A DNA stretch of 64,000 bases from Bauldia sp. (lineage in GTDB: Bacteria > Pseudomonadota > Alphaproteobacteria > Rhizobiales > Kaistiaceae), in contig JAHCJY010000002.1 in the NCBI GenBank assembly GCA_026126065.1, positions 434,001 through 498,000 on the forward strand, written 5' to 3'. Within the stretch, counting starts at the first letter, position 1. Each line of letters starts with the position of its first letter. Made by a program: the position numbers and the translations under genes. Below, piece by piece: positions 1-64,000 of this stretch. A model generated the notes under the pieces. It did not search any database, was not told where the DNA came from, and was given only the letters and a program-made list of their open reading frames with translations.

Positions 1-366
1 CATGTCGGCATCGGCGCCGTTCGGATACAGGAGGAGGTAGCGCTCGGCCGAGGCGATCGATTCTCCCCAGCGGCTCAGATTGTACTGGGCGTCCGCCATC
101 AGGACGAGGCCGCGGCGGCCCTGTTCGGAGTAGGGATAGCGCCGGTCGAGATCGGCAAACGCGTCGATCGCGTCGCCAAAGCGCCGAGCCTCATAGGCGG
201 CGATGCCCTCGGCATACAGGTCGGCTGCGGGAACGGCCGGCTCGACGACGAGGTCGTCGCGGCCGACGCACCCTGCAAGGACCAGCGCACCCGCGATCGC
301 CGCAACACGGAACAGGACGGAGAACGGCCGGGACCTGTGCCTGGCGAACGCTGCAGAAGACGTCAT
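1..366 (-). CDS. bamD: BamD outer-membrane assembly lipoprotein (partial)
   Basis: Encodes the N-terminal 122 residues of a BamD/ComL-type lipoprotein of the beta-barrel assembly machinery; the rest lies beyond the left edge. The ATG at 366 is preceded by GGAAAG. The product has a basic, hydrophobic signal sequence ending in a lipobox (LVLAGC, about residues 26-31), so it should be a periplasmic lipoprotein. TPR-like segments follow (YAEGIAAYEARRFGDAI, then a second helix pair with YPYSEQG). Position agrees: in alphaproteobacteria the order ftsZ-lpxC-bamD is common. The family assignment rests on the lipobox, the TPR start and the context. Confidence 0.85.
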   Translation of the reverse strand, partial: MTSSAAFARHRSRPFSVLFRVAAIAGALVLAGCVGRDDLVVEPAVPAADLYAEGIAAYEARRFGDAIDAFADLDRRYPYSEQGRRGLVLMADAQYNLSRWGESIASAERYLLLYPNGADADM

Positions 367-532
367 GTCGGGCTTTCCACCGGTCAGATTCGAGGGCCGC
401 GATTCACCGGCTTGTAACCCAAAGACGGCTTTCGGGCTACGCCGGGTGCCGTACGGGCAAAGCTTCGACGGCAGGCGGAAACAGCGGCGTCAATCCGACC
501 TATTTATGGCGGCAGGAGCGATGCGGCCGCGA

Positions 533-1459
533 TCAGGTGAGTTCGGGCTCGAGCACCGCCGCGACGACCTCGGCATGCCGGCCGGGACGCGACGAGGGCG
601 CAGAAACCCACTCCCACGCATCGGTCGCGAGGAAGGCTTCCACCATGCGCGCATTGAGGCGATGGCCGCCGCGATACGAGCGATAGGCGCCGAGGATCGG
701 GGCACCGGCGAGGGCGAGATCGCCGACCGCGTCGACCGCCTTGTGGCGGACGAACTCGTCCGGGAAACGGAGACCGCCGGGATTGATGACGCCGGCGTCG
801 CCAATCACGAGCGCATTCTCGAGCGAGGCGCCGCGGGCGAGCCCCCTGCTCCACAACTGCTCCACCTCGCCAAGGAAGCCGAATGTGCGGGCAGCGGCCA
901 TGTCGCGCCGGAAGACGCCCGGCGTGACGTCTGCGGCAAAGCGCTGCCGGCCGATCACGGGGCTCGCAAAATCGAGTTCGATCTCGAACCGGCGGCCGTC
1001 GTGGGGCCGCAGCTCGGCGAAGGACATGCCCTGTTCGACCCGGAACGGGCGAAGGACGCGGATATAGGCGCGCGGCGCATCGAGCGCGACGATGCCGGCT
1101 TCGTCGATCGCGGCCACGAAGGGCGCGGCGCTGCCGTCGACGGCCGGAATCTCCGCTCCGTCCACGACGATGATCGCGTTGTCGACGCCAAGGCCGGTGA
1201 GGGCCGCAAGGATGTGTTCGACGGTGGCGACCGACCAGTCGCCATTGGTGAGCGTCGTGCACAGGTCCGTCCGCCCGACGCTGCGATAGTCGGCCCGGAT
1301 CTCCTCGTGCTCGGCAATTCCGCCACGGACGAAGGTGTAGCCGGTGCCTGCCTCGGCCGGACCGATCGTAATCGACACGGCATCGCCCGAGTGGACGCCG
1401 GTGCCGGTCACCCGTACCGCGCCGGCCAGCGTCGTCTGGCGATCCCACGTGCCGCGCAT
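533..1459 (-). CDS. lpxC: LpxC, UDP-3-O-acyl-N-acetylglucosamine deacetylase
   Basis: Zinc-dependent deacetylase that commits UDP-acyl-GlcNAc to lipid A synthesis in the cytoplasm. The product has the family landmarks: the N-terminal TGTGVHSG strand, the zinc-binding EHILAAL motif, FPDEFVRHKAVDAVGDLAL with the catalytic Asp-His region, and a GHRLNA segment near the C-terminus. I chose the ATG at 1459 because translation then begins MRGTWDRQTTL, as LpxC proteins usually do; an in-frame ATG at 1537 would add 26 low-complexity residues and neither start has a strong ribosome-binding site. It lies downstream of ftsZ and upstream of bamD, the usual alphaproteobacterial arrangement. Confidence 0.95.
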   Translation of the reverse strand: MRGTWDRQTTLAGAVRVTGTGVHSGDAVSITIGPAEAGTGYTFVRGGIAEHEEIRADYRSVGRTDLCTTLTNGDWSVATVEHILAALTGLGVDNAIIVVDGAEIPAVDGSAAPFVAAIDEAGIVALDAPRAYIRVLRPFRVEQGMSFAELRPHDGRRFEIELDFASPVIGRQRFAADVTPGVFRRDMAAARTFGFLGEVEQLWSRGLARGASLENALVIGDAGVINPGGLRFPDEFVRHKAVDAVGDLALAGAPILGAYRSYRGGHRLNARMVEAFLATDAWEWVSAPSSRPGRHAEVVAAVLEPELT

Positions 1460-1663
1460 TGAGGAAAATCCGCCCGCAGCGCCGATGCCGTCGGCTCCAT
1501 TCGAGCCGGCAAGGATCGGCGATTCTCGTCTAGCCATGCCGAAAAGATATGCAGTGCCCCGCGGTGGGCCAAATCACGGTTGATGACGGCGTATTACGCG
1601 ACCAAGCCGAATCAATGACTTAATACCTCCAGCGAACAACGCTGGGCGGCCATGCACAGGGAA

Positions 1664-1697
1664 GAGCCCGCCCGGAGGTCGCGCTCCGGACGGGCTC
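1664..1697 (-). terminator. Hairpin between ftsZ and lpxC
   Basis: Inverted repeat GAGCCCGCCCGGAG / CTCCGGACGGGCTC with a 6-base loop (14-bp stem, one mismatch), 25 bases past the ftsZ stop. The minus strand continues with only two T residues, so it may attenuate transcription or protect the mRNA end rather than act as a strong intrinsic terminator. Confidence 0.5.
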
Positions 1698-1722
1698 CCG
1701 TACCAGCGGCCCGCGAGCGGCG

Positions 1723-3531
1723 CTAGTTTGCCTGGCGGCGCAGGAACGCCGGGATCTCGAGTTCGCCATCGTCCAGTCGCGTGTCGCGCGGCGGGGCCGT
1801 GCGACCGTGCGGATCGAGGTTCCCCTCGACCGGCCGGTACATGCCGGGCTGCGGACGCGCCGTCGGTTGCGCGGCCGCGGGGCGGTGTCCGGCGGGGGCC
1901 GGAGCCTGCGGACGGACCTGCGGCGGGCGTGCCGGGGCGGGACCGCCCTGCGGGCGCGCGGCCTGGGTCGGACGCTGGACGGGCGCGGCCTGGCGCGGCG
2001 GCGCGGGGTTCTGCGGCGCGGCCGGGGCGGCGCCCTCCTCGCGCCTGCTGCCGAGGCTGGCATGGGCGAGGCGCTTGAGGAGGCTCATCGGGCCGGCGCC
2101 TTCCTCGCCCTTCGGGGCGAGCTGACGCTGGACGATGGCCGGAAAGTCCTCAACGCGCGGCATGCGGGCCGACGGCGAATCGGCGGCCGGCGGGATGAAC
2201 GGCTCGTCGTCGATGTCGGCGTGGTCGAGCGGCGCCTGCGGCTCCGGATCGAGTTCGTGGGCTGCCGCGAACTCGGCGCTCTGGATGGTGAGCGGGGCGA
2301 TGTGGACGTCCGGATCGCTCGCGGACGGCCGCGAGATCGGAGCCCGGGCCATCGGCTGGTGCATCACGTGATCGTGCGGCGCGGAGGTTGCTGCAGCCAC
2401 GGCGGCGACGGCCGCCGCGGCGGACGCCTCGGGATTGGCGCGGGCGACGGGCCGGCGCGAGGCCTCGGCGGCGCGGTTGGAGACCGGCGGCGCGGCGGCG
2501 GGACGCTGGCGCGGCTCCACCTGGCGGACCACGGGGGCCTCGGGCTTCGGCCGGACCATCTGTTCCTCGTCCTCGATGCCGGTCGCAACGACCGACACGC
2601 GGATGACGCCCTCGAGATTCTCGTCGAAGGTCGCGCCAAGGATGATGTTGGCGTCCGGATCGACCTCCTCGCGGATGCGGGTCGCCGCTTCGTCGACCTC
2701 GAACAGAGTGAGGTCGCGGCCGCCGGTGATCGAGATCAGGAGGCCCTTCGCGCCCGCCATCGACGTCTCGTCGAGGAGCGGGTTGGCGATCGCCGCTTCC
2801 GCGGCCTGCTGGGCGCGGCGCTCGCCCGAGGCTTCGCCGGTGCCCATCATCGCCTTGCCCATCTCGCGCATCACCGAACGGACGTCGGCGAAGTCGAGGT
2901 TGATGAGGCCTTCCTTGACCATCAGGTCGGTGATGCAGGCAACGCCCGAGAACAGCACCTGGTCGGCCATCGCAAAGGCGTCGGCGAAGGTGGTCTTGTC
3001 GTTGGCGATCCGGAACAGGTTCTGGTTCGGGATCACGATGAGCGTGTCGACGTTCTCCTGGAGGTCGGCAATGCCGGCCTCGGCAACCCGCATGCGGCGG
3101 GCGCCCTCGAACTGGAACGGCTTGGTGACCACGCCGACCGTCAGGATGCCGTGCTCGCGCGCGGCGCGGGCGATGACGGGCGCAGCGCCCGTGCCCGTGC
3201 CGCCGCCCATTCCGGCGGTCACGAAGATCATGTGCGCGCCCGACAGGTGGTCGGTGATCTCGTCGATCACCTCCTCGGCCGCGGCGCGTCCGATCTCGGG
3301 CATGGAGCCGGCGCCGAGACCCTCGGTGACGGCGACGCCCATCTGGATGCGGCGCGTTGCCTGCGAGGACATGAGCGCCTGCGAATCGGTGTTGGCGACG
3401 ACGAACTCGACGCCTTCCAGACCCGAGCGGATCATGTTGTTGACGGCGTTGCCGCCGGCCCCGCCGACACCGAACACGGTGATCTTCGGCTTCAGTTCCT
3501 TGATGTCAGGCAGCTTCAGATTGATGGACAT
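1723..3531 (-). CDS. ftsZ: FtsZ, tubulin-like cell division GTPase
   Basis: Forms the cytoplasmic Z-ring. The GTPase core has the [13 protein letters not shown] start (about residue 21) and the tubulin signature GGGTGTG at residues 109-115, with the T7-loop NLDFADV further on. Residues from about 330 to 585 are a Pro/Ala/Gln-rich disordered linker, and the protein ends in the conserved FtsA/ZipA-binding peptide [12 protein letters not shown]. At 602 residues it matches the long FtsZ of rhizobia. The ATG at 3531 follows AAAGGACGAGAC; a longer open frame upstream is spurious. FtsA lies 103 bases upstream. Confidence 0.98.
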
Positions 3532-3634
3532 GTCTCGTCCTTTTCGACCCCGCCGGCTGCCCGCGACAGCACCCGGTTTGTGTTGCGTTGTTGTGGACGC
3601 CGCCGCGCCGTCCCTGCCGCACGCGCGGCAGCCG

Positions 3635-4957
3635 TCAGAAGCTTTCCCTGATCCACCGTCCGACGCGGCCGAAATAGGTCGAGCCCGTCGTCCCGGTCGC
3701 GCGCTGCGCCGGAGCCGTGCGGGCCACCCGTTCGATGCCGCCATACTGGGGGTAGATCAGCATGCCCGCGGTCGAGGCATGCGCCGGACCGCGGAAGATT
3801 TCGGGGAGGCCCGAAATGCCGAGCGGGCGTCCGAGACGGACGTTCCGCGCAAGAATGCGCCGTGCCATCTCGGCAAGGCCGTTGAGCTGGCTCGCGCCGC
3901 CCGTGAGGACGATCCGGCGCCCGACGAGCGCGGCAAAGCCGGAATCGTTGAGCCGGTCGCGCACCATTTCGAGGATTTCCTCGACGCGGGCGCGAATGAT
4001 TCGGTTGAGCGCCGCCTTCGGCACCCGGTTCGGGGCGTCGCGATCCTCGTCGCCGAGCGGCGGGACGAGGACGAGATCGGCATCGTCCGAGGCGGTCGCG
4101 ATGGCGCTGCCCGACAGCACCTTCAGCCGTTCGGCCGATTCGACGCTCGTGGACAGCCCGCGGGCAATGTCGGTCGTGACATGGTGGCCGCCGACCATCA
4201 CTGCGTCGGCATGGATGAACTGCCCGTCGACGAAGACCGCCATCGTGGTCATGGCCGCGCCGAGGTCGATCGCCACCACGCCGAGTTCGGCCTCGTCGTC
4301 GACGAGGGTCGCAAGGCCGCTCGCATAGGGCGCAACCACCGTCGCGCCGATCGAGAGGTGGCAGCGGTTGATGCACAGTTCGAGGTTGTCGATGGGTGCC
4401 ACGTCGGCCGTGACGACATGCATGTCGACACCGAGCTGCTGGCCCATCATGCCGCGCGGATCCTTGATCCCGCGATGGCCGTCGAGGGCGTAGCCGATCG
4501 GCAGCGAATGGATCGGCGTGCGGCCATCGGAAACGGAGAACTGGCGGCCGGCGGCGAGCACGCGGCCGATGTCGGTCTCATTCACCTCGGAACCGGCGAC
4601 TGCGACCTTGGCGGAGAAGGTCTCGCTCGACATGCGGCCGCACGACACCGACACGATCAGCGTGTCGATCGTGAGCCGCGCCATCTTTTCGGCGGCGTCG
4701 ACCGCAAGGCGGATTGCCCGCTCGGCCGCCTCGAGGTCGACGACGACGCCGGCCCTGACGCCGCGCGCCCGCTGGTGGCCGACGCCGATGATCTGGACCT
4801 TGTGCGTCCGGCCCGGCATCCCCTCGCCCTGGTCGGCCGGGGAAAGCTTGGCGATCATGCAGGTGAACTTGCTCGACCCGATGTCGAGCACGGCAATGAT
4901 CGTGCTCTTGCCCGGGAGGACGCGGCCGCGTCTGCTCTGCTGGCCGAGGATTTTCAC
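3635..4957 (-). CDS. ftsA: FtsA, actin-like division protein
   Basis: Membrane-tethering partner of FtsZ with an actin/Hsp70 fold. The ATP-binding phosphate loops are visible ([16 protein letters not shown] near residue 22 and [15 protein letters not shown] later, then VLTGGAS). The C-terminus [11 protein letters not shown] is the amphipathic membrane-targeting helix. The start is GTG at 4957 with GGAGGC upstream, and it overlaps the ftsQ stop as GTGA, so translation is probably coupled. Length 440 residues is normal for alphaproteobacteria. Confidence 0.97.
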
Positions 4958-5856
4958 GGCGTGCCTCCGGTCCGCCGCGCCCGCGTGACGGCGTCTTCCA
5001 CGTCTTCAAGGACGTCCGGTGCGAGCTGGACGGTCATTCGGTCGGCCATGCGGAGGTCGATGACTTCGATGTCGCGGGCAAACAGCTGGTTGCCCTGGTC
5101 GAGGCTGACGAGTTGGATGATCGCCGGCAGGAGGTCGTCCTCCGGCAGGTGCACCGTCATGCCGTTGCGCAGCGTCAGGTCCCAGCGGCGGCCCGACACG
5201 AGCGTCGCGGCGCGGACCTCTTCCTGCAGCGATGGGAACTCGGCGAGGAGGGCGAGAAGCTCGGGAGCCGCCTCCGGTGCACCCTCGCCGACCACGAGCG
5301 GCAGGCGCTGGAAGCGGCCGGCGACGTAGTCGCTGATGACGTGCCCGTCCGCGTCGATCAGGACGACCTGGCCGTCCCGCTGCCACAGCGCATAGGGTTC
5401 GCGCTCGGTCACCTGGATGTCGAGCGTCGACGGATAGACCTTGCGGATGGTGGCGCTCTCGACCCAGGCGAGCGCCTCGAGCCGGCCGCGGGCGGCCTCT
5501 GCGTCGAAGAAGACGATCGAGCCGTGATTCGGGAGTTCGAGCGCGCGGAGGATGTCGAGTTCGGCCGTCTCGCTCTGGCCGGTGATGCGGACCGCATCGA
5601 CAGCGAGTCCCGCCACCGACGACAACCCGCCGATGATTCCGTTGACATGGTTGCCCGCGATCACGCCGTAGAGGCCGACCGCGGCAAGGAATGCCAGGCT
5701 TGCCTTGAGGCCCGCCCGCTTTGGCAGGGTCACATCGATACGCGAGATGAGCCGCGCCGGCCGACGCAGCACCTGCGGCAGCACGGTTGCCGGAACCGCA
5801 ACGCGGAAGCGAAGCGGCGCGACGTCGCCGAACTGCATCGCCCCCATCCAGCTCAT
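4954..5856 (-). CDS. ftsQ: FtsQ, divisome membrane protein
   Basis: Bitopic inner-membrane protein that connects early and late divisome proteins (FtsB, FtsL). A basic cytoplasmic N-terminus is followed by one membrane segment ([17 protein letters not shown]), a POTRA domain ([16 protein letters not shown], then [31 protein letters not shown]) and the beta domain with [21 protein letters not shown] chose the ATG at 5856 because it overlaps the ddl stop as ATGA, like the other joints here; an ATG at 5886 would overlap ddl by 34 bases. Confidence 0.95.
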
Positions 5857-6773
5857 CGCCCGCAAGACGCGTCCTCCACCATCCACGACACGAGATCCCG
5901 GAACGACATGCCGGCATAAGCCGCCATTTCCGGAACGAGCGATGTGGGGGTCATCCCCGGCTGCGTGTTGACCTCGAGGCAGATCAGGTCCCCTGATCCA
6001 TCCTCGCGTTCATCAAACCGGAAGTCGGAGCGGCTGACCCCGCGGCACCCGAGTGCCTGATGCGCTCTGAGGGTCAGCATCCGGACCTTTTGGTAAACAA
6101 CTGGTAAAAGTCGTGCCGGCAGGGTGTGAATTGATCCGCCCGGCGCGTACTTTGCCTCGAAGTCGTAGAATCGTCCGGCCGTGGTGATCTCAATGACCTC
6201 CGTTGCCTGGTCGGCCACCACGGCGCAGGTCAGTTCGCGGCCGGGGACATACCGCTCGGCCATCACCTCGTCGCTGTAGCGCCACTCCTCCGAGAGCAGT
6301 TCCCGGGCGGGCGAGTTCGCCCCTTCCCGCACGATCACCACGCCGTAGCTCGATCCCTCCTGGATCGGCTTGACGACGTAGGGCGGCTGCATCGGATGCT
6401 CGCGAGCCGCTTCCTGTCGCGTCAGCGCAACCGATTCGGCCACCGGCACGCCGGCCGCCGCGAGAACGGGCTTGGCGCGGATCTTGTGCATGGCGAGCGC
6501 CGACGCGAGCACGCCCGAATGCGTATAGGGAATGCCGAGAATCTCGAGGAGGCCCTGGATCGTGCCGTCCTCGCCGAACGGCCCGTGCAGCGCATTGAAG
6601 GCGACGTCGGGCCGCAGTTCAGACAGGACCGCTGCGATGTCACGGCCGACATCGACGGGCGTGACGTCATAGCCCGCTTCGGCGAGCGCGCCGGCGCATG
6701 CGTTTCCCGACACGAGCGAGATGGAGCGCTCGCTCGACCAGCCGCCCATCAGAACGGCCACGCGCTTCGTCAA
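5853..6773 (-). CDS. ddl: D-alanine--D-alanine ligase
   Basis: ATP-grasp ligase that makes the D-Ala-D-Ala dipeptide added by MurF. Visible motifs are [17 protein letters not shown] at the N-terminus, [19 protein letters not shown], the ATP-grasp core [14 protein letters not shown] and, near the C-terminus, [11 protein letters not shown]. The start must be TTG at 6773: in-frame codons upstream reach a TAA after five codons, and the nearby ATGs are in other frames. It is now the first gene of the ddl-ftsQ-ftsA-ftsZ string, separated from murB by a 15 kb block. A candidate CtrA site lies about 95 bases upstream. Confidence 0.95.
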
Positions 6774-7228
6774 CGGAGCATTCCATTAACGGTTGGTGAT
6801 TCGGTCGCAAATGGCTGAAAACAAGGGCGAACGGGCTGCATTCACAAGTGTTAGCAGCCGATTTGGTAACGAATGGTTAACCATCCCCGACAGGCCGGGA
6901 TAGGGCGACCGACACCCCAAGCGTCGGCTGCGGCGTCTGCGACGGTTCGCTCCGCCGATCGACGCAGCGAACTCAATCTCCGGGCGCATCGTATGCGATC
7001 ACCCGCCACTCAAGATTGAAGACGCCGTGACTGCGCGAATGGTCTTGATTGAAGCGCGTCACAATGTAACCAATGCGGTCCGCCCGGTGGGGAGACCGGA
7101 CGGGTAATAACAAATCCGTGTTCAAGCGGTTCGACGTAGAACAAGGCCGTCCTCGAGCAGACCGGAGGAAATTCGGAAAGAACAAGAAGAACACTTCCGA
7201 AGTCCGTGCGCCTTTGAGGGAGGTTGGT
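6774..7228. other. Divergent intergenic region ddl / luxR-type gene
   Basis: 455 bases without a convincing gene between the ddl start and the GTG start of the LuxR-type gene. It must hold the promoters of both. It is richer in A and T than its surroundings (6800-6885 and 7060-7200). Besides the CtrA-like site at 6866-6881 I see no clear repeat or hairpin. Confidence 0.7.
6866..6881 (-). promoter_or_regulatory. Candidate CtrA-binding site upstream of ddl-ftsQAZ
   Basis: Read on the minus strand the site is TTAA-N7-TTAC (plus strand GTAACGAATGGTTAAC), one base off the TTAA-N7-TTAA core recognised by CtrA. CtrA control of ftsQA promoters is known in Caulobacter. The single mismatch keeps this tentative. 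Confidence 0.4.
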
Positions 7229-8410
7229 GTGGCACTGCGGGATCAAACATTATTTGGCGTCATCGACGCGCTCGCTGTTGGACGTGCGGGCTGGACGGAC
7301 CTGGCGCTGGCGCTGCGAAATGCCTTTGGCGGACGTTATGCCTGGGCGCGGGTTCACAATGGCGACGGAACGCCGAGCCAGCAGATCCATGCGGCGGGCG
7401 ACTGGCAGGACGAGGGCCGCGCGCAGCGCTACCGGCACGGCCACTGGTCGGCCGACTTTCTGCTTGCGGCCCTGCTGACCGCACCCCCGGGCGAGCCCAT
7501 GCGGTGGTCGAGCCTCCATGCGCGCCCCGACATCGCCGAGGGCGAATACTACCGCGACTACATCCAGCCGCGGGACATCGATCATGTCATCGAATGCCTC
7601 GCGGTCGTTCCGAGCGGTCCGCTGATCCGCTTCGGCACCGGCAGGACCAAGGCCCAGCCCCCTTTCTCCAAGCGGGACGAGGAGCGCCTGCGGCGCGTGG
7701 CGCAACGTCTGCAGGGCGCGATCCGCATCCGCTACCTCAACACCGGCGGCGATTTCGGATTGAGCGACGGGATCGGCTTCGACCTCCTCCCGGAGGGTGT
7801 CGTCATGCTTGACGAGACCGGCAAGGCTTTCGCGGTCAATCTGGCGGCACGCCTTGCGCTCTCGAGGGTCCGAAGCCTTGCCATCATCGATGGCCGGCTG
7901 CACTGCCTCGGGGCCTCTGACGCCGGGTTGTCCCGGCTCATCGACGACGCCCTGCTGCAACGCCCGGCCGGCATCGTCGGCGAGATGGACGTATGCGCAG
8001 GGGACGGTCCGCAGCTCCGGATCCTCGTTGCCCGGATGCCGGTCGCAACCGGCTCCGACCGCGAGGTGCCGGTGATCATCCTGGGCGGCTATCGCGAGCC
8101 GGCAGCCACCTCGGAGGACATCTCGACCCTTGCCGGGCGATGGCGTCTGACGCCGAAGGAGGTCGAGATCGTGGTCAGGCTCGTCGAGGGCAGCAGCCTG
8201 GGCGCCGCCGCCGCGGCGATCGGGATCGCCTACGAGACGTCCCGCTTCCACCTGAAGAACATCTACCGCAAGGTCGGCGTGAACAATCAGGCCGCGCTCA
8301 CGCGCCTCTTCATCACCGACTACTACTGTTCGTCGGAGTGGCTCGGGCCGAGGCGAACCGACGAACGGCCGCGCCGGAGTGGCGAGCCCGCCCTGGCGCT
8401 GCCGAGCTAG
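7229..8410 (+). CDS. LuxR/NarL-type HTH regulator, stand-alone
   Basis: A 393-residue regulator with a C-terminal LuxR-type helix-turn-helix at about residues 308-372 (LTPKEVEIVVRLVEGSSLGAAA, then TSRFHLKNIYRKVGVNNQAAL). The N-terminal 300 residues resemble the PAS/GAF-like sensor part of many alphaproteobacterial regulators, but I recognise no autoinducer-binding pattern. The start is GTG at 7229, five bases after GGGAGG; a longer open frame from 7073 lacks such a site. It is divergent from ddl and opens the PQQ dehydrogenase block, so it is a candidate local regulator. No cognate kinase or synthase gene is adjacent. Confidence 0.85.
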   Translation: MALRDQTLFGVIDALAVGRAGWTDLALALRNAFGGRYAWARVHNGDGTPSQQIHAAGDWQDEGRAQRYRHGHWSADFLLAALLTAPPGEPMRWSSLHARPDIAEGEYYRDYIQPRDIDHVIECLAVVPSGPLIRFGTGRTKAQPPFSKRDEERLRRVAQRLQGAIRIRYLNTGGDFGLSDGIGFDLLPEGVVMLDETGKAFAVNLAARLALSRVRSLAIIDGRLHCLGASDAGLSRLIDDALLQRPAGIVGEMDVCAGDGPQLRILVARMPVATGSDREVPVIILGGYREPAATSEDISTLAGRWRLTPKEVEIVVRLVEGSSLGAAAAAIGIAYETSRFHLKNIYRKVGVNNQAALTRLFITDYYCSSEWLGPRRTDERPRRSGEPALALPS

Positions 8411-8453
8411 GTGCTGTGCCACGAAGCGCGCCCGCGAGCCGGCCCCTGCACGA

Positions 8454-8469
8454 CAACCCAATTGGGTTG
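8454..8469. promoter_or_regulatory. 16-bp perfect palindrome CAACCCAATTGGGTTG, copy 1
   Basis: Exact self-complementary 16-mer, 137 bases upstream of the ATG at 8606 and 44 bases after the LuxR-type gene. The same 16-mer recurs at 17802 and 17861 in front of two other transcription units of the block. Without a loop it is a poor RNA hairpin, so a dimeric-protein operator is the likelier reading. Confidence 0.6.
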
Positions 8470-8605
8470 GTGACACCCGGCAGCGGGCGACGTTCACATC
8501 CCTGAGGAGGGCGATAGTGGTGGAATTGCAGTTCGTTGCCGGGCCGCGGGCTGCCCTTTGGATCGCCGGCCGGGCTGCGCCGCCCGGTGTGACCCGCCGC
8601 GGCAG

Positions 8606-10117
8606 ATGACGGTCCTGGAAGGCCAGGCCGGGCTGCACGCCGGCGGCGGCCTCGAAGCCTTGCCGCGCCGCCTCGACGCGGCGTTGCGCCGGGTGCGCGC
8701 CGACCGGCTCCTGGCGACGCTGACGGTCGCCACTGCATTGGCCCTCGTCGCCTTCGGCTTCCTCGAATTCGCTAGCGTCTCCTTCGGCCTTCCGATCGAC
8801 CTCGGCGGACGCATCGCCGTGGCTTTGATCCTCGGCCTTGCGCTGGCAGCGGTGGGAACGGCGGCCGATGTCTTCGCGTGGCCGGGGCGCCTCGGCATCG
8901 CCCGCCGGGCCGACGTCCGGTTCGGGCTCGACGAAAGGCTGAGCACGGCGATCGAAATCGCCAGCCGCGGCAGTGACGCGGACGCGCCCGTGGTGGCGCG
9001 GGCCCTCCTCGCCGATGCCGAGCGGCGCGCGGGGTCGCTCGATCTTCGGGCGCTGGTCAAGGTGCCCTATGGACGCTACGCGCTTGCCGTCGCGGCGGCG
9101 GCCGTCTTTGCCGCAATCAGCCTCGCGCCGCCGGACTACGTCCCCCCTCGGGCCGAATTGGCGCGGCCGCAGCCGTCGACGACGCTGACCGCCACCGAGG
9201 TCGCCGACACGTTTGCCGAACTCCGACGCGTCGCCACCATCATGCAGAACGACGCAGCCCGGCGGGACGATCCCTTCCTCGAGGCGCTCGCCCGGGAGGC
9301 ACTCCGGATCGGCGAAGAAATCGAGGCGGGCCGGCTCACCGACCGCGACGCGGTCGTTGCGGCGCTCGATCGCCTTGCAGGCTTCACCGCCGAGGCGTAC
9401 CCGCCGGTCGCCGTGCCGGCGCCCGACTACGAGGAGAGCGGCGGCATCACTGAGCGTCCCGCGGAAGCGACGCAGATTCTGCGCGACCTCGCACGCGACC
9501 GCATGACGCCGCCCTCGGCGACCGAGACGGCCGCACGAACGCAGGACCAGCCACTTGTCGAGCCCGGCGACGCCGCGGCCGACATCCCGCCGATGATGGG
9601 CCTGCCGCCGCCGACCGCCGATGTCCCCAATCCGCAAGCGCCTGCGGGCGCCGAAGGCCAGCCGCCAACCGGTGGAGCGCCCGGAGCCGCCGACGACGAG
9701 GGCTATATCGAGGCGGCGGAGATGGAGACCTACACCGACCCGACCAACTATCGCGCCGAACGCACGGTCGGCGAGCGCCCCGAAAACGCCCAGCTGATCG
9801 GCCCGGCCGACGCGGCCAACACCGGCCAGAGCCGCTTCGCCGGCGCGGGCCAGCAGATGCTGAACGGACCGGTGGCGGAGGAAGACCCGTTCGCGCTGGG
9901 CGCCGACATGTTCCTCACCGGCCAGATCGACGAAACCGGCCGGCGCATCCGCATCGAGGTGCCGCCGGAAATCCAGGCGATTGCGATCCTCCCGGGCGAA
10001 GCGGCCGCGACGGAGTGGACCGCGCTCCGCGAGGTGGAGGCTCTCCGTACGGGCGTGCCGCTCGGTGCCCGGGACCTTCTTGCCCGGTATTTCAGGGCGG
10101 CGGCCGAGGCCGAATGA
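8606..10117 (+). CDS. Membrane protein partner of the VWA protein, function unknown
   Basis: A 503-residue protein with three hydrophobic segments (about residues 34-58, 68-92 and 155-172), then a soluble part with charged helices (about 190-270) and a long low-complexity Pro/Ala/Glu region. The C-terminal 60 residues look folded again (IEVPPEIQAIAIL). I do not recognise a family with certainty; it resembles the low-complexity membrane proteins encoded next to VWA/BatA-type genes. Its stop overlaps the start of the VWA gene as ATGA, so the two are coupled and probably act together. The start at 8606 is uncertain: the ribosome-binding site is weak and an ATG at 8558 is also in frame. Confidence 0.75.
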   Translation: MTVLEGQAGLHAGGGLEALPRRLDAALRRVRADRLLATLTVATALALVAFGFLEFASVSFGLPIDLGGRIAVALILGLALAAVGTAADVFAWPGRLGIARRADVRFGLDERLSTAIEIASRGSDADAPVVARALLADAERRAGSLDLRALVKVPYGRYALAVAAAAVFAAISLAPPDYVPPRAELARPQPSTTLTATEVADTFAELRRVATIMQNDAARRDDPFLEALAREALRIGEEIEAGRLTDRDAVVAALDRLAGFTAEAYPPVAVPAPDYEESGGITERPAEATQILRDLARDRMTPPSATETAARTQDQPLVEPGDAAADIPPMMGLPPPTADVPNPQAPAGAEGQPPTGGAPGAADDEGYIEAAEMETYTDPTNYRAERTVGERPENAQLIGPADAANTGQSRFAGAGQQMLNGPVAEEDPFALGADMFLTGQIDETGRRIRIEVPPEIQAIAILPGEAAATEWTALREVEALRTGVPLGARDLLARYFRAAAEAE

Positions 10118-13100
10118 CATTCATCGCGCCGGCCTGGCTTCTCGTCTTCGGCGCCGCCGCGCTCGTGCTGCTGCTGCACGCCCGCCGGCGACGCAGCGTC
10201 ACCGTCCCAAGCGTCCAGATCTGGCGTCTGATCGAGAGCGCCGGGAGCCGGCGGCCGAACATCCGCCGGCCGCCGCCGAGTCTTCCGCTCCTGCTCCAGT
10301 TGCTCGCCCTCCTCATCGCCGCGCTCGCCCTCGCCCAGCCGCGCTTCGGAGCCGCGCCCGACGATCACGTCGTCTTCCTCCTCGATGCCTCCGGCAGCAT
10401 GCGGACGACCGACCTGGCCCCGACGCGGTTCGACGCGGCCCGGACCCGCCTCGCCGGGATGGTCGAGACCCTCGGCGAGGCCGGAACGACCCGCATCTCG
10501 GTGATCGTAGCTTCAGCCGAGCCGGCGTTTGCGGTGGCCAGGCAGATCGAGGCCGGTGGAATCCTCCCTCTCCTCTCCGGGCTCGCGCCGCGGGATGGGG
10601 CGGCGGACTGGGCGGCCGCCGCAAGGCTCATCCCGGCCGTCGCGCGCGACGGCGAGACGATCCGGGTCGTGGCGCTCACCGATGATGACGCCGCCACCGC
10701 CGCCATCGCGGCGGCGCTGCCCGGCATGGCCGTCGAAGCCGTGCCGTTCGGAACCCCGGTCCCGAACCGCGCACTTACCGCGATCGTGACGCCCATCGAC
10801 GCGATCGCCGGCGTGTGGAGCGTCGCGGGCACCGTGCATCAATTCGGCGAGGCCGAGGCCGTGCCCGTGGACATCGCGGTCCTGTTTCGCCGCGCCGGCG
10901 ACGACGCCTATCTCGATTTCGGCACGATCGCCGTCACGCCGTCGGAGGCGCCGGTCGCCGCGACCGATGATGCGATGCCGCCCACGCGGACGGACTTCGC
11001 CGCCGAGCTCCGGTTCCCCGGGCCGGGCTCGCTGATTCTCCGCCTCCCGCCCGACATCGCGCCGCAGGACGACGCCACCTACTTCGTCCTCCAGCCAGCC
11101 ACGCCGGCACGCGTCCTCCTGATCGGCAACGCCCGGCCCGACCTCGTCCGGGCCCTCGGCGCCGCGGGGGTCGCGCTGTCGCAGGCCGACACCCTGCCGG
11201 CCGACCGCGGCGCGGCCTTCGACCTCGTCATCGTCAGCGATGTTGCCGTCGACCGGCAGCCGGCCACCAGCGTCCTGTGGCTGGAACGCGGCCGCCTCGC
11301 ATCGGAACCCGAGCCGGTTCCACTCGCCGACGCCTATTTCATCGCCTGGGATCGGGCGCATCCGCTGTCGGCGGAAATCGACTGGTCCGACGTTGCGGTA
11401 CCGCGGGCCTTTGCCCTGCCCGCCCGGGACGACGCCACGGTGATCGTTGCCGCCGAGGACGGGCCGATCATCGATGCCCGCACGACGGCCGCCGGCCGCG
11501 ATGTCCGGGTCGCGCTCGGCATCGATGCATCGCGGTGGGGCGAGGCGGCGAGCCTGCCGCTGTTCATCGCCAACCTCATCGACTGGCTCGCCGTTCCGGC
11601 CGGAGGCGGCGCCGGCTGCCTGGTCGACGCGCCGTGCCGCTTCCCCGCGGGCTTCACCCTTGCCGGGATCGCAGCGCCGGATTTCACGCCCGCCGCAGGG
11701 CCTGCCGCCGGGACCTTCCTGCCGGAGACCGCGGGATTCCATCTCTTCACCGGGCACGGCCGGACGATCGAGGTCGCGGTAAACCGCGACGGAGTGACGG
11801 AGAGCATCCCGCCGGAAACGCCCGCGGGCGTCGCCTACGCTCCGCCCACCGCCTTCTGGTGGCGTGTCCTCCTCGGTCTGGCGCTGGCGGTGCTGGCGAT
11901 CGAGGCGTTGGTCGCCGGACGTGGCGCCGAGCGCTTCTTCCGCCGCGGCGCGCTCCGGGGACGCGACGGCAGCGCCCGGCGGCGCCGCTTCCAGCTCGTC
12001 CTCCGCGGCCTCGCCCTCGCCGCGCTCGTGGCCGCCCTCGTGCCGGCCCCCTTCCCGGCGCGCGCTCCCACGGAGGCGATCGTCGTCGTCGATGCGACGG
12101 CGCCAACCGCCGGCGGCATCCCCGAAGGGCCTGGCCGCGTGGTGGCCGACAATCCGGCATTCCTGCAACGGGACATCGACGGTGTCGACGAGACTTCGGC
12201 CGGCCTCCGGTCCCCGGCGGGCATCGACCTTGAAGGCGCGCTCCGTCTCGCCGCAGCGCAGCTTCCCGCGGACATCGCGGGACGGATCGTCGTGACCGGA
12301 AACGGCGTGGCGACCACGGGCGATGCGATGGCCGCAATCCCGGAACTCGGCGAGCGTGGCATCCCGGTGGATATCCTGACCGTTCCCGCGATGGCGCCCG
12401 GCGAGGTTCTCGTCACCGCGGTCGAACCACCGCAGGCGTTGTTCGCGGGCGACCGCTTCACGCTCAACGCGTTCATTGCCAGCGCTGCCGCCGGTCCCGC
12501 GACCGTGACCATCCTTCGCGACGGCGAGGCGGTTTCCGCGCTCACCGTCGATCTCATCCCCGGCAGCAATCGCATCGAGGTGGCCTTCGAACCCGTCAGC
12601 GCGGGCGAGCACCTCTTCGAGGTCGCCGTGACGAAACCGGGCGACGTCACGGAGGCGAACAACCGCGACGGCGCCCTCGTCACGGTCCGCGCTGCCCCCA
12701 CGGTCATGGTGGTCGCGCCCGACGCCGAGTGGGGCGAGGTCTTTGCCGGGGCGCTGCGCATCCAGGGCTTCGACGCCAGCGTCGTCGCGCCGAACCGGAC
12801 GCCGCACCGGATGGGTCTGTGGCTCGACTACGACCTCGTCGTGCTCATGAACCTGCCGGCGATCGACCTCACCACGGCGCAGCAGGCGCTTCTCGCCGAC
12901 CTCGTCGAGGTTCACGGCCGCGGCCTTCTCATCCTCGGCGGCGAAAGCGCCTTTGGCCCGGGCGGATACTTCCAGACGGACCTCGAGCGCATCTCGCCCC
13001 TTTCGTCGCGCGTCCCGCAGGACGCTCCGGGCGCGGCGATCGTGTTCGTACTCGACCGTTCCGGCAGCATGATTGCGCCGGTCGGCGACACGAACCGCCT

Positions 13101-14415
13101 CGCCATCGCCAAGGAAGCGACGATCGCGGCGATGGAGCTCCTCCATCCCGAAACGCAGGTCGGCGTCGTCGTCTTCGATTCCGAGGCGCATCGGATCCTG
13201 CCGCTCCAGCGGAAGAACGAAGCCGCGCTCGAAGCAGCGCTGGCGCCTCTCCAGCCGGGCGGCGGCACCGAGCTGTACCCGGGCATCGCCGACGCGGTGG
13301 AGCAGCTCCTGACCACCGACGCGCAGGCAAAGCACATCGTCGTCATGACCGATGGCCTCCTCGGGCCGCGCGACTTCGCGCCGATCATCGCGGAGGCGAC
13401 GGCCGGCGGCATCACGATATCGGCGGTCGCCATCGGCAGCGCCGCCGACTTCCAGCGCGCCTCGCTGATCGCCCGCCTCGGCGGCGGTGCGTTCCATGCG
13501 ACGCAGGATTTCCGCGCGCTGCCCAGCATCCTGTCGCAGGAGGCGATGATGCTGTCGCGCTCGCCCCTCGAAGTGCGCGAGACGCCGGTCTTCTGGCTCG
13601 ACCGCTCGGCTCCTTTCCTCGCCGGGCTGCCCGCCGCGCTGCCGCCGCTGGACGCCTATGTCGTCACCACGGCCCGCGCCGGCGCGACGCTCCATCTCGG
13701 TGCCCAGGACGAGGAAGGCGAACTGGTGCCGATCCTCGCTTCGTGGCGCTACGGCAACGGCGAGGTGGCGGCCTTCGCCTCGCACGGCGCCGGCATCGGC
13801 TCGCAGCGCTGGCTCGGCATGGCGGAGTATCCCCTGTTCTGGGGCCAGATCGCGCGCCACCTCGTGCAGGTGCGACCGGGCGTCGGGTTGTGGGCCGATG
13901 CCGCCCGCCACGGCGACGCCGTGACGATCGAACTGGCCGCCCTCGATGTCGCCGGCCTGCCGCTGGCCGACGCCGCTCCCGTCATCGAGCTTCCCGCCGG
14001 CGTCACGGCCACGCCGTTCCGCGAGTTGGAACCGGGCCGCTACGAAACGACGGTGATGCGACCCGCTGCCGGACGCCTCGACGCGACGGTTCGGCTGGAG
14101 GACTTCAGCGTGGCCACGCCCACCTGGTTCGGCTATCCGGCGGCACTCGATTTCACGTCCGCGCGGCCGGACGACCTCGCGCGGATCGCAGCCGCGACCG
14201 GTGGCCAGCGGGTGACCGCCCTTCCCGCAGCACCGGCGCTGGAATGGACGTTGGCGCCGATCTGGCGCCCATGGATCGCCATCGCGCTGGCGTTCTTCCT
14301 CGCCGATCTGTGGGTTCGCTATGGAGCTATCCGCAGCCTGGGCAGACGGAGTGCTGCGCCAGTGACCGAGCGCGCACCGGACCCGGCACCATGGCTGGGA
14401 TCGAGCGCCGCCTAG
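10114..14415 (+). CDS. Giant membrane protein with BatA-type N-terminus and two VWA domains
   Basis: A 1433-residue protein that looks like two BatA/BatB-type proteins fused. It starts with a BatA-like two-helix anchor (PAWLLVFGAAALVLLL, then LLLQLLALLIAALALAQPRFG) and a first von Willebrand A domain with the MIDAS start LLDASGSM (about residue 89). Two more membrane helices follow at about 581-605 and 627-650. The second half has an extracytoplasmic region, a second VWA domain with VLDRSGSM (about residue 980), and a last membrane helix at about 1380-1405. VWA domains bind a divalent metal and mediate assembly. No MoxR ATPase or DUF58 gene, the usual partners, is next to it. It converges on the MxaJ-like gene with 18 bases between. 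mxaACKL proteins for methanol dehydrogenase assembly are a possible functional parallel (inference). Confidence 0.85.
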   Translation: MTFIAPAWLLVFGAAALVLLLHARRRRSVTVPSVQIWRLIESAGSRRPNIRRPPPSLPLLLQLLALLIAALALAQPRFGAAPDDHVVFLLDASGSMRTTDLAPTRFDAARTRLAGMVETLGEAGTTRISVIVASAEPAFAVARQIEAGGILPLLSGLAPRDGAADWAAAARLIPAVARDGETIRVVALTDDDAATAAIAAALPGMAVEAVPFGTPVPNRALTAIVTPIDAIAGVWSVAGTVHQFGEAEAVPVDIAVLFRRAGDDAYLDFGTIAVTPSEAPVAATDDAMPPTRTDFAAELRFPGPGSLILRLPPDIAPQDDATYFVLQPATPARVLLIGNARPDLVRALGAAGVALSQADTLPADRGAAFDLVIVSDVAVDRQPATSVLWLERGRLASEPEPVPLADAYFIAWDRAHPLSAEIDWSDVAVPRAFALPARDDATVIVAAEDGPIIDARTTAAGRDVRVALGIDASRWGEAASLPLFIANLIDWLAVPAGGGAGCLVDAPCRFPAGFTLAGIAAPDFTPAAGPAAGTFLPETAGFHLFTGHGRTIEVAVNRDGVTESIPPETPAGVAYAPPTAFWWRVLLGLALAVLAIEALVAGRGAERFFRRGALRGRDGSARRRRFQLVLRGLALAALVAALVPAPFPARAPTEAIVVVDATAPTAGGIPEGPGRVVADNPAFLQRDIDGVDETSAGLRSPAGIDLEGALRLAAAQLPADIAGRIVVTGNGVATTGDAMAAIPELGERGIPVDILTVPAMAPGEVLVTAVEPPQALFAGDRFTLNAFIASAAAGPATVTILRDGEAVSALTVDLIPGSNRIEVAFEPVSAGEHLFEVAVTKPGDVTEANNRDGALVTVRAAPTVMVVAPDAEWGEVFAGALRIQGFDASVVAPNRTPHRMGLWLDYDLVVLMNLPAIDLTTAQQALLADLVEVHGRGLLILGGESAFGPGGYFQTDLERISPLSSRVPQDAPGAAIVFVLDRSGSMIAPVGDTNRLAIAKEATIAAMELLHPETQVGVVVFDSEAHRILPLQRKNEAALEAALAPLQPGGGTELYPGIADAVEQLLTTDAQAKHIVVMTDGLLGPRDFAPIIAEATAGGITISAVAIGSAADFQRASLIARLGGGAFHATQDFRALPSILSQEAMMLSRSPLEVRETPVFWLDRSAPFLAGLPAALPPLDAYVVTTARAGATLHLGAQDEEGELVPILASWRYGNGEVAAFASHGAGIGSQRWLGMAEYPLFWGQIARHLVQVRPGVGLWADAARHGDAVTIELAALDVAGLPLADAAPVIELPAGVTATPFRELEPGRYETTVMRPAAGRLDATVRLEDFSVATPTWFGYPAALDFTSARPDDLARIAAATGGQRVTALPAAPALEWTLAPIWRPWIAIALAFFLADLWVRYGAIRSLGRRSAAPVTERAPDPAPWLGSSAA

Positions 14416-14433
14416 GTGGTCCCGGCCACCGTG

Positions 14434-15279
14434 CTACGGATTGCGCCGGAGGACGTCCGGCATCACGTCGAGGTAGAGCTGCGCCAGTTCGCCGCCGGCG
14501 GTGAGATCGGCGATCGCCTCGTCGATCAGCGTCCTGAGGAAATTGTCGACCGACTGGAGCGCCATGCCGAGGTTTCGCGTCGGCAGCGTGAGAGATCCGG
14601 TCGAGATGAGCGTGATCTGCGCAGGATCGACATAAGGCTGCTGCAGCCAGGGCTCCCAGATGAAGCCGGCGTCGACCGTGCCGTCGAGGACGCGGGTGAG
14701 CACGGAATTGCTGGTCGGCAGCGGAAAGCGGCGCCACGCCTGATCGGCGGGAAGCGTTCGGAAGAAGGCCGTGACGGTGCCGTCGACGGAAGTCATGGAC
14801 TGCGTGGCGATCGGCCGGTCGCGCGGCACCTCGAAGAGATCGGCGTAGGTGCCGGCCCGCGCGATCGCAACATACGGGATGCTGGCATAGGCGGCGGTGA
14901 AGGTGAGCCATTCCGGGTAGACGCCACCGGTGAGCAGCTCCATTCCGAGCAGCGCGTCGCAATTGTTGGTGAGGAAGATGAAGACCTCGTCCTCGCTGAT
15001 CGGGATACCGTCAAGACCGGTGACCCGTATGGTCGGCTGGATGTCGAAGAAGGCAGCGTCGAGGAAGAGCGCCTCCGCGATGAGCTCGGCCGCCGCGCGG
15101 TCGAGCGGCGCTGAGGGCGCCTGCGGGTAAATGCAGAACGTGATCGCCTCACCGTCGAGGCGGTTGGTGCGATCGAGGAATTCCGGACCGATCTCCGGCT
15201 GTGCGACCGCCGGAGCGGCGCCCCGCGCAATCATGACGAGGGCGAGTACCGCGCCGAGGGCCATCGTTGTTCGGTTCAT
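14434..15279 (-). CDS. Quinoprotein-associated periplasmic solute-binding-type protein (MxaJ/XoxJ-like)
   Basis: 281 residues with a clear Sec signal peptide (MNRTTMALGAVLALVMIARGAAPAVAQ). The mature part has the type-2 periplasmic binding fold pattern ending in a DGTVDAGFIWEPWL hinge, and the segment CDALLGMELLTG...WLTFTAAYASIPYVAIAR resembles MxaJ and XoxJ, which accompany quinoprotein alcohol dehydrogenases. The ATG at 15279 follows GAAGGG; longer open frame upstream is not coding. It lies 94 bases downstream of the dehydrogenase, behind a strong hairpin, so it is probably expressed at a lower level from the same transcript. MxaJ-type proteins are thought to help dehydrogenase maturation or activation rather than import. 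Confidence 0.8.
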   Translation of the reverse strand: MNRTTMALGAVLALVMIARGAAPAVAQPEIGPEFLDRTNRLDGEAITFCIYPQAPSAPLDRAAAELIAEALFLDAAFFDIQPTIRVTGLDGIPISEDEVFIFLTNNCDALLGMELLTGGVYPEWLTFTAAYASIPYVAIARAGTYADLFEVPRDRPIATQSMTSVDGTVTAFFRTLPADQAWRRFPLPTSNSVLTRVLDGTVDAGFIWEPWLQQPYVDPAQITLISTGSLTLPTRNLGMALQSVDNFLRTLIDEAIADLTAGGELAQLYLDVMPDVLRRNP

Positions 15280-15330
15280 CGATGCGCCCTTCGGAATGCC
15301 GGCGAGCCTGGTGTCGCCCTGCAAAGGAAA

Positions 15331-15356
15331 GGCGTGCGGGGTTTCCCCCGCACGCC
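15331..15356 (-). terminator. Strong hairpin after the PQQ dehydrogenase gene
   Basis: GGCGTGCGGGG and CCCCGCACGCC form an 11-bp perfect stem with a 4-base loop, followed on the minus strand by TTTCCTTTGC. It lies between the dehydrogenase stop and the MxaJ-like start and is likely an intrinsic (perhaps partial) terminator. Confidence 0.7.
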
Positions 15357-15373
15357 GATTGTCGGTCCGTCGC

Positions 15374-17125
15374 CTAGCCTTCCGGCAGGGCGAAGACGTA
15401 GAGCATGTTCCCGCCCGACGGGAACCGGATCTCCGGCGTCCGGGCCCTGTAGCGGCCGTTGCCGCCGACCGGGAAGGCGATGTACTGCGTGCCATCGACT
15501 TCGTAGGTCATCGGGTAGCCACGGAGCGAGGCGCTGACGCGCTGCTCCCACAGGATCTCGCCGTCCGTCGCGCGGTAGACGCGAAGGAGGTTGGCGTCGT
15601 CACCGGTGACGACGAGGCCGCCACCCGTGGTGAGCACCGACGAGCCGAAGCCCGCCCGCTGGATGTGCTGCCACAGGAACTCGCCGGTCTCGACGCTGAC
15701 CGCCGTGAACGCGCCGACATTGCCGTTGGCGCCTTCCCAGATCACCGCACGCGTGCGCGCCGAGCCGTGGTGGGCGCCGATGGTCGGCGTCACTTCGTTC
15801 AGCGTGTAGAAGTTGCACACATTGTTGACGGGCGCGTAGATCGCGTTCGTCTGCGGGCTGTAGGCCGGCGACTGCCAGTTGATGCCACCGCCTGCGCTCG
15901 GGCAGACGAAGGTCTCGACGCCGATCGGCACCATCAGTTCGGGGTTCGAGATACCACGACGGTTTTCGGGCTCAACATCGACCATCGCGTTCTGGTAGTT
16001 GGTCGGCGTCGCCCACAGGAAGTCCCCCGTGGCGGCGTCGAGCGTCCAGACGATGCCGGTCTTGCCTGGGATGCCGGTCACGACCGTCCGGGTCTCGCCC
16101 GGGGTCAGGTCGTCGGCGATCCACTGCACCTCGCCGGCGGTCGGCGCGACGGCCGTGTCGACGACCATGCGGGCGAAGGGATGGTCGAGGTCCCAGTACT
16201 CGTTCGCCATATGCTGGAAGTACCAGACGATCTCGCCGGTATCCTCGTCGATGGCGATGGTCGAGTTGGTGTACAGCACATCGCCGTCACCGGTGCCGCG
16301 CTGCGGCGAGCCCCACGGAATCGGCACCGCGACGCCGTAGTAGATGAGGCCGAGCTCGGGGGCGTAGGCGCCCGCGTTCCAGGCCGAACCGCCGTAGCGG
16401 GCCTCGAGCGGAACGCCGTTCCACGTCTCGTCGCCGAACTCGCCCGGCCCCGGGATCGTGTAGGTCCGCCACAGCTCCTCGCCGGTCTCGGTGTCGTGCG
16501 CCGAGATCCAGCAGCGGCTGTTGATGTAGTAGCAGCCGGACATGCCGGCGATCAGCTTGCCGCCGAAGATCTGCGGCCCGCCGGAGTAGTGGTGGCCGAT
16601 GGTCCAGTCGCCGACCTGCTGTTCCCACACCACTTCGCCGGTGCGGACATCGAGCGCGATCAGGAACGCGTCGTGGGTGGCGATGTACAGCTTGTCCCCG
16701 TACAGCACCGGGTTGCGGTTGCCGCAGGCGAGGCCCGCCGCATGATCGACGACGTCGCGGCGATACTCCCACAGCAGGGCGCCGTTGGTCGCATCCACGG
16801 CCTGCGTGAAGTCGCAGCCCTGGACCATGAACATGACGCCGTCATGCACGAGCGGCGTCATCTCGTTGCTCGCCGGGTCGAGCGTCACCGCCCAGGCAAG
16901 GTTCAGGTCGTCGACGTTGTCGGCGTTGACCTGGTCGAGCGGGCTGTAGCCCCAGTTGCCGTAGTTGCGACGCCACATCAGCCAGTCGCCGTCGGCCGGA
17001 TTGGCCAGCATCTCGTCAGTGACCGGCGTCCAGTTGTCGAACGCTGTGGTCTGCGCCGTCGCGGCAATGGGTGTTCCGGCAATCGCGCCGAACACCGCCA
17101 GTTTGAGTAATCCCCTGTATCTCAT
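15374..17125 (-). CDS. PQQ-dependent alcohol dehydrogenase-type quinoprotein with altered metal site
   Basis: 583 residues: signal peptide cut near AATAQ, then an eight-bladed propeller with tryptophan-docking motifs such as LDVRTGEVVW, HDTETGEELW and GKTGIVWTLDAATGDFLW. In methanol/ethanol dehydrogenases the metal is held by a Glu, an Asn and an Asp near PQQ. Here the catalytic Asp is kept in WDLD (Asp312, with Asp314 in the position typical of lanthanide enzymes), but the Glu position reads SGCYY (Cys198) and the Asn position reads GVAVP (Val267). The vicinal Cys-Cys pair is reduced to one Cys (Cys134 in LACGNRNP). The ATG at 17125 follows GGGAGG. The cytochrome c gene upstream is the likely electron acceptor. 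Substrate cannot be told from sequence. Confidence 0.85.
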   Translation of the reverse strand: MRYRGLLKLAVFGAIAGTPIAATAQTTAFDNWTPVTDEMLANPADGDWLMWRRNYGNWGYSPLDQVNADNVDDLNLAWAVTLDPASNEMTPLVHDGVMFMVQGCDFTQAVDATNGALLWEYRRDVVDHAAGLACGNRNPVLYGDKLYIATHDAFLIALDVRTGEVVWEQQVGDWTIGHHYSGGPQIFGGKLIAGMSGCYYINSRCWISAHDTETGEELWRTYTIPGPGEFGDETWNGVPLEARYGGSAWNAGAYAPELGLIYYGVAVPIPWGSPQRGTGDGDVLYTNSTIAIDEDTGEIVWYFQHMANEYWDLDHPFARMVVDTAVAPTAGEVQWIADDLTPGETRTVVTGIPGKTGIVWTLDAATGDFLWATPTNYQNAMVDVEPENRRGISNPELMVPIGVETFVCPSAGGGINWQSPAYSPQTNAIYAPVNNVCNFYTLNEVTPTIGAHHGSARTRAVIWEGANGNVGAFTAVSVETGEFLWQHIQRAGFGSSVLTTGGGLVVTGDDANLLRVYRATDGEILWEQRVSASLRGYPMTYEVDGTQYIAFPVGGNGRYRARTPEIRFPSGGNMLYVFALPEG

Positions 17126-17160
17126 TCCAACTCCCTCCCTTGTTCCTTGTTGGCAGCTGC

Positions 17161-17183
17161 CACCGGCCCAGTCGGGGCCGGTG
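17161..17183 (-). terminator. Hairpin between cytochrome c and PQQ dehydrogenase genes
   Basis: CACCGGCCC and GGGCCGGTG pair perfectly (9 bp, 5-base loop) in the 93-base gap between the two genes. No T-run follows on the minus strand, so an attenuator or mRNA processing signal that sets the two expression levels apart is as likely as a terminator. Confidence 0.5.
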
Positions 17184-17218
17184 AATTGGCGACGGCCATC
17201 CCCCCTCGTGCCGCGCCG

Positions 17219-17713
17219 CTATGGCGCGGCGGGAGGCGGCGGACCGAAAATGATTGCCCCGAGCGCTGCCTCGTCTGTCGGCAGTTCGGTCTCGCCCGCG
17301 GGATAGTTGTTGCTCTTCAGGATCAGCGCGATGATCCCGGCGGTCTGCGCGGGGGTCATCGTGCCCGGCCGGTCGGCGGGCATGTTTTCCTGCGTGAACT
17401 GGAAGAGCTCCAGCAGTGTCCGGCTCTCCCAGTATTGCGTGAATGCAAAGCCCGCGAGCGGCGGCGCGAGCGCCGTGCCGTTCAGCGTGGCGCCATGGCA
17501 GGTGACGCAGCTCCGCGTGTAGAGGGCCCGAATCTCCTCGGCCTGTGCTTCCGTGTAGACGCCGGTCAGCGCTGTGCCGGCGGTCTCGTCGGCGGGAGCC
17601 GCCGCGTCAGGCGTGGGCGGCGTTCCCTGGGCGATGGACAGCCCGGCGCCACTGCAGGTGAGGAGGGCTGCGCCGATCGAGATTGAAAGAATGCGGGTAG
17701 AAAGCCGCGGCAT
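17219..17713 (-). CDS. Periplasmic mono-haem cytochrome c
   Basis: 164 residues with a Sec signal peptide (MPRLSTRILSISIGAALLTC, processed near LSIAQG), a Pro/Ala linker and one haem site SCVTCH (Cys69, Cys72, His73). A Met in NMPADRPG is a candidate axial ligand, as in class I cytochromes, and the C-terminus is Pro-rich. The ATG at 17713 follows GAAGGAA; an ATG at 17752 would put 13 residues before the signal peptide. It is the first gene before the PQQ dehydrogenase, so it should carry electrons from PQQ to the respiratory chain, like cytochrome c550 of ethanol oxidation systems. Confidence 0.88.
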   Translation of the reverse strand: MPRLSTRILSISIGAALLTCSGAGLSIAQGTPPTPDAAAPADETAGTALTGVYTEAQAEEIRALYTRSCVTCHGATLNGTALAPPLAGFAFTQYWESRTLLELFQFTQENMPADRPGTMTPAQTAGIIALILKSNNYPAGETELPTDEAALGAIIFGPPPPAAP

Positions 17714-17801
17714 TGCTGGATTCCTTCGAGTAGGTTCAGGGTGTGCGCGCACGCACGCGGCCCCGAAAAGAGAGAGTCATTTGGTCGCAGGTGTGGCACA
17801 A

Positions 17802-17817
17802 CAACCCAATTGGGTTG
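17802..17817. promoter_or_regulatory. 16-bp perfect palindrome CAACCCAATTGGGTTG, copy 2
   Basis: Second exact copy, in the divergent region between the cytochrome c gene (start 17713) and the ABC transporter operon (start 17947). It is 89 bases upstream of the cytochrome start, and copy 3 begins 59 bases further right. Confidence 0.6.
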
Positions 17818-17834
17818 GAGCGCCAATGGCGCTC
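17818..17834. repeat. Short hairpin between palindrome copies 2 and 3
   Basis: GAGCGCC-AAT-GGCGCTC, a 7-bp perfect stem with a 3-base loop, directly abutting palindrome copy 2. It may be part of the same operator region or belong to the 5' leader of the ABC operon. Confidence 0.45.
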
Positions 17835-17860
17835 GCAACGGGAGGGACATATCCGATGGG

Positions 17861-17876
17861 CAACCCAATTGGGTTG
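17861..17876. promoter_or_regulatory. 16-bp perfect palindrome CAACCCAATTGGGTTG, copy 3
   Basis: Third exact copy, 71-86 bases upstream of the ABC ATPase start at 17947. Spacing to copy 2 is 59 bp start to start, which would allow looping or two bound dimers on roughly similar helix faces. Confidence 0.6.
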
Positions 17877-17946
17877 TGGGTGTCTGCGCGGGCGGCCGCT
17901 AGCGTCGGACATCCTGGAAAGCCCGCACGGAGCAGGTCGGACGGGC

Positions 17947-18948
17947 ATGGTCGGGGGTGATGTGAGCGAAGGGACCGCACCGGTCGTCGAGATCGCCGGC
18001 CTGGGCAAGCGCTATGGCCGGACGCTCGCCCTTGACGGAATTGATCTGTCCATTGGCAGGAACGAGGTTTTCGCGCTTCTCGGCCCGAACGGGGCAGGCA
18101 AAACGACGCTCATCCACATCCTGTGCACGCTTCTGAAGCCCGACACCGGCACGGCGCGGATCGCAGGGTTCGACGTCTCGCGCCAGCCGCTCAAGGCGCG
18201 GCGGCAGCTCGGCGTCGTGTTCCAGGAGCCCAGCCTCGACAGCCGCCTCACCGTCCAGGAGAACCTCAACTTCCACGGCCTGGTGCACCGCGTGCCGTTT
18301 CGCCTCCGGCGGCGGCGGATCACGGAGATGCTGGAACTGGTCGAGCTGACGGAGTGGCGTCACGCATTGGTCCGGACCCTGTCGGCCGGCATGAAGCGGC
18401 GGGTCGAGATCGCCCGCGCGCTCATCCACGACGCGGCGGTCGTGATCCTCGACGAGCCGACCGTCGGCCTCGACGCCCAGTCGCGCGAGCGCATCTGGGC
18501 CTATCTCGGCAAGCTCCGGCGCGAGCGCGAACTGACCCTCATCGTCACGACCCACTACATCGACGAGGTGGACAGCTGCGACCGGGTCTGCATCGTGGAC
18601 CACGGCAAGATTCTGGCGCTCGACACGCCCGAGGCGCTGAGGGCGCGCTATGGCGTCGAGCAGGTCCGCATCACGCCGCGGGACCTTGCGACGCGAACCG
18701 GGATCATGGAGCAGAACCCCAACGCCATTGCCGAGGCCAGTGGCGACATCGTCCTTCCGGGCGCCACGCACGGGGTGGTCGACCGGCTCCTCGGCGGCTT
18801 CGGTACCGGCATCAGCAATATCAGCATCGAACGGCCGAGCCTGGAGAGCGTGTTCCTCACGCTCACCGGCCGCGAGATTCGCGACCAGGCGGCGGAACGA
18901 CCGACCTTGGCCCGGCCCAACGCCCGCACGGGCGAGCCGGTGAACTGA
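17947..18948 (+). CDS. ABC-2 type transporter ATP-binding protein, quinoprotein-associated
   Basis: 333 residues, a typical export-type ABC ATPase: Walker A GPNGAGKT at about residues 46-53, Q-loop VVFQEP, signature LSAGMKRR (a common variant in this subfamily), Walker B VVILDEPTVGLD and the switch histidine in VTTHYIDE. A C-terminal extension of about 80 residues is usual for ABC-2 partners. It resembles the ATPases found with PQQ alcohol dehydrogenases (PedC-type systems, from memory). The start is uncertain between ATG 17947 and GTG 17962, which follows GGGGGTGAT. It heads a compact five-gene operon to 22093. Confidence 0.9.
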   Translation: MVGGDVSEGTAPVVEIAGLGKRYGRTLALDGIDLSIGRNEVFALLGPNGAGKTTLIHILCTLLKPDTGTARIAGFDVSRQPLKARRQLGVVFQEPSLDSRLTVQENLNFHGLVHRVPFRLRRRRITEMLELVELTEWRHALVRTLSAGMKRRVEIARALIHDAAVVILDEPTVGLDAQSRERIWAYLGKLRRERELTLIVTTHYIDEVDSCDRVCIVDHGKILALDTPEALRARYGVEQVRITPRDLATRTGIMEQNPNAIAEASGDIVLPGATHGVVDRLLGGFGTGISNISIERPSLESVFLTLTGREIRDQAAERPTLARPNARTGEPVN

Positions 18949-18954
18949 CCGCCA

Positions 18955-19761
18955 ATGCTGGGGGCACTGGGAGGCATCTACGCGATCTGGCTGCGCGAGG
19001 TGAAGCGGGCGATCCGCGACCGCGGCCAGTTCATCGGCGGCCTCAGCCGGCCTCTCGTCTGGGTGCTCATCCTCGGCATCGGGCTGAACCCTTATTTCCG
19101 TGCCGAGATCTACGGCGACGTGCGCTTCGTCGTTCCTTACACCTACCTCCAGTTCCTCTTCCCGGCCGTCATCGTCCTCAACGTGATGTACACGGGGGTC
19201 CAGTCCGCCGTGTCGATGATCTGGGACCGCGAGTTCGGCTTCCTCAAGGAGGTGCTCACCTCCCCGATGCCGCGCAGCCACATCCTTTTCGGCAAGATCC
19301 TCGGCGGCGCCACGGTGGCCTTCGCCCATGGCTGCCTGGTGCTTCTGATCGCGCAGTTCACCGACGTGTCGCTGCGCATGACCGATCTCTACCTCGGCCT
19401 CCTCCTGATGTTCGGGCTTGGCTTCGGACTGACCTGCGTCGGTGCGGTGATCGCCAACCGCATCAGGAGCTTCGAGGGCTTCGGCGTCTTCTCGAACGTG
19501 GTGATCCTGCCGCTCTACTTCACGTCGAGCTCGATCTTCCCGCTCAATCCGGCCCTCTCCGGTTCGCAGACCCGCGTGGTCTACCCCGAGTGGCTGGTCG
19601 CCGTCATCAAGGCGAACCCCGTCACCTATGCCGTCGATGCCCTGCGCGGTGTCTTCATCGGCTTCAACCAGTTCGATCCCGGCATCGGGCCTGTCGTGAT
19701 CGCCGCCATCGCGATCGTCGGCTTCGCGGTCGCCCTGTTCGACTTCTCGAGGCAGTCATGA
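18955..19761 (+). CDS. ABC-2 type permease, first paralogue
   Basis: 268 residues with six hydrophobic segments and the ABC-2 family landmarks WLREVKRAIRDRG near the N-terminus and NPVTYAVDALRG near the C-terminus. It starts 6 bases after the ATPase stop. The second permease (20386-21252) is a close paralogue over its whole length, with shared stretches such as NPYFRAE, DRRFV-like VRFVVPY and SFEGFGVFSN, so the transporter may use a heterodimeric membrane part. What is exported is unknown; related transporters accompany quinoprotein dehydrogenases. Confidence 0.9.
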   Translation: MLGALGGIYAIWLREVKRAIRDRGQFIGGLSRPLVWVLILGIGLNPYFRAEIYGDVRFVVPYTYLQFLFPAVIVLNVMYTGVQSAVSMIWDREFGFLKEVLTSPMPRSHILFGKILGGATVAFAHGCLVLLIAQFTDVSLRMTDLYLGLLLMFGLGFGLTCVGAVIANRIRSFEGFGVFSNVVILPLYFTSSSIFPLNPALSGSQTRVVYPEWLVAVIKANPVTYAVDALRGVFIGFNQFDPGIGPVVIAAIAIVGFAVALFDFSRQS

Positions 19762-19777
19762 CGCGCCGGGGGTCGCC

Positions 19778-20386
19778 ATGTTCGACCTGAGCGGCCAGCA
19801 GGTCCTGTTCCGCATCGGCTCGGCGCTGTTCATCACCGGCGTCCACGGCTATGCCATGGCGATCGTCGCGCGCCTGATGGGTGATCCCGGTCCCGGCTAT
19901 GACGGACGGCGGACGATCAACCCGCTGCAGCACGGGCAATTCCTCGGTTTGCTGTCGATGGTCCTGTTTCGCATCGGCTGGATCAAGCCGATGGCCGTGG
20001 ACGCCGGACTGCTGCGCGGCGGCAGGGCCGGACTGTTCGTCGTCGTGCTTGGGTCGCTTGCCGCAACCCTCCTGGTCGCCTGGGGCCTCTGGCTCCTGCG
20101 CCCCTGGCTCCTCACCACCTTCGTCGGCACGAGCGCCATTCAGTCGACGGTGCTGTGGTTCGAGAACGTGGCGATGATGTCGGCCGCCTTCGTGGTCTTC
20201 AACCTCATCCCGATCCCGCCTTTCGCGGCCGGGCTGATCCTCTCCGGCTATGCCCCGCGTCTGCATGCACTTCTCGTCCGCCGCATCATCCTGCCGGCGG
20301 CGGCCTTTGCGGCCGTGCTCTACTTCGCCGATCGTGCCGGCCTCGTTGCGCCGCTCTATCGAAGCATCGCGAGGTGGTTCTTCTGA
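19778..20386 (+). CDS. Catalytically degenerate site-2 protease (M50) homologue
   Basis: 202 residues, about five membrane segments. It aligns with M50 proteases of the S2P type: VHGYAMAIVARLMGDP stands where active members have VHEYAHA, so the catalytic Glu and second His of HExxH are Gly and Met. The downstream GRRTINPLQH and GWIKPMAVD match the conserved GRLTLNPLAH and GWAKPVPV parts. The second metal motif NLxPIPPxDG reads NLIPIPPFAAG, so the ligand Asp is Ala. It is therefore probably a pseudo-protease with a binding or scaffold role. The ATG follows GGGGGTCGCC, and its stop overlaps the next permease start by one base. Confidence 0.8.
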   Translation: MFDLSGQQVLFRIGSALFITGVHGYAMAIVARLMGDPGPGYDGRRTINPLQHGQFLGLLSMVLFRIGWIKPMAVDAGLLRGGRAGLFVVVLGSLAATLLVAWGLWLLRPWLLTTFVGTSAIQSTVLWFENVAMMSAAFVVFNLIPIPPFAAGLILSGYAPRLHALLVRRIILPAAAFAAVLYFADRAGLVAPLYRSIARWFF

Positions 20387-21252
20387 TGACCGACCGGACC
20401 GCCACCGATCCCGCCGCAAGGACGGCCGCGGCCGAAGGCGACGGCCGCAGCTTCGGTGCGCTGGGGGCGCTGGGCGGCATCTGGCTGCGCGAGGTGAAGC
20501 GGGCGCTGCGCGATCGCGGCCAGCTCGTCGGCGGCGTCAGCCGGCCGCTGCTGTACATCCTCATCATGGGGATCGGCCTCAACCCCTACTTCCGCGCCGA
20601 GGTCTACGGCGAGGTGAGGTTCGTCGTCCCCTACTCCTATCTCCAGTTCATCTTTGCCGGCGTCGTCGTCCTCAACGTCATGTATACCTCGGTCCAGTCC
20701 GCCGTTTCGGTGATCTGGGACCGCGAATTCGGCTTCCTGCGCGAGGTCCTCGTCGCCCCAGTACCGCGTTTCGTCGTCGTCCTCGGCAAGGTGCTGGGTG
20801 GCGCCACGGTTGCGACGCTGCACGGCTGCATCGTCCTCCTCTTCGCCTATTTCGCCGATGTCGAGCTCATGCTGGGCGACATCGTCGCCGCGATCGGCCT
20901 CATCTTCCTCCTCGCCTTCTGCCTCACCTCGCTCGGCATCGCGATCGCCCATCAGGTGCGGTCCTTCGAAGGATTCGGCGTGTTCTCGAACGCGGTCATC
21001 CTGCCGCTGTTCTTCACCTCGAGCTCGGTGTTCCCGCTCGATCCGTCGCTGTCGCGGACTCAGCTCCTGGTCCTTTACCCCGAGTGGCTGGTGACGGTGA
21101 TCTACGCCAACCCGCTCACCTACGCCGTCGATGCGCTGCGCGGAAAACTGATCGGATTCAACCAGTTCGATCCTTCCGCCGGGCCGACGATCCTCGCGAT
21201 CCTGTCGGTGGTGTTCTTCTACTTCGCGCTGCGGGGGTTCCGCCGTGGCTAG
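20386..21252 (+). CDS. ABC-2 type permease, second paralogue
   Basis: 288 residues, six hydrophobic segments, and a 25-residue polar N-terminal extension compared with the first permease. Core motifs are the same (WLREVKRALRDRG, NPLTYAVDALRG). The ATG at 20386 overlaps the TGA of the pseudo-protease gene, and its own end overlaps the next gene by 8 bases, so this operon is tightly coupled. The two permeases enclosing a dead M50 protein suggest that all three form one membrane complex (inference). Confidence 0.9.
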   Translation: MTDRTATDPAARTAAAEGDGRSFGALGALGGIWLREVKRALRDRGQLVGGVSRPLLYILIMGIGLNPYFRAEVYGEVRFVVPYSYLQFIFAGVVVLNVMYTSVQSAVSVIWDREFGFLREVLVAPVPRFVVVLGKVLGGATVATLHGCIVLLFAYFADVELMLGDIVAAIGLIFLLAFCLTSLGIAIAHQVRSFEGFGVFSNAVILPLFFTSSSVFPLDPSLSRTQLLVLYPEWLVTVIYANPLTYAVDALRGKLIGFNQFDPSAGPTILAILSVVFFYFALRGFRRG

Positions 21253-22093
21253 GGAAGGCAAGGGCACCGGCCGCCGCTCGATCCGCGGCGACATCATCAG
21301 CGCCCTTGCGGTGCTCGGCCTCGTCGTCGGCGTCTCCTTCCTGCCGCCGGACACGTCGCTCGCCCTCATCCGCCAGACCGGGGCGCTCCGGGTTTGCGTA
21401 CCGCCGTCCTACCCGCCGCTCGTTCTCAGCGGCGATCCGCGCGGCGCCGGTTACGATATCGACCTCCTTACCGAGGTGGGGCGCCGGCTAGAACTCCGCG
21501 TCAGCTTCGCCACGAACGCGGCCATCACCCGCGACTTCAACCCGCGCAGCTGGGGGATCACCCGGGCCCAGTGCCAGCTCATCGCGGGCGGCGTGGTCGC
21601 CTCGCCGACCACGCGCTCATTCCTCGATACGTCGCCCGCCTACCTCCAGTCCGGCTGGGCGATCGTCTCGCCCGGCCCGATCGAGTCGCTCGAAGGCGTA
21701 TCGGTCGGCTTCTTCGCCGGCCTCTCCGGCCTCGACCGGCTCGGCCTCAGCCGCTACCTCCGCGACGCCGGCGCCGATATCGCGGTGGTTTCTTCGCGCG
21801 AGGCGCTGATCGACGGGATCGCCTCCGGACGATTTGCCGCCGGCGTCACCGAGGCGCTCACCGCCCGCACCATCGCCGGTGACGTCGAGGAATGGACCGT
21901 CGCCTGGATGCCGGAACGGCTCGGCCGCTACGACATCGCCATCGGCCTCTGGAAAGGCGACCTCACCCTCAAGCGCGCCATTGCCGCGGTCGTCGAGGAC
22001 CTCAGGGCCGAGGGCTTCCTGCTGGCGCTCGACGAGAAATACGACATCGCCCCGATCGAGGGCACGCTGCCGGACGCCACCGCCGCCCGCTGA
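21245..22093 (+). CDS. Family-3 solute-binding-type protein, membrane-anchored
   Basis: 282 residues. A basic N-terminus and one hydrophobic segment (IISALAVLGLVVGVSFLPP) make an uncleaved anchor or signal peptide. The rest follows the SBP_bac_3 pattern: GALRVCVPPSYPPL, GAGYDIDLLTEVGRRL, CQLIAGGVVASPTTRSFLDTSPAYL and a C-terminal ALDEKYDIAP. The start is GTG at 21245, 8 bases inside the preceding permease gene. It closes the ABC operon and ends 5 bases before murB, which is convergent. Related proteins accompany quinoproteins, so this and the MxaJ-like protein may be two divergent members with linked roles. Confidence 0.85.
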   Translation: MAREGKGTGRRSIRGDIISALAVLGLVVGVSFLPPDTSLALIRQTGALRVCVPPSYPPLVLSGDPRGAGYDIDLLTEVGRRLELRVSFATNAAITRDFNPRSWGITRAQCQLIAGGVVASPTTRSFLDTSPAYLQSGWAIVSPGPIESLEGVSVGFFAGLSGLDRLGLSRYLRDAGADIAVVSSREALIDGIASGRFAAGVTEALTARTIAGDVEEWTVAWMPERLGRYDIAIGLWKGDLTLKRAIAAVVEDLRAEGFLLALDEKYDIAPIEGTLPDATAAR

Positions 22094-22098
22094 GCCCG

Positions 22099-23076
22099 CT
22101 ACCCGCGGCCGAGGAACGGCTCCACGGCGCGGCCGTGCGGGAACGCTCCGATCCGCCTGATTTCCCATTCGAGCCGGACCCCGCTGGCCTCGAGGACGCG
22201 CGCCCGCACCGTCTCGCCAAGCCGCTCGATATCGTCCGCGGTGGCGTTGCCGCGGTTGATCAGGAAGTTGCAGTGCATCTCCGAGACTTGCGCGTCGCCG
22301 ACCACCAGCCCGCGGCATCCCGCGGCGTCGATGAGCTGCCACGCCCGCCGCTGGTTCGGCGTGCCGGGCGGGTCGGGGTTGGTGAAGGTCGATCCGCCGG
22401 TCTTCTCGCGAATCGGCTGCGCTGTCTCACGATGCTCCTGAACGCCGGCCATCGCCGCCGCGATGGCTTCGGCCGAATCCGGACGGCCCTGGAATACGGC
22501 CTCCGTGAAGACGAGGTCGTCGGGCGCTGCCGAATGCCGGTAGGTGAAGCCGAGATCGGCGTGGGAAAGGACGTGCCGCCGCCCTGCCCGGTCGATTGCC
22601 ACCGCCTCGACGAGGACGTCCCGCACCTCGGCATTGTTGGCGCCGGCATTCATCCGAATCGCGCCGCCGACAGCGCCCGGGATGCCGTGCAGAAACGCGA
22701 AGCCGCCGAGCGACTGCTCGGCGGCGAACGCAGCGAGACGCTTGTCGAGCACAGCGGCGCCGGCTCTCAGGCGATGATTCTCTTCCTGAGCGACGTGGCC
22801 GAAGCCCTTGACGGAAAGGCGGATAACGACGCCGCCTACGCCGCCGTCCCGGACGAGGAGGTTCGACCCGACGCCGATCACGGTGACCGCCACGGACTGA
22901 TCGAGGCGGGCGAGGAACTGGGCGAGATCCGCCTCGTCCGCCGGCTGAAACAGGAGTTCAGCGGGCCCGCCGACCCGGAACCAGGTACCGGCGGCGATCG
23001 GCGCGTTTGGCGTCAGCCGGCCGCGCGTGCCCTCGGCAAGCGCGGCGATGCCGTCAGCGGACAGGGAATCGATCAT
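22099..23076 (-). CDS. murB: MurB, UDP-N-acetylenolpyruvoylglucosamine reductase
   Basis: FAD-dependent enzyme that reduces UDP-GlcNAc-enolpyruvate to UDP-MurNAc. Motifs: [12 protein letters not shown], the FAD-binding [29 protein letters not shown], and the catalytic [10 protein letters not shown] with the proton-donor Ser; the C-terminal half has [15 protein letters not shown]. In most relatives murB follows murC directly; here 5.4 kb separate them and 15.3 kb separate murB from ddl. It therefore needs its own promoter or read-through from dksA, which is upstream on the same strand. Confidence 0.97.
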
Positions 23077-23094
23077 CCCGGAAGTGTAGCGGTT

Positions 23095-23113
23095 CCGGGC
23101 GGGAACCGCCCGG
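23095..23113 (-). terminator. Hairpin between dksA and murB
   Basis: CCGGGCGG-GAA-CCGCCCGG, an 8-bp perfect stem in the 81-base gap after dksA. No T-run follows on the minus strand, so termination is uncertain. Confidence 0.4.
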
Positions 23114-23157
23114 GCGATGCCACCGCCCCGCGCCCCACGGCGCGGTGACCGGGACGG

Positions 23158-23574
23158 CTACTCGTCGCGATAGACGCGCTCGCGCCGCTCGTGGCGCTCC
23201 TGCGCCTCGATCGACAGCGTGGCGATCGGGCGGGCATCGAGGCGCTTGAGGCTGATCGGCTCGCCTGTCTCCTCGCAGTATCCGTAGGTGCCGCTGTCGA
23301 TCCGCAGGAGCGCAGCGTCGATCTTCGAGATGAGCTTCCGCTGCCGGTCGCGCGCCCGAAGTTCGATCGCGCGGTCCGTCTCCGACGACGCGCGGTCGGC
23401 GAGGTCCGGGTGGTTCTGGTTCTCGTCCTGAAGGTGCTGCATCGTCTCGCGCGATTCGCGGAGGATGTCTTCCTTCCAGCGCAGGAGCTTCTGCCGGAAG
23501 TACTCCTTCTGCCGGTCGTTCATGAACGGCTCGGATTCGCTGGGCCGGTAGAGATCGAGGGCGTCCGTCGACAT
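23158..23574 (-). CDS. dksA: DksA-type RNA polymerase secondary-channel regulator
   Basis: 138 residues: an N-terminal coiled coil (MNDRQKEYFRQKLLRWKEDIL then DRASSETDRAIELRARDR, with the acidic tip region) and a C-terminal finger. The Escherichia coli protein has four zinc cysteines; here only one is left (YGYCEETGEPI) and the second pair is replaced, as known for several alphaproteobacterial DksA proteins. It should mediate ppGpp-dependent control of transcription. The ATG at 23574 follows AGGAAGG. It is divergent from the FlgN-like gene. Confidence 0.92.
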   Translation of the reverse strand: MSTDALDLYRPSESEPFMNDRQKEYFRQKLLRWKEDILRESRETMQHLQDENQNHPDLADRASSETDRAIELRARDRQRKLISKIDAALLRIDSGTYGYCEETGEPISLKRLDARPIATLSIEAQERHERRERVYRDE

Positions 23575-23724
23575 CGAGCCTTCCTGTTTCGTTCCGAAAA
23601 GCGGCCGGAATATAGCTATGCGCCTCCCGCCCCACAATGGCAGGTCCGTGACGTTTGCGTCACGATTCCATGTGCAATCCGAGCATGTTGGATTGGATGG
23701 TCCGCGAGGGCCGAAATGCCATGG

Positions 23725-23739
23725 TTAAGCCCTCTTTAA
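23725..23739 (+). promoter_or_regulatory. Candidate CtrA box
   Basis: TTAA-GCCCTCT-TTAA, an exact match to the TTAA-N7-TTAA core bound by the alphaproteobacterial cell-cycle regulator CtrA. It lies 52 bases upstream of the FlgN-like gene and 151 bases upstream of the dksA start on the other strand. Flagellar genes are classic CtrA targets. Confidence 0.55.
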
Positions 23740-23790
23740 GCTGGTCCCGGCATAGTCACCGACGGTTCCGGCACGGGTCGACAAACAACC

Positions 23791-24210
23791 ATGTTCAGAT
23801 CGCGGGCGCGTCATCAGGCCCCTGTCGAGACAAGCGGCGAGCGGCGGATTCGCCTGGCCGCCGAGACGCTCTGCACCGCCGTCGAGCGGCGGATGGACGA
23901 GCTGATTCGCCTCGTGGAGGAGGAAACCCACCTCGTCCGTGAGGGCAAGATGTTCGCGCTGCGCGAGCTCGAGCCGAAGAAGAAGCAGGCGGCGCGCGAG
24001 TTCATCACCGGCCTCGAGGCGGTCAAGAAGATTCGTCCCGCACTCGAGCAGCACGCTCCCGACGCAATCCTCCGCCTCCGCCGCCGTCACAGCGAGTTCC
24101 GCTCGATGCTGCAGCTCAACCTCGCGGCGCTCGCCACCGCGCGCGAGGTTTCCGACGGCATGCTGCGCGCCATCACCGACGGGCGCAGCTTCGGCTATCA
24201 GAGCGCCTGA
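23791..24210 (+). CDS. FlgN-like coiled-coil protein (probable flagellar chaperone)
   Basis: 139 residues, almost entirely helical, with heptad-rich stretches (VERRMDELIRLVEEETHLVREGKMFALRELEPKKK) like those of FlgN-type chaperones, which hold hook-associated proteins before export. No membrane segment or signal peptide. Similarity is to a weakly conserved family, so the name rests on helix pattern, size and the CtrA box in front. No other flagellar genes are in the window. The start at 23791 has only a poor ribosome-binding site. Confidence 0.6.
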   Translation: MFRSRARHQAPVETSGERRIRLAAETLCTAVERRMDELIRLVEEETHLVREGKMFALRELEPKKKQAAREFITGLEAVKKIRPALEQHAPDAILRLRRRHSEFRSMLQLNLAALATAREVSDGMLRAITDGRSFGYQSA

Positions 24211-24280
24211 GGAATCGCCTCCCCTCGCAGTCTGCCGCCAACGGCACTAAAGTGCCGCCGCAACGTCGCGTCGGTATCTG

Positions 24281-24829
24281 ATGCCCCGTCTTCTTCTCCT
24301 TCGTCATGCCAAGGCTGCCGCCGGTTCGCTCGGCGCGCCGGACTTCGACCGTCCGCTGACCGCCCAGGGCCGTCGCTCGGCGACGCTGGTCGGCGAGCAC
24401 ATTGCCAGGCATCGGCTGGAGCCTGACCGCATCCTTTGCTCGACCTCGCGCCGGACGCGCGAGACGCTGGCAGCCCTGCTGCCGCATCTGGCCGGCGACG
24501 CGGACATGCGCATGGCGCGGATTCTCTACGAGCCGGCCGCCGGCCACTACTGCGACATCGTCGGCCGGTACGGGCTGACGGCGAACACGCTGCTCGTCAT
24601 CGGCCACAATCCCGGCATGCAGGAAACGGCGGAGATGCTGATCGGCTCCGGCAGCGGCGAACTCCGCGAGGCTGCCGTGACCCGCTTCTCGACCGCAGCG
24701 CTCGCGGTGATCGACTTCGAGGAGACGCGCTGGGACGAGGTGGTCCGGAATTCGGGCCGCATCGTCGCGTTCTTCCGTCCGCGCGACCTTGAACTGGTCG
24801 GCGGCGAGGGAGGTGGCGATGACACCTGA
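24281..24829 (+). CDS. SixA-like histidine phosphatase
   Basis: 182 residues of the histidine phosphatase superfamily. The catalytic RHAK (residues 8-11) directly follows a beta strand, DRPLTAQGRRSA and CSTSRRTRETL follow, and VIGHNPGMQE carries the second catalytic His. Members of the SixA type remove phosphate from phosphohistidine in phosphorelay or PTS proteins; which one is targeted here is unknown. It lies between the FlgN-like gene and ycjX on the same strand. Confidence 0.88.
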   Translation: MPRLLLLRHAKAAAGSLGAPDFDRPLTAQGRRSATLVGEHIARHRLEPDRILCSTSRRTRETLAALLPHLAGDADMRMARILYEPAAGHYCDIVGRYGLTANTLLVIGHNPGMQETAEMLIGSGSGELREAAVTRFSTAALAVIDFEETRWDEVVRNSGRIVAFFRPRDLELVGGEGGGDDT

Positions 24830-24850
24830 CCCTTACCGCTGAGCCGGCTT

Positions 24851-26347
24851 GTGCCTACATCCGGCGCGACGCCGCCCGCGAGACGCAATTTGCCCCTGAC
24901 GAGCCTGGCCGACGAGGCCCGCATCGCCCTTGCCAATCTCGCCGAGCGCGCGACCGGGATCACCTCGCCGACCGTCCGGCTCGGCGTCACCGGGCTCTCA
25001 CGCGCCGGGAAGACCGTGTTCATCACCGCGCTCGTCCACAATCTCGTCCATGGCGGCCGGCTGCCGCTGTTCCGGGCCTACGCGTCGGGCCGCGTCTCGG
25101 GGGCGGCGCTCGAACCGCAGCCGGACGATGCGGTGCCGCGCTTCGACTACGAGAAGCATGTCGCCGACATGGTCGAGAAGCGCATCTGGCCCGAATCGAC
25201 CTACCGGATCAGCGAACTCCGCCTCACCATCGCCTACGAGTCGGCGACCTTTCTCGGCCGGCGCTTCGGGCGGGGCAAGCTCAACGTCGACATCGTCGAT
25301 TATCCGGGCGAGTGGCTGCTCGACCTGCCGCTGCTCGCCAAGGATTTCGCGACCTGGTCCACCGAGACGACCACCCGCGCCGCCGAGGTCTCGCGTCACG
25401 GCACCGGTGACAAATGGCTTGCCCGCCTCCGGTCAATCGACCCCGACGCCCCGGAGGACGAGGCGCTCGCGCGCGAGCTTGCGGTGCTGTTCACCGCATA
25501 CCTGAAGGCCTGCCGGGACGACCGCCGATCGCTTTCGACGCTGCCGCCCGGTCGCTTCCTGATGCCCGGCGACCTCGAAGGCTCGCCAGCACTCACCTTT
25601 TCGCCGCTCATCCGTGCGGCGACGGGCGCGCCACCGCGCGGATCGCTCGCCGCGATGATGCAGCGCCGCTACGAGGCTTACCGGTCGGTCGTCGTCCGCC
25701 CGTTCTTTCGCGACCATTTCACCCGGCTCGACCGGCAGATCGTACTCGTCGACGCGCTGCAGGCGCTCAACGCCGGCCCGGCCGCGCTTCTCGACCTTGA
25801 AACCGCGCTCGGCGAGATTCTTGCCTGCTTCCGGCCCGGCCGGGGCAACATCCTGTCGCGCCTCGTGTCGCGGCAGATCGACCGCATCCTCCTTGCCGCG
25901 ACCAAGGCCGACCACCTTCATCACCGCGACCATGACCGGCTCGAAGCAATCCTCCACCGCCTCCTCGGCCGCGTCATCGAGCGCGCCAGGATCAGCGGCG
26001 CCGGCTTCGAGGCGCTGGCGCTCGCCTCGGTCAGGGCGACGCGCGAGGGCACGGTCGTCTCGGGGGGCGAGCGGCTCCCGAGCATCATCGGCACGCCGAT
26101 GAAGGGCGAGGTCCTGAACGACGAGACCTTCAACGGCAAGAACGAGGTCGCGCTCTTTCCCGGCGACCTGCCCGATGATCCCGACGAGCCGTTCCGGGAC
26201 GGGGAAGGCGGCGACGCACCGCCGGTGCGGTTCATCCGCTTCCGCCCGCCCCCGCTCGAGAAGACGGCGGAAGGCGTCACGCTTTCACTGCCGCACATCC
26301 GGCTCGACCGCGCACTCGACTACCTCATCGGGGACCGCCTCGCATGA
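24851..26347 (+). CDS. ycjX: YcjX-family GTPase-like P-loop protein (DUF463)
   Basis: 498 residues. The P-loop GLSRAGKT is at about residues 48-55, followed by FDYEKHV and a DIVDYPGEWLLDLPLL switch region typical of the YcjX family; LAATKADHLHHRDHD is the NKxD-like guanine motif. In enterobacteria ycjX and ycjF belong to the phage-shock regulon, and here the ycjF-like gene also follows with an ATGA overlap. The start is GTG at 24851. The precise role is not established; membrane-stress function is inferred from homologues. Confidence 0.88.
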   Translation: MPTSGATPPARRNLPLTSLADEARIALANLAERATGITSPTVRLGVTGLSRAGKTVFITALVHNLVHGGRLPLFRAYASGRVSGAALEPQPDDAVPRFDYEKHVADMVEKRIWPESTYRISELRLTIAYESATFLGRRFGRGKLNVDIVDYPGEWLLDLPLLAKDFATWSTETTTRAAEVSRHGTGDKWLARLRSIDPDAPEDEALARELAVLFTAYLKACRDDRRSLSTLPPGRFLMPGDLEGSPALTFSPLIRAATGAPPRGSLAAMMQRRYEAYRSVVVRPFFRDHFTRLDRQIVLVDALQALNAGPAALLDLETALGEILACFRPGRGNILSRLVSRQIDRILLAATKADHLHHRDHDRLEAILHRLLGRVIERARISGAGFEALALASVRATREGTVVSGGERLPSIIGTPMKGEVLNDETFNGKNEVALFPGDLPDDPDEPFRDGEGGDAPPVRFIRFRPPPLEKTAEGVTLSLPHIRLDRALDYLIGDRLA

Positions 26348-27387
26348 AGGACGACGAGCGCCGCCGCCCGGCCGCCTTCGACCTGACCCGCATCCGGCTG
26401 GCGGACGAAGCGGACGAGAGGCTCCCGGATGCGGAGCCGATGATCGTCGAGGAGCCGGACCCGTTCGCCGATACCGCCGCCCTGCCCGCGCTGACGCCGC
26501 CGCGGCACCGGCGCCATCGCTGGTCGCGGCTGTTGCTGGCCGGACTGGGCGGCCTGGTCGCGCTCGCGCTCGGCCTTGCCGTCGATAACCTCGTGCGCCA
26601 GCTCTTCGAGCGGACCGACTGGCTTGGCTGGCTCGGCGTCGCGCTTACCGCAATCGCGGTCCTGGCGCTCCTCGTGCTCGCCGCCCGCGAGGTCATCGGC
26701 CTCTTCCGCCTCCGCCGCATCGCCGACATCCAGACGAAGGCGTCCGAAGCGGTCGAGACCGACGACAGGACGATCGCGCAGGCTGCCTGCCGCGAACTCA
26801 TCGACCTCTATGGCGCCCGGCCCGAACTCGCCCGCGGCCGGCGCGCGCTGTCGGGCCATCTCCGCGAGATCATTGACGGCCGCGACCTTGTCGGCCTCGC
26901 CGAGCGAGAGCTTCTGGCGGGCATGGACGAGGCAGCGCGGCGGCTCGTAATGTCCTCCGCCAAGCGCGTCTCGGTGGTGACGGCGATTTCGCCGCGCGCC
27001 CTTGTCGATGTCCTTTTCGTCCTGACCGAGATCCTCCGTCTGATCCGGCGGCTGTCGACGCTCTATGGCGGCAGGCCCGGCGTCTTCGGCTTCATCAGCC
27101 TCACCCGGCGCGCCGTCGGCCATCTCGCCATCACCGGCGGCATGGCGGCCGGTGAATCGATGATCCAGCAGATCCTCGGCCACGGTATCGCCGCCCGGAT
27201 CTCGGCGCGGCTCGGCGAGGGTGTCATCAACGGCATCCTGACGGCCCGCGTCGGCATCGCTGCCATCGACGTCTGCCGCCCCCTGCCCTTCGTCCAGGCA
27301 AGACCACCGCGCCTCTCCGACATCGTGCGGGAGCTTACGCGGCGCGACGAGAAGCCCTCCGCCGTCGAGGAGACCGAGCCGGGTTAG
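26344..27387 (+). CDS. YcjF-like inner-membrane protein (TIGR01620/DUF697)
   Basis: 347 residues: an acidic cytoplasmic N-terminus of about 60 residues, two membrane helices (LLLAGLGGLVALALGLAVDNL and LGVALTAIAVLALLVLAAREVIGLF), then a large soluble domain with two more weakly hydrophobic stretches. The VTAISPRALVDVLFVLTEIL and RLGEGVINGILTARVGIAAIDVCRPLPF parts mark the YcjF/DUF697 family. It is coupled to ycjX by a 4-base overlap and faces the hydrolase gene tail to tail. Confidence 0.88.
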   Translation: MKDDERRRPAAFDLTRIRLADEADERLPDAEPMIVEEPDPFADTAALPALTPPRHRRHRWSRLLLAGLGGLVALALGLAVDNLVRQLFERTDWLGWLGVALTAIAVLALLVLAAREVIGLFRLRRIADIQTKASEAVETDDRTIAQAACRELIDLYGARPELARGRRALSGHLREIIDGRDLVGLAERELLAGMDEAARRLVMSSAKRVSVVTAISPRALVDVLFVLTEILRLIRRLSTLYGGRPGVFGFISLTRRAVGHLAITGGMAAGESMIQQILGHGIAARISARLGEGVINGILTARVGIAAIDVCRPLPFVQARPPRLSDIVRELTRRDEKPSAVEETEPG

Positions 27388-27401
27388 CGGCGGGTCCGCC
27401 G

Positions 27402-28361
27402 CTACTGAGCGACGAATGTCCTGAACTGGCCGACGAACGCATCGCCGATGGCGTTCCCTGTCCGGTAGAGGTCCTGGGACTGCATGTACCAGAGGTGACC
27501 CTCGGTCGGGTCTTCCACCAGATGGACCACGGGGTGCTCGTCGGGCAGCTGCGCCAGCACATAGGGCGTGTCGACGATCTGGTCGGTCCCACCCACCGAG
27601 ATCAGGATGGGATGGGAGATGAGCGCGAACGCCGAAGTTCCGCCCTGGCGGTAGGTTCGCTCCACCTCCTGCGCCAGCCGGTGCACCTCCACTGCGCCAC
27701 GGGCGGAAAGGTCGAAATGGTCGACCTCACAGATCTGGGTGTCGCCGAGCGAACTCCTGCGGATGCCGAGGAGAGCGCCGAGGTCGGACTCGACGACGGC
27801 CCTCGGCTGGAGCTTCCAGGCCGGCGCGAGAAGCACGAGCCGGTCGATCGCATCCGGGCTCTCGAGCGCAAGGCGCGACGCGAGCAGGCCGCCGAGCGAA
27901 TAGCCGGCCACGATGACCCGGTCGCCGAGTGCCTGCGCGATGGCCAGCGACTGCTGCGCCTGCGCGATCCACTGGTCGAACGTGGCGTCGTCGAGCGCGT
28001 CCATGTTCTGGTCGAAATGCCCGGCGAGCCGGGGCGCGATGATGTTCACGTCGGTGCCGAACATGTCCATCAGCGGCTGCATCTGGGCCGGGTTGCCGGC
28101 GTAGCCGTGAAGGACCAGGACGACAGTACCCGTCCGGCGCCCGGTCAGATGCTGGGTCGAATCAACGGCCGCCGAACATGCGGCCGGCTGCGCAGCCTTG
28201 AAGGCTTCCCACGCCGTGACCGCGGCCCCGTAGGACCCCGGGACCGCCGCGCCCTGCTTGGTGCCCGCCATCGGACCCGCGAGAACCGAACTGGCGGCCA
28301 TCGTCGCGATCGCGACGGACAGCAGCAGAGAGCGGGCAATGGCGTGCTTGAACGGTCTCAT
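27402..28361 (-). CDS. Secreted alpha/beta hydrolase
   Basis: 319 residues with a cleavable signal peptide (about 28 residues ending SSVLAG). The alpha/beta hydrolase fold shows the oxyanion strand VVLVLHGYAGNP, the nucleophile elbow GYSLGG, an acid in SVGGTDQIV and the catalytic His in EGHLW. It resembles carboxylesterase/lysophospholipase-like enzymes, but the substrate is unknown. It stands alone on the minus strand between the ycjXF pair and murC. Confidence 0.85.
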   Translation of the reverse strand: MRPFKHAIARSLLLSVAIATMAASSVLAGPMAGTKQGAAVPGSYGAAVTAWEAFKAAQPAACSAAVDSTQHLTGRRTGTVVLVLHGYAGNPAQMQPLMDMFGTDVNIIAPRLAGHFDQNMDALDDATFDQWIAQAQQSLAIAQALGDRVIVAGYSLGGLLASRLALESPDAIDRLVLLAPAWKLQPRAVVESDLGALLGIRRSSLGDTQICEVDHFDLSARGAVEVHRLAQEVERTYRQGGTSAFALISHPILISVGGTDQIVDTPYVLAQLPDEHPVVHLVEDPTEGHLWYMQSQDLYRTGNAIGDAFVGQFRTFVAQ

Positions 28362-28493
28362 GCTGCAATTCCTCCGGGCAACACCGATTGGTCGTTCTAC
28401 CGGGAAGAGGCTGACAAATCGTAAGCGGCCCGCCGCGTCACCTGCCTGTCCGTCGTCGAGTCGCCGCCGGAGTCGGCAAGACCGGTGCAGGAC

Positions 28494-29900
28494 CTAGCGC
28501 GGTAGCGCCGCGAGATCCTTCGGCAGGCTGTTTGCCCACTGCGTGATGTTGCCGGCGCCGAGGAGGACGACGTAGTCGCCCGGCCGTGCCGTCGCGGCAA
28601 TCTCCTGCGCGAGGATCTCGGGCCCGCCAAGCGGCCGCGCATCGCGGTGACCGTGCAGGCGAAGTCCCTCGACAAGGCGGTCCCGGTCGATGCCTTCGAT
28701 GGGCGCCTCCCCGGCGGCATAGACCGGCGCGACGAAGACGGTATCAGCCGTGTTGAACGCGGTGCAGAATCCGTCGAACAGGTCGCGGAGCCGCGAGTAG
28801 CGGTGCGGCTGGACCACTGCGATGACCCGCCCCCCCGTCGATGCCCGCGCCGCCCGCAACACCGCGGCGATCTCAACCGGGTGGTGGCCGTAGTCGTCGA
28901 AGATCTCGACGCCATTCCAGCTTCCGGTGTGGGTGAAGCGGCGCTTGACGCCGGAGAATGCCGCCAGCCCCTTCCGGATCGCATCGCCCGTCATGCCGAG
29001 CTGCCGCGCGATGGCAATTGCGCCCGTGGCGTTCTGGACGTTGTGCTCGCCGGGCATCGGCAGGACGAGGTTTTCGATCGTCTCCACGCGACCCGTCGTC
29101 CGGTCCCGGATCACGGCCTCGAAGTGCTGGTCGAGCCCCTTTGTCACGAGGCCGCTGTAGCGGACATCAGCCTGCGGGTTGGCGCCGTACGTGATGATGC
29201 GGCGATCCTCGATCCGGCCGACCAGCGCCTGCACCTCGGGATGATCGGCGCACATCACGGCGAAGCCGTAGAACGGCACGTTCTCGACGAACTGGCGGAA
29301 CGCGTCGCGAACCCGGTCGAACGTGCCGTAGTGGTCGAGGTGTTCCGGGTCGATGTTGGTGACGAGGGCGATGTCGGCCGGCAGCTTCACGAACGTCCCG
29401 TCCGACTCGTCGGCTTCGACGATCATCCACTCCCCGTCGCCCATGCGCGCGTTCGAGCCATAGGCGTTGATGATGCCGCCATTGATGACGGTGGGATCGA
29501 ATCCGCCAGCATCCAGGACGGCGGCGATGATGGAGGTGGTCGTCGTCTTGCCGTGCGTGCCGGCAACGGCGATGGCCGATTTCAGGCGCATCAGTTCCGC
29601 CAGCATCTCCGCGCGGCGGACGACCGGCAGCAGCCGCTCGCGCGCTGCCTGAAGCTCCGGATTGTCGCGCTTGATGGCCGAGGACACGACGACGACCTGC
29701 GCCTCGCCGAGGTTCGCCGCTGCGTGGCCGACCGCGACCGGAATGCCCTTGCCACGGAGGCGGGCGACATTGGCGCTCTCCGCCACGTCCGAGCCTTGCA
29801 CGCGGTAGCCGAGCGTCACCATCGCCTCGGCGATGCCGCTCATGCCAATGCCGCCGATGCCGACGAAGTGGATCGGCCCGATGTCGAGGGACATCTTCAT
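28494..29900 (-). CDS. murC: MurC, UDP-MurNAc--L-alanine ligase
   Basis: Cytoplasmic ligase that adds the first amino acid of the stem peptide. 468 residues; Rossmann start [16 protein letters not shown]-loop [10 protein letters not shown] at residues 114-123, the central [13 protein letters not shown], and the C-terminal domain with [10 protein letters not shown] and [12 protein letters not shown]. The ATG at 29900 overlaps the murG stop as ATGA. In this chromosome the dcw run stops here; the next gene downstream is an unrelated hydrolase on the same strand. Confidence 0.98.
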
Positions 29901-31039
29901 GCGCCGGCTCCATTGCTGGCGGCCGCGCCGCCGACTTTTCCACGTGCGGCCTGTCGGGCGACCTCCTCGACGAGATCGGCAAGCCGTTCCGCGCCGTCGT
30001 CGACACCTGCGGCCTTCGAGGCTGCCGCCGCGCGGCGAAGCCGGCTCGGATCTTCGAGGAGCGCCCCGAGTTCGGCTGCAAGCGACCGGCCGTCGAGCGT
30101 TCGTTCGTCCAGCATCCAGCCGCCGCCTGCTGTGACCAATGTCTGAGCGTTGGCGCGCTGGTCCTGGTCGATCGCGCCCGGGAGCGGGATCATGATCGCC
30201 GGCCGGCCGATGACTGCGAGCTCCGACACTGTCGAGGCACCGGCGCGCGACAGGACCAGATGACTTTCGGCGATCAGCGCCGGAAGGTTGTTGAAGAACG
30301 GCGCGAGACGGACCTCGAGGTTGAGACCGCGATAGATGGCATCGACCCGGTCCATGTCCTCGGGCCGGCACTGCTGGACGAGCATGAGCCGGCCGCGCAG
30401 CTCCGGCCGAAGCCGGCTGACCGCCTCGGGCACGACATCGGACAGGAAGCGTGCGCCTTGGCTGCCACCGAACACAAGAAGCCTCAGCGCGCCGCCATCG
30501 TCGAGCGCCGGATACGGCACCCGTGCCGCGTCGCGCACGGCCGGCCGCACCGGGTTCCCGGTGAGCACGGCCTTGGCGGCGAGATTGGGCGACAGTTTTA
30601 GCGCCGTGGTCGCCGTGGCGATCCTGGTGACGCGCGAGGCGAGGAAGCGGTTGGCGCGGCCGAGCACGGCGTTCTGGTCGTGGACGATCGTGGGAACGCC
30701 GCGCATTCGTGCCGCGAGGATCGGCGGCACCGTCGGATATCCGCCGAAGCCGACGGCGACCGCCGGTTTCACGCGGCCGATGAGGCGGAGCGCGCGAACG
30801 AGCCCGCCGCCGAGCTTCAGTGCCGCGCGGGCCTTGCCCGCGATGCCGCGGCCCGACGGCGTCGCGGACGGCACAATATGGATCGCCTCTGCGGGAAACT
30901 CCGCGCCATAGCCCCTGGCGCGGTGATCCGTGGCGAGTTCGACGCGCCAGCCACGCGCAATGAGCGCCTTCGCGGCGGCCTCGGCCGGAAAGAGATGCCC
31001 GCCGGTTCCGCCGGCGCAAAGAAGCACTGTTCGCGTCAT
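29897..31039 (-). CDS. murG: MurG, lipid II-forming GlcNAc transferase
   Basis: Peripheral membrane glycosyltransferase that adds GlcNAc to lipid I. 380 residues; N-terminal G-loop [34 protein letters not shown], the second G-loop [12 protein letters not shown] and the donor-site [24 protein letters not shown]. The ATG at 31039 is preceded by GGCGGC. A 268-base spacer containing a repeat element separates it from ftsW, the only large gap in the upstream half of the cluster. Confidence 0.98.
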
Positions 31040-31067
31040 TGAGCCGCCGATTCCGTTTCCGAAGAAA

Positions 31068-31262
31068 CTCCCTCCCACCTGCGGGGAGGGCTTTCGGTCT
31101 TGGGGCCGCAGGGAGCGTAGCGACCGAGGCCCCTAGACCGGAAGGGCGGGGTCTGTCGGCCCCGCCCCGGGCGCTCGCGCTGCCGGAAAACCCCACCCTC
31201 TTCTTCTAGGCTCCCTCGCGGGTCGCCAAGAAGAAAAGCCCTCCCCACAAGGGGGAGGGAGC
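31068..31262. repeat. Palindromic insertion-like element between murG and ftsW
   Basis: About 195 bases with terminal inverted repeats: the left end CTCCCTCCCACCTGCGGGGA and the right end, read on the other strand, TCCCTCCCCCTTGTGGGGA, both continuing into GGGCTTTC / GGGCTTTTC. Each end is itself a hairpin (CCCTCCC with GGGGAGGG), and the middle holds further GC-rich dyads (GGGGCGGGGC-type). It has no coding capacity and resembles miniature palindromic elements of rhizobial genomes. Confidence 0.7.
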
Positions 31263-31307
31263 CGTGTATTCCGGGATTGAGCCGCCGAAGCGGCACCGCG
31301 AAAAGCG

Positions 31308-32465
31308 TCATGCCGAGTTCGGGACGCCGCCGGGGACGCCAGCCTCGCGACGTGCGCGGCTGCCCTGCGGCCGCCGGCGCGTCAGCGCGAGGACGAGGCC
31401 CATCGAAATGGCGATCGCGAACATCGAGGAGCCGCCATAGGAGATGAACGGCAGCGTCATGCCCTTGGACGGCATCAGGTTGATGTTCACCGCCATGTTG
31501 ATGATCGACTGGATGCCGAACAGGATCAGGAGGCCGGCCGAGGCGATGCGCGCAAAGGCATCCTCGGTTCTCATCGTGCGTAGAAGGCCGCGGATCACCA
31601 CGAAGGCGAAGACCGACACCAGGAGGATGGCCAGGATCAGGCCGAATTCCTCCGCTGCCACGGCGAAGATGTAGTCGGTGTGCGAATCCGGCAGGACGCG
31701 CTTCACCGTGCCCTCGCCGGGGCCGACCCCGAGCCAGCCGCCATTGACGAACGCCTCGATGGCGCGGTCGACCTGATAGGTATCGCCCGTCGACGGATCG
31801 AGGAAGCGGTCGATGCGGCTCGCGACGTGCGGGATCGTGGTGTAGGCGAGGAGCACGCCGCCGGCGCCCGCGCCCCCGATGAGGGCGATCCAGAACCACG
31901 GCATCCCCGCCAGGAAGAACACCGACCCCCAGGCTATGACGATCAGGATCGTCTGCCCGAAATCGGGCTGGGCGATGAGGAGCGCGCAGACCATCGCAAG
32001 GAGGAGGAGCGCGAAGAGGTTGCCGTTGATCTCCCTGTTCCGGCTCGTCTCGGTGAAGAGCCAGGCACACAGGACCACGAACGCCGGCTTCATGTATTCG
32101 GATGGCTGCAGCGAGAAGCCGGCCACGTCGATCCAGCGCCGCGAGCCATTGACCTCAACGCCGATGACGAGGGTCAGCATCATCATGCCGACCATGCCGA
32201 CGAACATGATCAGCGCCAGCCGCCGCGCGAGGCGCGGCGTCAGGAACGACGTCGCAATCATCAGCGCGATCGTCGGCAGGAAGAAGAAGAGGTGCCGCTT
32301 CACGAAGTGGAACGTGTCGTAGCCGAGGCGCTCGGCGACGGGCGGACTGCCGGCAAGCGACAGGAGCACGCCGCCGACGAGGAGGACGACGAGCGCGACG
32401 AGGAGGACCTTGTCGACTGTCCACCACCACTCCGAGAAGGCGCTGCGTTCGGCTCTGGAGACCAT
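31308..32465 (-). CDS. ftsW: FtsW, septal peptidoglycan polymerase (SEDS)
   Basis: 385 residues, about ten membrane helices. SEDS-family landmarks: NGSRRWIDVAGFSLQPSEYMKP, the catalytic-region LIAQPDFGQTILIV with the essential Asp, VNGGWLGVGPGEG, HTDYIFAVAAEEFGL and MPSKGMTLPFISYGGSS. It polymerises lipid II together with FtsI. The ATG at 32465 overlaps the murD stop by one base (TGATG). Confidence 0.98.
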   Translation of the reverse strand: MVSRAERSAFSEWWWTVDKVLLVALVVLLVGGVLLSLAGSPPVAERLGYDTFHFVKRHLFFFLPTIALMIATSFLTPRLARRLALIMFVGMVGMMMLTLVIGVEVNGSRRWIDVAGFSLQPSEYMKPAFVVLCAWLFTETSRNREINGNLFALLLLAMVCALLIAQPDFGQTILIVIAWGSVFFLAGMPWFWIALIGGAGAGGVLLAYTTIPHVASRIDRFLDPSTGDTYQVDRAIEAFVNGGWLGVGPGEGTVKRVLPDSHTDYIFAVAAEEFGLILAILLVSVFAFVVIRGLLRTMRTEDAFARIASAGLLILFGIQSIINMAVNINLMPSKGMTLPFISYGGSSMFAIAISMGLVLALTRRRPQGSRARREAGVPGGVPNSA

Positions 32466-33865
32466 CAGGCGGCCACTCCCCGCCGGGTCATGCCCGGCAG
32501 CGCCGCAACGAGCGTCCGGAACACGTCGCCGCGGTGTTCGAAGTTGCTGAACTGGTCGAACGAGGCGCATGCCGGCGACAGCAGCACGACGGCCTCGGGC
32601 GAGGCATCGGCCTGCGCCACGGCCGACGCCGCGGCGGTCGCCGCCTCGAGGGTTCCGACGATCTCGAAAGGCACTTGCCCCTCCAACACGCCGGCGAACG
32701 CCCCCGCCGCCTCCCCGATGAGGAAGGCCCTGGCGATCTTGGGAAAGTACGGTTCGAGCCCGGTGAGCCCGTCCGTCTTCTGCCGGCCGCCCACAATCCA
32801 ATAGATATGGTTAAAGGAAGCTAACGCTTTCGCTGCCGCGTCGGCATTTGTCGCCTTGGAATCATTGACGTATACGACGTGCCCGCGCCGGCCGACCTCC
32901 TCCATCCGGTGCGGCAGGCCGGGGAAGCTGCGAAGACCGGTGGCAATTATCTCCCTTGGTATGCCGAGCGCCAGCATGACCGCCACAGCCGCCGCCGCGT
33001 TCTGGGCGTTGTGAGCTCCTCGCAGCGACGGGATACCGCCGAGCGCGGCGATCGGCTCGGCGGCCCCGTTGGTGATCGCGATGATCGTTCCGTCGCGTAC
33101 CGTCACGCCATGGGCCAGCGTCTGCTTCTGCGAGATGCGCACGACATTGCCGTCGGCCTGGTCGATGTGGTCGGCGATCAGCGCGCAGTCGACGTCGTCG
33201 ACTCCGACGATGGCAAGCTCGGATGCCTCCGGCAGCCGCGCCTTCACCTCGGCGTAGCGCTTGAACGTGCCGTGGCGGTCGAGATGGTCGGGGCTGAGGT
33301 TGAGGAGGATGCCGATCGTCGGCCGGAGGCTGGGCGCCGTCTCGATCTGGTAGGACGAGCATTCGAGCACATGGAACCGCCCGGTCGCCGGCGGCTCCAG
33401 TGACAGTGTCGCGGTGCCGATATTGCCTCCGAGTTGCACGTCCCGCCCCGCCGCCGAGAGGAGATGGGCGATCAAGGCGGTCGTCGTCGACTTACCGTTG
33501 GTGCCGGTGATCGCAACGAACGGAGCGTCCGGCGCATGACGCGCCCGCTCGATCGAGAAGATCTCGAGGTCGCCGATGATCGGGACGCCAGCCTCCTCCG
33601 CCTTGCGCACCGTCCAGTGCGGAGCGGGATGGGTCAGCGGCACGCCGGGCGCGAGCACCAGCGCCGCCATGCCGCCCCATTCGATCTCGTTGAGGTCGAG
33701 GACGGTGAGCCCTTCGGCCGCGGCCGCCGCGCGCGACGCCTCGGCATCGTCCCAGCAGACCGGTGCGGCGCCTCCCGCGGCAAGCGACTTCGCGCTCGCA
33801 ATCCCGCTCCTGCCGAGACCGAAGACGGCGACCCTGCGGCCGCGGAAGGAGGTCGCGGGGATCAT
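32465..33865 (-). CDS. murD: MurD, UDP-MurNAc-L-Ala--D-glutamate ligase
   Basis: 466 residues. N-terminal [13 protein letters not shown]-loop [10 protein letters not shown] at about residues 121-130, the [19 protein letters not shown] region with the carbamylated-lysine position, HRMEEVG and [10 protein letters not shown], and a C-terminal [12 protein letters not shown] typical of MurD. Cytoplasmic. The ATG at 33865 overlaps the mraY stop as ATGA. Confidence 0.98.
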
Positions 33866-34953
33866 CGGAGCTTCAGGCTCGACAGGCCGATGAGCGCAAG
33901 CACGACCGCGATGATCCAGAACCGGATCACGATCTGTGGTTCGGTCCAGCCCATCTGTTCGAAGTGATGGTGGATCGGCGCCATCCTGAAGACGCGCCTC
34001 CCGAACATCTTGAACGACGCCACCTGGATCATGACGGACGCGGTCTCGAGCACGAACAGGCCGCCGACGACGAGCGCCACGAGTTCGTGCTTGGTCGCGA
34101 CCGCGATGGCGCCCAGCATGCCGCCGAGCGCCAGCGAGCCGGTGTCGCCCATGAAGATGGCCGCCGGCGGGGCGTTGAACCACAGGAAGCCGAGGCCTGC
34201 GCCGAGCACCGCGCCGCACAGCACGGCCAGTTCGCCCGTGCCGACGACAAAATGGAGCTGCAGGTAGTCGGAATAGATCGCGTTGCCGACGAGATAGGCC
34301 AGGACGCCGAACGTGGCGAGGGCGATCATCGCCGGCACGATCGCAAGGCCGTCGAGACCGTCGGTGAGGTTCACCGCGTTGCCGAAGCCGGTGATGATGA
34401 ACGCGCCGAACGGCACGAAGAACCAGCCGAGATTGACGACCCATTCGTTGACGAACGGAAGCGCGAGGCCGTCGGCGAGCAACGGATCCTCGCCCACGCT
34501 CATCAGCACCCACGCGGCGATGCCGCCGACGGCGAACTCGAGCAGGAGACGGAGCCTGCCGGAAAAGCCGGTGTTCGCCTTGGCCCGCCTGACCTTCAGG
34601 AGATCGTCGTAGAAGCCGATGAGCCCGAAGGCGACCGTCACGCCGAGCACGGTCCAGAGGTAGACGTTCCGGAGGTCCGCCCAGAGCAGCGTCGACACGA
34701 GCAGGCCCGACAGGATCATCAGGCCGCCCATCGTGGGCGTACCCTTCTTCGTCAGAAGGTGCCCCGCCGGCCCGTCCTCGCGGATCGGCTGGCCCTTGCC
34801 CTGGCGCACACGGAGCGCTGCGATGATGGCAGGCCCGAAAAGGAAGACGAAGAGAAGCGCCGTAAGCGCGGCAGCGCCGGTACGGAAGGTGATGTAGCTG
34901 ACGACGTTCCGCCCGGGGAAGTCCGCGAGCAGCTCCGCCAGGAAGACCAGCAT
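33862..34953 (-). CDS. mraY: MraY, phospho-MurNAc-pentapeptide transferase
   Basis: 363 residues, ten predicted membrane helices. Family motifs: the cytoplasmic loop [22 protein letters not shown] with the paired aspartates, [14 protein letters not shown], and [12 protein letters not shown]. It makes lipid I from UDP-MurNAc-pentapeptide and undecaprenyl phosphate. The start at 34953 overlaps the murF stop by one base. Confidence 0.98.
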
Positions 34954-36395
34954 CAGTTCGCCCCTTCGGCCACCCCGAGCGGGCGGGGTGCAAAGCGCCG
35001 CTTCAACGATTCGACCAGCGGCCCCATCCGGCTGCCGTTGGAACCCTTGACCATGATGACGTCCTCCGGAGCGATCGCCTCCGCGAGGGCCGATTCGAGT
35101 TCGGTGGCCGATCCGGCATAGACGGCCCGGCGGTCGGGCGGCAAGGCCTCCCACAGCGCCTTCATGCGCGGACCCGCCAGAAAGACCGCATCCGTACCGG
35201 CGTCGACGACGGGCTCCGCGAGGCCGGCATGGAGCGCGAGTTCCTCGGCGCCGAGCTCAAGCATGTCGCCGAGCACTGCTATGCGGCGGCCGCCCGGCCC
35301 GGGTTGCGCCTGGGCAAGGACTTCGAGAGCCGCGCGCATCGATGCGGGATTGGCGTTGTAGCTCTCGTCGATGACCGTGGCGCTGCCTTCGCCGACCTGG
35401 ATCGTCGAGCGTTCGCCCCTGCCCTTGCCGGCGTGGAAGCCGGCGAGGCCCGCCGCCACGTTTTCCGGGTCGGCGCCGATCGCGGCGGCGGCGGCGAGCA
35501 CCGCGAGGCTGTTCTGGATCAGGTGCCGCCCGGGAGCTCCGAGACTGTAGGTAATCTCGCGTCCGAGGATCGTCGCCGAAACCGTTGATCCATCGGCATC
35601 GAGAACGAAATCGTCGAGCCGGGCCTCCGCCTCCGGATGCGCCCCGAAGCCGACGATATGCTTGATGCCGAGTTCGATGGCGACGCGACGCAGGAGATCG
35701 AAATAGCCGTTGTCGCGGTTGAGGACGGCGGTTCCGCCGGGATCGAGCCCGGTGAGGATCTCGGCCTTCGCGAAGGCGATGTCCTCAACGCTCGCAAACG
35801 CCTCGAGGTGGACCGGCTCGACGGTCGTCACGATCGCGGCGTGGGGACGGACGAGGCCGACCAGCGGCGCGATCTCGCCGGCATGGTTCATCCCGATCTC
35901 GAACACGCCGAAGGCCGCGTCGGCCGGCATGCGCGCAAGCGTGAGCGGCACGCCCCAGTGATTGTTGAACGACGCGGGCGCGCCGTGGGTCGGCAAGATG
36001 CCGCCGAGCGCCCGCAGCAGCATGTCCTTGGTGCTCGTCTTGCCGACGCTTCCCGTGACCGCCACGATCTTCGCGCGGCTCCGCACCCGCGCTGCCTGAG
36101 CCAGGCCGCGAAGCGCCTCCATCACGTCGTCGACGACGATCATCGAGCCCGTGACGCGACCGAGCGCCGGCAGCCGGGCGTTGGAGACGACTGCCGTCGC
36201 CGCGCCATGCGCGAGCGCGGAGCTGACGAAGGCGTGGCCGTCGAAGCGGTCGCCTCGGATGGCGAAGAATGCATCGCCCGGCAGCAGCGTGCGGCTGTCG
36301 ATGGCGATCCCGTCGACAGACCTCGGCTCGGCGCCGACCGGCCGCCCCCGCGTCGCCGCGACGATCTCGCCGAAGGTCCAGAGCGCATCCGTCAT
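34953..36395 (-). CDS. murF: MurF, D-Ala-D-Ala-adding ligase
   Basis: 480 residues. [16 protein letters not shown] near residue 33, P-loop [10 protein letters not shown] at about 114-123, [26 protein letters not shown], and [15 protein letters not shown] in the second half. Adds the Ddl product to the tripeptide precursor. ATGA overlap with the murE stop. Confidence 0.98.
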
Positions 36396-37867
36396 GAGGC
36401 CACCTTGCGGAGCGCGTCGCGGACCGCGTCGTGATCCGAAAACGGGAGCACTGTGCTCCCGACGATCTGTCCCGTCTCGTGTCCCTTGCCGGCAATGCAC
36501 AGGACGTCGCCCGGCTCGAGCATGGCGATCGCCTGCGCGATGGCGATGCCGCGTCCGCCGATCTCGATCGCTCCCTGTGCCCCGCCGAGCACCGCCCGGC
36601 GGATCGCCGCGGGATCCTCGCTGCGCGGATTGTCGTCCGTTACGATCACCATGTCCGCCGCCTCCGCCGCCGCGGCCCCCATGAGCGGGCGCTTGCCCGG
36701 GTCGCGGTCGCCGCCCGCGCCGAGGACGACGATCAGCCGGCCGCGCGTCATCGGCCGCAGCGCGCCGAGCGCGGCCCGGACCGCTTCGGGCTTGTGGGCA
36801 TAGTCGATGAAGATCGCAGCGCCATTGACCTCGCCGACCTTGTCGAGGCGTCCTGGAGCTCCCTGCAGGCCGTCGAGGGCGCCAATCGCGGTCTCGGCCG
36901 CGATGCCCGCGCCGATGGCGAGAGCCGCCGCGACGAGCGCGTTCTCCGCCTGGAACGCGCCGGCGAGCGGCAGCCGCACCCGCATTGGCCGCCCGAACGC
37001 GTCGAGGGTAAGCACCTGCGCCAGCCCGTCCGTCGCAAGGCTTTCGAGGCGGATGTCCCCGCCCCTCCTGCCGACCGTGATGAGGCGGCACCCATCCGGC
37101 ACCGCCGCCACGACGTCCGTGGCGACGGCGCTGTCGGCGTTGATGACGGCGGTGGCGCCCTCGGGGAGAAGGTCGCGGAACAGCCGGAGCTTTGCAGCCA
37201 GGTAGTCGGCAAGCGACGGATGGTAGTCGAGATGGTCCCGCCCGAGATTGGTGAACCCGGCGGCGGCGAGCCGGAGCCCGTCGAGCCGATGCTGATCGAG
37301 CCCATGGCTGGATGCCTCGATGGCCACATGCTCCACGCCTTCCCGGCTGAGCCGGTCGAGCGTCTGGTGGAGCTTCACCGGGTCCGGCGTCGTGAGGCCG
37401 CCCGGATAGGCCCGGCCGCGATCGACGAGGCCGATCGTGCCCAGGCTCGCCGCCGGATGGCCCGCGGCCTCGAAGATCTGGCGCGTGAACACCGCAACCG
37501 AGGTCTTGCCGCTCGTTCCGGTAACGGCGACGAGACGGTCGGGCTGGCGCGGGTAGAAGCGCGCCGCGGCCAGCGCGAGCGAATGACGGGGCTCGGGCGA
37601 CGCCAGCACGGGAATGGCCGCGACGGGCGGCAGCACATCGCTTCCGACCACCACGGCCGCGGCGCCCGCGGCGATCGCATCGGTCACGAAACGGGAACCG
37701 TCATCGCGGGTGCCGCGCAGCGCGACGAAGAGAAAGCCGGGTTCGACCAGTCGTGAATCGGCTGTCACGCCAGTGATGGGGATGCCTGCGTCGCCGCCCG
37801 CCCCCTCCACCAGTTCCCCCAGCCGGACCGGGCTCCCGCCCCGTCCCTCCGTCCCGATTCGATCCAT
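36392..37867 (-). CDS. murE: MurE, meso-diaminopimelate-adding ligase
   Basis: 491 residues. ADSRLVEPGFLFVALRG near residue 36, P-loop GTSGKTS at 117-123, EASSHGLDQHRLDG, the LGRDHLDYHPSL region, DYAHKPEAV, and the specificity motif DDNPRSEDP, in which DNPR marks meso-diaminopimelate as the amino acid added. The gap to ftsI upstream is only 17 bases, so it is still in the same transcription unit. Confidence 0.98.
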   Translation of the reverse strand: MDRIGTEGRGGSPVRLGELVEGAGGDAGIPITGVTADSRLVEPGFLFVALRGTRDDGSRFVTDAIAAGAAAVVVGSDVLPPVAAIPVLASPEPRHSLALAAARFYPRQPDRLVAVTGTSGKTSVAVFTRQIFEAAGHPAASLGTIGLVDRGRAYPGGLTTPDPVKLHQTLDRLSREGVEHVAIEASSHGLDQHRLDGLRLAAAGFTNLGRDHLDYHPSLADYLAAKLRLFRDLLPEGATAVINADSAVATDVVAAVPDGCRLITVGRRGGDIRLESLATDGLAQVLTLDAFGRPMRVRLPLAGAFQAENALVAAALAIGAGIAAETAIGALDGLQGAPGRLDKVGEVNGAAIFIDYAHKPEAVRAALGALRPMTRGRLIVVLGAGGDRDPGKRPLMGAAAAEAADMVIVTDDNPRSEDPAAIRRAVLGGAQGAIEIGGRGIAIAQAIAMLEPGDVLCIAGKGHETGQIVGSTVLPFSDHDAVRDALRKVAS

Positions 37868-37884
37868 GGCCGCGTTGTGGCCGC

Positions 37885-39633
37885 TCAGTAGGCCGCAAGT
37901 GTGGCACCGTCGAAGGGCGTGAACCGCGGGGCGACCCCGAGGATCGACGCCGAGCGGCGGATGACATTGGCGACGGTCGGCGCCGCGTTGTAGCCGGCCG
38001 TGTTGCCGCCGCCCGGCACCGCCGGGTGCGGGTCGTCGACGAGCACGAGGACCACGTATTGCGGGTTGTCCATCGGGAACGCGGCGAGGAACGAGTTCAG
38101 CACCTGGGTCGACGAGTACACGCCGTTGACGACCTTCTCGGCCGTGCCGGTCTTGCCGCCGACGAGATAGCCTGGGACGTCCGCCCGGCTGCCCGAGCCT
38201 CCGGAGCCCGGCGTGGCGTTGAGCCGGAAGAGGTAGCGCATCTCGCGGCTCGTATCCTCGCTGACGACGCGTGTGCCGAGGGCCGCGGCCTCCGCCTCGG
38301 TCCTGGGCAGGAGCGTCGGCGGGTAGAGAATGCCGCCGTTGAGGAGCGCGGCCGTGGCGACCACGAGGTTCATCGGCGTCGTCGAAACACCATGGCCGAA
38401 GGCGATCGTCATGGTCGTGAGGTCACGCCAGTTGCTGGCGCTGGGCACCAGCGGCGAGGCCCGCTCCGGCAGTTCGGTCCCGACACGCGACGTGATGCCG
38501 ATCCGGCGCAGGAACTCTTGCTGCGCCGACGTGCCGGCAGCCATTGCCATGCGCGCGGCGCCGATGTTCGACGAGTAGATGAACACCTCCGTGGTGGTGA
38601 GCGGCCGGTTCTTGCCGTGGAAGTCGTTGATCGTGAAGCCGCCGGACCGCAGCGGATGCGAGGCGTCGAAGATCGTGTCGAGAGTGGCGACGTTCTCGTC
38701 GAGCGCCATCGCCACCGTGAAGGTCTTGAACACCGAGCCGAGTTCGAAGACGCCGGCGGTAACGCGGTTGAGGCGATCCGGTTGGAGCGCCTGCACCGGC
38801 TGGTTCGGGTCGAAGTCCGGCAGCGACGACATCGCGATGATCTCGCCGGTGTGGATGTCGAAGACGATGCCGGCCGCGGCCTCCGCGGTATGGCGCTCCA
38901 TCATGCCGGCCAGTTCATCGCGAAGGATATGCTGGACGCGTAGGTCGATCGACAGCCGCACCGGCTCGAGGTTGAGCCCGTTGCCGTTGGCGAAGCCGAA
39001 CTGCTGGAGTTCGGCAAGCCCCTGGTCGTCGATGTACTTCTCGATGCCGGCGATGCCCTGGTTGTCGACGTTGACGGCGCCGACGATGTGCGCAGCAACG
39101 GGCCCGCCGGGATAGAAGCGCTGGTTCTCCGGCAGGAAACCGAGGCCCGGGATACCGAGATTGTGGATCGCGTCGCGCTGGGTTGGAGTAAGTTCGCGCT
39201 GGATCCAGACGAAGCCGCTGGTGCCGGTGAGGCGCTGTCGCAGCCAGTCCACCGAGAGGTGGGGCAGCACCGAGTGGATGCCCTCGGCCGCCTCGTCGAC
39301 GTCGAGGATGCGGCGCGGCTCGCCATACAGGGAGGCCGACCGGATGTCGGTACCGAGAATCTCGCCGTTGCGGTCGACGAGATCCGGCCGCGCCGCCGAG
39401 ATCGCGGCGGCTGCGCCCGACCGGTAGGTCGTCGGCGTCCCCTCGACAAAGCCCAGCATGATCAGGCGCACGCAGATCGTGCCGTAGAGGAGGATGAACA
39501 GGCCGATCATGAAGGCGATGCGGCTTCTCGAGCCGACACGTTCGGTCGCCCCGGCCGCCGCCTTCGGCCGCGGTGAGACCCAACTCGGTTCGAGGACCGC
39601 GCCGCCGCCGAATTCTTCCGCCGCGATCCGCAT
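37885..39633 (-). CDS. ftsI: FtsI / PBP3, septal transpeptidase
   Basis: 582 residues. A short cytoplasmic tail, one membrane anchor at about residues 38-60, a dimerisation domain and a penicillin-binding transpeptidase domain with SVFK (Ser300 as nucleophile), YSSN as the SxN motif and GGKTGTAEK as the KTG motif. It cross-links septal peptidoglycan in partnership with FtsW. The ATG at 39633 overlaps the ftsL stop by one base; the longer open frame upstream runs over ftsL and is not coding. Confidence 0.97.
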   Translation of the reverse strand: MRIAAEEFGGGAVLEPSWVSPRPKAAAGATERVGSRSRIAFMIGLFILLYGTICVRLIMLGFVEGTPTTYRSGAAAAISAARPDLVDRNGEILGTDIRSASLYGEPRRILDVDEAAEGIHSVLPHLSVDWLRQRLTGTSGFVWIQRELTPTQRDAIHNLGIPGLGFLPENQRFYPGGPVAAHIVGAVNVDNQGIAGIEKYIDDQGLAELQQFGFANGNGLNLEPVRLSIDLRVQHILRDELAGMMERHTAEAAAGIVFDIHTGEIIAMSSLPDFDPNQPVQALQPDRLNRVTAGVFELGSVFKTFTVAMALDENVATLDTIFDASHPLRSGGFTINDFHGKNRPLTTTEVFIYSSNIGAARMAMAAGTSAQQEFLRRIGITSRVGTELPERASPLVPSASNWRDLTTMTIAFGHGVSTTPMNLVVATAALLNGGILYPPTLLPRTEAEAAALGTRVVSEDTSREMRYLFRLNATPGSGGSGSRADVPGYLVGGKTGTAEKVVNGVYSSTQVLNSFLAAFPMDNPQYVVLVLVDDPHPAVPGGGNTAGYNAAPTVANVIRRSASILGVAPRFTPFDGATLAAY

Positions 39634-40001
39634 CAGCGCACCTGCTGGCCAGGGTTGGTGTTGTTGGCCGCCACCATGTCCGCGATGAAGTCGTGGTCGG
39701 GCGCGAACGGGATGTCGGTGATCCGGACCATGCGGCTGATGCCGAACGGCTGGAGGCCGAGCCGGTCCGGGTAGGCCTCGACGATCTGCTGGAGCCGGCC
39801 TGGCTGGGTCAGTTCGCTCCACTCCGCCTTCAGGAGCGAGAGCCGCACGCGCTCGTCCTCGATCTGATCGCGCAGCTGGTTGACGTATCGCGCCTCCTCC
39901 ACCGCGTAGTGCTTGGTCTGGTAGGTCCAGAGCGCACCGGCGAACATCACGATGAGGAGGACCGGCGTCAGCAACCGGCGAAGTTCGAGGATCGCGCTCA
40001 T
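39633..40001 (-). CDS. ftsL: FtsL, divisome bitopic protein
   Basis: 122 residues: a short N-terminus, one membrane helix ([21 protein letters not shown]) and a periplasmic coiled coil ([30 protein letters not shown]) followed by RLQQIVEAY, the usual FtsL layout. It complexes with FtsQ and a FtsB homologue that is not in this window. The ATG at 40001 overlaps the rsmH stop as ATGA. Confidence 0.93.
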
Positions 40002-41023
40002 GCGCGGGCTCCGTTCATGGCAAGGGTTGGCACGCCGAGGGTCGCGGGATCGAGCGGTCGCGCCGGCGCGGCGGTCCGGATCGCCGCGCGGAGCTTGGCC
40101 GATCGGGCGCGGGGATTTGCGGCGACTTCGGCCGCGCCAGGCGCCCGGACGCCCTTGGCGACGAGGGTGAAGGTCGCGGGTGGAACCACCGCCTCGGGCG
40201 CATGGCGCGAGCCCCCCGCGCGCTCCCGGCTCCGGTCCGCGAGGAACAGTTTTGCGATCCGGTCCTCGAGCGAGTGGAACGTGACGACGGCAAGCCGGCC
40301 GCCGACTTTCAGGATGCGCTCGGCCGCCGCCAGCGCGTGCGCCAGCTCGTCGAGTTCGGCGTTGACGTAGATGCGAAGCGCCTGGAACGTCCGCGTCGCC
40401 GGATGGATCGGGTCGGTCGGCCGCCGGCCGATCGCGCGCTCGACGAGCGACGCCAGTTCGGCTGTGCGGGACAGCGGCTTCTCCTCCCGGGCGCGAACGA
40501 TGGCGCGGGAGACGAGACCCGCCTTCCTTTCCTCGCCGAGGATGCCGATGATCCGCGTCAGCTCCTTCGGCTCGGTGGTGTTGACGACGTCCGCGGCCGT
40601 CGCGCCGTCGCGGCCCATCCGCATGTCGAGCGGGCCGTCGCGCATGAACGAGAAGCCGCGTTCGGCGGTGTCGAGCTGCATCGAAGAGACGCCAATGTCG
40701 AGGACCACGCCGTCGACGGCCTCGTAGCCGGCGTCGCGCGCGATGGAATCCATTTCGGAGAACCGGCCTTCGGCCAGCATCAGCCGTCCCGAGGCCTCCG
40801 CGGCCAACGCCTGACCGCCCGCGATGGCGGTCGGATCGCGGTCGATGGCGATGACGCGGGCGCCGCGGGCGAGGATCGCCCTGGTGTAACCGCCGGCGCC
40901 GAACGTGCCGTCGATGATGACCTGCCCGGCTTCCGGCCGCAGCGCGTCGAGAACCTCGTCGATGAGAACGGGTACGTGACCGGCCGGCCCGCCGGCGATC
41001 CCACTGGAATCGCGACCGGTCAC
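39998..41023 (-). CDS. rsmH: RsmH, 16S rRNA C1402 N4-methyltransferase
   Basis: 341 residues (formerly MraW). N-terminal [13 protein letters not shown], the SAM-binding [42 protein letters not shown] and [13 protein letters not shown] mark the family. The start is GTG at 41023, overlapping the mraZ stop as GTGA with GGAGGG upstream; the conserved part begins within 20 residues of it. Confidence 0.97.
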
Positions 41024-41514
41024 GTGCCCCCTCCCTGCGACGGCACGCCCGCCGAGCCTCTTGCGCCGAGCCGCTTCCGCAGCTCGCGCACACGGGAGGT
41101 CGCTTCCTCGCGGTAGGCTGCGAAGCGCGACGGCTCCCAGATCTGGAACTTGAAACCCTGGCCCACGAAGGTGACGAGATCCGTCAGCCCGGCCCTGGCC
41201 CGGATCGTGTCGGAGAAGACCGTCCGTCCGTCCTTGTCGATCGACAGGATCTCGCTTTCGCCCATCAGCGCGGTCGACAGGAGCTCGTAGTCCTCGGAGA
41301 ACGGGTCGAACTGCGACAGGCTCTGCCTGATGGCATCGCGAAAGCGGTTGCCGCCCGCGTCCACGGCCTTCTGGTCGAGCGTCGGCGAGCAATAGAGGCC
41401 GGGAAAACCGTCCCGCATCAGCACCTCGCGGAACGGCGCCGGAATGGAGACGCGCCCCTTCCCGTCGATCCGGTTCGTGAAGGTGGATACGAACTCGTCC
41501 ATTCGCCCCGCCAT
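41020..41514 (-). CDS. mraZ: MraZ, dcw cluster regulator
   Basis: 164 residues with two AbrB-like (SpoVT-like) MraZ repeats: [16 protein letters not shown] near residue 18 and [18 protein letters not shown] near residue 93. MraZ binds DNA as a ring and represses its own promoter in Escherichia coli. The first gene of the cluster here as elsewhere. ATG at 41514 is preceded by GGGCGG; an ATG at 41502 (MDEFVSTF) after GCGGGG is a possible alternative. Its likely operator is at 41601-41646. Confidence 0.96.
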
Positions 41515-41893
41515 TGCCGCCCTGAGGCACGCACACCTCTCCCGTCGCCGCCGCGCATGGGCGCGGTGCGGACCTGCTGGCCCTCACGACCGGGATGGTT
41601 TGGGATACCATGGGGAATTCATGGGCGTCAATGGAATCTCATGGGACGATCAGGCAGGCCGACTCCTGATTGTCATCCCGTTAGGCTTAATTTTCGGTGG
41701 ATTTTGAGCCGTTCCGCCGGTGGCGGGATGACATCTCCCGGCGACCGGCTGAACGGCCTGCCTCTGAGATGAGCCAGCCGCGGCCGGTGCACCGGTTGTG
41801 GCGCGCGCAACCGGGTGCCTTGGGACCCGAGCTGTCCTACATAGGCGGGAGCACCCTGCCCCGGCGGCTGCCGGAACCCTACGGAGACCTGCG
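41515..41893. other. Divergent promoter region mraZ / VOC dioxygenase
   Basis: 379 bases without a gene. The mraZ-proximal half holds the phased TGGG repeats and promoter described separately. The rest, 41650-41890, contains GC-rich dyads such as GCCGCGGCCGGTGCACCGG-like sequence but no recognised element. Confidence 0.6.
41601..41646 (-). promoter_or_regulatory. mraZ promoter with MraZ-binding repeats
   Basis: Four TGGGN pentamers on the plus strand at 41601, 41611, 41622 and 41642, plus a near copy TGGAA at 41632, are spaced 10, 11, 10 and 10 bases apart. This matches the TGGGN repeats with 5-base spacers bound by Escherichia coli MraZ. On the minus strand TTGACG (41631-41626) and TATCCC (41607-41602) form a possible -35/-10 pair with an 18-base spacer lying inside the repeats, which fits autorepression. 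Confidence 0.7.
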
Positions 41894-42844
41894 ATGAAGC
41901 TCCTCGGCATCCATCACCTGACCGCCATCACGGCGGACGCGCCCGGCAACCGCCGCTTCTATGTCGAGACCCTGGGGCTTCGCCTGGTGAAGAAGAGCGT
42001 CAACCAGGACGACACCTCAGCCTATCACCTGTTCTACGCCGACGGCGTCGCGACCCCCGGTACCGACATCACCTTCTTCGACTGGCCGACCGGCCCGGAA
42101 CGGCGGGGCACGCATTCGATCAGCCGCACCGGCTTCCGCGTGGCCGGGCGCGCCACGCTCGACTACTGGCAGGATCGCCTCAAGGCAGCGGGCCGAAGCG
42201 TTGGCCCGGTGCATGAGACCGACGGCCGGCTAGGCTTCGAGTTCGAGGACCCGGAAGGCCAGCGCCTTGCCCTGATCGATGACGGCGGCGCCGGCGACGC
42301 GCACCCGTGGGAGAAGAGCACCGTCCCCGCGGAGCACCAGCTCCGCGGCCTCGGCCCGATAACGCTCTCGGTCCCCGACATCCGCCCGACGGAGCACGTC
42401 CTGAAGGGGGTGATGGAGATGGAGGAGGTCCGGAGCTACGGCCTCAAGGGCGGCGGCTCGGCCGAGAAAGTCCATGTCTTCAAAATGGCCGAGGGCGGTC
42501 CCGAGACGGAGCTCCACGTCGCCGTGCAGTCGAACCTTCAGCCGGCGCGGCAGGGTGCGGGCGGCGTCCACCACGTTGCGTTCCGTACCCCCAACGAGAC
42601 CGAGTACAGCGCCTGGGCCGAGCGCCTCAACAGGATGGGCCTTCGCAACAGCGGCAAGGTCGACCGCTTCTACTTCCAGAGCCTCTATTTCCGTGAGCCG
42701 AACGGGATCCTGTTCGAAATCGCGACCGATGGCCCCGGCTTCCACGCCGACGAGCCGATGGAGCACCTCGGCGAACGCCTGGCGCTGCCACCGTTCCTCG
42801 AGCCGAAGCGAGCGGAGATCGAGGCCAAGCTGAAGCCGCTGTAG
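41894..42844 (+). CDS. VOC-family ring-cleaving dioxygenase-like protein
   Basis: 316 residues with two vicinal-oxygen-chelate modules. Candidate metal ligands are His in [10 protein letters not shown] (N-terminus), His in GGVHHVAF (second module) and Glu in GILFEIATD. It resembles LinE/MhqO-type ring-cleaving dioxygenases of hydroquinones, a group often annotated as glyoxalase; the true substrate is unknown. ATG at 41894 follows GGAGA. Divergent from mraZ. Confidence 0.88.
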
Positions 42845-42881
42845 CGGCGCGCCTGATTCCGGCCGTCTACCCTACAACCGC

Positions 42882-42906
42882 TCATCCCCGCGAAGGCGGG
42901 GACCCA
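42882..42906 (+). repeat. Palindromic intergenic repeat, intact copy
   Basis: Starts TCATCCCCGCGAAGGCGGGG and continues ACCCA: a CCCCGC/GCGGGG stem with a GAAG loop. The exact reverse complement can be rebuilt around the IS30 insertion at 43297-44352, and a diverged copy lies inside the hydantoinase gene at 50245. Its reverse-strand translation gives the familiar PAFA-MT peptide seen in many alphaproteobacterial pseudo-ORFs. Confidence 0.85.
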
Positions 42907-42940
42907 TCAAGGCAGAAGACCGGGGCCGAAGGCCCACAAA

Positions 42941-43231
42941 CTAGTGAAGGATTTCCTCGTAGAGATCCCGCCATTCCGGGTTCATCTCCCCGATCAGTCG
43001 AAGCTTCCAATCGCGATTCCACTTCTTGAGTTGCCGCTCGCGAGTGAAGGCAGCCTCGCGCGTTTCGACGGCCTCGTACCAGACCAGTATCTTGAGGCCG
43101 TAGGTCCTGGAAAAGCCCGGAAACACCCCTTCCCGGTGTTCGTAGATGCGACGACCGACGTCATCGGTGCTGCCGATGTAGAGCGTGCCGAACGGCCTGT
43201 TGCAGATGATGTAAACGTAGAACGGCTTCAT
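42941..43231 (-). CDS. Single-domain GIY-YIG nuclease-like protein
   Basis: 96 residues with the complete GIY-YIG core: YVYIICNRPFGTLYIGST (the two tyrosine strands), DDVGRRIYEHREG with the catalytic Arg, and VWYEAVETREAAFTRERQLKKWNR with the Glu helix. Such small UvrC-like or YhbQ-like proteins are common in alphaproteobacteria and their role is unsettled. It is flanked on both sides by inverted copies of the same palindromic repeat, 34 bases and 66 bases away, which suggests that gene and repeat form a unit. Confidence 0.93.
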   Translation of the reverse strand: MKPFYVYIICNRPFGTLYIGSTDDVGRRIYEHREGVFPGFSRTYGLKILVWYEAVETREAAFTRERQLKKWNRDWKLRLIGEMNPEWRDLYEEILH

Positions 43232-43296
43232 GCGCCCGCTCGGATGCCAACTACTGCCGTCTACATTGATTGTTCGGCTGCTGTCTCTTGTTAGGA

Positions 43297-43305
43297 TGGG
43301 TCCCC
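43297..43305 (-). repeat. Left part of palindromic repeat split by the IS30 element
   Basis: TGGGTCCCC; together with 44337-44352 (GCCTTCGCGGGGATGA) it rebuilds the full 25-base palindromic repeat in inverted orientation, identical to the copy at 42882-42906. Confidence 0.8.
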
Positions 43306-44331
43306 TGAGTTCTCAAACGAAGTGCAACACCCTCTTAGGGTGTTGGCATGGGACAGCGGTATCGACAGCTTGGTATTGAGGAACGGTGCGCGATTGCCCG
43401 CTTATCGGCCGAAGGGCGCACGATCCGGCAGATCGCTGCAGATCTGGATCGCTCGCCATCGTCGATTGCTCGAGAGCTGAAGCGGAACGGGAGCTCGGAG
43501 GGCTATCGGCCGACCTATGCCGGCGAGCAGGCTCAGGCGCGGCGATGGAGTGGCAGCAAGCTCGACCGTGACCCGAAGCTTCGACGGTTCGTCCTCGATC
43601 GCCTCGAGCTCGGCTGGTCGCCGGAGCAGGTCAGCGTCCAGTCGCGTGATGAGGGAGTGGCGCGGATCGGCGTCGAGACGATCTACCGCTTCATCCATGC
43701 CCAGATCGCCCGTCACAAGGATTACAGCTGGCGCAAATACCTGCCGCGAGCCAAGGCGAAGCGCGGCATCCGTCCGTCGAAGGGCGGCAGTCCGGCCCTG
43801 CACATGAGCCAGCGACGGCCGATCGCAGAACGGCCGCACGAGGTCGCCGATCGGCTCACTCCCGGCCATTGGGAGGCGGACCTCATGGCCTTCGCCCGCT
43901 ACGGCCAGAACATCCTCATGCTGCACGAGCGAACCAGTCGTGCCCTGGTCGGCACGAGGATCGCCAGCAAGCACGCCGAACCCATCGCACGCTCGATCCG
44001 CGACGCGCTCATCCCGCTGCCGGAGCCCCTGCGACGGTCACTGACCTTCGACAACGGCACCGAGTTCGCAAAGCACTACGAGCTCAATGCCGACGGCATC
44101 GCCACCTACTTCTGCGATCCGCACGCGCCATGGCAGAAGGGCGGCATCGAGAACGCCATCGGTCGGATGCGACGTCTCCTGCCCCGGAAGACCGACCTCG
44201 CAACTCTCGACGAGCATCGTCTCCAGCTCTTCCTCGCCGCCTACAACAACACCCCCAGAAAGTGCCTTGACTGGAAAACCCCAGCCCAGGCCTTCTCCGA
44301 ACTCCTGTTGCACTTCAAACGAGAATCCACC
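43306..44331 (+). mobile_element. IS30-family insertion sequence
   Basis: A 1026-bp element with one transposase gene. Imperfect terminal inverted repeats: left 43310-43329 TTCTCAAACGAAGTGCAACA, right 44306-44325, whose reverse complement is TTCTCGTTTGAAGTGCAACA (15 of 20 identical). The direct repeat TCCCC flanks it at 43301-43305 and 44332-44336 and is the likely target duplication. Removing the element and one TCCCC restores an exact inverted copy of the palindromic repeat at 42882-42906, so the target was that palindrome. Confidence 0.85.
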
Positions 44332-44352
44332 TCCCCGCCTTCGCGGGGATGA
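43348..44352 (+). CDS. IS30-family transposase
   Basis: 334 residues. N-terminal HTH (YRQLGIEERCAIARL, RTIRQIAADLDRSPSSIARELKRNG) and a DDE catalytic domain: Asp in GHWEADLM, Asp in LTFDNGTEF and Glu in GGIENAIGRMRR. All catalytic residues are present and the frame is open, so it may be active. The reading frame passes through the right inverted repeat and stops at TGA 44350-44352, which lies in host DNA, in the restored palindromic repeat; the last seven residues are thus supplied by the target site. Confidence 0.95.
   Translation: MGQRYRQLGIEERCAIARLSAEGRTIRQIAADLDRSPSSIARELKRNGSSEGYRPTYAGEQAQARRWSGSKLDRDPKLRRFVLDRLELGWSPEQVSVQSRDEGVARIGVETIYRFIHAQIARHKDYSWRKYLPRAKAKRGIRPSKGGSPALHMSQRRPIAERPHEVADRLTPGHWEADLMAFARYGQNILMLHERTSRALVGTRIASKHAEPIARSIRDALIPLPEPLRRSLTFDNGTEFAKHYELNADGIATYFCDPHAPWQKGGIENAIGRMRRLLPRKTDLATLDEHRLQLFLAAYNNTPRKCLDWKTPAQAFSELLLHFKRESTSPPSRG
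44332..44352 (-). repeat. Right part of palindromic repeat split by the IS30 element
   Basis: Duplicated TCCCC followed by GCCTTCGCGGGGATGA: the stem-loop half of the inverted repeat copy. Its end also supplies the stop codon of the transposase gene. Confidence 0.8.
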
Positions 44353-44403
44353 ACGGGTGGGGAGTTCGCGGAACCCAAACCCGGTATCTCCCGGTCGCGA
44401 TCG

Positions 44404-45051
44404 CTAACCGGCCACCACTGCATCCACCATCGCCTGGGCCGCCGCGATCTCGTCCTGGTTGATGGTGTGCCCCATGCCCGGATAGAGCCGCAGCGTCACC
44501 TCAGCGCCAAGGGCGCCGAGCACTTCGGCCGTCTTCCGTACCCGCTCCGCCGGGATGTGTCCGTCGACATCGCTGCAGCCGACGAAGGCCGGCGTCCCGT
44601 CGAGGCTCCCCGCGAAGTCCGCGGCGTCGATACGGTCGCCGATGAGCCCGCCGCTGAAGGCGATCACCCCGCCATAGCGGCGCGGATTGCGGGCGGCGTG
44701 GTCGGAAGCAAGGCAGGCGCCCTGGGAGAATCCGGCGAGGATCACTTTCTCCGCCGGAACCCCCTGCCCTTCCAGCATCGCGAGAAGCCGCGCGACGACG
44801 GCGTGGGCGCTGTCGAGATGCGGCTGGTTCTCCGCGCGCGGCACAAGGAAGCGGTGCGGGTACCAGGTGTTGCCGGTCGCCTGCGGCGCCACATAGGCGA
44901 TGTCCGGCTGGCCGATGGCACCGGCAAGGCCGAGGATGTCCCGCGCCGTGGCGCCGCGGCCGTGGAGGAGGATCATCGCCGCCTTCGCGGCCTTCGGTTC
45001 GGCGCCGGCGGTAAGCACCGGCGCGTTGGCGTGGGGATCGGTCCCGGTCAT
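44404..45051 (-). CDS. Carboxylesterase/phospholipase-type alpha/beta hydrolase
   Basis: 215 residues, cytoplasmic, alpha/beta hydrolase of the Abhydrolase_2 group: LLHGRGATARDIL, nucleophile elbow GFSQGACLA, the acid in GCSDVDGHIP and catalytic His in GMGHTINQDE. Related proteins act as carboxylesterases or lysophospholipases. I chose MTGTDPH at 45051; an ATG at 45063 is also in frame and closer to the RNase P RNA end. Convergent with the IS30 transposase. Confidence 0.85.
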   Translation of the reverse strand: MTGTDPHANAPVLTAGAEPKAAKAAMILLHGRGATARDILGLAGAIGQPDIAYVAPQATGNTWYPHRFLVPRAENQPHLDSAHAVVARLLAMLEGQGVPAEKVILAGFSQGACLASDHAARNPRRYGGVIAFSGGLIGDRIDAADFAGSLDGTPAFVGCSDVDGHIPAERVRKTAEVLGALGAEVTLRLYPGMGHTINQDEIAAAQAMVDAVVAG

Positions 45052-45077
45052 GTCGGTCTCCACCGCAGGATGAAAAA

Positions 45078-45467
45078 TGCCAGTTGGCCTGTAAGCCGGG
45101 TTCTGTATGGCGGCTTGCGCCGCGTGACGACCATTCCTCTGGGGCGGCCGTTGCCGGACGCCTCATGCAACCCACCCGGACGGCTGGCGCGGAAACGCAC
45201 CTGGGCCGAAGCCCGCGCCGTCCCTATTCGGTTTTGCTCCCGGTGGGGTTTACCATGCCAGTCCCGTTGCCGGTCCTGCGGTGGGCTCTTACCCCACCCT
45301 TTCACCCTTACCTTTGCCCGAAGGCTCCGGCGGTTTGCTTTCTGTGGCACTTTCCCTGGGGTCGCCCCCGCCGGGCGTTACCCGGCACCGTGTTTCCATG
45401 GAGCCCGGACTTTCCTCCACGGCGGCCTTTCGACCATTGCCGCAGCGGCCGTCCGGCCAGCTGGCCG
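45078..45467 (-). ncRNA. rnpB: RNase P RNA (type A)
   Basis: The catalytic RNA of tRNA 5'-end processing. On the minus strand the 5' conserved block GAGGAAAGTCCGGGCTCC, the GGTAACGCCCGGCGG region, AGGGTGAAAGGGTGGGGTAA and the 3' block ACAGAACCCGGCTTACAGG (ACAGAA being the universal CR-V start) are all present in order. The ends are set by helix P1: GCCAGCTGGCC at the 5' end pairs with GGCCAACTGGC at the 3' end with one mismatch. About 390 nucleotides. Several open frames crossing it on both strands are not genes. Confidence 0.95.
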
Positions 45468-45627
45468 GCGGAGATAGGGACGCAGGGACCGCGGGGTCAA
45501 CCCCCGCCTCCGGCGCACCGCCGGGACAGGCACAACAACCTTCGCAAAATCTGCCGACGAGCGGCTGCACCGGCACGTGCTCACCGGGCCTTGAACAACC
45601 TGCGGCGATGCCCGTACTCACTGCCCG

Positions 45628-46437
45628 ATGCAGCCCGACGATGTCGCCGCCGACGCCCCCCTTCTCTTCTTCGATTCCGGCATCGGAGGGCTTTCTGTAC
45701 TCACGGAGGTGCAGCGTCGGTTGCCGACGGCGCCGATCGTCTACCTCTGCGACCGCGCGTTCTTCCCCTACGGCGACCGCACCGAGCTCGAGATCGCCGC
45801 GCGCGTGCCGGCCCTTCTCGGCCGCGCCGTCGAGCGGTTCCGGCCACGGCTGGTCGTGATCGCCTGCAACACGGCGTCGACAATCGCGCTGAGTGTCGTG
45901 CGCGCCGCGCTGCAGCTGCCCATCGTCGGCACCGTCCCTGCGATCAAGCCCGCCGCGGAGGCAACGAAGACTGGCGTCATCGGCCTCCTCGGCACGCAGG
46001 CAACAGTCCGCCAGCACTATGTCGACAAGCTCGCCGCCGACCACGCCGCGGGCATGCTCCTGCTGCGCCACGGCGATCCGGCGCTCGCGCCGGCGGTGGA
46101 GGCGAAGCTGCGGGGCGAGACGGTCGATCCCGCGATCTGGCGCCATGCCATGCATGGCCTCCTCGACCAGGCGGGCGGCGACCGGATGGATGTCGTCGTG
46201 CTGGGCTGCACCCACTTTCCCATCGTCCAGGCCGAACTCGGCGCGGTGGCACCGGGCGTCGCCTTCGTGGATGGTGCCGCCGGGATCGCGCGACGGATCG
46301 AGCGGCTCACCGCCGGGCAGCAATGGCCGGACACGCAGCCCGGCGGAATCTTCGTCTCCACGGCCGACCGCGCGGACAATGCCCGCTACGCAACCGCGCT
46401 TTCGGAATACGGCCTGACGACGCTGGCCCAGTTCTGA
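45628..46437 (+). CDS. murI: MurI, glutamate racemase
   Basis: 269 residues. Supplies D-glutamate for MurD. Motifs: FFDSGIGGLSVL with the first catalytic Asp-Ser, FPYGDR, ACNTAS with catalytic Cys and VLGCTHFPIV with the second catalytic Cys. It completes the set of peptidoglycan precursor genes in the window although it lies outside the dcw run. The ATG at 45628 is 160 bases from the RNase P RNA 5' end, with which it is divergent. Confidence 0.95.
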   Translation: MQPDDVAADAPLLFFDSGIGGLSVLTEVQRRLPTAPIVYLCDRAFFPYGDRTELEIAARVPALLGRAVERFRPRLVVIACNTASTIALSVVRAALQLPIVGTVPAIKPAAEATKTGVIGLLGTQATVRQHYVDKLAADHAAGMLLLRHGDPALAPAVEAKLRGETVDPAIWRHAMHGLLDQAGGDRMDVVVLGCTHFPIVQAELGAVAPGVAFVDGAAGIARRIERLTAGQQWPDTQPGGIFVSTADRADNARYATALSEYGLTTLAQF

Positions 46438-46600
46438 TCTGTCCGACGCGGCATCTGTACGAACCCGCAGCCTGCTCCGGCGAACTGCGTACGGACGCAA
46501 GGCGCGGTAAGAAGGCGTCGGAGTATGGTGTAGCGCCGACAGCGCGTGTTCGACCTCCCTCGGAGGCGACAACCCCTTCGGGAATGAAGGACCGACGACG

Positions 46601-47299
46601 ATGTCGCGAAAACTCGGCAAGGTGGACATCGTCGAGGCGCTCGCCGACCGCTACGGCTACCGCCGCTACCTCGAGATCGCGACGAGCACGACCGGCGGCC
46701 GCTACCATGCGCTCGATCGCGCCCGGTTCGACGACTGCCGCCGGCTTCTCTACAACTGCCCCGCCGATTTCGACGACGGTATGCCGATCGATTACAGGGC
46801 CACCGGACTCGACATTGCCGGCCTCCTGGCGACCATCGCCGGGGAAGACCGCCGGTTCGACGTCATGCTTGTCGATCCGCACCACACCTACGAAGCGTCG
46901 CTGCGCGATCTCGAGGCGGCATTCGGGCTCCTGCAGCCGGGCGGCGCCATGGTCGTCCACGACTGCCTGCCGCCGGATAAGGCGACAGCGTCCCCGACCC
47001 CTCGCGCGGGCGCCTGGTGCGGCCTGACCTACAAGGCCTTCCTCGACTTCGTGTCCGACCGAACCGACCTTCGCTACGTCACCGTCGACACCGACTATGG
47101 CTGTGGCGTCATCCGCAAGACCGAAGCAGTCCGGCGCGGTCCGGTTGCACGCTGGCTCGAGCGCCGCCGGCGTTCGCAGTGGGCGGCCGTCGGCGATGAC
47201 GCCGATGCCGCCTGGTTGGTGTTTTCACGCCATCGCCGCGGTCTGCTGCGGCTCATCAGCAAAGACCGGTTCCTTCGCGACGGCGACGACCTTGCCTAG
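46601..47299 (+). CDS. Class I SAM-dependent methyltransferase-like protein
   Basis: 232 residues of the Methyltransf_24 type: YRRYLEIATSTTGGRYH in the place of the SAM-binding loop (unusual, lacking the normal glycines), FDVMLVDPHHTYEASLRDLEAAFGLLQPGGAMVVHDCLP as the motif II to III part. Such genes often modify sugars or small compounds; the substrate is unknown. Its stop codon overlaps that of the convergent djlA-like gene (CTAG at 47296-47299). Confidence 0.75.
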   Translation: MSRKLGKVDIVEALADRYGYRRYLEIATSTTGGRYHALDRARFDDCRRLLYNCPADFDDGMPIDYRATGLDIAGLLATIAGEDRRFDVMLVDPHHTYEASLRDLEAAFGLLQPGGAMVVHDCLPPDKATASPTPRAGAWCGLTYKAFLDFVSDRTDLRYVTVDTDYGCGVIRKTEAVRRGPVARWLERRRRSQWAAVGDDADAAWLVFSRHRRGLLRLISKDRFLRDGDDLA

Positions 47300-48006
47300 G
47301 CGCTCGGTTCGGTCGGCTTCCGCTCCCGTTCGATCCGGTCCCACGCCACGTTGATCGCCGCGAGCTTGTGGTTGGCGATCGCGATGAACTCCGCCGGCAC
47401 GCCATGCGCGATCAGCCGGTCGGGATGGTGTTCCGCCACGAGCCGCCGGTAGTGCACACGCAGCTCGGCATAGGAGAGCGTCCGCGCGACGCCGAGGATG
47501 AGATACGGGTCGCCGTCCTCGGGCACGACATGCCGGAGCTTGATCCGCTCGAACGCGCCTTCCGAGAAGCCGAGATGGCGCGCGACCTCGGCGAGGAAGT
47601 CGATCTCCGCGTCGTGAATGATGGTGTCGGCCCCGGCGATGTCGAAGAGGCCATCCATCAGGTCGGCGAGGATCGGATCGTGCGGCTCGTAGAGCCCGGC
47701 GATCTTCTTCGCGTACGATTCGAACCCGGCAACGTCACGGCGAGCCATGGCGAACAGCCGCTCGACGTGCGCTGCCTGGCCCGGAGGCACGTCGACCAGG
47801 CGGCGAAAGGCCCGCACCTCGTCGAGCGTCACGACGCCGTCAGCCTTCGCCATCTTCGCCGAGAGCGCCACCATCGCAACGGAAAAGGCGATGTGCCGGC
47901 GCTCCTCGGGATCGCCGGCGAACAGGGTGCCGATCCGGTCGAAGACCGCGCCGACGGCGACGACGCCATCGCCCACGACCTGCCGGAATCTCTGCCAGAT
48001 GCTCAT
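47296..48006 (-). CDS. DjlA-like TerB and J-domain protein
   Basis: 236 residues. An N-terminal helix, a TerB-like domain at about residues 35-150 (AFSVAMVALSAKMAKADGVVTLDEV, DGLFDIAGADTIIHDAEIDFLAEVARHLG) and a C-terminal J domain with the HPDR tetrad of HHPDRL that activates DnaK. Escherichia coli DjlA has a membrane anchor at the N-terminus; here the start is only weakly hydrophobic (VVGDGVVAVGAVF), so membrane location is uncertain. The 5' side abuts a heptamer-repeat array. Confidence 0.9.
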   Translation of the reverse strand: MSIWQRFRQVVGDGVVAVGAVFDRIGTLFAGDPEERRHIAFSVAMVALSAKMAKADGVVTLDEVRAFRRLVDVPPGQAAHVERLFAMARRDVAGFESYAKKIAGLYEPHDPILADLMDGLFDIAGADTIIHDAEIDFLAEVARHLGFSEGAFERIKLRHVVPEDGDPYLILGVARTLSYAELRVHYRRLVAEHHPDRLIAHGVPAEFIAIANHKLAAINVAWDRIERERKPTEPSA

Positions 48007-48021
48007 CGCGCGACTCTAAAG

Positions 48022-48098
48022 GCGAATAGCGAGTAGCGAATAGCGAGTAGACGCGCACCTGCGCCAACCCTATTCGCTACTCGCTACTCCCTATTCGC
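48022..48098. repeat. Inverted heptamer array GCGARTA, copy 1
   Basis: Four tandem 7-mers GCGAATA/GCGAGTA (48022-48049) face four reverse-complement units TATTCGC/TACTCGC/TACTCCC (48071-48098) across a 21-base spacer, so the region can fold into a long hairpin. Its right edge is 15 bases from the start codon of the hydantoinase-type gene. A larger version lies at 53187-53345. Confidence 0.8.
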
Positions 48099-48112
48099 TC
48101 TCTTGCCGGCCC

Positions 48113-51100
48113 TTGCCCCACCCGTCCGCGCCTCTCCCCTGGCACTTCTGGATCGACCGCGGCGGCACGTTCACCGACATCGTCGCGCGCGATCCATCGG
48201 GCGTCCTTCACACCGAGAAAGTGCTTTCCGAGAGTCCCGCCTATGCGGACGCGGCGGCCGAGGGCATCCGCCGCGTTCTCGGACTGTCGCCCGGCGCGCC
48301 CTTCCCCGCCGACCGCATCGGCGGCGTCCGCATGGGCACGACCGTCGCCACGAACGCCCTTCTCGAACGGAAGGGCGACCGCGTCCTCCTCCTCGTCACG
48401 CGCGGCTTCCGCGACGCGCTCCGCATCGGCAACCAGGCGCGGCCTGACATCTTCGCCAGGCGCATCGTGAAGCCCGCGATGCTGTACGAGCGCGTCGTCG
48501 AGGTCGACGAGCGGGTGCGCGCGGACGGCACGGTCGAGCAGTCGCTGGACGAGGCGGAGATCGCCATCGCGCTGGAAGACGCCCGCGCCGAGGGCTTTGC
48601 GTCGCTGGCGATCGCTTTCATGCACGCCTGGGCCTTCCCGGCGCATGAGGCGCGGGTCGCCGCCCTCGCCCGTGCCCTGGGCTTCGCACAGGTCTCGGCC
48701 AGTCATGACGTCTCGCCGCTCGTCAAGTTCGTTGGCCGCGCCGACACCACCGTGGCCGACGCCTACCTGTCGCCGGTGCTGCGCCGCTATGTCGACCGGG
48801 TCGAGCGCCAGCTGGCGCCCCGCGCCGGGAGCACCGCCACCGCGCCGCCGCTCCTCTTCATGCAGTCGCATGGCGGCCTCGTCGCGGCGGAGCGTTTTCG
48901 CGGCAAGGATGCCGTCCTGTCCGGTCCCGCCGGCGGCGTGGTGGCCTCCGTCGAGACCGCCCGACGCGCCGGGTTCCCACGCGTCGTCGGCTTCGACATG
49001 GGCGGCACGTCCACCGACGTCTCCCACTATGACGGTGCGTTCGAGCGCGACTTCGAGACCGAGATCGCCGGCGTCCGCATCCGGGCGCCGATCCTCCGCA
49101 TCCACACGGTCGCCGCCGGCGGCGGCTCGATCCTCGCCTTCGACAATGGCCGTTTCCGCGTCGGGCCGGAATCCGCCGGCGCGCGGCCCGGGCCGGCGGC
49201 ATACCGGGCCGGCGGCCCGCTCACCGTGACCGACGCCAATGTGATGGTGGGCAAGCTCGCGCCCCGGCACTTCCCCGCGCTCTTCGGTCCGGACCGGAAC
49301 GAGCCGCTCGACTTCGACGGCGTCCGCACCCACTTCGCCGAGCTTGCCCTGCGCGTTGCCGACGGACGCCCGCCGGAGGCCGTCGCCGACGGCTTCATCC
49401 GCATCGCCGTCGAGAACATGGCTGCCGCCATCCGCCGGATCTCGGTCGAACGCGGCCACGACGTGCGAAGCCACGTCCTCAACTGCTTCGGCGGCGCCGG
49501 CGGCCAGCACGCCTGCCTCGTCGCCGAACGGCTCGGCATGACGACGGTCCTCCTGCACCCGCTGTCGGGGATTCTCTCCGCCTACGGGATGGGCCTTGCC
49601 CGGATCGGTGCAAACCGCAGTCGCGCCATGCTGTTGCGGCTCGATGCGGAATCAGGATCAGAGGCCGCCGCAACCATCGCCGCGGCGGCCGCCGATCTCG
49701 CTTCGGCGGCTCGTGAATCGCTGGAGCAGCCGCCGGGAAGCGACTCTCGCATCGAGACGATCGTCCGCGGCCACCTCCGCTACGACGGCTCCGACGCGAC
49801 GCTTCCGGTACTCCTCACCCGCACCGACGGCGAAGAGCACCGCGGCCGCCATGCAACACCGCAGACGCGAGCCGATCTGCGGGCGCCGGACGAAGCGGTC
49901 GCAGCCTTCATCGCGGAGCACCGCCGCCAGTTCGGCTTCCTGATGGAGGGCCGCGCCGTCGTCCTCGACACAATGGAGGTCGAGGTAGCCGTCGTTGACG
50001 ACGAGCCGCAGGAGACGCCCCGCCCTCTCCTCGCGACCGCGCCGGAAGCCCGCGAGGCGACCCGATTCTTCTCCACCGGCGCGTGGCACGACGCGCCGGT
50101 GTTCCTCCGCAGCGATCTCGCTCCCGGCCACACCCTCGCCGGCCCTGCCCTCATCATCGAGCCGCACCAGACCATCGTGATCGAGCCGGGCTGGTCCGCC
50201 GAGGTCACGGCCCTCGACCACATCCTCCTCCGGCACTCGCATCGTCATCTCGGCGAAGGCCGGGACCCATGGGCAGCCACAGCCGGTCCCGATCCCGTCC
50301 TCCTCGAGCTCTTCGCCAACCGCTTCATGGCGATCGCCGAGGAAATGGGCGTCGTCCTCCGCAACACGGCGCATTCGGTGAACATCAAGGAGCGGCTCGA
50401 CTTCTCCTGCGCGATCTTCAACGCGGCGGGCGAGCTCGTCGCCAACGCCCCGCACGTCCCCGTCCATCTCGGCTCGATGGACCGTTCGGTGACCACCGTG
50501 ATCCGCCGGAACGCCGGCGCGATCCGGCCCGGCGATGTCTTCGCGCTCAACGCTCCCTATGACGGCGGCACCCACCTCCCAGATATCACCGTCGTCACGC
50601 CCGTCTTCGACGGCGTGGCAATCCGATTTTGGGTCGCTTCGCGCGGCCACCATGCCGACATCGGCGGGCTTGCCCCGGGCTCGATGACGCCGCGTGCCGT
50701 CACCGTCGACGAGGAGGGCGTCCTCATCGACAATTTCCGTCTCGTCGAGGACGGGCGGTTCCGCGAGGCGGAGGCGGCCGATCTCCTCACCGGCGCGAAA
50801 TGGCCCGTCCGCAACGTCGCGCAGAACCTCGCCGACCTTCGCGCCCAGGTCGCGGCCAACCAGCGCGGCGCGGCGGGCCTTGCGGCGCTGGTCGCCGAGT
50901 TCGGTCCGGACATGGTCGCCGCCTACATGGCGCACGTCATGGACAACGCGGAGGAAGCGATCCGCCGTGTCATCGATGGCCTCGGCGACGGCGCCTTCGC
51001 GGTCGAGAACGACCAGGGCTCGATCATAAGCGTCGCCGTCACGATCGACCGCGCGAACCGTCGGGCGACGCTCGACTTCGCTGGCACGTCGCCCCAGCAG

Positions 51101-51817
51101 GCCGACAATTTCAACGCGCCCGAGCCGGTGACGCGGGCGGCCATCCTCTACTGCTTCCGCGTCCTCGCCGGCGGATCGATGCCCATCAACGCCGGCTGCC
51201 TACGTCCGCTCGACGTCATCATTCCCGACGGCTCGATGCTACGCCCGCGCTACCCGGCGGCGGTGGCCGCAGGAAATGTCGAGACGTCCATGCAGGTGAC
51301 CGACTGCGTTTTCGGCGCGCTCCGTGCAATGGCGTCGAGCCAGGGCACGATGAACAACCTCACCTTCGGCAACGCGCGGCACCAGTACTATGAGACGATC
51401 GCTTCCGGTTCGCCCGCCGGGCCCGGCTTCGACGGCACCGCGGCGGTGCAGGCCCACATGACCAATTCCCGCCTCACCGATCCCGAGGTCCTCGAGCTGC
51501 GCTTCCCGGTCGTGCTCGATGAGTTCCGCATCCGCGAGAGTTCGGGCGGACGCGGGCGCTGGTCGGCCGGTGACGGCACCGTGCGGACGATCCGCTTCCT
51601 CGAGGAGATGGATCTCGCCATCCTCGCCTCGCACCGTCGCGTCCCGCCGCACGGGCTCGACGGCGGCGAGCTGGGCGAGCGCGGTACGACACGAATCCTG
51701 CGCGCCGACGGCACGATCGAAGACCTCGGCAGCTCGGATCAGACGGTGGTGAAAGCGGGGGATGCGGTGATGATCGTCACGCCCACCGGCGGCGGTTTCG
51801 GCACGCCATCGGCATAG
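48113..51817 (+). CDS. Fused hydantoinase/5-oxoprolinase A-B protein
   Basis: 1234 residues: an HyuA-type ATPase/hydrolase half and an HyuB half in one chain, as in ATP-dependent 5-oxoprolinase (OPLAH). HyuA begins [14 protein letters not shown] (phosphate loop), then [17 protein letters not shown] and [17 protein letters not shown]; HyuB begins [20 protein letters not shown] and has [17 protein letters not shown] and the C-terminal [10 protein letters not shown]. Substrate could be oxoproline or a hydantoin. The start is a TTG at 48113 just after the heptamer array, and no good ribosome-binding site or promoter is visible between them. The linker between halves (residues 708-722) is encoded by the palindromic repeat at 50245. 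Confidence 0.92.
50245..50272 (+). repeat. Palindromic repeat inside the hydantoinase gene
   Basis: TCATCTCGGCGAAGGCCGGG continuing ACCCATGG: 23 of 26 aligned bases match the intergenic copy at 42882. The stem pair C-G of that copy is G-C here (a compensating change) and another pair is T-G, so the hairpin is conserved. It is read in frame as HLGEGRDPW at the junction of HyuA and HyuB. Confidence 0.75.
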
Positions 51818-51834
51818 GGCGGCGCCACAAGAGA

Positions 51835-51865
51835 GGGCGGCCGCGGGACGGCCCGCGCGCCGCCC
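51835..51865. terminator. Bidirectional hairpin terminator
   Basis: GGGCGGC-CGCGGG-ACGG-CCCGCG-C-GCCGCCC, a 13-bp GC stem with one bulge between the ends of the hydantoinase gene (plus) and the Lys/Ala/Pro-rich gene (minus). On the plus strand it is followed by CTATATAT. Confidence 0.7.
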
Positions 51866-51878
51866 CTATATATCGAGA

Positions 51879-51989
51879 CTACTTCTTCTTCGCCGGAGCG
51901 GCCTTTGCCGCCGGCTTCGCAGCAGGCTTGGCAGCAGCCTTCGCCGGTGCTTTAGCAGGGGCCTTGGCCCCTTTTCCCTTGTCAGCCAA
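51879..51989 (-). CDS. Lys/Ala/Pro-rich miniprotein, histone H1-tail-like
   Basis: 36 residues, MADKGKG followed by AKAP, AKAAAKP and AKP repeats and ending PAKKK; the composition is like the DNA-binding tails of histone H1-type bacterial proteins. I chose TTG at 51989 because GGAGAGA lies five bases upstream and translation begins MADKG; an ATG at 52082 in frame would add 31 residues with no repeat character and no good ribosome-binding site. A strong hairpin follows the stop. Nucleoid binding is an inference from composition. Confidence 0.6.
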   Translation of the reverse strand: MADKGKGAKAPAKAPAKAAAKPAAKPAAKAAPAKKK

Positions 51990-52276
51990 TTCTCTCTCCA
52001 ACGTTCGGTGACACGGTCCGTACGCCCGACCTCTCGGGAAGAGAGGCAAGTCTAAATACACCGATTTCCTTGACCACTCCACAGTCGCGCAAGTGCGGAG
52101 GCCGTTTTTTATTGGTTTTTTGGGCCGATCAGGCCATATCGTGCGGCGAATGTGGACTAGAACGCCGTCCTAGTGCCGTTTGACGGCATGCCTCCGACCT
52201 CGTCCGGGTGCGAATCGGTCGTGGCCCTCACCGACGCGGCGATCGGCGAATCCCTCGGCCCGCCGGCGCGGTCGCG

Positions 52277-53119
52277 CTACTGCGCCAGCCGCTCGATCAG
52301 CGTGCCGATATCGGTGGGGAGGATCGCGGCGTTCGCCGGGCTGAAAGCGGCCGGATCGCCTGGCGCATAGGCCAGCGGGGTCGCATTGCCGCCGGCGTCG
52401 ACCATGAGCGGCAGGAAGGTGGGCATGGCAGGCGGCGGCATCACCGGCGTCGGCCGGCAGTAGCGCGTCGTCCCCGCCTCGTTGTGGCGCGCGAGATCGA
52501 GATGAAGATGGTCGTCGTGACCCTCGTAGCCGGGCCCGAGGACGGTCGTGAAGTACTGGCAGGCGCTGTAGTGAACGTCCCGGAGGAAGTCCTGCTCCGC
52601 GGGCGTGCCGCGATGCCAGTCCTCGAGGATGCTCACTGTCCGCCCGTCGGCGAGGACGAAGGCGCCGATGTCGAGCGCGTTGCCGAACGCGTGCTCGGAG
52701 AGTTCCGCGCCAGGCCGGTTCATGATCGTGCGGCAGTTGTAGCCGCCCATCTGCCTTATGCCGACGACGGGCGATCCGAGCCGCGCCATCGATGAGGGCA
52801 GCACCGCATGCGTCAGCCACGCCTCGACCGTGACGGCCATCGGGCAGTCGATCGTCGCCCGCGGCTGGAGCTGCACCTGCCCGTTGATCAGGGCCGCGAC
52901 GATCAGCGGTTGCTCGAGGCCACACACCCGCTGCTCGGTGATGCTGCGGGCGCGGACGATGTTATCGTCGCCGCGGAACGGCCGCTGCGCCATGCACGCG
53001 TTCTCCGCGACCGCGCGCCAGGGCTCGCGACGCTGGAAATTGAAGATGTTCAGGGCACAGCCACCGAGGCTCAGAAGCACCAGGGCCGACACCGCCAGAT
53101 ACACAACACGACGGGACAT
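52277..53119 (-). CDS. Extensin-like lipoprotein, putative peptidoglycan endo/carboxypeptidase
   Basis: 280 residues. A lipoprotein signal peptide with lipobox SLGGC (Cys at about residue 21) and an Extensin-like_C domain: four or more cysteines (CGLEQP, DCPMAVT, NCRTI, ACQYF, YCRP), SEHAFGNALDIGAF with the first metal ligands and GHDDHLHLDLARH with the second, the HxH pattern of the LAS/D-Ala-D-Ala carboxypeptidase superfamily. It is probably periplasmic and acts on peptidoglycan. Its 5' side is next to the second heptamer array. Confidence 0.88.
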   Translation of the reverse strand: MSRRVVYLAVSALVLLSLGGCALNIFNFQRREPWRAVAENACMAQRPFRGDDNIVRARSITEQRVCGLEQPLIVAALINGQVQLQPRATIDCPMAVTVEAWLTHAVLPSSMARLGSPVVGIRQMGGYNCRTIMNRPGAELSEHAFGNALDIGAFVLADGRTVSILEDWHRGTPAEQDFLRDVHYSACQYFTTVLGPGYEGHDDHLHLDLARHNEAGTTRYCRPTPVMPPPAMPTFLPLMVDAGGNATPLAYAPGDPAAFSPANAAILPTDIGTLIERLAQ

Positions 53120-53186
53120 GCCCGTAGAATTGCCGCACGGGGGTTAAGGGAGCGTCAACCACGACCGCCCCCCAAGGCGGGCGAGA

Positions 53187-53345
53187 GCGAATAGCGAATA
53201 GCGAGTAGCGAATAGCGAGTAGCGAGTAGCAGGCGCCTACGACGGACGCGGCGCCGCCCCTTCCCTATTCCCTATTCGCTATTCGCTATTCGCTACTCGC
53301 TATTCGCTATTCGCTATTCGCTACTCCTCGCTACTCCCTATTCGC
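53187..53345. repeat. Inverted heptamer array GCGARTA, copy 2
   Basis: Six tandem GCGAATA/GCGAGTA units (53187-53228) face about eleven reverse-complement units (TATTCGC, TACTCGC and variants, 53266-53345, with one single-base slip near 53328) across a GC-rich spacer of 37 bases. Same unit and same inverted plan as 48022-48098. The right edge is 14 bases from the stop codon of the cation-efflux gene. Confidence 0.85.
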
Positions 53346-53359
53346 CTCTTCTCACCCCC

Positions 53360-54289
53360 TCACACCACCACGATCCCCGCGTGCTTCGCCTTGTCCTCCG
53401 GCTCGACATGGATCGAGATACGGACGTCCTCGAATTCGTCGCGGATGGCCCGTTCGATGCGGTCGCAGATGTCGTGCGCTTGCGTGACCGGCATGGTGCC
53501 GGCGACGACGAGGTGGAATTCGACGAAGGTCAGCCGGCCGGCGTGGCGGGTCCGGAGGTCGTGTGCCTCGATCGCGCCCTCGGCCTCGCGCGAAATGATG
53601 CTGCGGATGCGATCGACGCGGTCCGGCGCGAGGGCCTCGTCCATGAGGCCGCCAACCGACTCGCGGACGAGCCGCCAGCCGGTCCACAGGATGTTGAGCG
53701 CGACCAGCGCCGCAACGATCGGATCGATGACGGGCACGCCGGTCACGGCGGCAAGGAGGACTCCGACGATGACACCGACGGACGTCACGACGTCGGTGAA
53801 GAGGTGGCGGCCATCGGCAACCAGGGCCGGCGAGCGGAGCTGCCGTCCCTGCACCACCAGCACATAGCCCCAGGCGGCATTGATCGCGGTGGCACCCAGG
53901 CTGATGAGAAGGCCGAGCGAGACGTCGTCGATCGCCGGCGGATCCGAGAACGCCTGCCAGGCCTCCCACAGGATCGACGCTGCGGCGACGATAATGAGGA
54001 CGCCTTCCGCCACGGCCGAAAAATACTCGGCCTTGGTATGGCCGTAGGGATGGTTGGTGTCCGCCGGCTTGGATGCCACCCAGATCGTCACGATAACGGC
54101 CAGCGCCGCGCCGACGTTGACGAGGCTCTCCAGGGCATCGGAGTAGAGACCGACGCTTCCGGTGAGCCACCACGCGAGCAGCTTCAGGCCGAGCACGGCA
54201 AGACCGACGACGAAGGTCGCCATCGCGAGCAGCATCGACCGCTGCAGCGGCCGGGGCGTCTCGGTGGGACCGGAGATGACGGGCTTCAT
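53360..54289 (-). CDS. Cation diffusion facilitator (CDF) transporter
   Basis: 309 residues, six membrane helices and a cytoplasmic C-terminal domain. Metal-site motifs: GLYSDALESLVNVGA in helix 2 and DGRHLFTDVVTSVGV in helix 5, and the conserved loop HPYGHTKAEYFSAVAEG. It should export Zn2+, Fe2+ or another divalent metal in exchange for protons; the first motif has Glu in the place of one common Asp, so metal choice cannot be predicted. Divergent from the sigma factor gene. Confidence 0.92.
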   Translation of the reverse strand: MKPVISGPTETPRPLQRSMLLAMATFVVGLAVLGLKLLAWWLTGSVGLYSDALESLVNVGAALAVIVTIWVASKPADTNHPYGHTKAEYFSAVAEGVLIIVAAASILWEAWQAFSDPPAIDDVSLGLLISLGATAINAAWGYVLVVQGRQLRSPALVADGRHLFTDVVTSVGVIVGVLLAAVTGVPVIDPIVAALVALNILWTGWRLVRESVGGLMDEALAPDRVDRIRSIISREAEGAIEAHDLRTRHAGRLTFVEFHLVVAGTMPVTQAHDICDRIERAIRDEFEDVRISIHVEPEDKAKHAGIVVV

Positions 54290-54523
54290 CGCCGTGTCCT
54301 ATGCCGCGTGGGAAGTGATTGCCAGCGTCGGCAACCGGCTCCCTCCTCGCGCGTTCAACCGCTGCGGTGATCCGTAGGTCGGTTCGCTTCGTACATGCCA
54401 AAGGTCGATTGCGTCGACGTGCTCGGGGGAGCCCCAGCCTCCACCGGACGGCGACGTGTTCACAGCCAGCGAACCCTCACCTGCGGCCGGCACCGCCTCC
54501 GAGAAAGCGCCTCTCCGCTGAAA

Positions 54524-55075
54524 ATGACCTCGACCACTGCCGAGCTCGAAACGCTCCTCGCCGCCACGGCCGCGGGAGACCGCGCCGCTTTCAGGTCGCT
54601 CTACGGCGCGACCTCCGCGAAACTATATGCAATCGTCCTTCGTATCTGTCGGGAACCTGGGCTCGCCCAGGACGCATTGCAGGAGACCTATCTAAAGGTC
54701 TGGACCCGTGCGGAGCGGTTCCGCGCCGAGGAAGGCAACCCCAACAGCTGGCTGGCGGCGATCGCGCGCAACACGGCGATCGACGCCGTGCGCCGGCGGA
54801 CGGATGTCGCCCTGGGCATGGATGAAGAGGGGAGAAGCGTGATCGAGGGAATGGCCATGGCAACGGAAGGAGCGGACATCGCCGATGTCCATGCGCTCCG
54901 TCATTGCCTGTCCGGCCTCGACGAGCGCCAGCGCGACTGCGTGGTCCTCGCCTATTGCTGGGGGTCCTCGCGGGAGGAACTCGCCGAACGGTTCGACAGG
55001 CCCGTGGGCACGATCAAGACGTGGCTCCACCGCGGCCTTGCGAGCCTGAAGGCCTGCCTGGGAGCGGCGGCATGA
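54524..55075 (+). CDS. ECF sigma factor
   Basis: 183 residues, with sigma-2 (RAAFRSLYGATSAKLYAIVLRICREPGLAQDALQETYLKVW) and sigma-4 (LDERQRDCVVLAYCWGSSREELAERFDRPVGTIKTWLHRGLASLK) regions and a short linker. It directs RNA polymerase to stress promoters under control of the next gene, an RskA-type anti-sigma factor, which it overlaps as ATGA. I chose ATG 54524; longer frames from 54395 lack sigma homology. Confidence 0.93.
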   Translation: MTSTTAELETLLAATAAGDRAAFRSLYGATSAKLYAIVLRICREPGLAQDALQETYLKVWTRAERFRAEEGNPNSWLAAIARNTAIDAVRRRTDVALGMDEEGRSVIEGMAMATEGADIADVHALRHCLSGLDERQRDCVVLAYCWGSSREELAERFDRPVGTIKTWLHRGLASLKACLGAAA

Positions 55076-55782
55076 CCGACGAGCAGCGCGCCCTCGCCGG
55101 TGAGTTCGTTCTCGGAACGCTCGGCAGCGCCGAGCGGGAGGAGGCCGAGCGCCTGTTCCGCTCCAATCCCGATTTTGCCGCCGAGGTGCGGATGTGGCGT
55201 CGCCGCCTCGATCCGCTCAACGCGGGAGTGGCGCCCGTGACGCCCCCGCCGGAACTCTGGGCGCGCATAGAGGCCAGGATGGGGGGGACCGCGTCCGCAT
55301 CGGCCGCAGCACCCTCCGGCAACGTGGTCGAGCTGCGCCGGAAGGTCGGCATCTGGCGGACGGCCACGATCGCCGTCACCGCTCTTGCGGCGGCGTTGGC
55401 CTTTACCCTCTTCCTCGGTCCGCAGCTCCGCGGGACTACCCCGGAGCAGTACGTCGCCGTCCTTGATTCGCCCGAAGGCCCCACCTCCATCGTGGTCGAG
55501 GTGAACGCGGCGACCGGGGTCGTGACGGCCTATTCCGTCGCAGCCATCGCGCCGCCGGACCGGAGCCTTGAGCTTTGGTACATCGGCGATGGTCAGGCGC
55601 CACTGGCGCTCGGCCTGCTCGACGCGGTTGGCGCCCGCATCGAGATCGCCACCGCAAATATCCCGAATTTCAGCCCTTCCGGCGCAATCTTCGCGGTGAC
55701 CGACGAGCCGCGCGGCGGCTCCCCGACCGGAGATCCGACCGGCCCGGTTGTCCTCGCCGGCGGCCTCGTTCGGGCCATGTGA
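55072..55782 (+). CDS. RskA-type membrane anti-sigma factor
   Basis: 236 residues: an N-terminal anti-sigma (ZAS-like but without an obvious zinc HxxxCxxC motif) domain with FVLGTLGSAEREEAERL, one membrane helix (TATIAVTALAAALAFTLFLGP) and a C-terminal RskA domain (LDSPEGPTSIVVEVNAATGVV, RSLELWYIGDGQAPLALGLL, SGAIFAVTDEPRGGSPTGDPTGPVVLAG). It is expected to hold the ECF sigma factor and release it after cleavage. Coupled to the sigma gene by a 4-base overlap. Confidence 0.9.
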   Translation: MTDEQRALAGEFVLGTLGSAEREEAERLFRSNPDFAAEVRMWRRRLDPLNAGVAPVTPPPELWARIEARMGGTASASAAAPSGNVVELRRKVGIWRTATIAVTALAAALAFTLFLGPQLRGTTPEQYVAVLDSPEGPTSIVVEVNAATGVVTAYSVAAIAPPDRSLELWYIGDGQAPLALGLLDAVGARIEIATANIPNFSPSGAIFAVTDEPRGGSPTGDPTGPVVLAGGLVRAM

Positions 55783-55869
55783 TACGCGCAGGGGAGAAGC
55801 GCGCACGGACGTAGGCACCGCTCACGGATTCGTGCACACTGCCCTGGGGCCAAGGGCTTTTAGGGACGG

Positions 55870-56661
55870 ATGCGGGTCGCTGGCGGGCGGGTCGCGCCGA
55901 TCGTGTGTATGGCGTTGCTGGACAAGTATGCCGGCGACGATCTGTTCGAGTTGATCGACCAGATCGCGAAGGCTGACAAGCTCGATGAAGGCCACGAGCT
56001 TCTACGGAATGCGCTCGGAACCTACGGTTTCGATCACGTCGTCTATATTGCCGTGAACCTGCCGAGCGAGAAGCGCGACCGGCCGCTCGTGGCGATGACC
56101 TATTCTGCCGAGTGGCAGAAGCACTACGCCCAGCGGGACTATGTCGATATCGATCCGGTGGTGAAGGCCGGCATCGGCGGCATCCTCCCCGTCGACTGGG
56201 AGTCGCTCGACCGCAAGCACCCCACGGTCAAGAAGTTCTTCGGCGAGGCACAGGAGTTCGATGTCGGCCCCCAGGGCATTTCGGTGCCCGTCCGCGGTCG
56301 CCATGGCGAGTTCGCCCTGTTCTCGGTGACGAGCCACGTCCCCGCGGCCGAATGGTCGCGGCTCAAGCAGATGCTGATGCGCGACCTGATGCTGCTCGCC
56401 TACAACTTCCACTCCTTCGCCCTGAAGGCGGAGCAGATCGAGGACGGCGACGACTATCGCGAAAAGCTGTCCTTCCGCGAGAGCGAATGCCTTCGCTGGA
56501 CCGCGATGGGCAAGTCGGCCTGGGACACCGGCCAGATCATGGGCGTCTCCGAGCGCACGGTGAAGTTCCACCTTGAGAACGCGCGCTCGAAGCTCCACGC
56601 CATGAATACAACTCATGCAGTATCCAAGGCAATTAGTCTCAACCTGATCGCGCTATACTGA
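55870..56661 (+). CDS. LuxR-family quorum-sensing regulator
   Basis: 263 residues: an N-terminal autoinducer-binding domain and a C-terminal HTH (LSFRESECLRWTAMGKSAWDTGQIMGVSERTVKFHLENAR). The acyl-homoserine lactone pocket residues known from TraR are kept: Trp and Tyr in EWQKHYAQRDY, Asp-Pro in DIDPVVK, Trp in PVDWES and Gly in GISVPVRG. ATG at 55870 follows AGGGACGG; an ATG at 55909 would begin MALLDKYAG and is a plausible alternative. The luxI gene follows on the same strand, so this is a complete pair. Confidence 0.92.
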   Translation: MRVAGGRVAPIVCMALLDKYAGDDLFELIDQIAKADKLDEGHELLRNALGTYGFDHVVYIAVNLPSEKRDRPLVAMTYSAEWQKHYAQRDYVDIDPVVKAGIGGILPVDWESLDRKHPTVKKFFGEAQEFDVGPQGISVPVRGRHGEFALFSVTSHVPAAEWSRLKQMLMRDLMLLAYNFHSFALKAEQIEDGDDYREKLSFRESECLRWTAMGKSAWDTGQIMGVSERTVKFHLENARSKLHAMNTTHAVSKAISLNLIALY

Positions 56662-56751
56662 CCGCGCCATAGATCGGATTGGATTGACTTCCCTAATCCT
56701 TTGTTACGACGCGCTCGGTTTGATCGCGTCAGCCGCACCCGCATGGGGGTG

Positions 56752-56771
56752 ACCTGACCAATCGGACAGGT
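56752..56771 (+). promoter_or_regulatory. Lux box upstream of luxI
   Basis: ACCTGACCAATCGGACAGGT, a 20-bp dyad (8 of 10 base pairs match) of the kind bound by LuxR-family dimers. It lies in the 176-base gap between the luxR and luxI genes, 66 bases before the luxI ATG. TAGACT at 56793-56798 is a possible -10 box, which would put the dyad at about -42 as in classic activated promoters. Confidence 0.8.
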
Positions 56772-56837
56772 AGCCTTCAACTATGTTCGTCCTAGACTTT
56801 CTCCCATGCGCTCGGATGCGATAAGGAAGAGGCCACC

Positions 56838-57482
56838 ATGATCCGAGTAGTTCAAGGAAATCAGCGGGGCATGTACCCCCGCGAAATCGACGCGATGCAC
56901 CGGTTGCGTCGCAAGGTATTTCACGAGCGCATGGGATGGGACGTCGCCGTCATCCGCCAGTGGGAGATAGATGGCTTCGATGTCTTTGATCCGCTCTACC
57001 TTCTTTCGATCGATCACAACGACCGTGTCGTCGGATCGCTCCGGCTTCTGCCGACGACCGGATTCACGATGATCAACGACGTGTTCGCCGACCTCCTGCC
57101 CGACGGCAATCCGATCCACAGCCCGCTGATCTGGGAGTCGAGCCGGTTCTCCGTCGACCATGAGGCCGACGTTCCGATCGGCCCGAACGGCATCAGCCGG
57201 GCGACGGCGGAGCTGGGGCTGGCGATGAACCAGATCGGGATGCAGCTGGGCCTGAGCCACATCGTCACGGTCTACGACGCGATCGTCCATCGCACGCTCC
57301 GCAAGGCGCGTTGCGCCGGCGAACCGATCGGGCCGGCGAAGCGGGTGGGCGGCACGCTCGCCTACGCCGTGTTCTACGAAGTCAGCGCCGAAACCGAGCG
57401 CGCCACGAGGGCTGCGAGCGGGATCTACGGGCCGGTGCTCGAAACCGACATGGAGGTCATGCCCCAGCTGAAGGTGGCCTGA
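56838..57482 (+). CDS. LuxI-type acyl-homoserine lactone synthase
   Basis: 214 residues of the autoinducer synthase family. The conserved residues are visible: Arg, Phe and Trp of LRRKVFHERMGW, Asp and Asp in IDGFDVFDP, Arg in GSLRLLPTTG and Glu/Arg in WESSRFSVD. It makes the signal from SAM and an acyl-ACP (or acyl-CoA); the acyl chain cannot be told. GGAAGAGG precedes the ATG. Placed right of its LuxR regulator behind a lux box, so positive feedback is likely. Confidence 0.95.
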   Translation: MIRVVQGNQRGMYPREIDAMHRLRRKVFHERMGWDVAVIRQWEIDGFDVFDPLYLLSIDHNDRVVGSLRLLPTTGFTMINDVFADLLPDGNPIHSPLIWESSRFSVDHEADVPIGPNGISRATAELGLAMNQIGMQLGLSHIVTVYDAIVHRTLRKARCAGEPIGPAKRVGGTLAYAVFYEVSAETERATRAASGIYGPVLETDMEVMPQLKVA

Positions 57483-57493
57483 CGAACAGGACT

Positions 57494-57522
57494 GCGGAAG
57501 GGGTCCCCCCCAACCCTTCCGC
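57494..57522 (+). terminator. Terminator-like hairpin after luxI
   Basis: GCGGAAGGG and CCCTTCCGC pair perfectly (9 bp) around an 11-base loop, 12 bases after the luxI stop and before the convergent glycosyltransferase gene. No T-run follows. Confidence 0.5.
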
Positions 57523-57625
57523 GCCTGAGACCTGGCGGAGCGGAATCGGCAGATGAGGCCACGGCCGCTGACCCGAGTCCCCTCTCGGAGTTGTGCCGGC
57601 TGCCGCTCCGCTCCGCCAGGGACCC

Positions 57626-58480
57626 TCACCGCATCCAGCGGCTCGGACGGAGCCGTGCACCGAGCCGGCGCCAGTGACCGGCCGTCGCATACGGGCGATC
57701 CCAGATCTCGAAGCTGGCATGGTCGAAACGCCGGGCGAGCCAGGCCTCGGTTGCGGCATCGAAGCGGGCAATACCGCCCGCGGCGGCAGACCCGTGCCTG
57801 AGCCATTCACCGGTGTGAAACGCCATCCCGCCGGGATGGGCGTGCGCAAGATACGTCCCGAGCGTCTCGTACTCGCTGAACCCCGACTTCAGCGAGAAGT
57901 CGATCGCCCCGATGATTGCCTCGAACCAGGGGCGCCCGCTCCGCCGTTCCACCTCGGCCGCGAAGGAGCGCGCCAGGCGTGTCCGTACGGGAAAGCACTG
58001 CGCCACGAAGGATGCCGAGTGGCTCGGCGCCAGGCCGAGGAGGCGCTCGATGGCGTCGAAATACGGGTCGTGCCGCTCATGCGAGGTGTAGTAGAGGAGC
58101 CGCCCCGCAGCGTCCAGGAAGCGGAGCGGCCGCAGCGGGATCGCGTCGGCATCCCAGATCAGCACCGTCTCGCACGGTGCCTGGATGACCGCGCCCAGCT
58201 TGATGAACTGTTGCAGGTACCATCCGAACCGGCCGCCGGATCCGGCCGGAATGGCGGCGCGCAGCAACGGCGCTATCGCGCCGACATGACGCGACTCCGG
58301 GACCACCTCGATGCCGGGCGGCGTCAGGGAGCGGAACAGCGGCAGGTCGTCGTCCGGGACGACCACCGTGTAGGCCCCGGCCTCGATATGGCGAAGGATG
58401 TTCGGCGCACCGCGCGCCCACACTGCGGCGTGCGTCGTGGCGCAGACGCTGATTACGAGGTCGATTGCGTCACCCATCAC
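57626..58480 (-). CDS. DUF6492-type glycosyltransferase-like protein, second of tandem pair
   Basis: 284 residues, no signal peptide or membrane segment. The fold pattern is that of a GT-A glycosyltransferase with the metal-binding DxD in LIWDADAIPLRPL (about residue 110). The upstream gene is its paralogue, sharing WD-D, YLQQFIKL, FSEYE-LGT and HPGGMAFH-type stretches, and the two overlap as ATGA. Sugar donor and acceptor are unknown; surface polysaccharide decoration is a guess. Convergent with luxI. Confidence 0.75.
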   Translation of the reverse strand: MMGDAIDLVISVCATTHAAVWARGAPNILRHIEAGAYTVVVPDDDLPLFRSLTPPGIEVVPESRHVGAIAPLLRAAIPAGSGGRFGWYLQQFIKLGAVIQAPCETVLIWDADAIPLRPLRFLDAAGRLLYYTSHERHDPYFDAIERLLGLAPSHSASFVAQCFPVRTRLARSFAAEVERRSGRPWFEAIIGAIDFSLKSGFSEYETLGTYLAHAHPGGMAFHTGEWLRHGSAAAGGIARFDAATEAWLARRFDHASFEIWDRPYATAGHWRRLGARLRPSRWMR

Positions 58481-59355
58481 CCGGCCCGGTTATCCCCTCG
58501 CCGGATTGTCCGACCAGTTACTCTCGCCAGACGTTTCGCGCCGCGCAGCATCCGCCGGAAGGCGCCCGGCGGGACGTCCCACAGCTCGAAGGCCACATAG
58601 TCGTATTGCTCGGCGAGGTGCGCCTCGGCAGGATCGTCGAGACGCTCGATGCCGCCGATCGTTGACGTACCCGTCAGTAGCCATGGGCTGGCGCTGAACG
58701 CCATCCCCTCGAGGTGGCGATGGGAAAAGAATGTCCCGAGGAGCTCATACTCGCTGAACCCGGCCGCGACGCCGGGATCGATCCCGGCCGCGATCGCCTC
58801 CGGCCAGGGCTTCCCATGCCTCTCCTCGATCGCCGCAAGGCACTCCCGGACCCATTCCGGCCGCACCGGGAGGCATTGCGCCGAGAACGACCGGCCGACC
58901 AGCGGATCGAGCCCGAGGATGCGACGCACGGCTTCCACATGGGTCGGATTGCGGTCGTCCGAAAGGTGGAAGACCAGACGGCTGCGCTCGTCGACGAAGG
59001 CGAACGGGCGGAGCGGCACGGTATCGCCGTCCCACAGCAGCGCGGCGTCGACGTTCGCCTTCGCCATGGCCTCGAGCTTCACGAACTGCTGCAGGTAGAA
59101 CGGGACGCGCATGGGATCGTGCGCGGAAAGCGCCGCCAGGAGCGGCAGTGACGAAATCCCGAGGTAGCGCGAGTCCGGCGCCACCTCGAACTCGAGGGGC
59201 GTGATCGACCGGAACAGCGGGATCGCCGCGTCCGGAACGGCGACTACATAGTCGACCGCATGGACGTGGCGCAGCAGGTTCCGGGAAGCGTGCTGCCAGA
59301 CGGCGGCATGCTTCGGGCTGCAGGTGCAGAAGAGGAGGCCCAGCGTCGCCGTCAT
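58477..59355 (-). CDS. DUF6492-type glycosyltransferase-like protein, first of tandem pair
   Basis: 292 residues, paralogous to the next gene; DxD in LLWDGDTVPLRPF, N-terminal LLFCTCSPKHAAVWQHASRNLLRHV and the FSEYELLGTFFSHRHLEGMAF block. The pair probably arose by tandem duplication and may form a heterodimer or act in sequence. Located beside the quorum-sensing genes but in opposite orientation, so co-regulation is not shown by the sequence. Confidence 0.75.
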   Translation of the reverse strand: MTATLGLLFCTCSPKHAAVWQHASRNLLRHVHAVDYVVAVPDAAIPLFRSITPLEFEVAPDSRYLGISSLPLLAALSAHDPMRVPFYLQQFVKLEAMAKANVDAALLWDGDTVPLRPFAFVDERSRLVFHLSDDRNPTHVEAVRRILGLDPLVGRSFSAQCLPVRPEWVRECLAAIEERHGKPWPEAIAAGIDPGVAAGFSEYELLGTFFSHRHLEGMAFSASPWLLTGTSTIGGIERLDDPAEAHLAEQYDYVAFELWDVPPGAFRRMLRGAKRLARVTGRTIRRGDNRAG

Positions 59356-59520
59356 GACCTGGCCCCCACCAGCACAACCGGAGGTTAAACGCCTCGGTTC
59401 TTGTATACCGCACGGAAGACCGGCGCGGTAGGCTGGCGCATCCCATGCGCTGGATCAGCGCGCCTGATCGCGGTACACGCGGATATCGAGTCGCCCAGGT
59501 CGTTCGCCTGGCCGCTCCGC

Positions 59521-60990
59521 ATGACGAGGCGCCGTTTCGTGCTCCCGAGGCTCTGGCCTGCCGTTCACAGCCTCGGCTGGATCGTGCTCACGCTCGCGGC
59601 CGCCGAAGCCATTATGGCCGGCGTCGCCTATGGCGGCGACGACGGCGAAGGGTCGTCCTTCGCAATCGGCGCGGCGATCTCGCTTCTCGCGGGCGGCGCG
59701 GCGGTGATGACTACCAAGGGACGCGCCTTCGAGCTGAGTTTTCGCGATGCGGTGATCCTGACGGTCGCGGCCTGGGTGGTCGTCCCCGTGTTCGCCTCTG
59801 TCCCCTTCCTGCTCAAGCCGGACGACCTTTCGCTGGTCGACGCCTTCTTCGAGATGGTCTCCGCGGTGACCACGACGGGGGCAACCGTGATGACCGGCCT
59901 GGACGACCGACCGCCGTCGCTCCTGCTGTGGCGCTCCACCGTGCAATGGCTCGGCGGTTTCGGCATCATTGGCCTTGCCCTCATCATCCTGCCGTTCCTC
60001 AAGATCGGCGGCATGCAGCTGTTCCGGATGGAATTCACGGACCGCGGCGACAAGGCGCTGCCGCGCGTCCGCCAGATCGCCCGGGCCCTGGGACAGATCT
60101 ATCTCGGCCTCACGGCCGCGTGCTTCGTCGTCTACCTCCTCCTCGGGATGACGCCGTTCGATGCGTTGAACCATGCGATGACGACGGTCTGCACCGGCGG
60201 CATGTCCACCCACGACCTGTCGTTCGGCTACTTCGAGAACGAGGCGCTCCACTGGGCGGCGGTGGTCTTCATGATCGCGGGCGCGATCCCGTTCATGGCG
60301 TATCTTCGCTTCGTCGGCCGCGGCACCTTCCGCGAACGGATCGAACCGCAGATTCCGGTTCTGATCGGCATACTGGGGGGCGTGGCCGCCCTGATGGCCA
60401 TCTACCTCCTGGCGTCGGGCGAGTTCACCAATGTCGGGGAAGCGGTGACGCGGGCAACGTTCAACGTCGCTTCGATCGTCACCACGACCGGGTACTCGTC
60501 GGCCGACTACATGGCGTGGGGCGAGTTCGCGATCCTCGTCTTCTTCCTGATCACCTTCGTCGGCGGCAGCAGCGGATCGACGAGTGGCGGCATCAAGATC
60601 ATGCGGTTCCAGATCGTCTGGGCGACGATCGTCCAGCAGATCCACCGGCTGGTGCACCCGCACGCGGTGACGCCCATCCGCTTCGGCGGCCGCACGGTGG
60701 GCGACGATCAGGTCCTGTCGGTGGCGGTGTTCGTGGTGGCCTTCCTCGGCCTGGTGGCGATCGGAGCCCTGCTCCTCAGCCTTACGGGACTCGACTTCCT
60801 CTCGGCAGCGTCAGGCGCCGCCCAGGCCGTTGCCAATGTCGGCCCCGGGCTCGGCAGCATCATCGGTCCGGCGGGAAGCTACGCCAGTCTCAGCGACATC
60901 CAGAAGCTCGTCCTGTGCGCCCTGATGGTCCTCGGGCGGCTCGAGATTCTCTCGGTGCTGGTGCTGTTCTCGTCGCGGTTCTACCGCTGA
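59521..60990 (+). CDS. trkH: TrkH-type potassium uptake channel subunit
   Basis: 489 residues, about ten membrane helices. The four pore loops of the Trk/Ktr/HKT family are visible: TTTGATVMTG, VCTGGMSTHD, VTTTGYSSAD and ANVGPGLGSI, each with the selectivity glycine. TrkH works with the cytoplasmic regulator TrkA, which is not in the window. I chose ATG 59521 because the conserved part begins RLWPAVHSLGW; an ATG at 59401 would add 40 residues of low conservation. Confidence 0.93.
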   Translation: MTRRRFVLPRLWPAVHSLGWIVLTLAAAEAIMAGVAYGGDDGEGSSFAIGAAISLLAGGAAVMTTKGRAFELSFRDAVILTVAAWVVVPVFASVPFLLKPDDLSLVDAFFEMVSAVTTTGATVMTGLDDRPPSLLLWRSTVQWLGGFGIIGLALIILPFLKIGGMQLFRMEFTDRGDKALPRVRQIARALGQIYLGLTAACFVVYLLLGMTPFDALNHAMTTVCTGGMSTHDLSFGYFENEALHWAAVVFMIAGAIPFMAYLRFVGRGTFRERIEPQIPVLIGILGGVAALMAIYLLASGEFTNVGEAVTRATFNVASIVTTTGYSSADYMAWGEFAILVFFLITFVGGSSGSTSGGIKIMRFQIVWATIVQQIHRLVHPHAVTPIRFGGRTVGDDQVLSVAVFVVAFLGLVAIGALLLSLTGLDFLSAASGAAQAVANVGPGLGSIIGPAGSYASLSDIQKLVLCALMVLGRLEILSVLVLFSSRFYR

Positions 60991-60993
60991 CGA

Positions 60994-61077
60994 TCAGAAT
61001 GCGCCGATGACGATGGCGGCAATGAAGGCGAACGCGGCGCCGAATGCGGCGAGCCGAAGCGAGACGCTCATGGTCAT
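60994..61077 (-). CDS. 27-residue hydrophobic small protein
   Basis: A short reading frame on the minus strand: MTMSVSLRLAAFGAAFAF then IAAIVIGAF, a single membrane helix with a basic residue before it. AGGAGG stands nine bases before the ATG at 61077, which is among the best ribosome-binding sites in the window. The stop is 3 bases from that of trkH, which is convergent. Similar tiny membrane proteins sit near transporters and could modulate them, but no function can be assigned. Confidence 0.6.
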   Translation of the reverse strand: MTMSVSLRLAAFGAAFAFIAAIVIGAF

Positions 61078-61221
61078 GGGAACCGCCCTCCTCGTGACAG
61101 CCGGATTGCAGGCTACGACAGGAATCCGGCCTTGCGAAGCAAAACGGATCGCCGGACCGGACCCCTGTGGGTAACCTGTTCCAAGTCCGCGCCGTGACCG
61201 GACCCGCCGGGCGGCCTGACC

Positions 61222-61995
61222 TCAGCGCCGCACCGCAACCATGAACAGCCGCGGGAAACGCAGCAGCACCTTGCCGTCGGCCTGCAGCGGATAGGCCGTC
61301 GCGATCCGCGCGCGATAGGCGGCGAGGAAACCCTCCTGTTCGGCCGCGTCGAGCGGCTCGAGATACGGCCGGAGCCCACTCCCCTTCAGCCACTCGACCA
61401 CCGCCTCATGCCCGTCGAGGACGTGGAGGTATGTCGTGCGCCAGATGTCGACCGAGCGCGCCAGCGGCGCGAGGCGGCCGTAATACGCCTCAGCCGGATG
61501 GACCCGGTCGCGCTGCGCTTCGGCGGCATCGACAAGGTCCGGCCGGCCGACATCCATCGCGGTTTCCCGCATCAGCACGTGGTTGAGTTCGGACTTGTTG
61601 TCGGGAATCTGCACCGCGAGGACGCCGCCCGCCTCCAGCCCGCCGAGGATGCGGGCAAGGATCGCAAGGTGTCCGCTCACCCACTGCATCACCGCATTGG
61701 AGAACACGAGGTCCGTCCCCGCCGGCGGCCGCCACCCGGCTACATCGGCCTCGACGAAACGGAGGCCCGGCAGCCGCTGGCGCGCGGCGTCGAGCATCTC
61801 GGCCGACGTGTCGAAGCCGCTCACGGCTGCCGACGGGAAGCGCTGGACGAGGAGCTCCGTCGAGTTCCCCGGCCCGCAGCCCGCATCGACCACGGCCCGC
61901 GGCTCAGCCAACGGCACGCGCGCGAGAAGTTCCTCGGCGGCGCGGGTCCGTTCGGACGCGAATTTGAGGTACTGGCCGGCGGACCAGGTGGGCAT
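61222..61995 (-). CDS. tam: Trans-aconitate 2-methyltransferase
   Basis: 257 residues, class I SAM methyltransferase: VVDAGCGPGNSTELL (motif I), FDTSAEMLDAARQRLP (motif II), FSNAVMQWVSGH and LRPYLEPLDAAEQEGFLAAYRARIATAYP toward the C-terminus are characteristic of Tam. It methylates trans-aconitate, which forms spontaneously from cis-aconitate and inhibits aconitase. Cytoplasmic. Confidence 0.9.
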   Translation of the reverse strand: MPTWSAGQYLKFASERTRAAEELLARVPLAEPRAVVDAGCGPGNSTELLVQRFPSAAVSGFDTSAEMLDAARQRLPGLRFVEADVAGWRPPAGTDLVFSNAVMQWVSGHLAILARILGGLEAGGVLAVQIPDNKSELNHVLMRETAMDVGRPDLVDAAEAQRDRVHPAEAYYGRLAPLARSVDIWRTTYLHVLDGHEAVVEWLKGSGLRPYLEPLDAAEQEGFLAAYRARIATAYPLQADGKVLLRFPRLFMVAVRR

Positions 61996-62012
61996 GGCGT
62001 CTGGTCCTGAAA

Positions 62013-62303
62013 CTACGCGGCGCGCGGGCTGACGTCCTTCTCTATCACCGGCCCTACATCCATGCGCGCCCGACTGAGGTCGTATGCCGCCTGCAGGTTC
62101 ATCCAGAACTCCGGCGTCGTACCGAAGAAGCGACCGAGCCGGAGCGCCGTATCCGCCGTCACACCACGCCGACCTTTGAGGATGGCGCCGATGCGCGTGG
62201 CCGGCACCCGCAGGGACAAGGCGAGCGCATTGGCTGACATGCCGAGCGGCGACAGGAACTCCTCGGCGAGAATCTCGCCGGGATGCGTGCGGACGCGATG
62301 CAT
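62013..62303 (-). CDS. higA: HigA-type antitoxin
   Basis: 96 residues. A HTH/XRE domain of the HigA type: MHRVRTHPGEILAEEFLSPLGMSANALALSLRVPATRIGAILKGRRGVTADTALRLGRFF. It neutralises the HigB toxin and represses the operon. I chose ATG 62303 because MHRVRTHPGE is the usual beginning, 4 bases after the higB stop. The toxin-first gene order is typical of higBA. Confidence 0.92.
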   Translation of the reverse strand: MHRVRTHPGEILAEEFLSPLGMSANALALSLRVPATRIGAILKGRRGVTADTALRLGRFFGTTPEFWMNLQAAYDLSRARMDVGPVIEKDVSPRAA

Positions 62304-62307
62304 GACG

Positions 62308-62586
62308 TCAGTGGTAGTCGACGATCTCGACATTCTCGGCTCCTTCCGGCGACCAGACGAAACAGATGCGCCACTGGTCATTGATGCGGATCGAGTGCTG
62401 CCCCGCACGATCGCCCTTTAACGCTTCGAGCCGGTTTCCGGGCGGCGCGCGAAGGTCCGACAACACTGAGGCGGCATCCAGCATATCGAGCTTCCGCAGC
62501 GCCTGCGGCGCAATGGCCGCCAACCGGCGCACCGTCGCTCCCAGCCAAAGCCGCTCGGTATCCCGATCACCGAAGCCCTTGATCAC
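62308..62586 (-). CDS. higB: HigB-type toxin (RelE superfamily mRNA interferase)
   Basis: 92 residues of the HigB/RelE family: GDRDTERLWLGATVRRLAAIAPQALRKLDMLDAASVLSDLRAPPGNRLEALKGDRAGQHSIRINDQWRICFVW. Such toxins cut mRNA in the ribosome. The start is GTG at 62586. Operator-like dyads are 8 bases upstream. Confidence 0.92.
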   Translation of the reverse strand: MIKGFGDRDTERLWLGATVRRLAAIAPQALRKLDMLDAASVLSDLRAPPGNRLEALKGDRAGQHSIRINDQWRICFVWSPEGAENVEIVDYH

Positions 62587-62593
62587 ACCAATA

Positions 62594-62618
62594 GCGTACT
62601 ACGCGAAGCGTAATACGC
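62594..62618 (-). promoter_or_regulatory. Twin operator dyads of the higBA operon
   Basis: Two 11-bp dyads, GCGTACTACGC (62594-62604) and GCGTAATACGC (62608-62618), 14 bases centre to centre, directly before the higB start. On the minus strand TTGGCG and TACGCT, 17 bases apart, are a possible -35/-10 pair overlapping them. This layout fits autorepression by HigA. Confidence 0.7.
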
Positions 62619-62663
62619 CAAGCGTCTACCTGCCTCGCCTCCCCTGCTTCTCGGGGCCCTACG

Positions 62664-64000
62664 CTAACTCCGCGTGAGCCGCTTGTACTTCAGCCGCCGC
62701 GGCAGCACCGAATCCTCGCCGAGCCGCCGCTTCTTGTCTTCCTCGTAGTCGGCGAAATTGCCTTCAAACCACTCGACGTGGCTGTCGCCCTCGAAGGAGA
62801 GGATGTGCGTGGCCATGCGGTCGAGGAACATGCGGTCGTGGCTGATGATGACCGCGCAGCCGGCGTAGTCCTCAAGCGCCTCTTCGAGCGCCGAGAGCGT
62901 CTCGGTGTCGAGGTCGTTGGTCGGCTCGTCGAGGAGGAGGACGTTCGAGCCCGTCTTCAGGAGCTTGGCGAGGTGGACGCGGTTGCGCTGGCCGCCCGAG
63001 AGATTGCCGACCTTGGCCTGCTGGTCGCCGCCCTTGAAGTTGAAGGCGCCGACATAGGCGCGCGAGTTCACCTCGCGCTTGCCGAGCTTGATGATCTCCT
63101 GCCCGTCCGAGATTTCCTCCCACACGGTCTTGTTCGGGTTGAGCGTGCGGTTCTGGTCGACGTAGCCGAGGTGGACGCTGTCGCCGAGCTTGATGGTGCC
63201 TGAATCCGGCTTCTCCTCGCCCATGATCATCCTGAACAGCGTCGTCTTGCCGGCGCCGTTCGGGCCGATGACGCCGACGATGCCGCCGGGCGGCAGCTTG
63301 AAGGAGAGGTCCTCGATCAGCAGGCGATCGCCGAATCCCTTCGAGAGGTGGTCGAAGTCGATGACGTTCTGGCCGAGGCGCTCGCCGGCCGGGATGACGA
63401 TCTGCACGTCGCCCGGACGGCGGTCCTCGGCGCGCTTGACGAGCTCGTCATACGCCTTGATGCGGGCCTTCGATTTCGCCTGCCGGGCCTTCGGCGACGC
63501 CTGGATCCACTCGCGCTCGGCGTTGATCGCCCGCTGCCGCGTCTGCTCCTCGCGGCCCTCCTGCGCGAGGCGTTTGGCCTTCTTGTCGAGGTAGGCGGAG
63601 TAATTGCCCTCGTACGGCAGGCCGCGGCCGCGATCGAGCTCGAGGATCCAGCCGGTGACGTTGTCGAGGAAATAGCGGTCGTGGGTCACGATCAGGATCG
63701 CGCCCGGATACTCGCGGAGATGATTTTCGAGCCAGTGCACCGTCTCGGCGTCGAGGTGGTTCGTCGGCTCGTCGAGGAGAAGAAGGTCCGGCTGCGACAG
63801 GAGGAGCGTGCACAGCGCGATGCGGCGCTTCTCGCCGCCCGACAGGCGCGTGACGTCGGCGTCACCCGGCGGGCAGCCGAGCGAATCCATCGCCTGCTCG
63901 ACCTGCGCGTCGAGGTCCCACAAATTCTGGCTGTCGATGAGGTCCTGGAGCTTTGCGCCCTCCTCCGCCGTCTCGTCGGAGTAGTTCATCATCAGCTCGT
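62664..64000 (-). CDS. ettA: EttA-type ABC-F translation factor (partial)
   Basis: The C-terminal 445 residues; the start lies beyond the right edge. Two ABC domains: the first shows signature [11 protein letters not shown] and Walker [17 protein letters not shown]; the second has Walker A GPNGAGKT, signature [13 protein letters not shown] and Walker [17 protein letters not shown]. The arm/linker region between domains ([31 protein letters not shown]) and the C-terminal [10 protein letters not shown] are those of EttA. It binds the ribosomal E-site and gates elongation according to energy charge. Confidence 0.93.

Follow-up and report, generated by a model that had tools for sequence, protein, structure and literature searches.

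How metal and PQQ enter periplasmic quinoproteins is understood only in broad terms, largely from work on methanol dehydrogenase. For this enzyme, the mxaRSACKL genes are held to serve the insertion of metal, PQQ or both. In NorQ/NorD, a MoxR-class AAA+ ATPase and a MIDAS-bearing VWA partner serve a respiratory metalloenzyme, with iron being inserted into nitric oxide reductase (PMC13036017). In PedA1A2BC/LutABEF, a DrrA/PedB-type ATPase, an ABC-2 permease and a binding protein lie beside PQQ dehydrogenases. The ped cluster is covered by PMC12997753 and, according to PMC6839425 and PMC7391723, Pseudomonas putida and Methylorubrum require related ABC genes to use lanthanides.

Here, these systems are compared with an island of genes from Bauldia sp. 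at positions 7229-22093 of the window, which is the whole stretch of 64,000 nt of JAHCJY010000002.1 that was analysed and to which all coordinates refer. A gene block kept across several families appears to build and service an enzyme that is located outside the inner membrane and oxidises sugars or alcohols in a quinone-dependent manner. Judged by sequence comparison, the Bauldia island would be one copy of this conserved quinoprotein service system, with a probability of about 0.62.

Genes of the island between ddl and murB

The gene content, gene order and coordinates given in the first-pass annotation hold, as does the location in the dcw cluster, since all island genes lie between ddl and murB. 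These two genes are directly adjacent in two other members of the family. The island begins with a LuxR-type regulator on the plus strand (7229..8410) with a C-terminal GerE HTH domain (Pfam GerE, 2.5e-07). Its 445-aa ORF opens at 7073, with coding signal from 7229 according to the coding score. A 77% identical protein occupies the same position in the close relative G001. The perfect 16-bp palindrome CAACCCAATTGGGTTG is present upstream of the operon of the membrane partner and the VWA protein (8454..8469) and twice between the cytochrome c gene and the ABC operon (17802..17817 and 17861..17876), the latter two copies being 59 bp apart in the window and 60 bp in G001. These three copies compare with 0.01 expected from window shuffles, and no further copy with up to one mismatch was found elsewhere in the 3.46-Mb genome. 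The earlier claim of shared palindromes is therefore correct, and the case is stronger than it was stated. In two genomes the palindrome is restricted to the island. It is probably the binding site of the LuxR-type protein, which would then switch the VWA, ABC and dehydrogenase operons jointly.

The first operon encodes a membrane partner of 503 aa (8606..10117, +) and a double-VWA membrane protein of 1433 aa (10114..14415, +). The partner has three hydrophobic stretches and no match in Pfam or NCBIfam; by hhalign it has no detectable likeness to MxaA (probability 0.5%) or MxaK (0.2%). Its model reached a pLDDT of 69.6 and a pTM of 0.41 with low confidence in the C-terminal part, too weak to support a fold search. 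The larger protein consists of a BatA-like N-terminus, VWA1, a linker with two TM segments, VWA2 with an intact MIDAS and a C-terminal TM segment; Pfam recognises the BatA N-terminus and VWA_2 in two stretches. The MIDAS residues of VWA2 (D981, S983, S985, T1052 and D1080; DxSxS-T-D) are invariant in all eight sequences of alignment A1, and the DxSxS motif of VWA1 is complete in six of the eight. Five hydrophobic segments form the anchor according to hydrophobicity analysis, and both VWA domains are predicted to be periplasmic from the charge pattern.

Three genes follow on the minus strand, for an MxaJ/XoxJ-like periplasmic protein (14434..15264), a PQQ dehydrogenase of 583 aa (15374..17125) and a cytochrome c with the heme motif CVTCH (17219..17713; Pfam Cytochrome_CBB3, 8.8e-10). 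The MxaJ-like protein, with its signal-like N-terminus, matched nothing in Pfam or NCBIfam and is 27-34% identical to the protein after the PQQ dehydrogenase in other islands; its label is a tentative one. The cytochrome c is likely the electron acceptor of the dehydrogenase. With 345 bits, the dehydrogenase stays below the cut-off (480) of TIGR03075 for PQQ methanol/ethanol dehydrogenases; going by its Pfam (PQQ, 1.3e-52) and PDB matches, it is still a relative of the PQQ dehydrogenases. Its nearest solved relatives are the sorbose/alcohol quinoproteins 9m2c, 4cvb, 7wmd and 4mh1 (376-399 bits), to which the enzyme of the Arsenicitalea island is closer (740-788 bits). Around the catalytic Asp this group carries WDQE or WDSE, whereas the window enzyme carries WDLD, and it lacks a vicinal CC. 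WDLD and WDQE forms are found side by side, with WDQE in related island enzymes; the MxaF of a relative has WDYA. Beyond the XoxF/ExaF groups, an acidic residue at +2 from the catalytic Asp is not known to be diagnostic. The Asp at this position may point to lanthanide dependence but does not decide it, because sister enzymes have Glu.

The remaining operon on the plus strand encodes a DrrA/PedB-like ABC ATPase (17947..18948), ABC-2 permease 1 (18955..19761; Pfam ABC2_membrane, 2e-23), a pseudo site-2 protease (S2P) with M50 fold (19778..20386), ABC-2 permease 2 (20386..21252; ABC2_membrane, 1.8e-24) and a solute-binding-type protein (21245..22093; SBP_bac_3, 7.6e-09). The permeases are paralogues, with DNA identities of 79% and 68% over two 300-nt stretches, and residues 17-35 of the binding protein form a hydrophobic N-terminal anchor. 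Unlike in PedA1A2BC/LutABEF, there are two permeases and a pseudo-S2P, and the ATPase and permease stay below the curated cut-offs: the ATPase scored 231 bits against TIGR03864 (cut-off 302) and 296 bits against DrrA (cut-off 312), and permease 2 scored 121 bits against TIGR03861 PedC (cut-off 241). No PedA2-type beta-propeller gene was found in the island besides the dehydrogenase; a binding protein is present. The term exporter used in the first-pass annotation is unsupported: the sequence does not show export, and the binding protein argues at least equally for import.

The description of a dead S2P homologue was correct, as the window encodes an M50/S2P relative without the catalytic motif. 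Its HExxH is replaced by HGYAM and the DG zinc-ligand motif by AAG, in contrast to an ordinary S2P of G001 with HEYAH and LDG. None of 18 island-type relatives has HExxH; the Glu and the second His are lost in all of them, and the Gly in place of the Glu is invariant (18/18). Pfam M50 matches 15 of the 18 at E ≤1, at best with 6.8e-07. The fold is that of site-2 proteases: the AlphaFold2 model (pLDDT 90.2) was matched by VIA-align to 3b4r with Z 9.8 and rmsd 4.4 over 155 residues, followed by RseP and SpoIVFB, and the top eight rows were all S2P (Z 9.8 to 6.9). A plain Foldseek search gave no match with E <0.001.

Co-occurrence of the island genes across genomes

The survey covered 80 of 274 relatives, with 31 weaker matches (L125-L155) outside the counts. 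Fused loci (n = 31), which encode the fused VWA protein in full length, are the 33 context loci with a VWA protein above 600 bits minus L091 and L094 (partial gene), and their table is without the duplicates L027/L032 (= L076), L067 (= L082) and L071 (= L096). Split or generic VWA relatives alone were found at 22 loci, referred to as split loci (L099, L101, L103, L104 and L106-L123). The counts of a preliminary survey, limited to two scored candidates in each genome, are minimum values.

Among the 31 fused loci, the membrane partner was present in all, MoxR in 25, DUF58 in 23 and a PQQ dehydrogenase in 23. Neither the partner nor a PQQ dehydrogenase was found in any of the 22 split or generic loci (for the dehydrogenase, Fisher 1.4e-08 with kinship ignored). 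The double-VWA protein and the 503-aa partner are parts of a conserved module that is linked to quinoproteins and normally also has MoxR and DUF58. In the Bauldia genome, all three fused-VWA copies are at most 3.2 kb from a PQQ dehydrogenase (chance ~2e-4). Quinoproteins do not in general need the module, since about 17 PQQ-dehydrogenase genes compare with three modules in this genome. The co-occurrence test proposed earlier turned out favourably: 14 of the 31 loci hold the whole set of PQQ dehydrogenase, MxaJ-like protein, pseudo-S2P, partner, VWA protein, MoxR, DUF58, ABC ATPase, permease and binding protein, including loci of Devosia, Pelagibacterium, Arsenicitalea, Roseitranquillus, Pseudoroseicyclus, Bauldia and one Truepera MAG (Deinococcota). 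The binding protein accompanies the pseudo-S2P in 16 of 17 loci and is absent from all 14 fused loci without it.

The earlier reading as one system stands as far as co-occurrence and the common palindrome are concerned, and has to be modified because the parts are sometimes found apart. G001 has VWA, ABC and S2P genes at the same place with no PQQ dehydrogenase between them, and the sister copies C4 and C6 of the Bauldia genome combine VWA and quinoprotein without ABC or S2P genes; the independent occurrence named as refuting evidence was thus found in part. No PQQ dehydrogenase was found in the fused loci G001_C36, G223, L097 and L105 (flanks of 6 kb or more on each side) or L095 (flanks of 3.5 and 10 kb). 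Because G001 and C4/C6 separate the sets, the island is composed of two coupled sub-modules, quinoprotein with VWA/MoxR and ABC-2 with binding protein and pseudo-S2P, which are together usually, not always.

The dehydrogenase and VWA/MoxR could form one unit, with ABC-2, binding protein and pseudo-S2P as separate, merely co-regulated transport of substrate, product or lanthanide, as in PedA1A2BC. C4, C6, L078, L080 and L083, which have quinoprotein and VWA without ABC, binding protein or S2P, point in this direction, and so does the need for related ABC genes in lanthanide use (again PMC6839425 and PMC7391723). However, at 16 of 17 loci the ABC set and S2P are on the same island as the VWA protein, Devosia-type islands have a single run DUF58-ABC-...-permease-SBP, and G001 retains VWA and ABC without the enzyme. 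Separate transport is therefore regarded as possible, but rather unlikely.

Comparison with mxaRSACKL and NorQ/NorD

The window island lacks MoxR and DUF58, and the earlier reader could not see that these two members are absent. No gene for either was found at the window locus; in the same genome, MoxR is encoded at C6 and C4 and DUF58 at C4. In the islands, as in mxaRSACKL, the PQQ dehydrogenase is accompanied by a MoxR ATPase, DUF58 and a membrane VWA protein, with MxaJ and cytochrome c as further neighbours. By hhalign, probabilities were 99.9% for MoxR and MxaR, 98.5% for DUF58 and MxaS and 94-95% for the VWA halves and MxaC. The islands differ in the fusion of the two VWA units into one protein, the partner unlike MxaA or MxaK by profile, and the additional ABC-2, binding protein and pseudo-S2P genes. 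MxaI (PF02315) had no match in the Bauldia genome and was matched in 36 of 297 genomes of the order. In a tree of 42 MoxR sequences, the 25 from fused-VWA loci formed one group (99/96), placed with generic MoxR-DUF58-VWA operons and apart from six MxaR in another group (100/100). Given this separate clade, the island system seems to be a counterpart that is independent of mxaRSACKL. Descent from mxaRSACKL is unsupported for MoxR by the tree. Compared with NorQ/NorD, the VWA domains of the island are predicted to be periplasmic with a five-segment anchor, and their client would be soluble, namely a quinoprotein of the periplasm.

The BatA N-terminal domain, the widespread generic MoxR-DUF58-VWA-VWA operons without PQQ enzymes, and the G223 and L097 copies without a nearby PQQ enzyme would also suit a general BatA-type device for periplasmic quality control or stress, found with quinoproteins because of oxidative or aldehyde stress and not for cofactor insertion. 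The tie of the fused form and the 503-aa partner to quinoproteins (23/31 vs 0/22) and the single MoxR clade of the fused form make this improbable. A chance insertion of a PQQ cluster, a BatA-type operon and an ABC transporter in the same dcw gap, with which the missing dehydrogenase in G001 and further inserts between ddl and murB (6.6 kb in G001, 3.1 kb in G002) would agree, is highly improbable given that the same genes are grouped in differing orders and places across many genera and that the private palindrome is common to the island operons.

Proposed function and significance

As a quinoprotein service system, the island could work as follows. The PQQ dehydrogenase would be exported to the periplasm, where it would oxidise a substrate of the sugar or alcohol type and pass electrons to the adjacent cytochrome c, with the MxaJ-like protein as putative periplasmic assembly factor. 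The double-VWA protein would be located in the inner membrane, its two VWA domains facing the periplasm, and, together with its partner, a cytosolic MoxR ATPase and DUF58, remodel the apo-dehydrogenase. This may allow insertion of the metal (Ca2+ or a lanthanide), PQQ or both, comparable to NorQ/NorD and mxaRSACKL. In Bauldia, MoxR would have to come from the sister copy C6 or C4, and DUF58 from C4. The ABC-2 transporter and tethered binding protein may move a small ligand, i.e. metal, chelate, PQQ or product, with the dead S2P as a putative fixed membrane subunit or adaptor of the transporter.

Several points count against this explanation. A cytosolic MoxR would have to act across the membrane on periplasmic VWA domains. 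The window copy is without MoxR and DUF58, and G001 and other fused-VWA loci are without a PQQ dehydrogenase. In addition, most of the PQQ-dehydrogenase genes of this genome have no module, the WDLD and WDQE forms side by side point to no particular metal, and the MxaJ-like label is tentative.

A further-reaching proposal, which is speculative, is an independently evolved second quinoprotein metallatase with a periplasm-facing double-VWA protein driven by cytosolic MoxR/DUF58, which would equip several quinoprotein classes, including XoxF-like ones, with PQQ and a metal, perhaps a lanthanide; an ABC-2 transporter would provide the supply, with the dead S2P as structural transport subunit. The enzyme at C4 is XoxF-like (best PDB match 4mae, motif WDYD).

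Some enzymes of this kind are useful in making precursors of vitamin C or in the detoxification of deoxynivalenol, a mycotoxin. Searches of the open-licence PMC literature brought up no paper on a MoxR/VWA module next to quinoproteins that act on substrates other than methanol, or on PQQ clusters with a pseudo-S2P. The oxidation of deoxynivalenol by four PQQ enzymes is described in PMC10301637, in the available portions of which no mention of MoxR, von Willebrand, ABC transporter, neighbour or gene cluster was found. The pseudo-S2P would be a pseudoprotease linked to an ABC transporter. With the module beside sorbose/alcohol-type and XoxF-like enzymes in named strains of Devosia and Pelagibacterium, the question of metal and PQQ entry can be put to the test in organisms other than methylotrophs. 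Should activity depend on the module, this could also explain poor heterologous yields of such quinoproteins.

Genomic setting of the island

The window represents positions 434001-498000 of contig C2 in a 3.46-Mb draft genome. The gene content given in the first-pass annotation was confirmed with eleven genes, all located between ddl (5853-6773) and murB (22099-23076), which flank the island. In G003 and G008, two further family members, the matches to ddl and murB are separated by 36 and 710 bp, respectively. The distance amounts to 3.1 kb in G002, a relative of the same genus, and in G001, also of the same genus, the gap is filled by a form of the island and another 6.6 kb. The island as first observed is real and conserved.

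The additional 6.6 kb of G001 (L025 15140 to L026 1529) lie between the island and murB. According to labels drawn from the sequence starts, they encode a protein similar to solute-binding proteins (SBP), a 1049-aa cyclase-like protein, a branched-chain-type SBP and a CRP-like regulator. In the window, the dcw order is broken again after murB (23158-28361) by genes for DksA, a histidine phosphatase, YcjX (DUF463) and DUF697 proteins and an alpha/beta hydrolase. Just beyond the dcw cluster (42941-44352), there are what we take to be a small GIY-YIG-like ORF and an IS30-like transposase ORF.

The fused VWA protein and its module

A neighbourhood profile scan of loci from the window's own genome and its relatives (the best 80 of 274) yielded 31 loci that encode the fused VWA protein at full length (∼1400 aa) and 22 others, in which the VWA halves are separate neighbours or only one half is present. 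The 503-aa membrane partner was found in 31/31 fused loci versus 0/22 non-fused loci. MoxR accompanied the fused protein in 25/31 loci, DUF58 and a PQQ dehydrogenase (scored as present at >150 bits) in 23/31 each, the M50/S2P relative lacking HExxH (pseudo-S2P) in 17/31 and the SBP in 16/31. The eight loci without a PQQ dehydrogenase are G001_C36, G223, L077, L079, L081, L095, L097 and L105, with a weak match at the contig end in L077 and L081. Fourteen fused loci carried the full set, defined as every component except cytochrome c. They belong to Bauldia (L076), Arsenicitalea (L084), Devosia (L085, L086, L088, L089, L092), Pelagibacterium (L096, L100, L124), Pseudoroseicyclus (L093), Roseitranquillus (L098) and the MAG Truepera bin119 (L090), together with the further genome G177. 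Devosia equisanguinis and Pelagibacterium lacus are among the carriers of the full island. A second Trueperaceae MAG (L102) holds partner, MoxR, DUF58, VWA and two PQQ enzymes. L095, from a MAG labelled Bacillota, has partner-MoxR-DUF58-fused VWA and no PQQ enzyme within 17.9 kb; either the label or a spread to this group is uncertain.

Since the non-fused loci usually run MoxR-DUF58-VWA-VWA, the giant VWA protein is most simply explained as a fusion of two adjacent genes of a generic operon. The module was compared with six mxa operons from relatives within the order, selected via the MDH beta-subunit family. In local profile comparisons, MoxR matched MxaR with 99.9%, DUF58 matched MxaS with 98.5%, and both VWA halves matched MxaC, the N-half with 94.3% (columns 3-141, which also cover the first membrane segments) and the C-half with 94.7%, whereas the partner stayed below 1% against MxaA or MxaK. 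A maximum-likelihood tree was built from 42 MoxR proteins, which were sampled via VWA similarity so that other MoxR lineages were left out. The 25 proteins from fused-VWA loci formed one group (99/96), with the 11 generic MoxR on its side of the tree, and the six MxaR formed a separate group (100/100) on a long branch. The simplest reading is that a generic MoxR-DUF58-VWA-VWA operon was independently recruited to quinoproteins.

Five strong hydrophobic stretches were common to 8/8 VWA proteins. In the window protein, they are located near residues 3-21, 56-74, 585-603, 628-646 and 1388-1406. Positive charge is found in the segments linking stretch 1 to 2 and stretch 3 to 4, as well as behind stretch 5. 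By the positive-inside rule, both VWA domains are predicted from hydrophobicity and charge to face the periplasm. They would share this side with the signal-bearing dehydrogenase, cytochrome and MxaJ-like protein.

The window's own genome contains two sister modules. The C6 copy comprises MoxR, PQQ dehydrogenase, MxaJ-like protein, cytochrome c, partner and VWA. The third VWA/MoxR/DUF58 copy (L158/L159, contig C4, 78001-106000) comprises an MxaJ/XoxJ-like gene, PQQ dehydrogenase, a small cytochrome-like gene, partner, VWA, MoxR and DUF58. S2P, ABC and SBP genes are absent from both. The C4 quinoprotein has WDYD at the catalytic Asp and a vicinal CC, and its closest PDB entries are of the XoxF type (4mae, 321 bits), which suggests that lanthanide-type enzymes are among those served by the module. 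A DUF58 query of the genome gave one strong place, at C4. MoxR is encoded at C6 and C4. To work like the rest of the family, the window copy must therefore borrow both proteins from elsewhere in the genome.

The pseudo-protease and the transporter

The pseudo-S2P (202 aa) has a predicted S2P fold (pLDDT 90.2), and the top eight rows of the structural comparison were all S2P. In none of 18 island-type relatives, of which 17 come from fused-VWA neighbourhoods and one from the family member G009, was the Glu or the second His of HExxH retained. The first His is also lost in 3/18, and the Gly replacing the Glu is invariant. No PQQ enzyme match was found in the 20 kb examined at the G009 gene, but many PQQ enzymes are encoded elsewhere in G009, where pieces of a fused VWA also appear at the ends of contigs. 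The six family members G003-G008 gave neither such an S2P match nor a fused VWA. Two S2P paralogues in another neighbourhood, conserved between G000 (the window's genome) and G001, are catalytically dead as well (L029 9718-10323; L030 9996-10601) with no PQQ genes nearby, and another S2P of G001 has an intact motif. The presence of pseudo-S2P tracks the SBP/ABC set (16/17) rather than the VWA set (17/31), and its gene lies inside the ABC operon in both the window and G001. It is therefore proposed as a transporter subunit or adaptor.

The ATPase and permease of the island are DrrAB/PedBC-like, yet remained under the curated cut-offs. Their initial designation as an exporter was not borne out. 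For P. putida, the authors of PMC6839425 argue for import on the grounds that a binding protein is present. In Methylorubrum lutA/E/F mutants, La is held in the periplasm according to PMC7391723. A TauABC/NMT1-like importer is also embedded in Devosia-type islands and occurs in or near islands at L071 4502-7296, L084 17322-18973 and L066 8167-9998. This importer may carry the same ligand as the DrrAB/PedBC-like transporter.

Probable common regulation and the dehydrogenase

The perfect palindrome CAACCCAATTGGGTTG occurs upstream of the partner-VWA operon (8454) and twice in the stretch that separates the cytochrome c/dehydrogenase operon from the divergently oriented ABC operon (17802, 17861). 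At ≤1 mismatch, a whole-genome scan found these three sites only in the own genome, all in the island, and no match for a reversed control pattern. From base composition, about 0.0003 copies are expected. G001 has only two such sites, both upstream of the ABC operon and 60 bp apart, and G002 has none; at ≤3 mismatches, the palindrome was found in 0/27 other stretches checked. It ties the island operons together in the window's lineage, and the LuxR-type protein would be its binder.

The PDB entries nearest to the window dehydrogenase are 9m2c, 4cvb, 7wmd and sorbose dehydrogenase 4mh1, a group to which a Pseudogluconobacter enzyme and enzymes that oxidise deoxynivalenol belong. With 788 bits, the enzyme of the Arsenicitalea island comes much nearer to 4mh1. 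The motif of the island enzymes is WDQE in most Devosiaceae and mostly WDLD in Bauldia. G002, a Bauldia MAG of 3.2 Mb, has 56 PQQ-dehydrogenase-like matches, and several of these are arrayed in tandem together with MxaJ-like genes (L027/L033).

The window dehydrogenase had no match above 48% in G001, G002 or G009, as opposed to 63-92% identity to G001 for the VWA, partner and ABC-operon proteins. Judging from these identities, the dehydrogenase looks like the exchangeable part and the service genes like the stable part. The most fitting interpretation of the island is a new variety of quinoprotein maturation system to which a transporter is attached, and the probability of a role in maturation is estimated at roughly 0.6.

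Follow-up and report, generated by a model that had tools for sequence, protein, structure and literature searches.

The window analysed here, a stretch of 64,000 nucleotides from a Bauldia sp. contig, contains the gene of a small GIY-YIG nuclease with inverted 27-bp palindromes (REPs) on both sides, one of which is split by an IS30-family insertion (Table 1). The consensus of the window repeat is TCAT-CCCCGCG-NNN-GCGGGG-ACCCATC, the heads of both REPs point outward while their tails face the gene, and without the IS30 the arrangement of REP, GIY-YIG gene and inverted REP is about 450 bp long. When the duplicated TCCCC is counted a single time, the right REP is the exact reverse complement of the left. 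That an intact repeat and its reverse complement, rebuilt across the IS30, bracket the gene had been proposed in the initial annotation, and is confirmed by the sequence and by a second IS30 copy in the same genome (C6:121424; G000, locus L294). This copy is identical in sequence (1,026 bp, 0 differences) and has entered another copy of the window REP at the corresponding position, with TTCCC on each side. Because it sits likewise with its own 5-bp duplication, the reconstruction of the right REP and of the target duplication is sound. The IS30 is a secondary, later insertion into the REP, outside the unit, and it is a REP-targeting element, both genome copies (2/2) being at the same position of the window REP. 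In this it resembles the REP-targeting IS elements described earlier (Tobes and Pareja, 2006, PMC1525189), although IS30 is outside the five families named there and its insertion is secondary and unrelated to the unit.

Table 1. Features of the window at and near the GIY-YIG unit.
Feature	Position	Strand	Remarks
Left REP TCATCCCCGCGAAGGCGGGGACCCATC	42882-42908	+	CCGC just before; head (tag side) outward, tail toward gene; inverted pair I24
Inner hairpin GGGGCCGAAGGCCCAC	42922-42937		Immediately past the GIY-YIG stop codon
GIY-YIG nuclease gene	42941-43231	-	96 aa; Slx1/UPF0213-like single domain
Right inverted REP, first part GATGGGTCCCC	43295-43305	-	Interrupted by IS30
IS30-family insertion	43306-44331	+	1,026 bp; 5-bp target duplication TCCCC
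IS30 transposase reading frame as listed	43348-44352		Overruns the IS end; stop codon supplied by the REP
Right inverted REP, remainder TCCCCGCCTTCGCGGGGATGA	44332-44352	-	Head outward
RNase P RNA class A	45076-45464	-	Rfam RF00010, 299.9 bits
7-bp-based repeat GCGAATAGCGAGTA and complement	48008-48102 and 53180-53346		Tandem and inverted arrays, ~5 kb apart

The protein matches PF01541 as a single domain (Pfam; 55.6 bits against a cut-off of 22.6, 6.8e-15), which bears out the 96-residue GIY-YIG gene first annotated between the repeats; no other Pfam match and, in a search of NCBIfam, no match at all is obtained. Phage relatives of the protein were not found, and because neither PHROGs nor PADLOC yields a match, it does not count among known phage or defence genes. 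In alignments of 62-70 sequences, the catalytic residues Y7, Y18, H32 and E65 are invariant and R28 is conserved in at least 90%; also invariant is a block peculiar to the subfamily, K69-W71-R73-W75-K76...N84-D89 (KxWxRxWK...NPxWxD). The structure predicted for the window protein (pLDDT 96) has a fold closest to the UPF0213 structures 1zg2 and 1ywl and then to Slx1. Slx1 is a nuclease of branched DNA, and the predicted Slx1-like fold may therefore fit an extruded hairpin or cruciform as substrate, which is an inference from the model. The single-domain fold and the catalytic residues are shared with the standalone Slx1/UPF0213 enzymes (1zg2, 1ywl; PMC1564403), whereas the invariant block distinguishes the window subfamily, and in the paper by Dunin-Horkawicz et al. 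(2006, PMC1564403) no connection with palindromic repeats was seen.

The 3.46-Mb Bauldia genome (9 contigs) contains five PF01541 matches, namely four single-domain genes and uvrC, and all four single-domain genes are bracketed by palindromes that belong to three multicopy families of about 17-27 copies each, as far as pattern searches and loci, on which the genome-wide counts rest, can tell. The window repeat TCATCCCCGCGNNNGCGGGG is present in 14 exact copies and in 21 with at most one mismatch, the reversed control giving 0; its family has the head CCGCTC, with TCGTC variants, and also flanks a second GIY-YIG gene (L003, C6:163575). The third gene (L002) is bracketed by palindromes of the CGTCATYSCCGGGCTTGACCCGG type, a related pattern of which has 17 copies, and the fourth (L001) by GTCGTTCCG.GGCC.CG.AGCGGAACCCGGAACCC, with 27 copies, those at its flanks (C2:320079 and C2:320557) having the same orientation. 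Many copies of the window family form inverted, head-out, REPIN-like pairs about 80 bp apart, most of which have at their centre the inner hairpin GGGCCGAAGGCCC situated behind the GIY-YIG stop codon. In each of the eight pairs compared, the match covers roughly the final 50-60 bp of the window unit, with the inner hairpin and REP of its 3' end. A MITE has its ends in common with the transposon from which it derives, and the gene-less REPIN pairs, judged by their shared ends, stand in this relation to the window unit. Two traits of classical IS and MITE, inverted repeats at the termini and the existence of related non-autonomous copies, are thus both present. At loci L016 (about 1499-1526), L281 (about 1364-1392) and L142 (about 7266-7296) there are double-headed solo hairpins with a tag on both sides of one palindrome; these are rare and may represent target sites that are still empty or scars left by excision.

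It was examined whether the same arrangement recurs at loci selected by protein alone, comprising all single-domain matches listed in 61 relatives and the best 80 relatives that the window protein has in named genomes. With a family-agnostic score, that of the best local inverted repeat formed by the two 350-bp flanks of a gene, 74/142 GIY-YIG genes reach at least 40, versus 21/9,149 control positions of the same loci. In the enlarged, de-duplicated set this threshold is passed by 48/85 genes of the relatives and by 41/85 named database loci, versus 4/977 other genes (0.4%) and 3/331 small genes (0.9%); for relatives versus other genes, Fisher p = 8e-55. For uvrC the count is 0/20, with a top score of 24 where chance gives about 20, and among distant single-domain GIY-YIG genes 0/11 reach at least 34. 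Across the family (61 relatives and best 80 database loci), an inverted flanking repeat is present in 88/144 members, versus about 1% of other genes, and 126/144 have either an inverted repeat scoring at least 34 or a tagged REP or palindrome within 350 bp, leaving 18/144 in which neither test detects a flanking REP. These 144 genes are not fully independent but form 59 clusters at 60% identity, and in 51 of the 59 the first member has an inverted repeat of at least 34 or a tagged REP.

Tagged REPs occur at 3.2/kb within 250 bp of the gene and at roughly 0.15/kb beyond 500 bp. When only intergenic DNA is considered, their density is 4.61/kb within 350 bp of GIY-YIG genes and 0.31/kb elsewhere; 98/151 gaps adjacent to GIY-YIG genes contain a REP, versus 28/477 other gaps (p = 2e-49), and the nearest REPs of the two sides are mutually inverted in 53 of 67 cases. 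Because the tag rule was framed after the flanks and the published consensus were known, this density test is less independent than the family-agnostic one. It is also the comparison with other intergenic regions by which the initial annotation could have been refuted, and its outcome is strongly in favour of an enrichment. A chance association, in which REPs are simply frequent in the gaps between genes and small genes happen to sit in long gaps, draws on an intergenic REP density that is about 3 times the coding one at these loci; it is already refuted by the 15-fold higher REP density near the genes relative to other intergenic DNA, and by inverted flanks (score at least 40) in about half of the genes while other and small genes remain below 1%. 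The spaced motif of the initial annotation, encoded as CCCCGC-N4-GAAG-N4-GCGGGG, is not the true consensus; it occurs at chance level (6 matches in the window, 5.85 expected) and was replaced by the actual repeat.

The flank-positive genes are distributed over 12 phyla. Most flanks are CGTC-type REPs, for example CGTCATTCCCGCGAAGGCGGGAATCCAG, often 0-30 bp from the start or stop codon, and an unpaired CGTC head, a stem starting with AT, a loop of 4-5 nt and a CCA tail are found in most flanking REPs across phyla. Genes flanked in this manner occur in Alpha-, Beta- and Gammaproteobacteria, Bacteroidota, Omnitrophota, Chloroflexota, Nitrospirota, Spirochaetota, lineages of the candidate phyla radiation and others, and the pairing is also seen in records of S. 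meliloti, Rhizobium, Shinella, Sphingobium and Neisseria gonorrhoeae. It is weaker in Bacteroidota, where 5/15 genes pass and some others carry untagged hairpins. A sister GIY-YIG subfamily (L169, L171, L176, L177) has a different palindrome, CATCATCCTGAGGTGCCCGGCGAAGCCGGGCCTCGAAGGAGGGTCCAG, which contains CCTGAGG...CCTCGAAGGAGG. The connection originally suggested between single-domain GIY-YIG genes and palindromic repeats therefore holds for one subfamily, and for its sister with another palindrome, but not for every single-domain GIY-YIG gene. Among 61 genomes searched with two patterns, the median number of REPs is 31 where a single-domain gene is present and 5 where it is absent (p = 3e-4), and gene and REPs co-occur with a Spearman coefficient of 0.58 (p 1e-6), uncorrected for relatedness. 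Exceptions are G005, with 73 REPs and only uvrC in place of a single-domain gene, and G003, G037, G039 and G055, in which the gene is present with zero REPs of the two searched patterns.

The type of repeat follows the lineage of the protein. Mapped onto the protein tree, loop types A (GCGAAGGC) and B (CTTGAC) are clustered, with 17 changes, versus 30.3 when shuffled, and 0/500 shuffles are as low; this loop-type classification was used after a first automatic classification of REP types had been discarded as too crude. GIY-YIG genes more than 70% identical share a REP core, with a mean similarity of 0.9 or more between genomes, and paralogs within one genome usually have differing cores. Shuffling REPs among the paralogs of 15 multi-gene genomes is uninformative (350/1000 as high), and the contest between an own-genome paralog and a cross-genome relative is near even, with 10 wins, 8 losses and 5 ties. 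Because neither of these two tests is decisive, the case for specificity depends on the tree test and on the fact that paralogs differ in their repeats. The tree is built on 94 columns, with branch support that is modest, as expected, and the test does not fully separate protein lineage from host lineage. Within these limits, sequence comparison establishes the association of the GIY-YIG subfamily with inverted palindromes and the lineage clustering of repeat type. The same data bear on the possibility that the gene is merely cargo of an element moved by an unknown REP-recognising transposase, an arrangement which would agree with the fact that no strand-transfer activity is known for GIY-YIG enzymes. 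This is very improbable, because the same subfamily lies inside the unit in 12 phyla and repeat type tracks the protein, and a search of the Bauldia genome for Y1_Tnp (PF01797) is negative although the control search recovers PF01797 in E. coli. In addition, other transposases had been sought near CGTC REPs, with nothing but fortuitous associations as the result (Di Nocera et al., 2013, PMC3733652).

Alignments of related loci give good support to the view that the block of repeat, gene and repeat behaves as a unit. Orthologous sites may have it in either orientation or lack it, and it occurs in unrelated contexts. In several related pairs, homology runs from REP to REP over about 390 bp, reaching 66 bp beyond the gene upstream and 40 bp downstream, and then ends, the surroundings being unrelated. 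At an orthologous intergenic site of genus g9, the unit has one orientation in G023, G024 and G027 and is inverted in G022, and neither the gene nor an intact REP is present in G010, G014, G018, G019, G021 and G025; a previous assignment of the G022 and G024 units to different sites was wrong, since there is one site with the unit inverted. In the gap between fnrL and a response regulator gene on Sphingobium plasmids, the unit is present in four aligned strains, a double-headed hairpin in two and neither in two, and no target-site duplication is evident there. The hairpin of strains TomTYG64 and TomTYG74, CGTCACCCCGGG-TCAAG-CCCGGGGTGACG, is a fusion of the two outer halves, one from the left and one from the right REP. 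Shinella sites that lack the unit were rejected as a guide to its ends, the difference spanning too long a stretch, and a megablast with Rhizobium plasmid flanks did not give a series of empty sites, its matches being mainly to the downstream side.

The TomTYG64/74 hairpin, found where relatives have the unit, is what would be expected of an uninterrupted homing site, and a similar solo hairpin exists in the Bauldia genome (L016). It is therefore conceivable that the nuclease gene is a homing-like parasite which enters REP palindromes by cutting and repair copying, a guest and not the driver of REPs that spread otherwise; the Sphingobium unit carriers, which form a single clade beside the strains with the solo hairpin or with neither, would also agree with this. 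However, the older state at this site is unresolved, as is the direction of change, because simple deletion across the 8-bp direct repeat ACCCCGGG could also yield the solo hairpin. The flanking REPs are complete palindromes and not half sites, and the REPINs with the inner sequence of the unit and the lineage-specific repeats are better explained by the enzyme as driver. The unit shares with GIY-YIG homing endonucleases such as I-TevI and I-BmoI the catalytic superfamily and a possible entry into a palindromic target that is then interrupted, but it is intergenic, lacks an intron or NUMOD DNA-binding domain and has full palindromes on both flanks. Homing is accordingly an unlikely explanation, although not a negligible one.

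The Slx1-like fold might also suggest a nuclease that serves the host by trimming or resolving REP cruciforms and hairpins and is kept beside REPs for regulation without mobilising anything, and RAYTs too have been called domesticated (PMC8266576). The distribution of the gene is patchy, however, with several divergent copies per genome that often have their own repeat, units are found in unrelated contexts, and in Sphingobium TomTYG73 (L284) the gene is frameshifted by a 1-bp deletion and unannotated while its REPs are intact. Because this is the behaviour of a mobile element and not of a conserved housekeeping gene, a host function of this type is improbable.

The most probable interpretation, to which we assign a probability of about 0.7, is that the locus represents an autonomous REP unit in which the Slx1-like GIY-YIG nuclease serves its own palindrome family as dedicated enzyme, its role as driver and its mode of action being inferred. 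The enzyme would recognise the REP hairpin or cruciform and nick or cut it, and repair, or copying off another REP-flanked unit, would then spread REPs, REPINs and the gene; the IS30 is a later arrival, an element targeting the window repeat. Binding, cutting and mobilisation of REPs by the enzyme are all inferred, in the absence of biochemistry and of any witnessed transposition. GIY-YIG nucleases hydrolyse DNA and have no known strand-joining or strand-transfer activity, and the copying step would therefore need host repair. The unit is REPtron-like in plan but is not a RAYT. It shares with the REPtron of RAYT (TnpA-REP) a small enzyme gene between inverted REPs, a cognate REP in each lineage and REPIN pairs, and this agreement, together with the evidence of block movement, upholds the REPtron-like plan recognised in the initial annotation. 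It differs in its enzyme, an Slx1-like GIY-YIG protein with no HUH/Y1 domain instead of a Y1 HUH transposase, and in its REPs, which are of the CGTC type, whereas those of RAYTs are of the GTAG type.

Palindromes belong to the most frequent small repeats in bacterial genomes. For one half of them, the CGTC superfamily, which includes the Neisseria repeats, work published in 2013 found no dedicated enzyme, and a dedicated transposase was apparently lacking (Di Nocera et al., 2013, PMC3733652). The flanking REPs resemble this superfamily in tag, A-T stem start, 4-5-nt loop, CCA tail, paired arrangement and alphaproteobacterial bias, and the phyla listed in that study overlap those with GIY-YIG pairing; the differences are that the head of the window's own copy is CCGCTC and not CGTC, and that a dedicated enzyme is now proposed. 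A full-text search of the open-licence literature, preprints excluded, found no paper that links GIY-YIG proteins to REPs, REPINs or dRS3. The CGTC REP superfamily is large, and for its missing driver the GIY-YIG enzyme is a strong candidate. We also favour, though only slightly, the broader proposal that a GIY-YIG nuclease with two REPs constitutes a new class of minimal mobile element of about 400-500 bp, which drives CGTC REPs in many phyla, has REPINs as MITE-like offspring and arrived at its lifestyle independently of the HUH REPtrons. If this is true, two unrelated nucleases have converged on one lifestyle, abundant genes annotated merely as GIY-YIG nuclease acquire a role, and there is a reason for several divergent copies per genome. 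With a specific and conserved enzyme of 95 residues whose active site is intact and whose cognate palindrome is defined, the problem of the missing transposase becomes answerable at the bench.

At an orthologous site in two genomes (L264 in G016 and L270 in G012), the GIY-YIG unit of relatives is replaced by another hairpin-ended repeat of about 180 bp, CCCTCACCC...CTCTCCC / GGGAGAGGG...GGGTGAGGG. On plasmid p1 of Planktothrix agardhii (L279), a relative of the gene has a type IIL restriction-modification gene on one side and the DISARM gene drmA on the other, and is flanked by a larger inverted repeat of a non-CGTC type.
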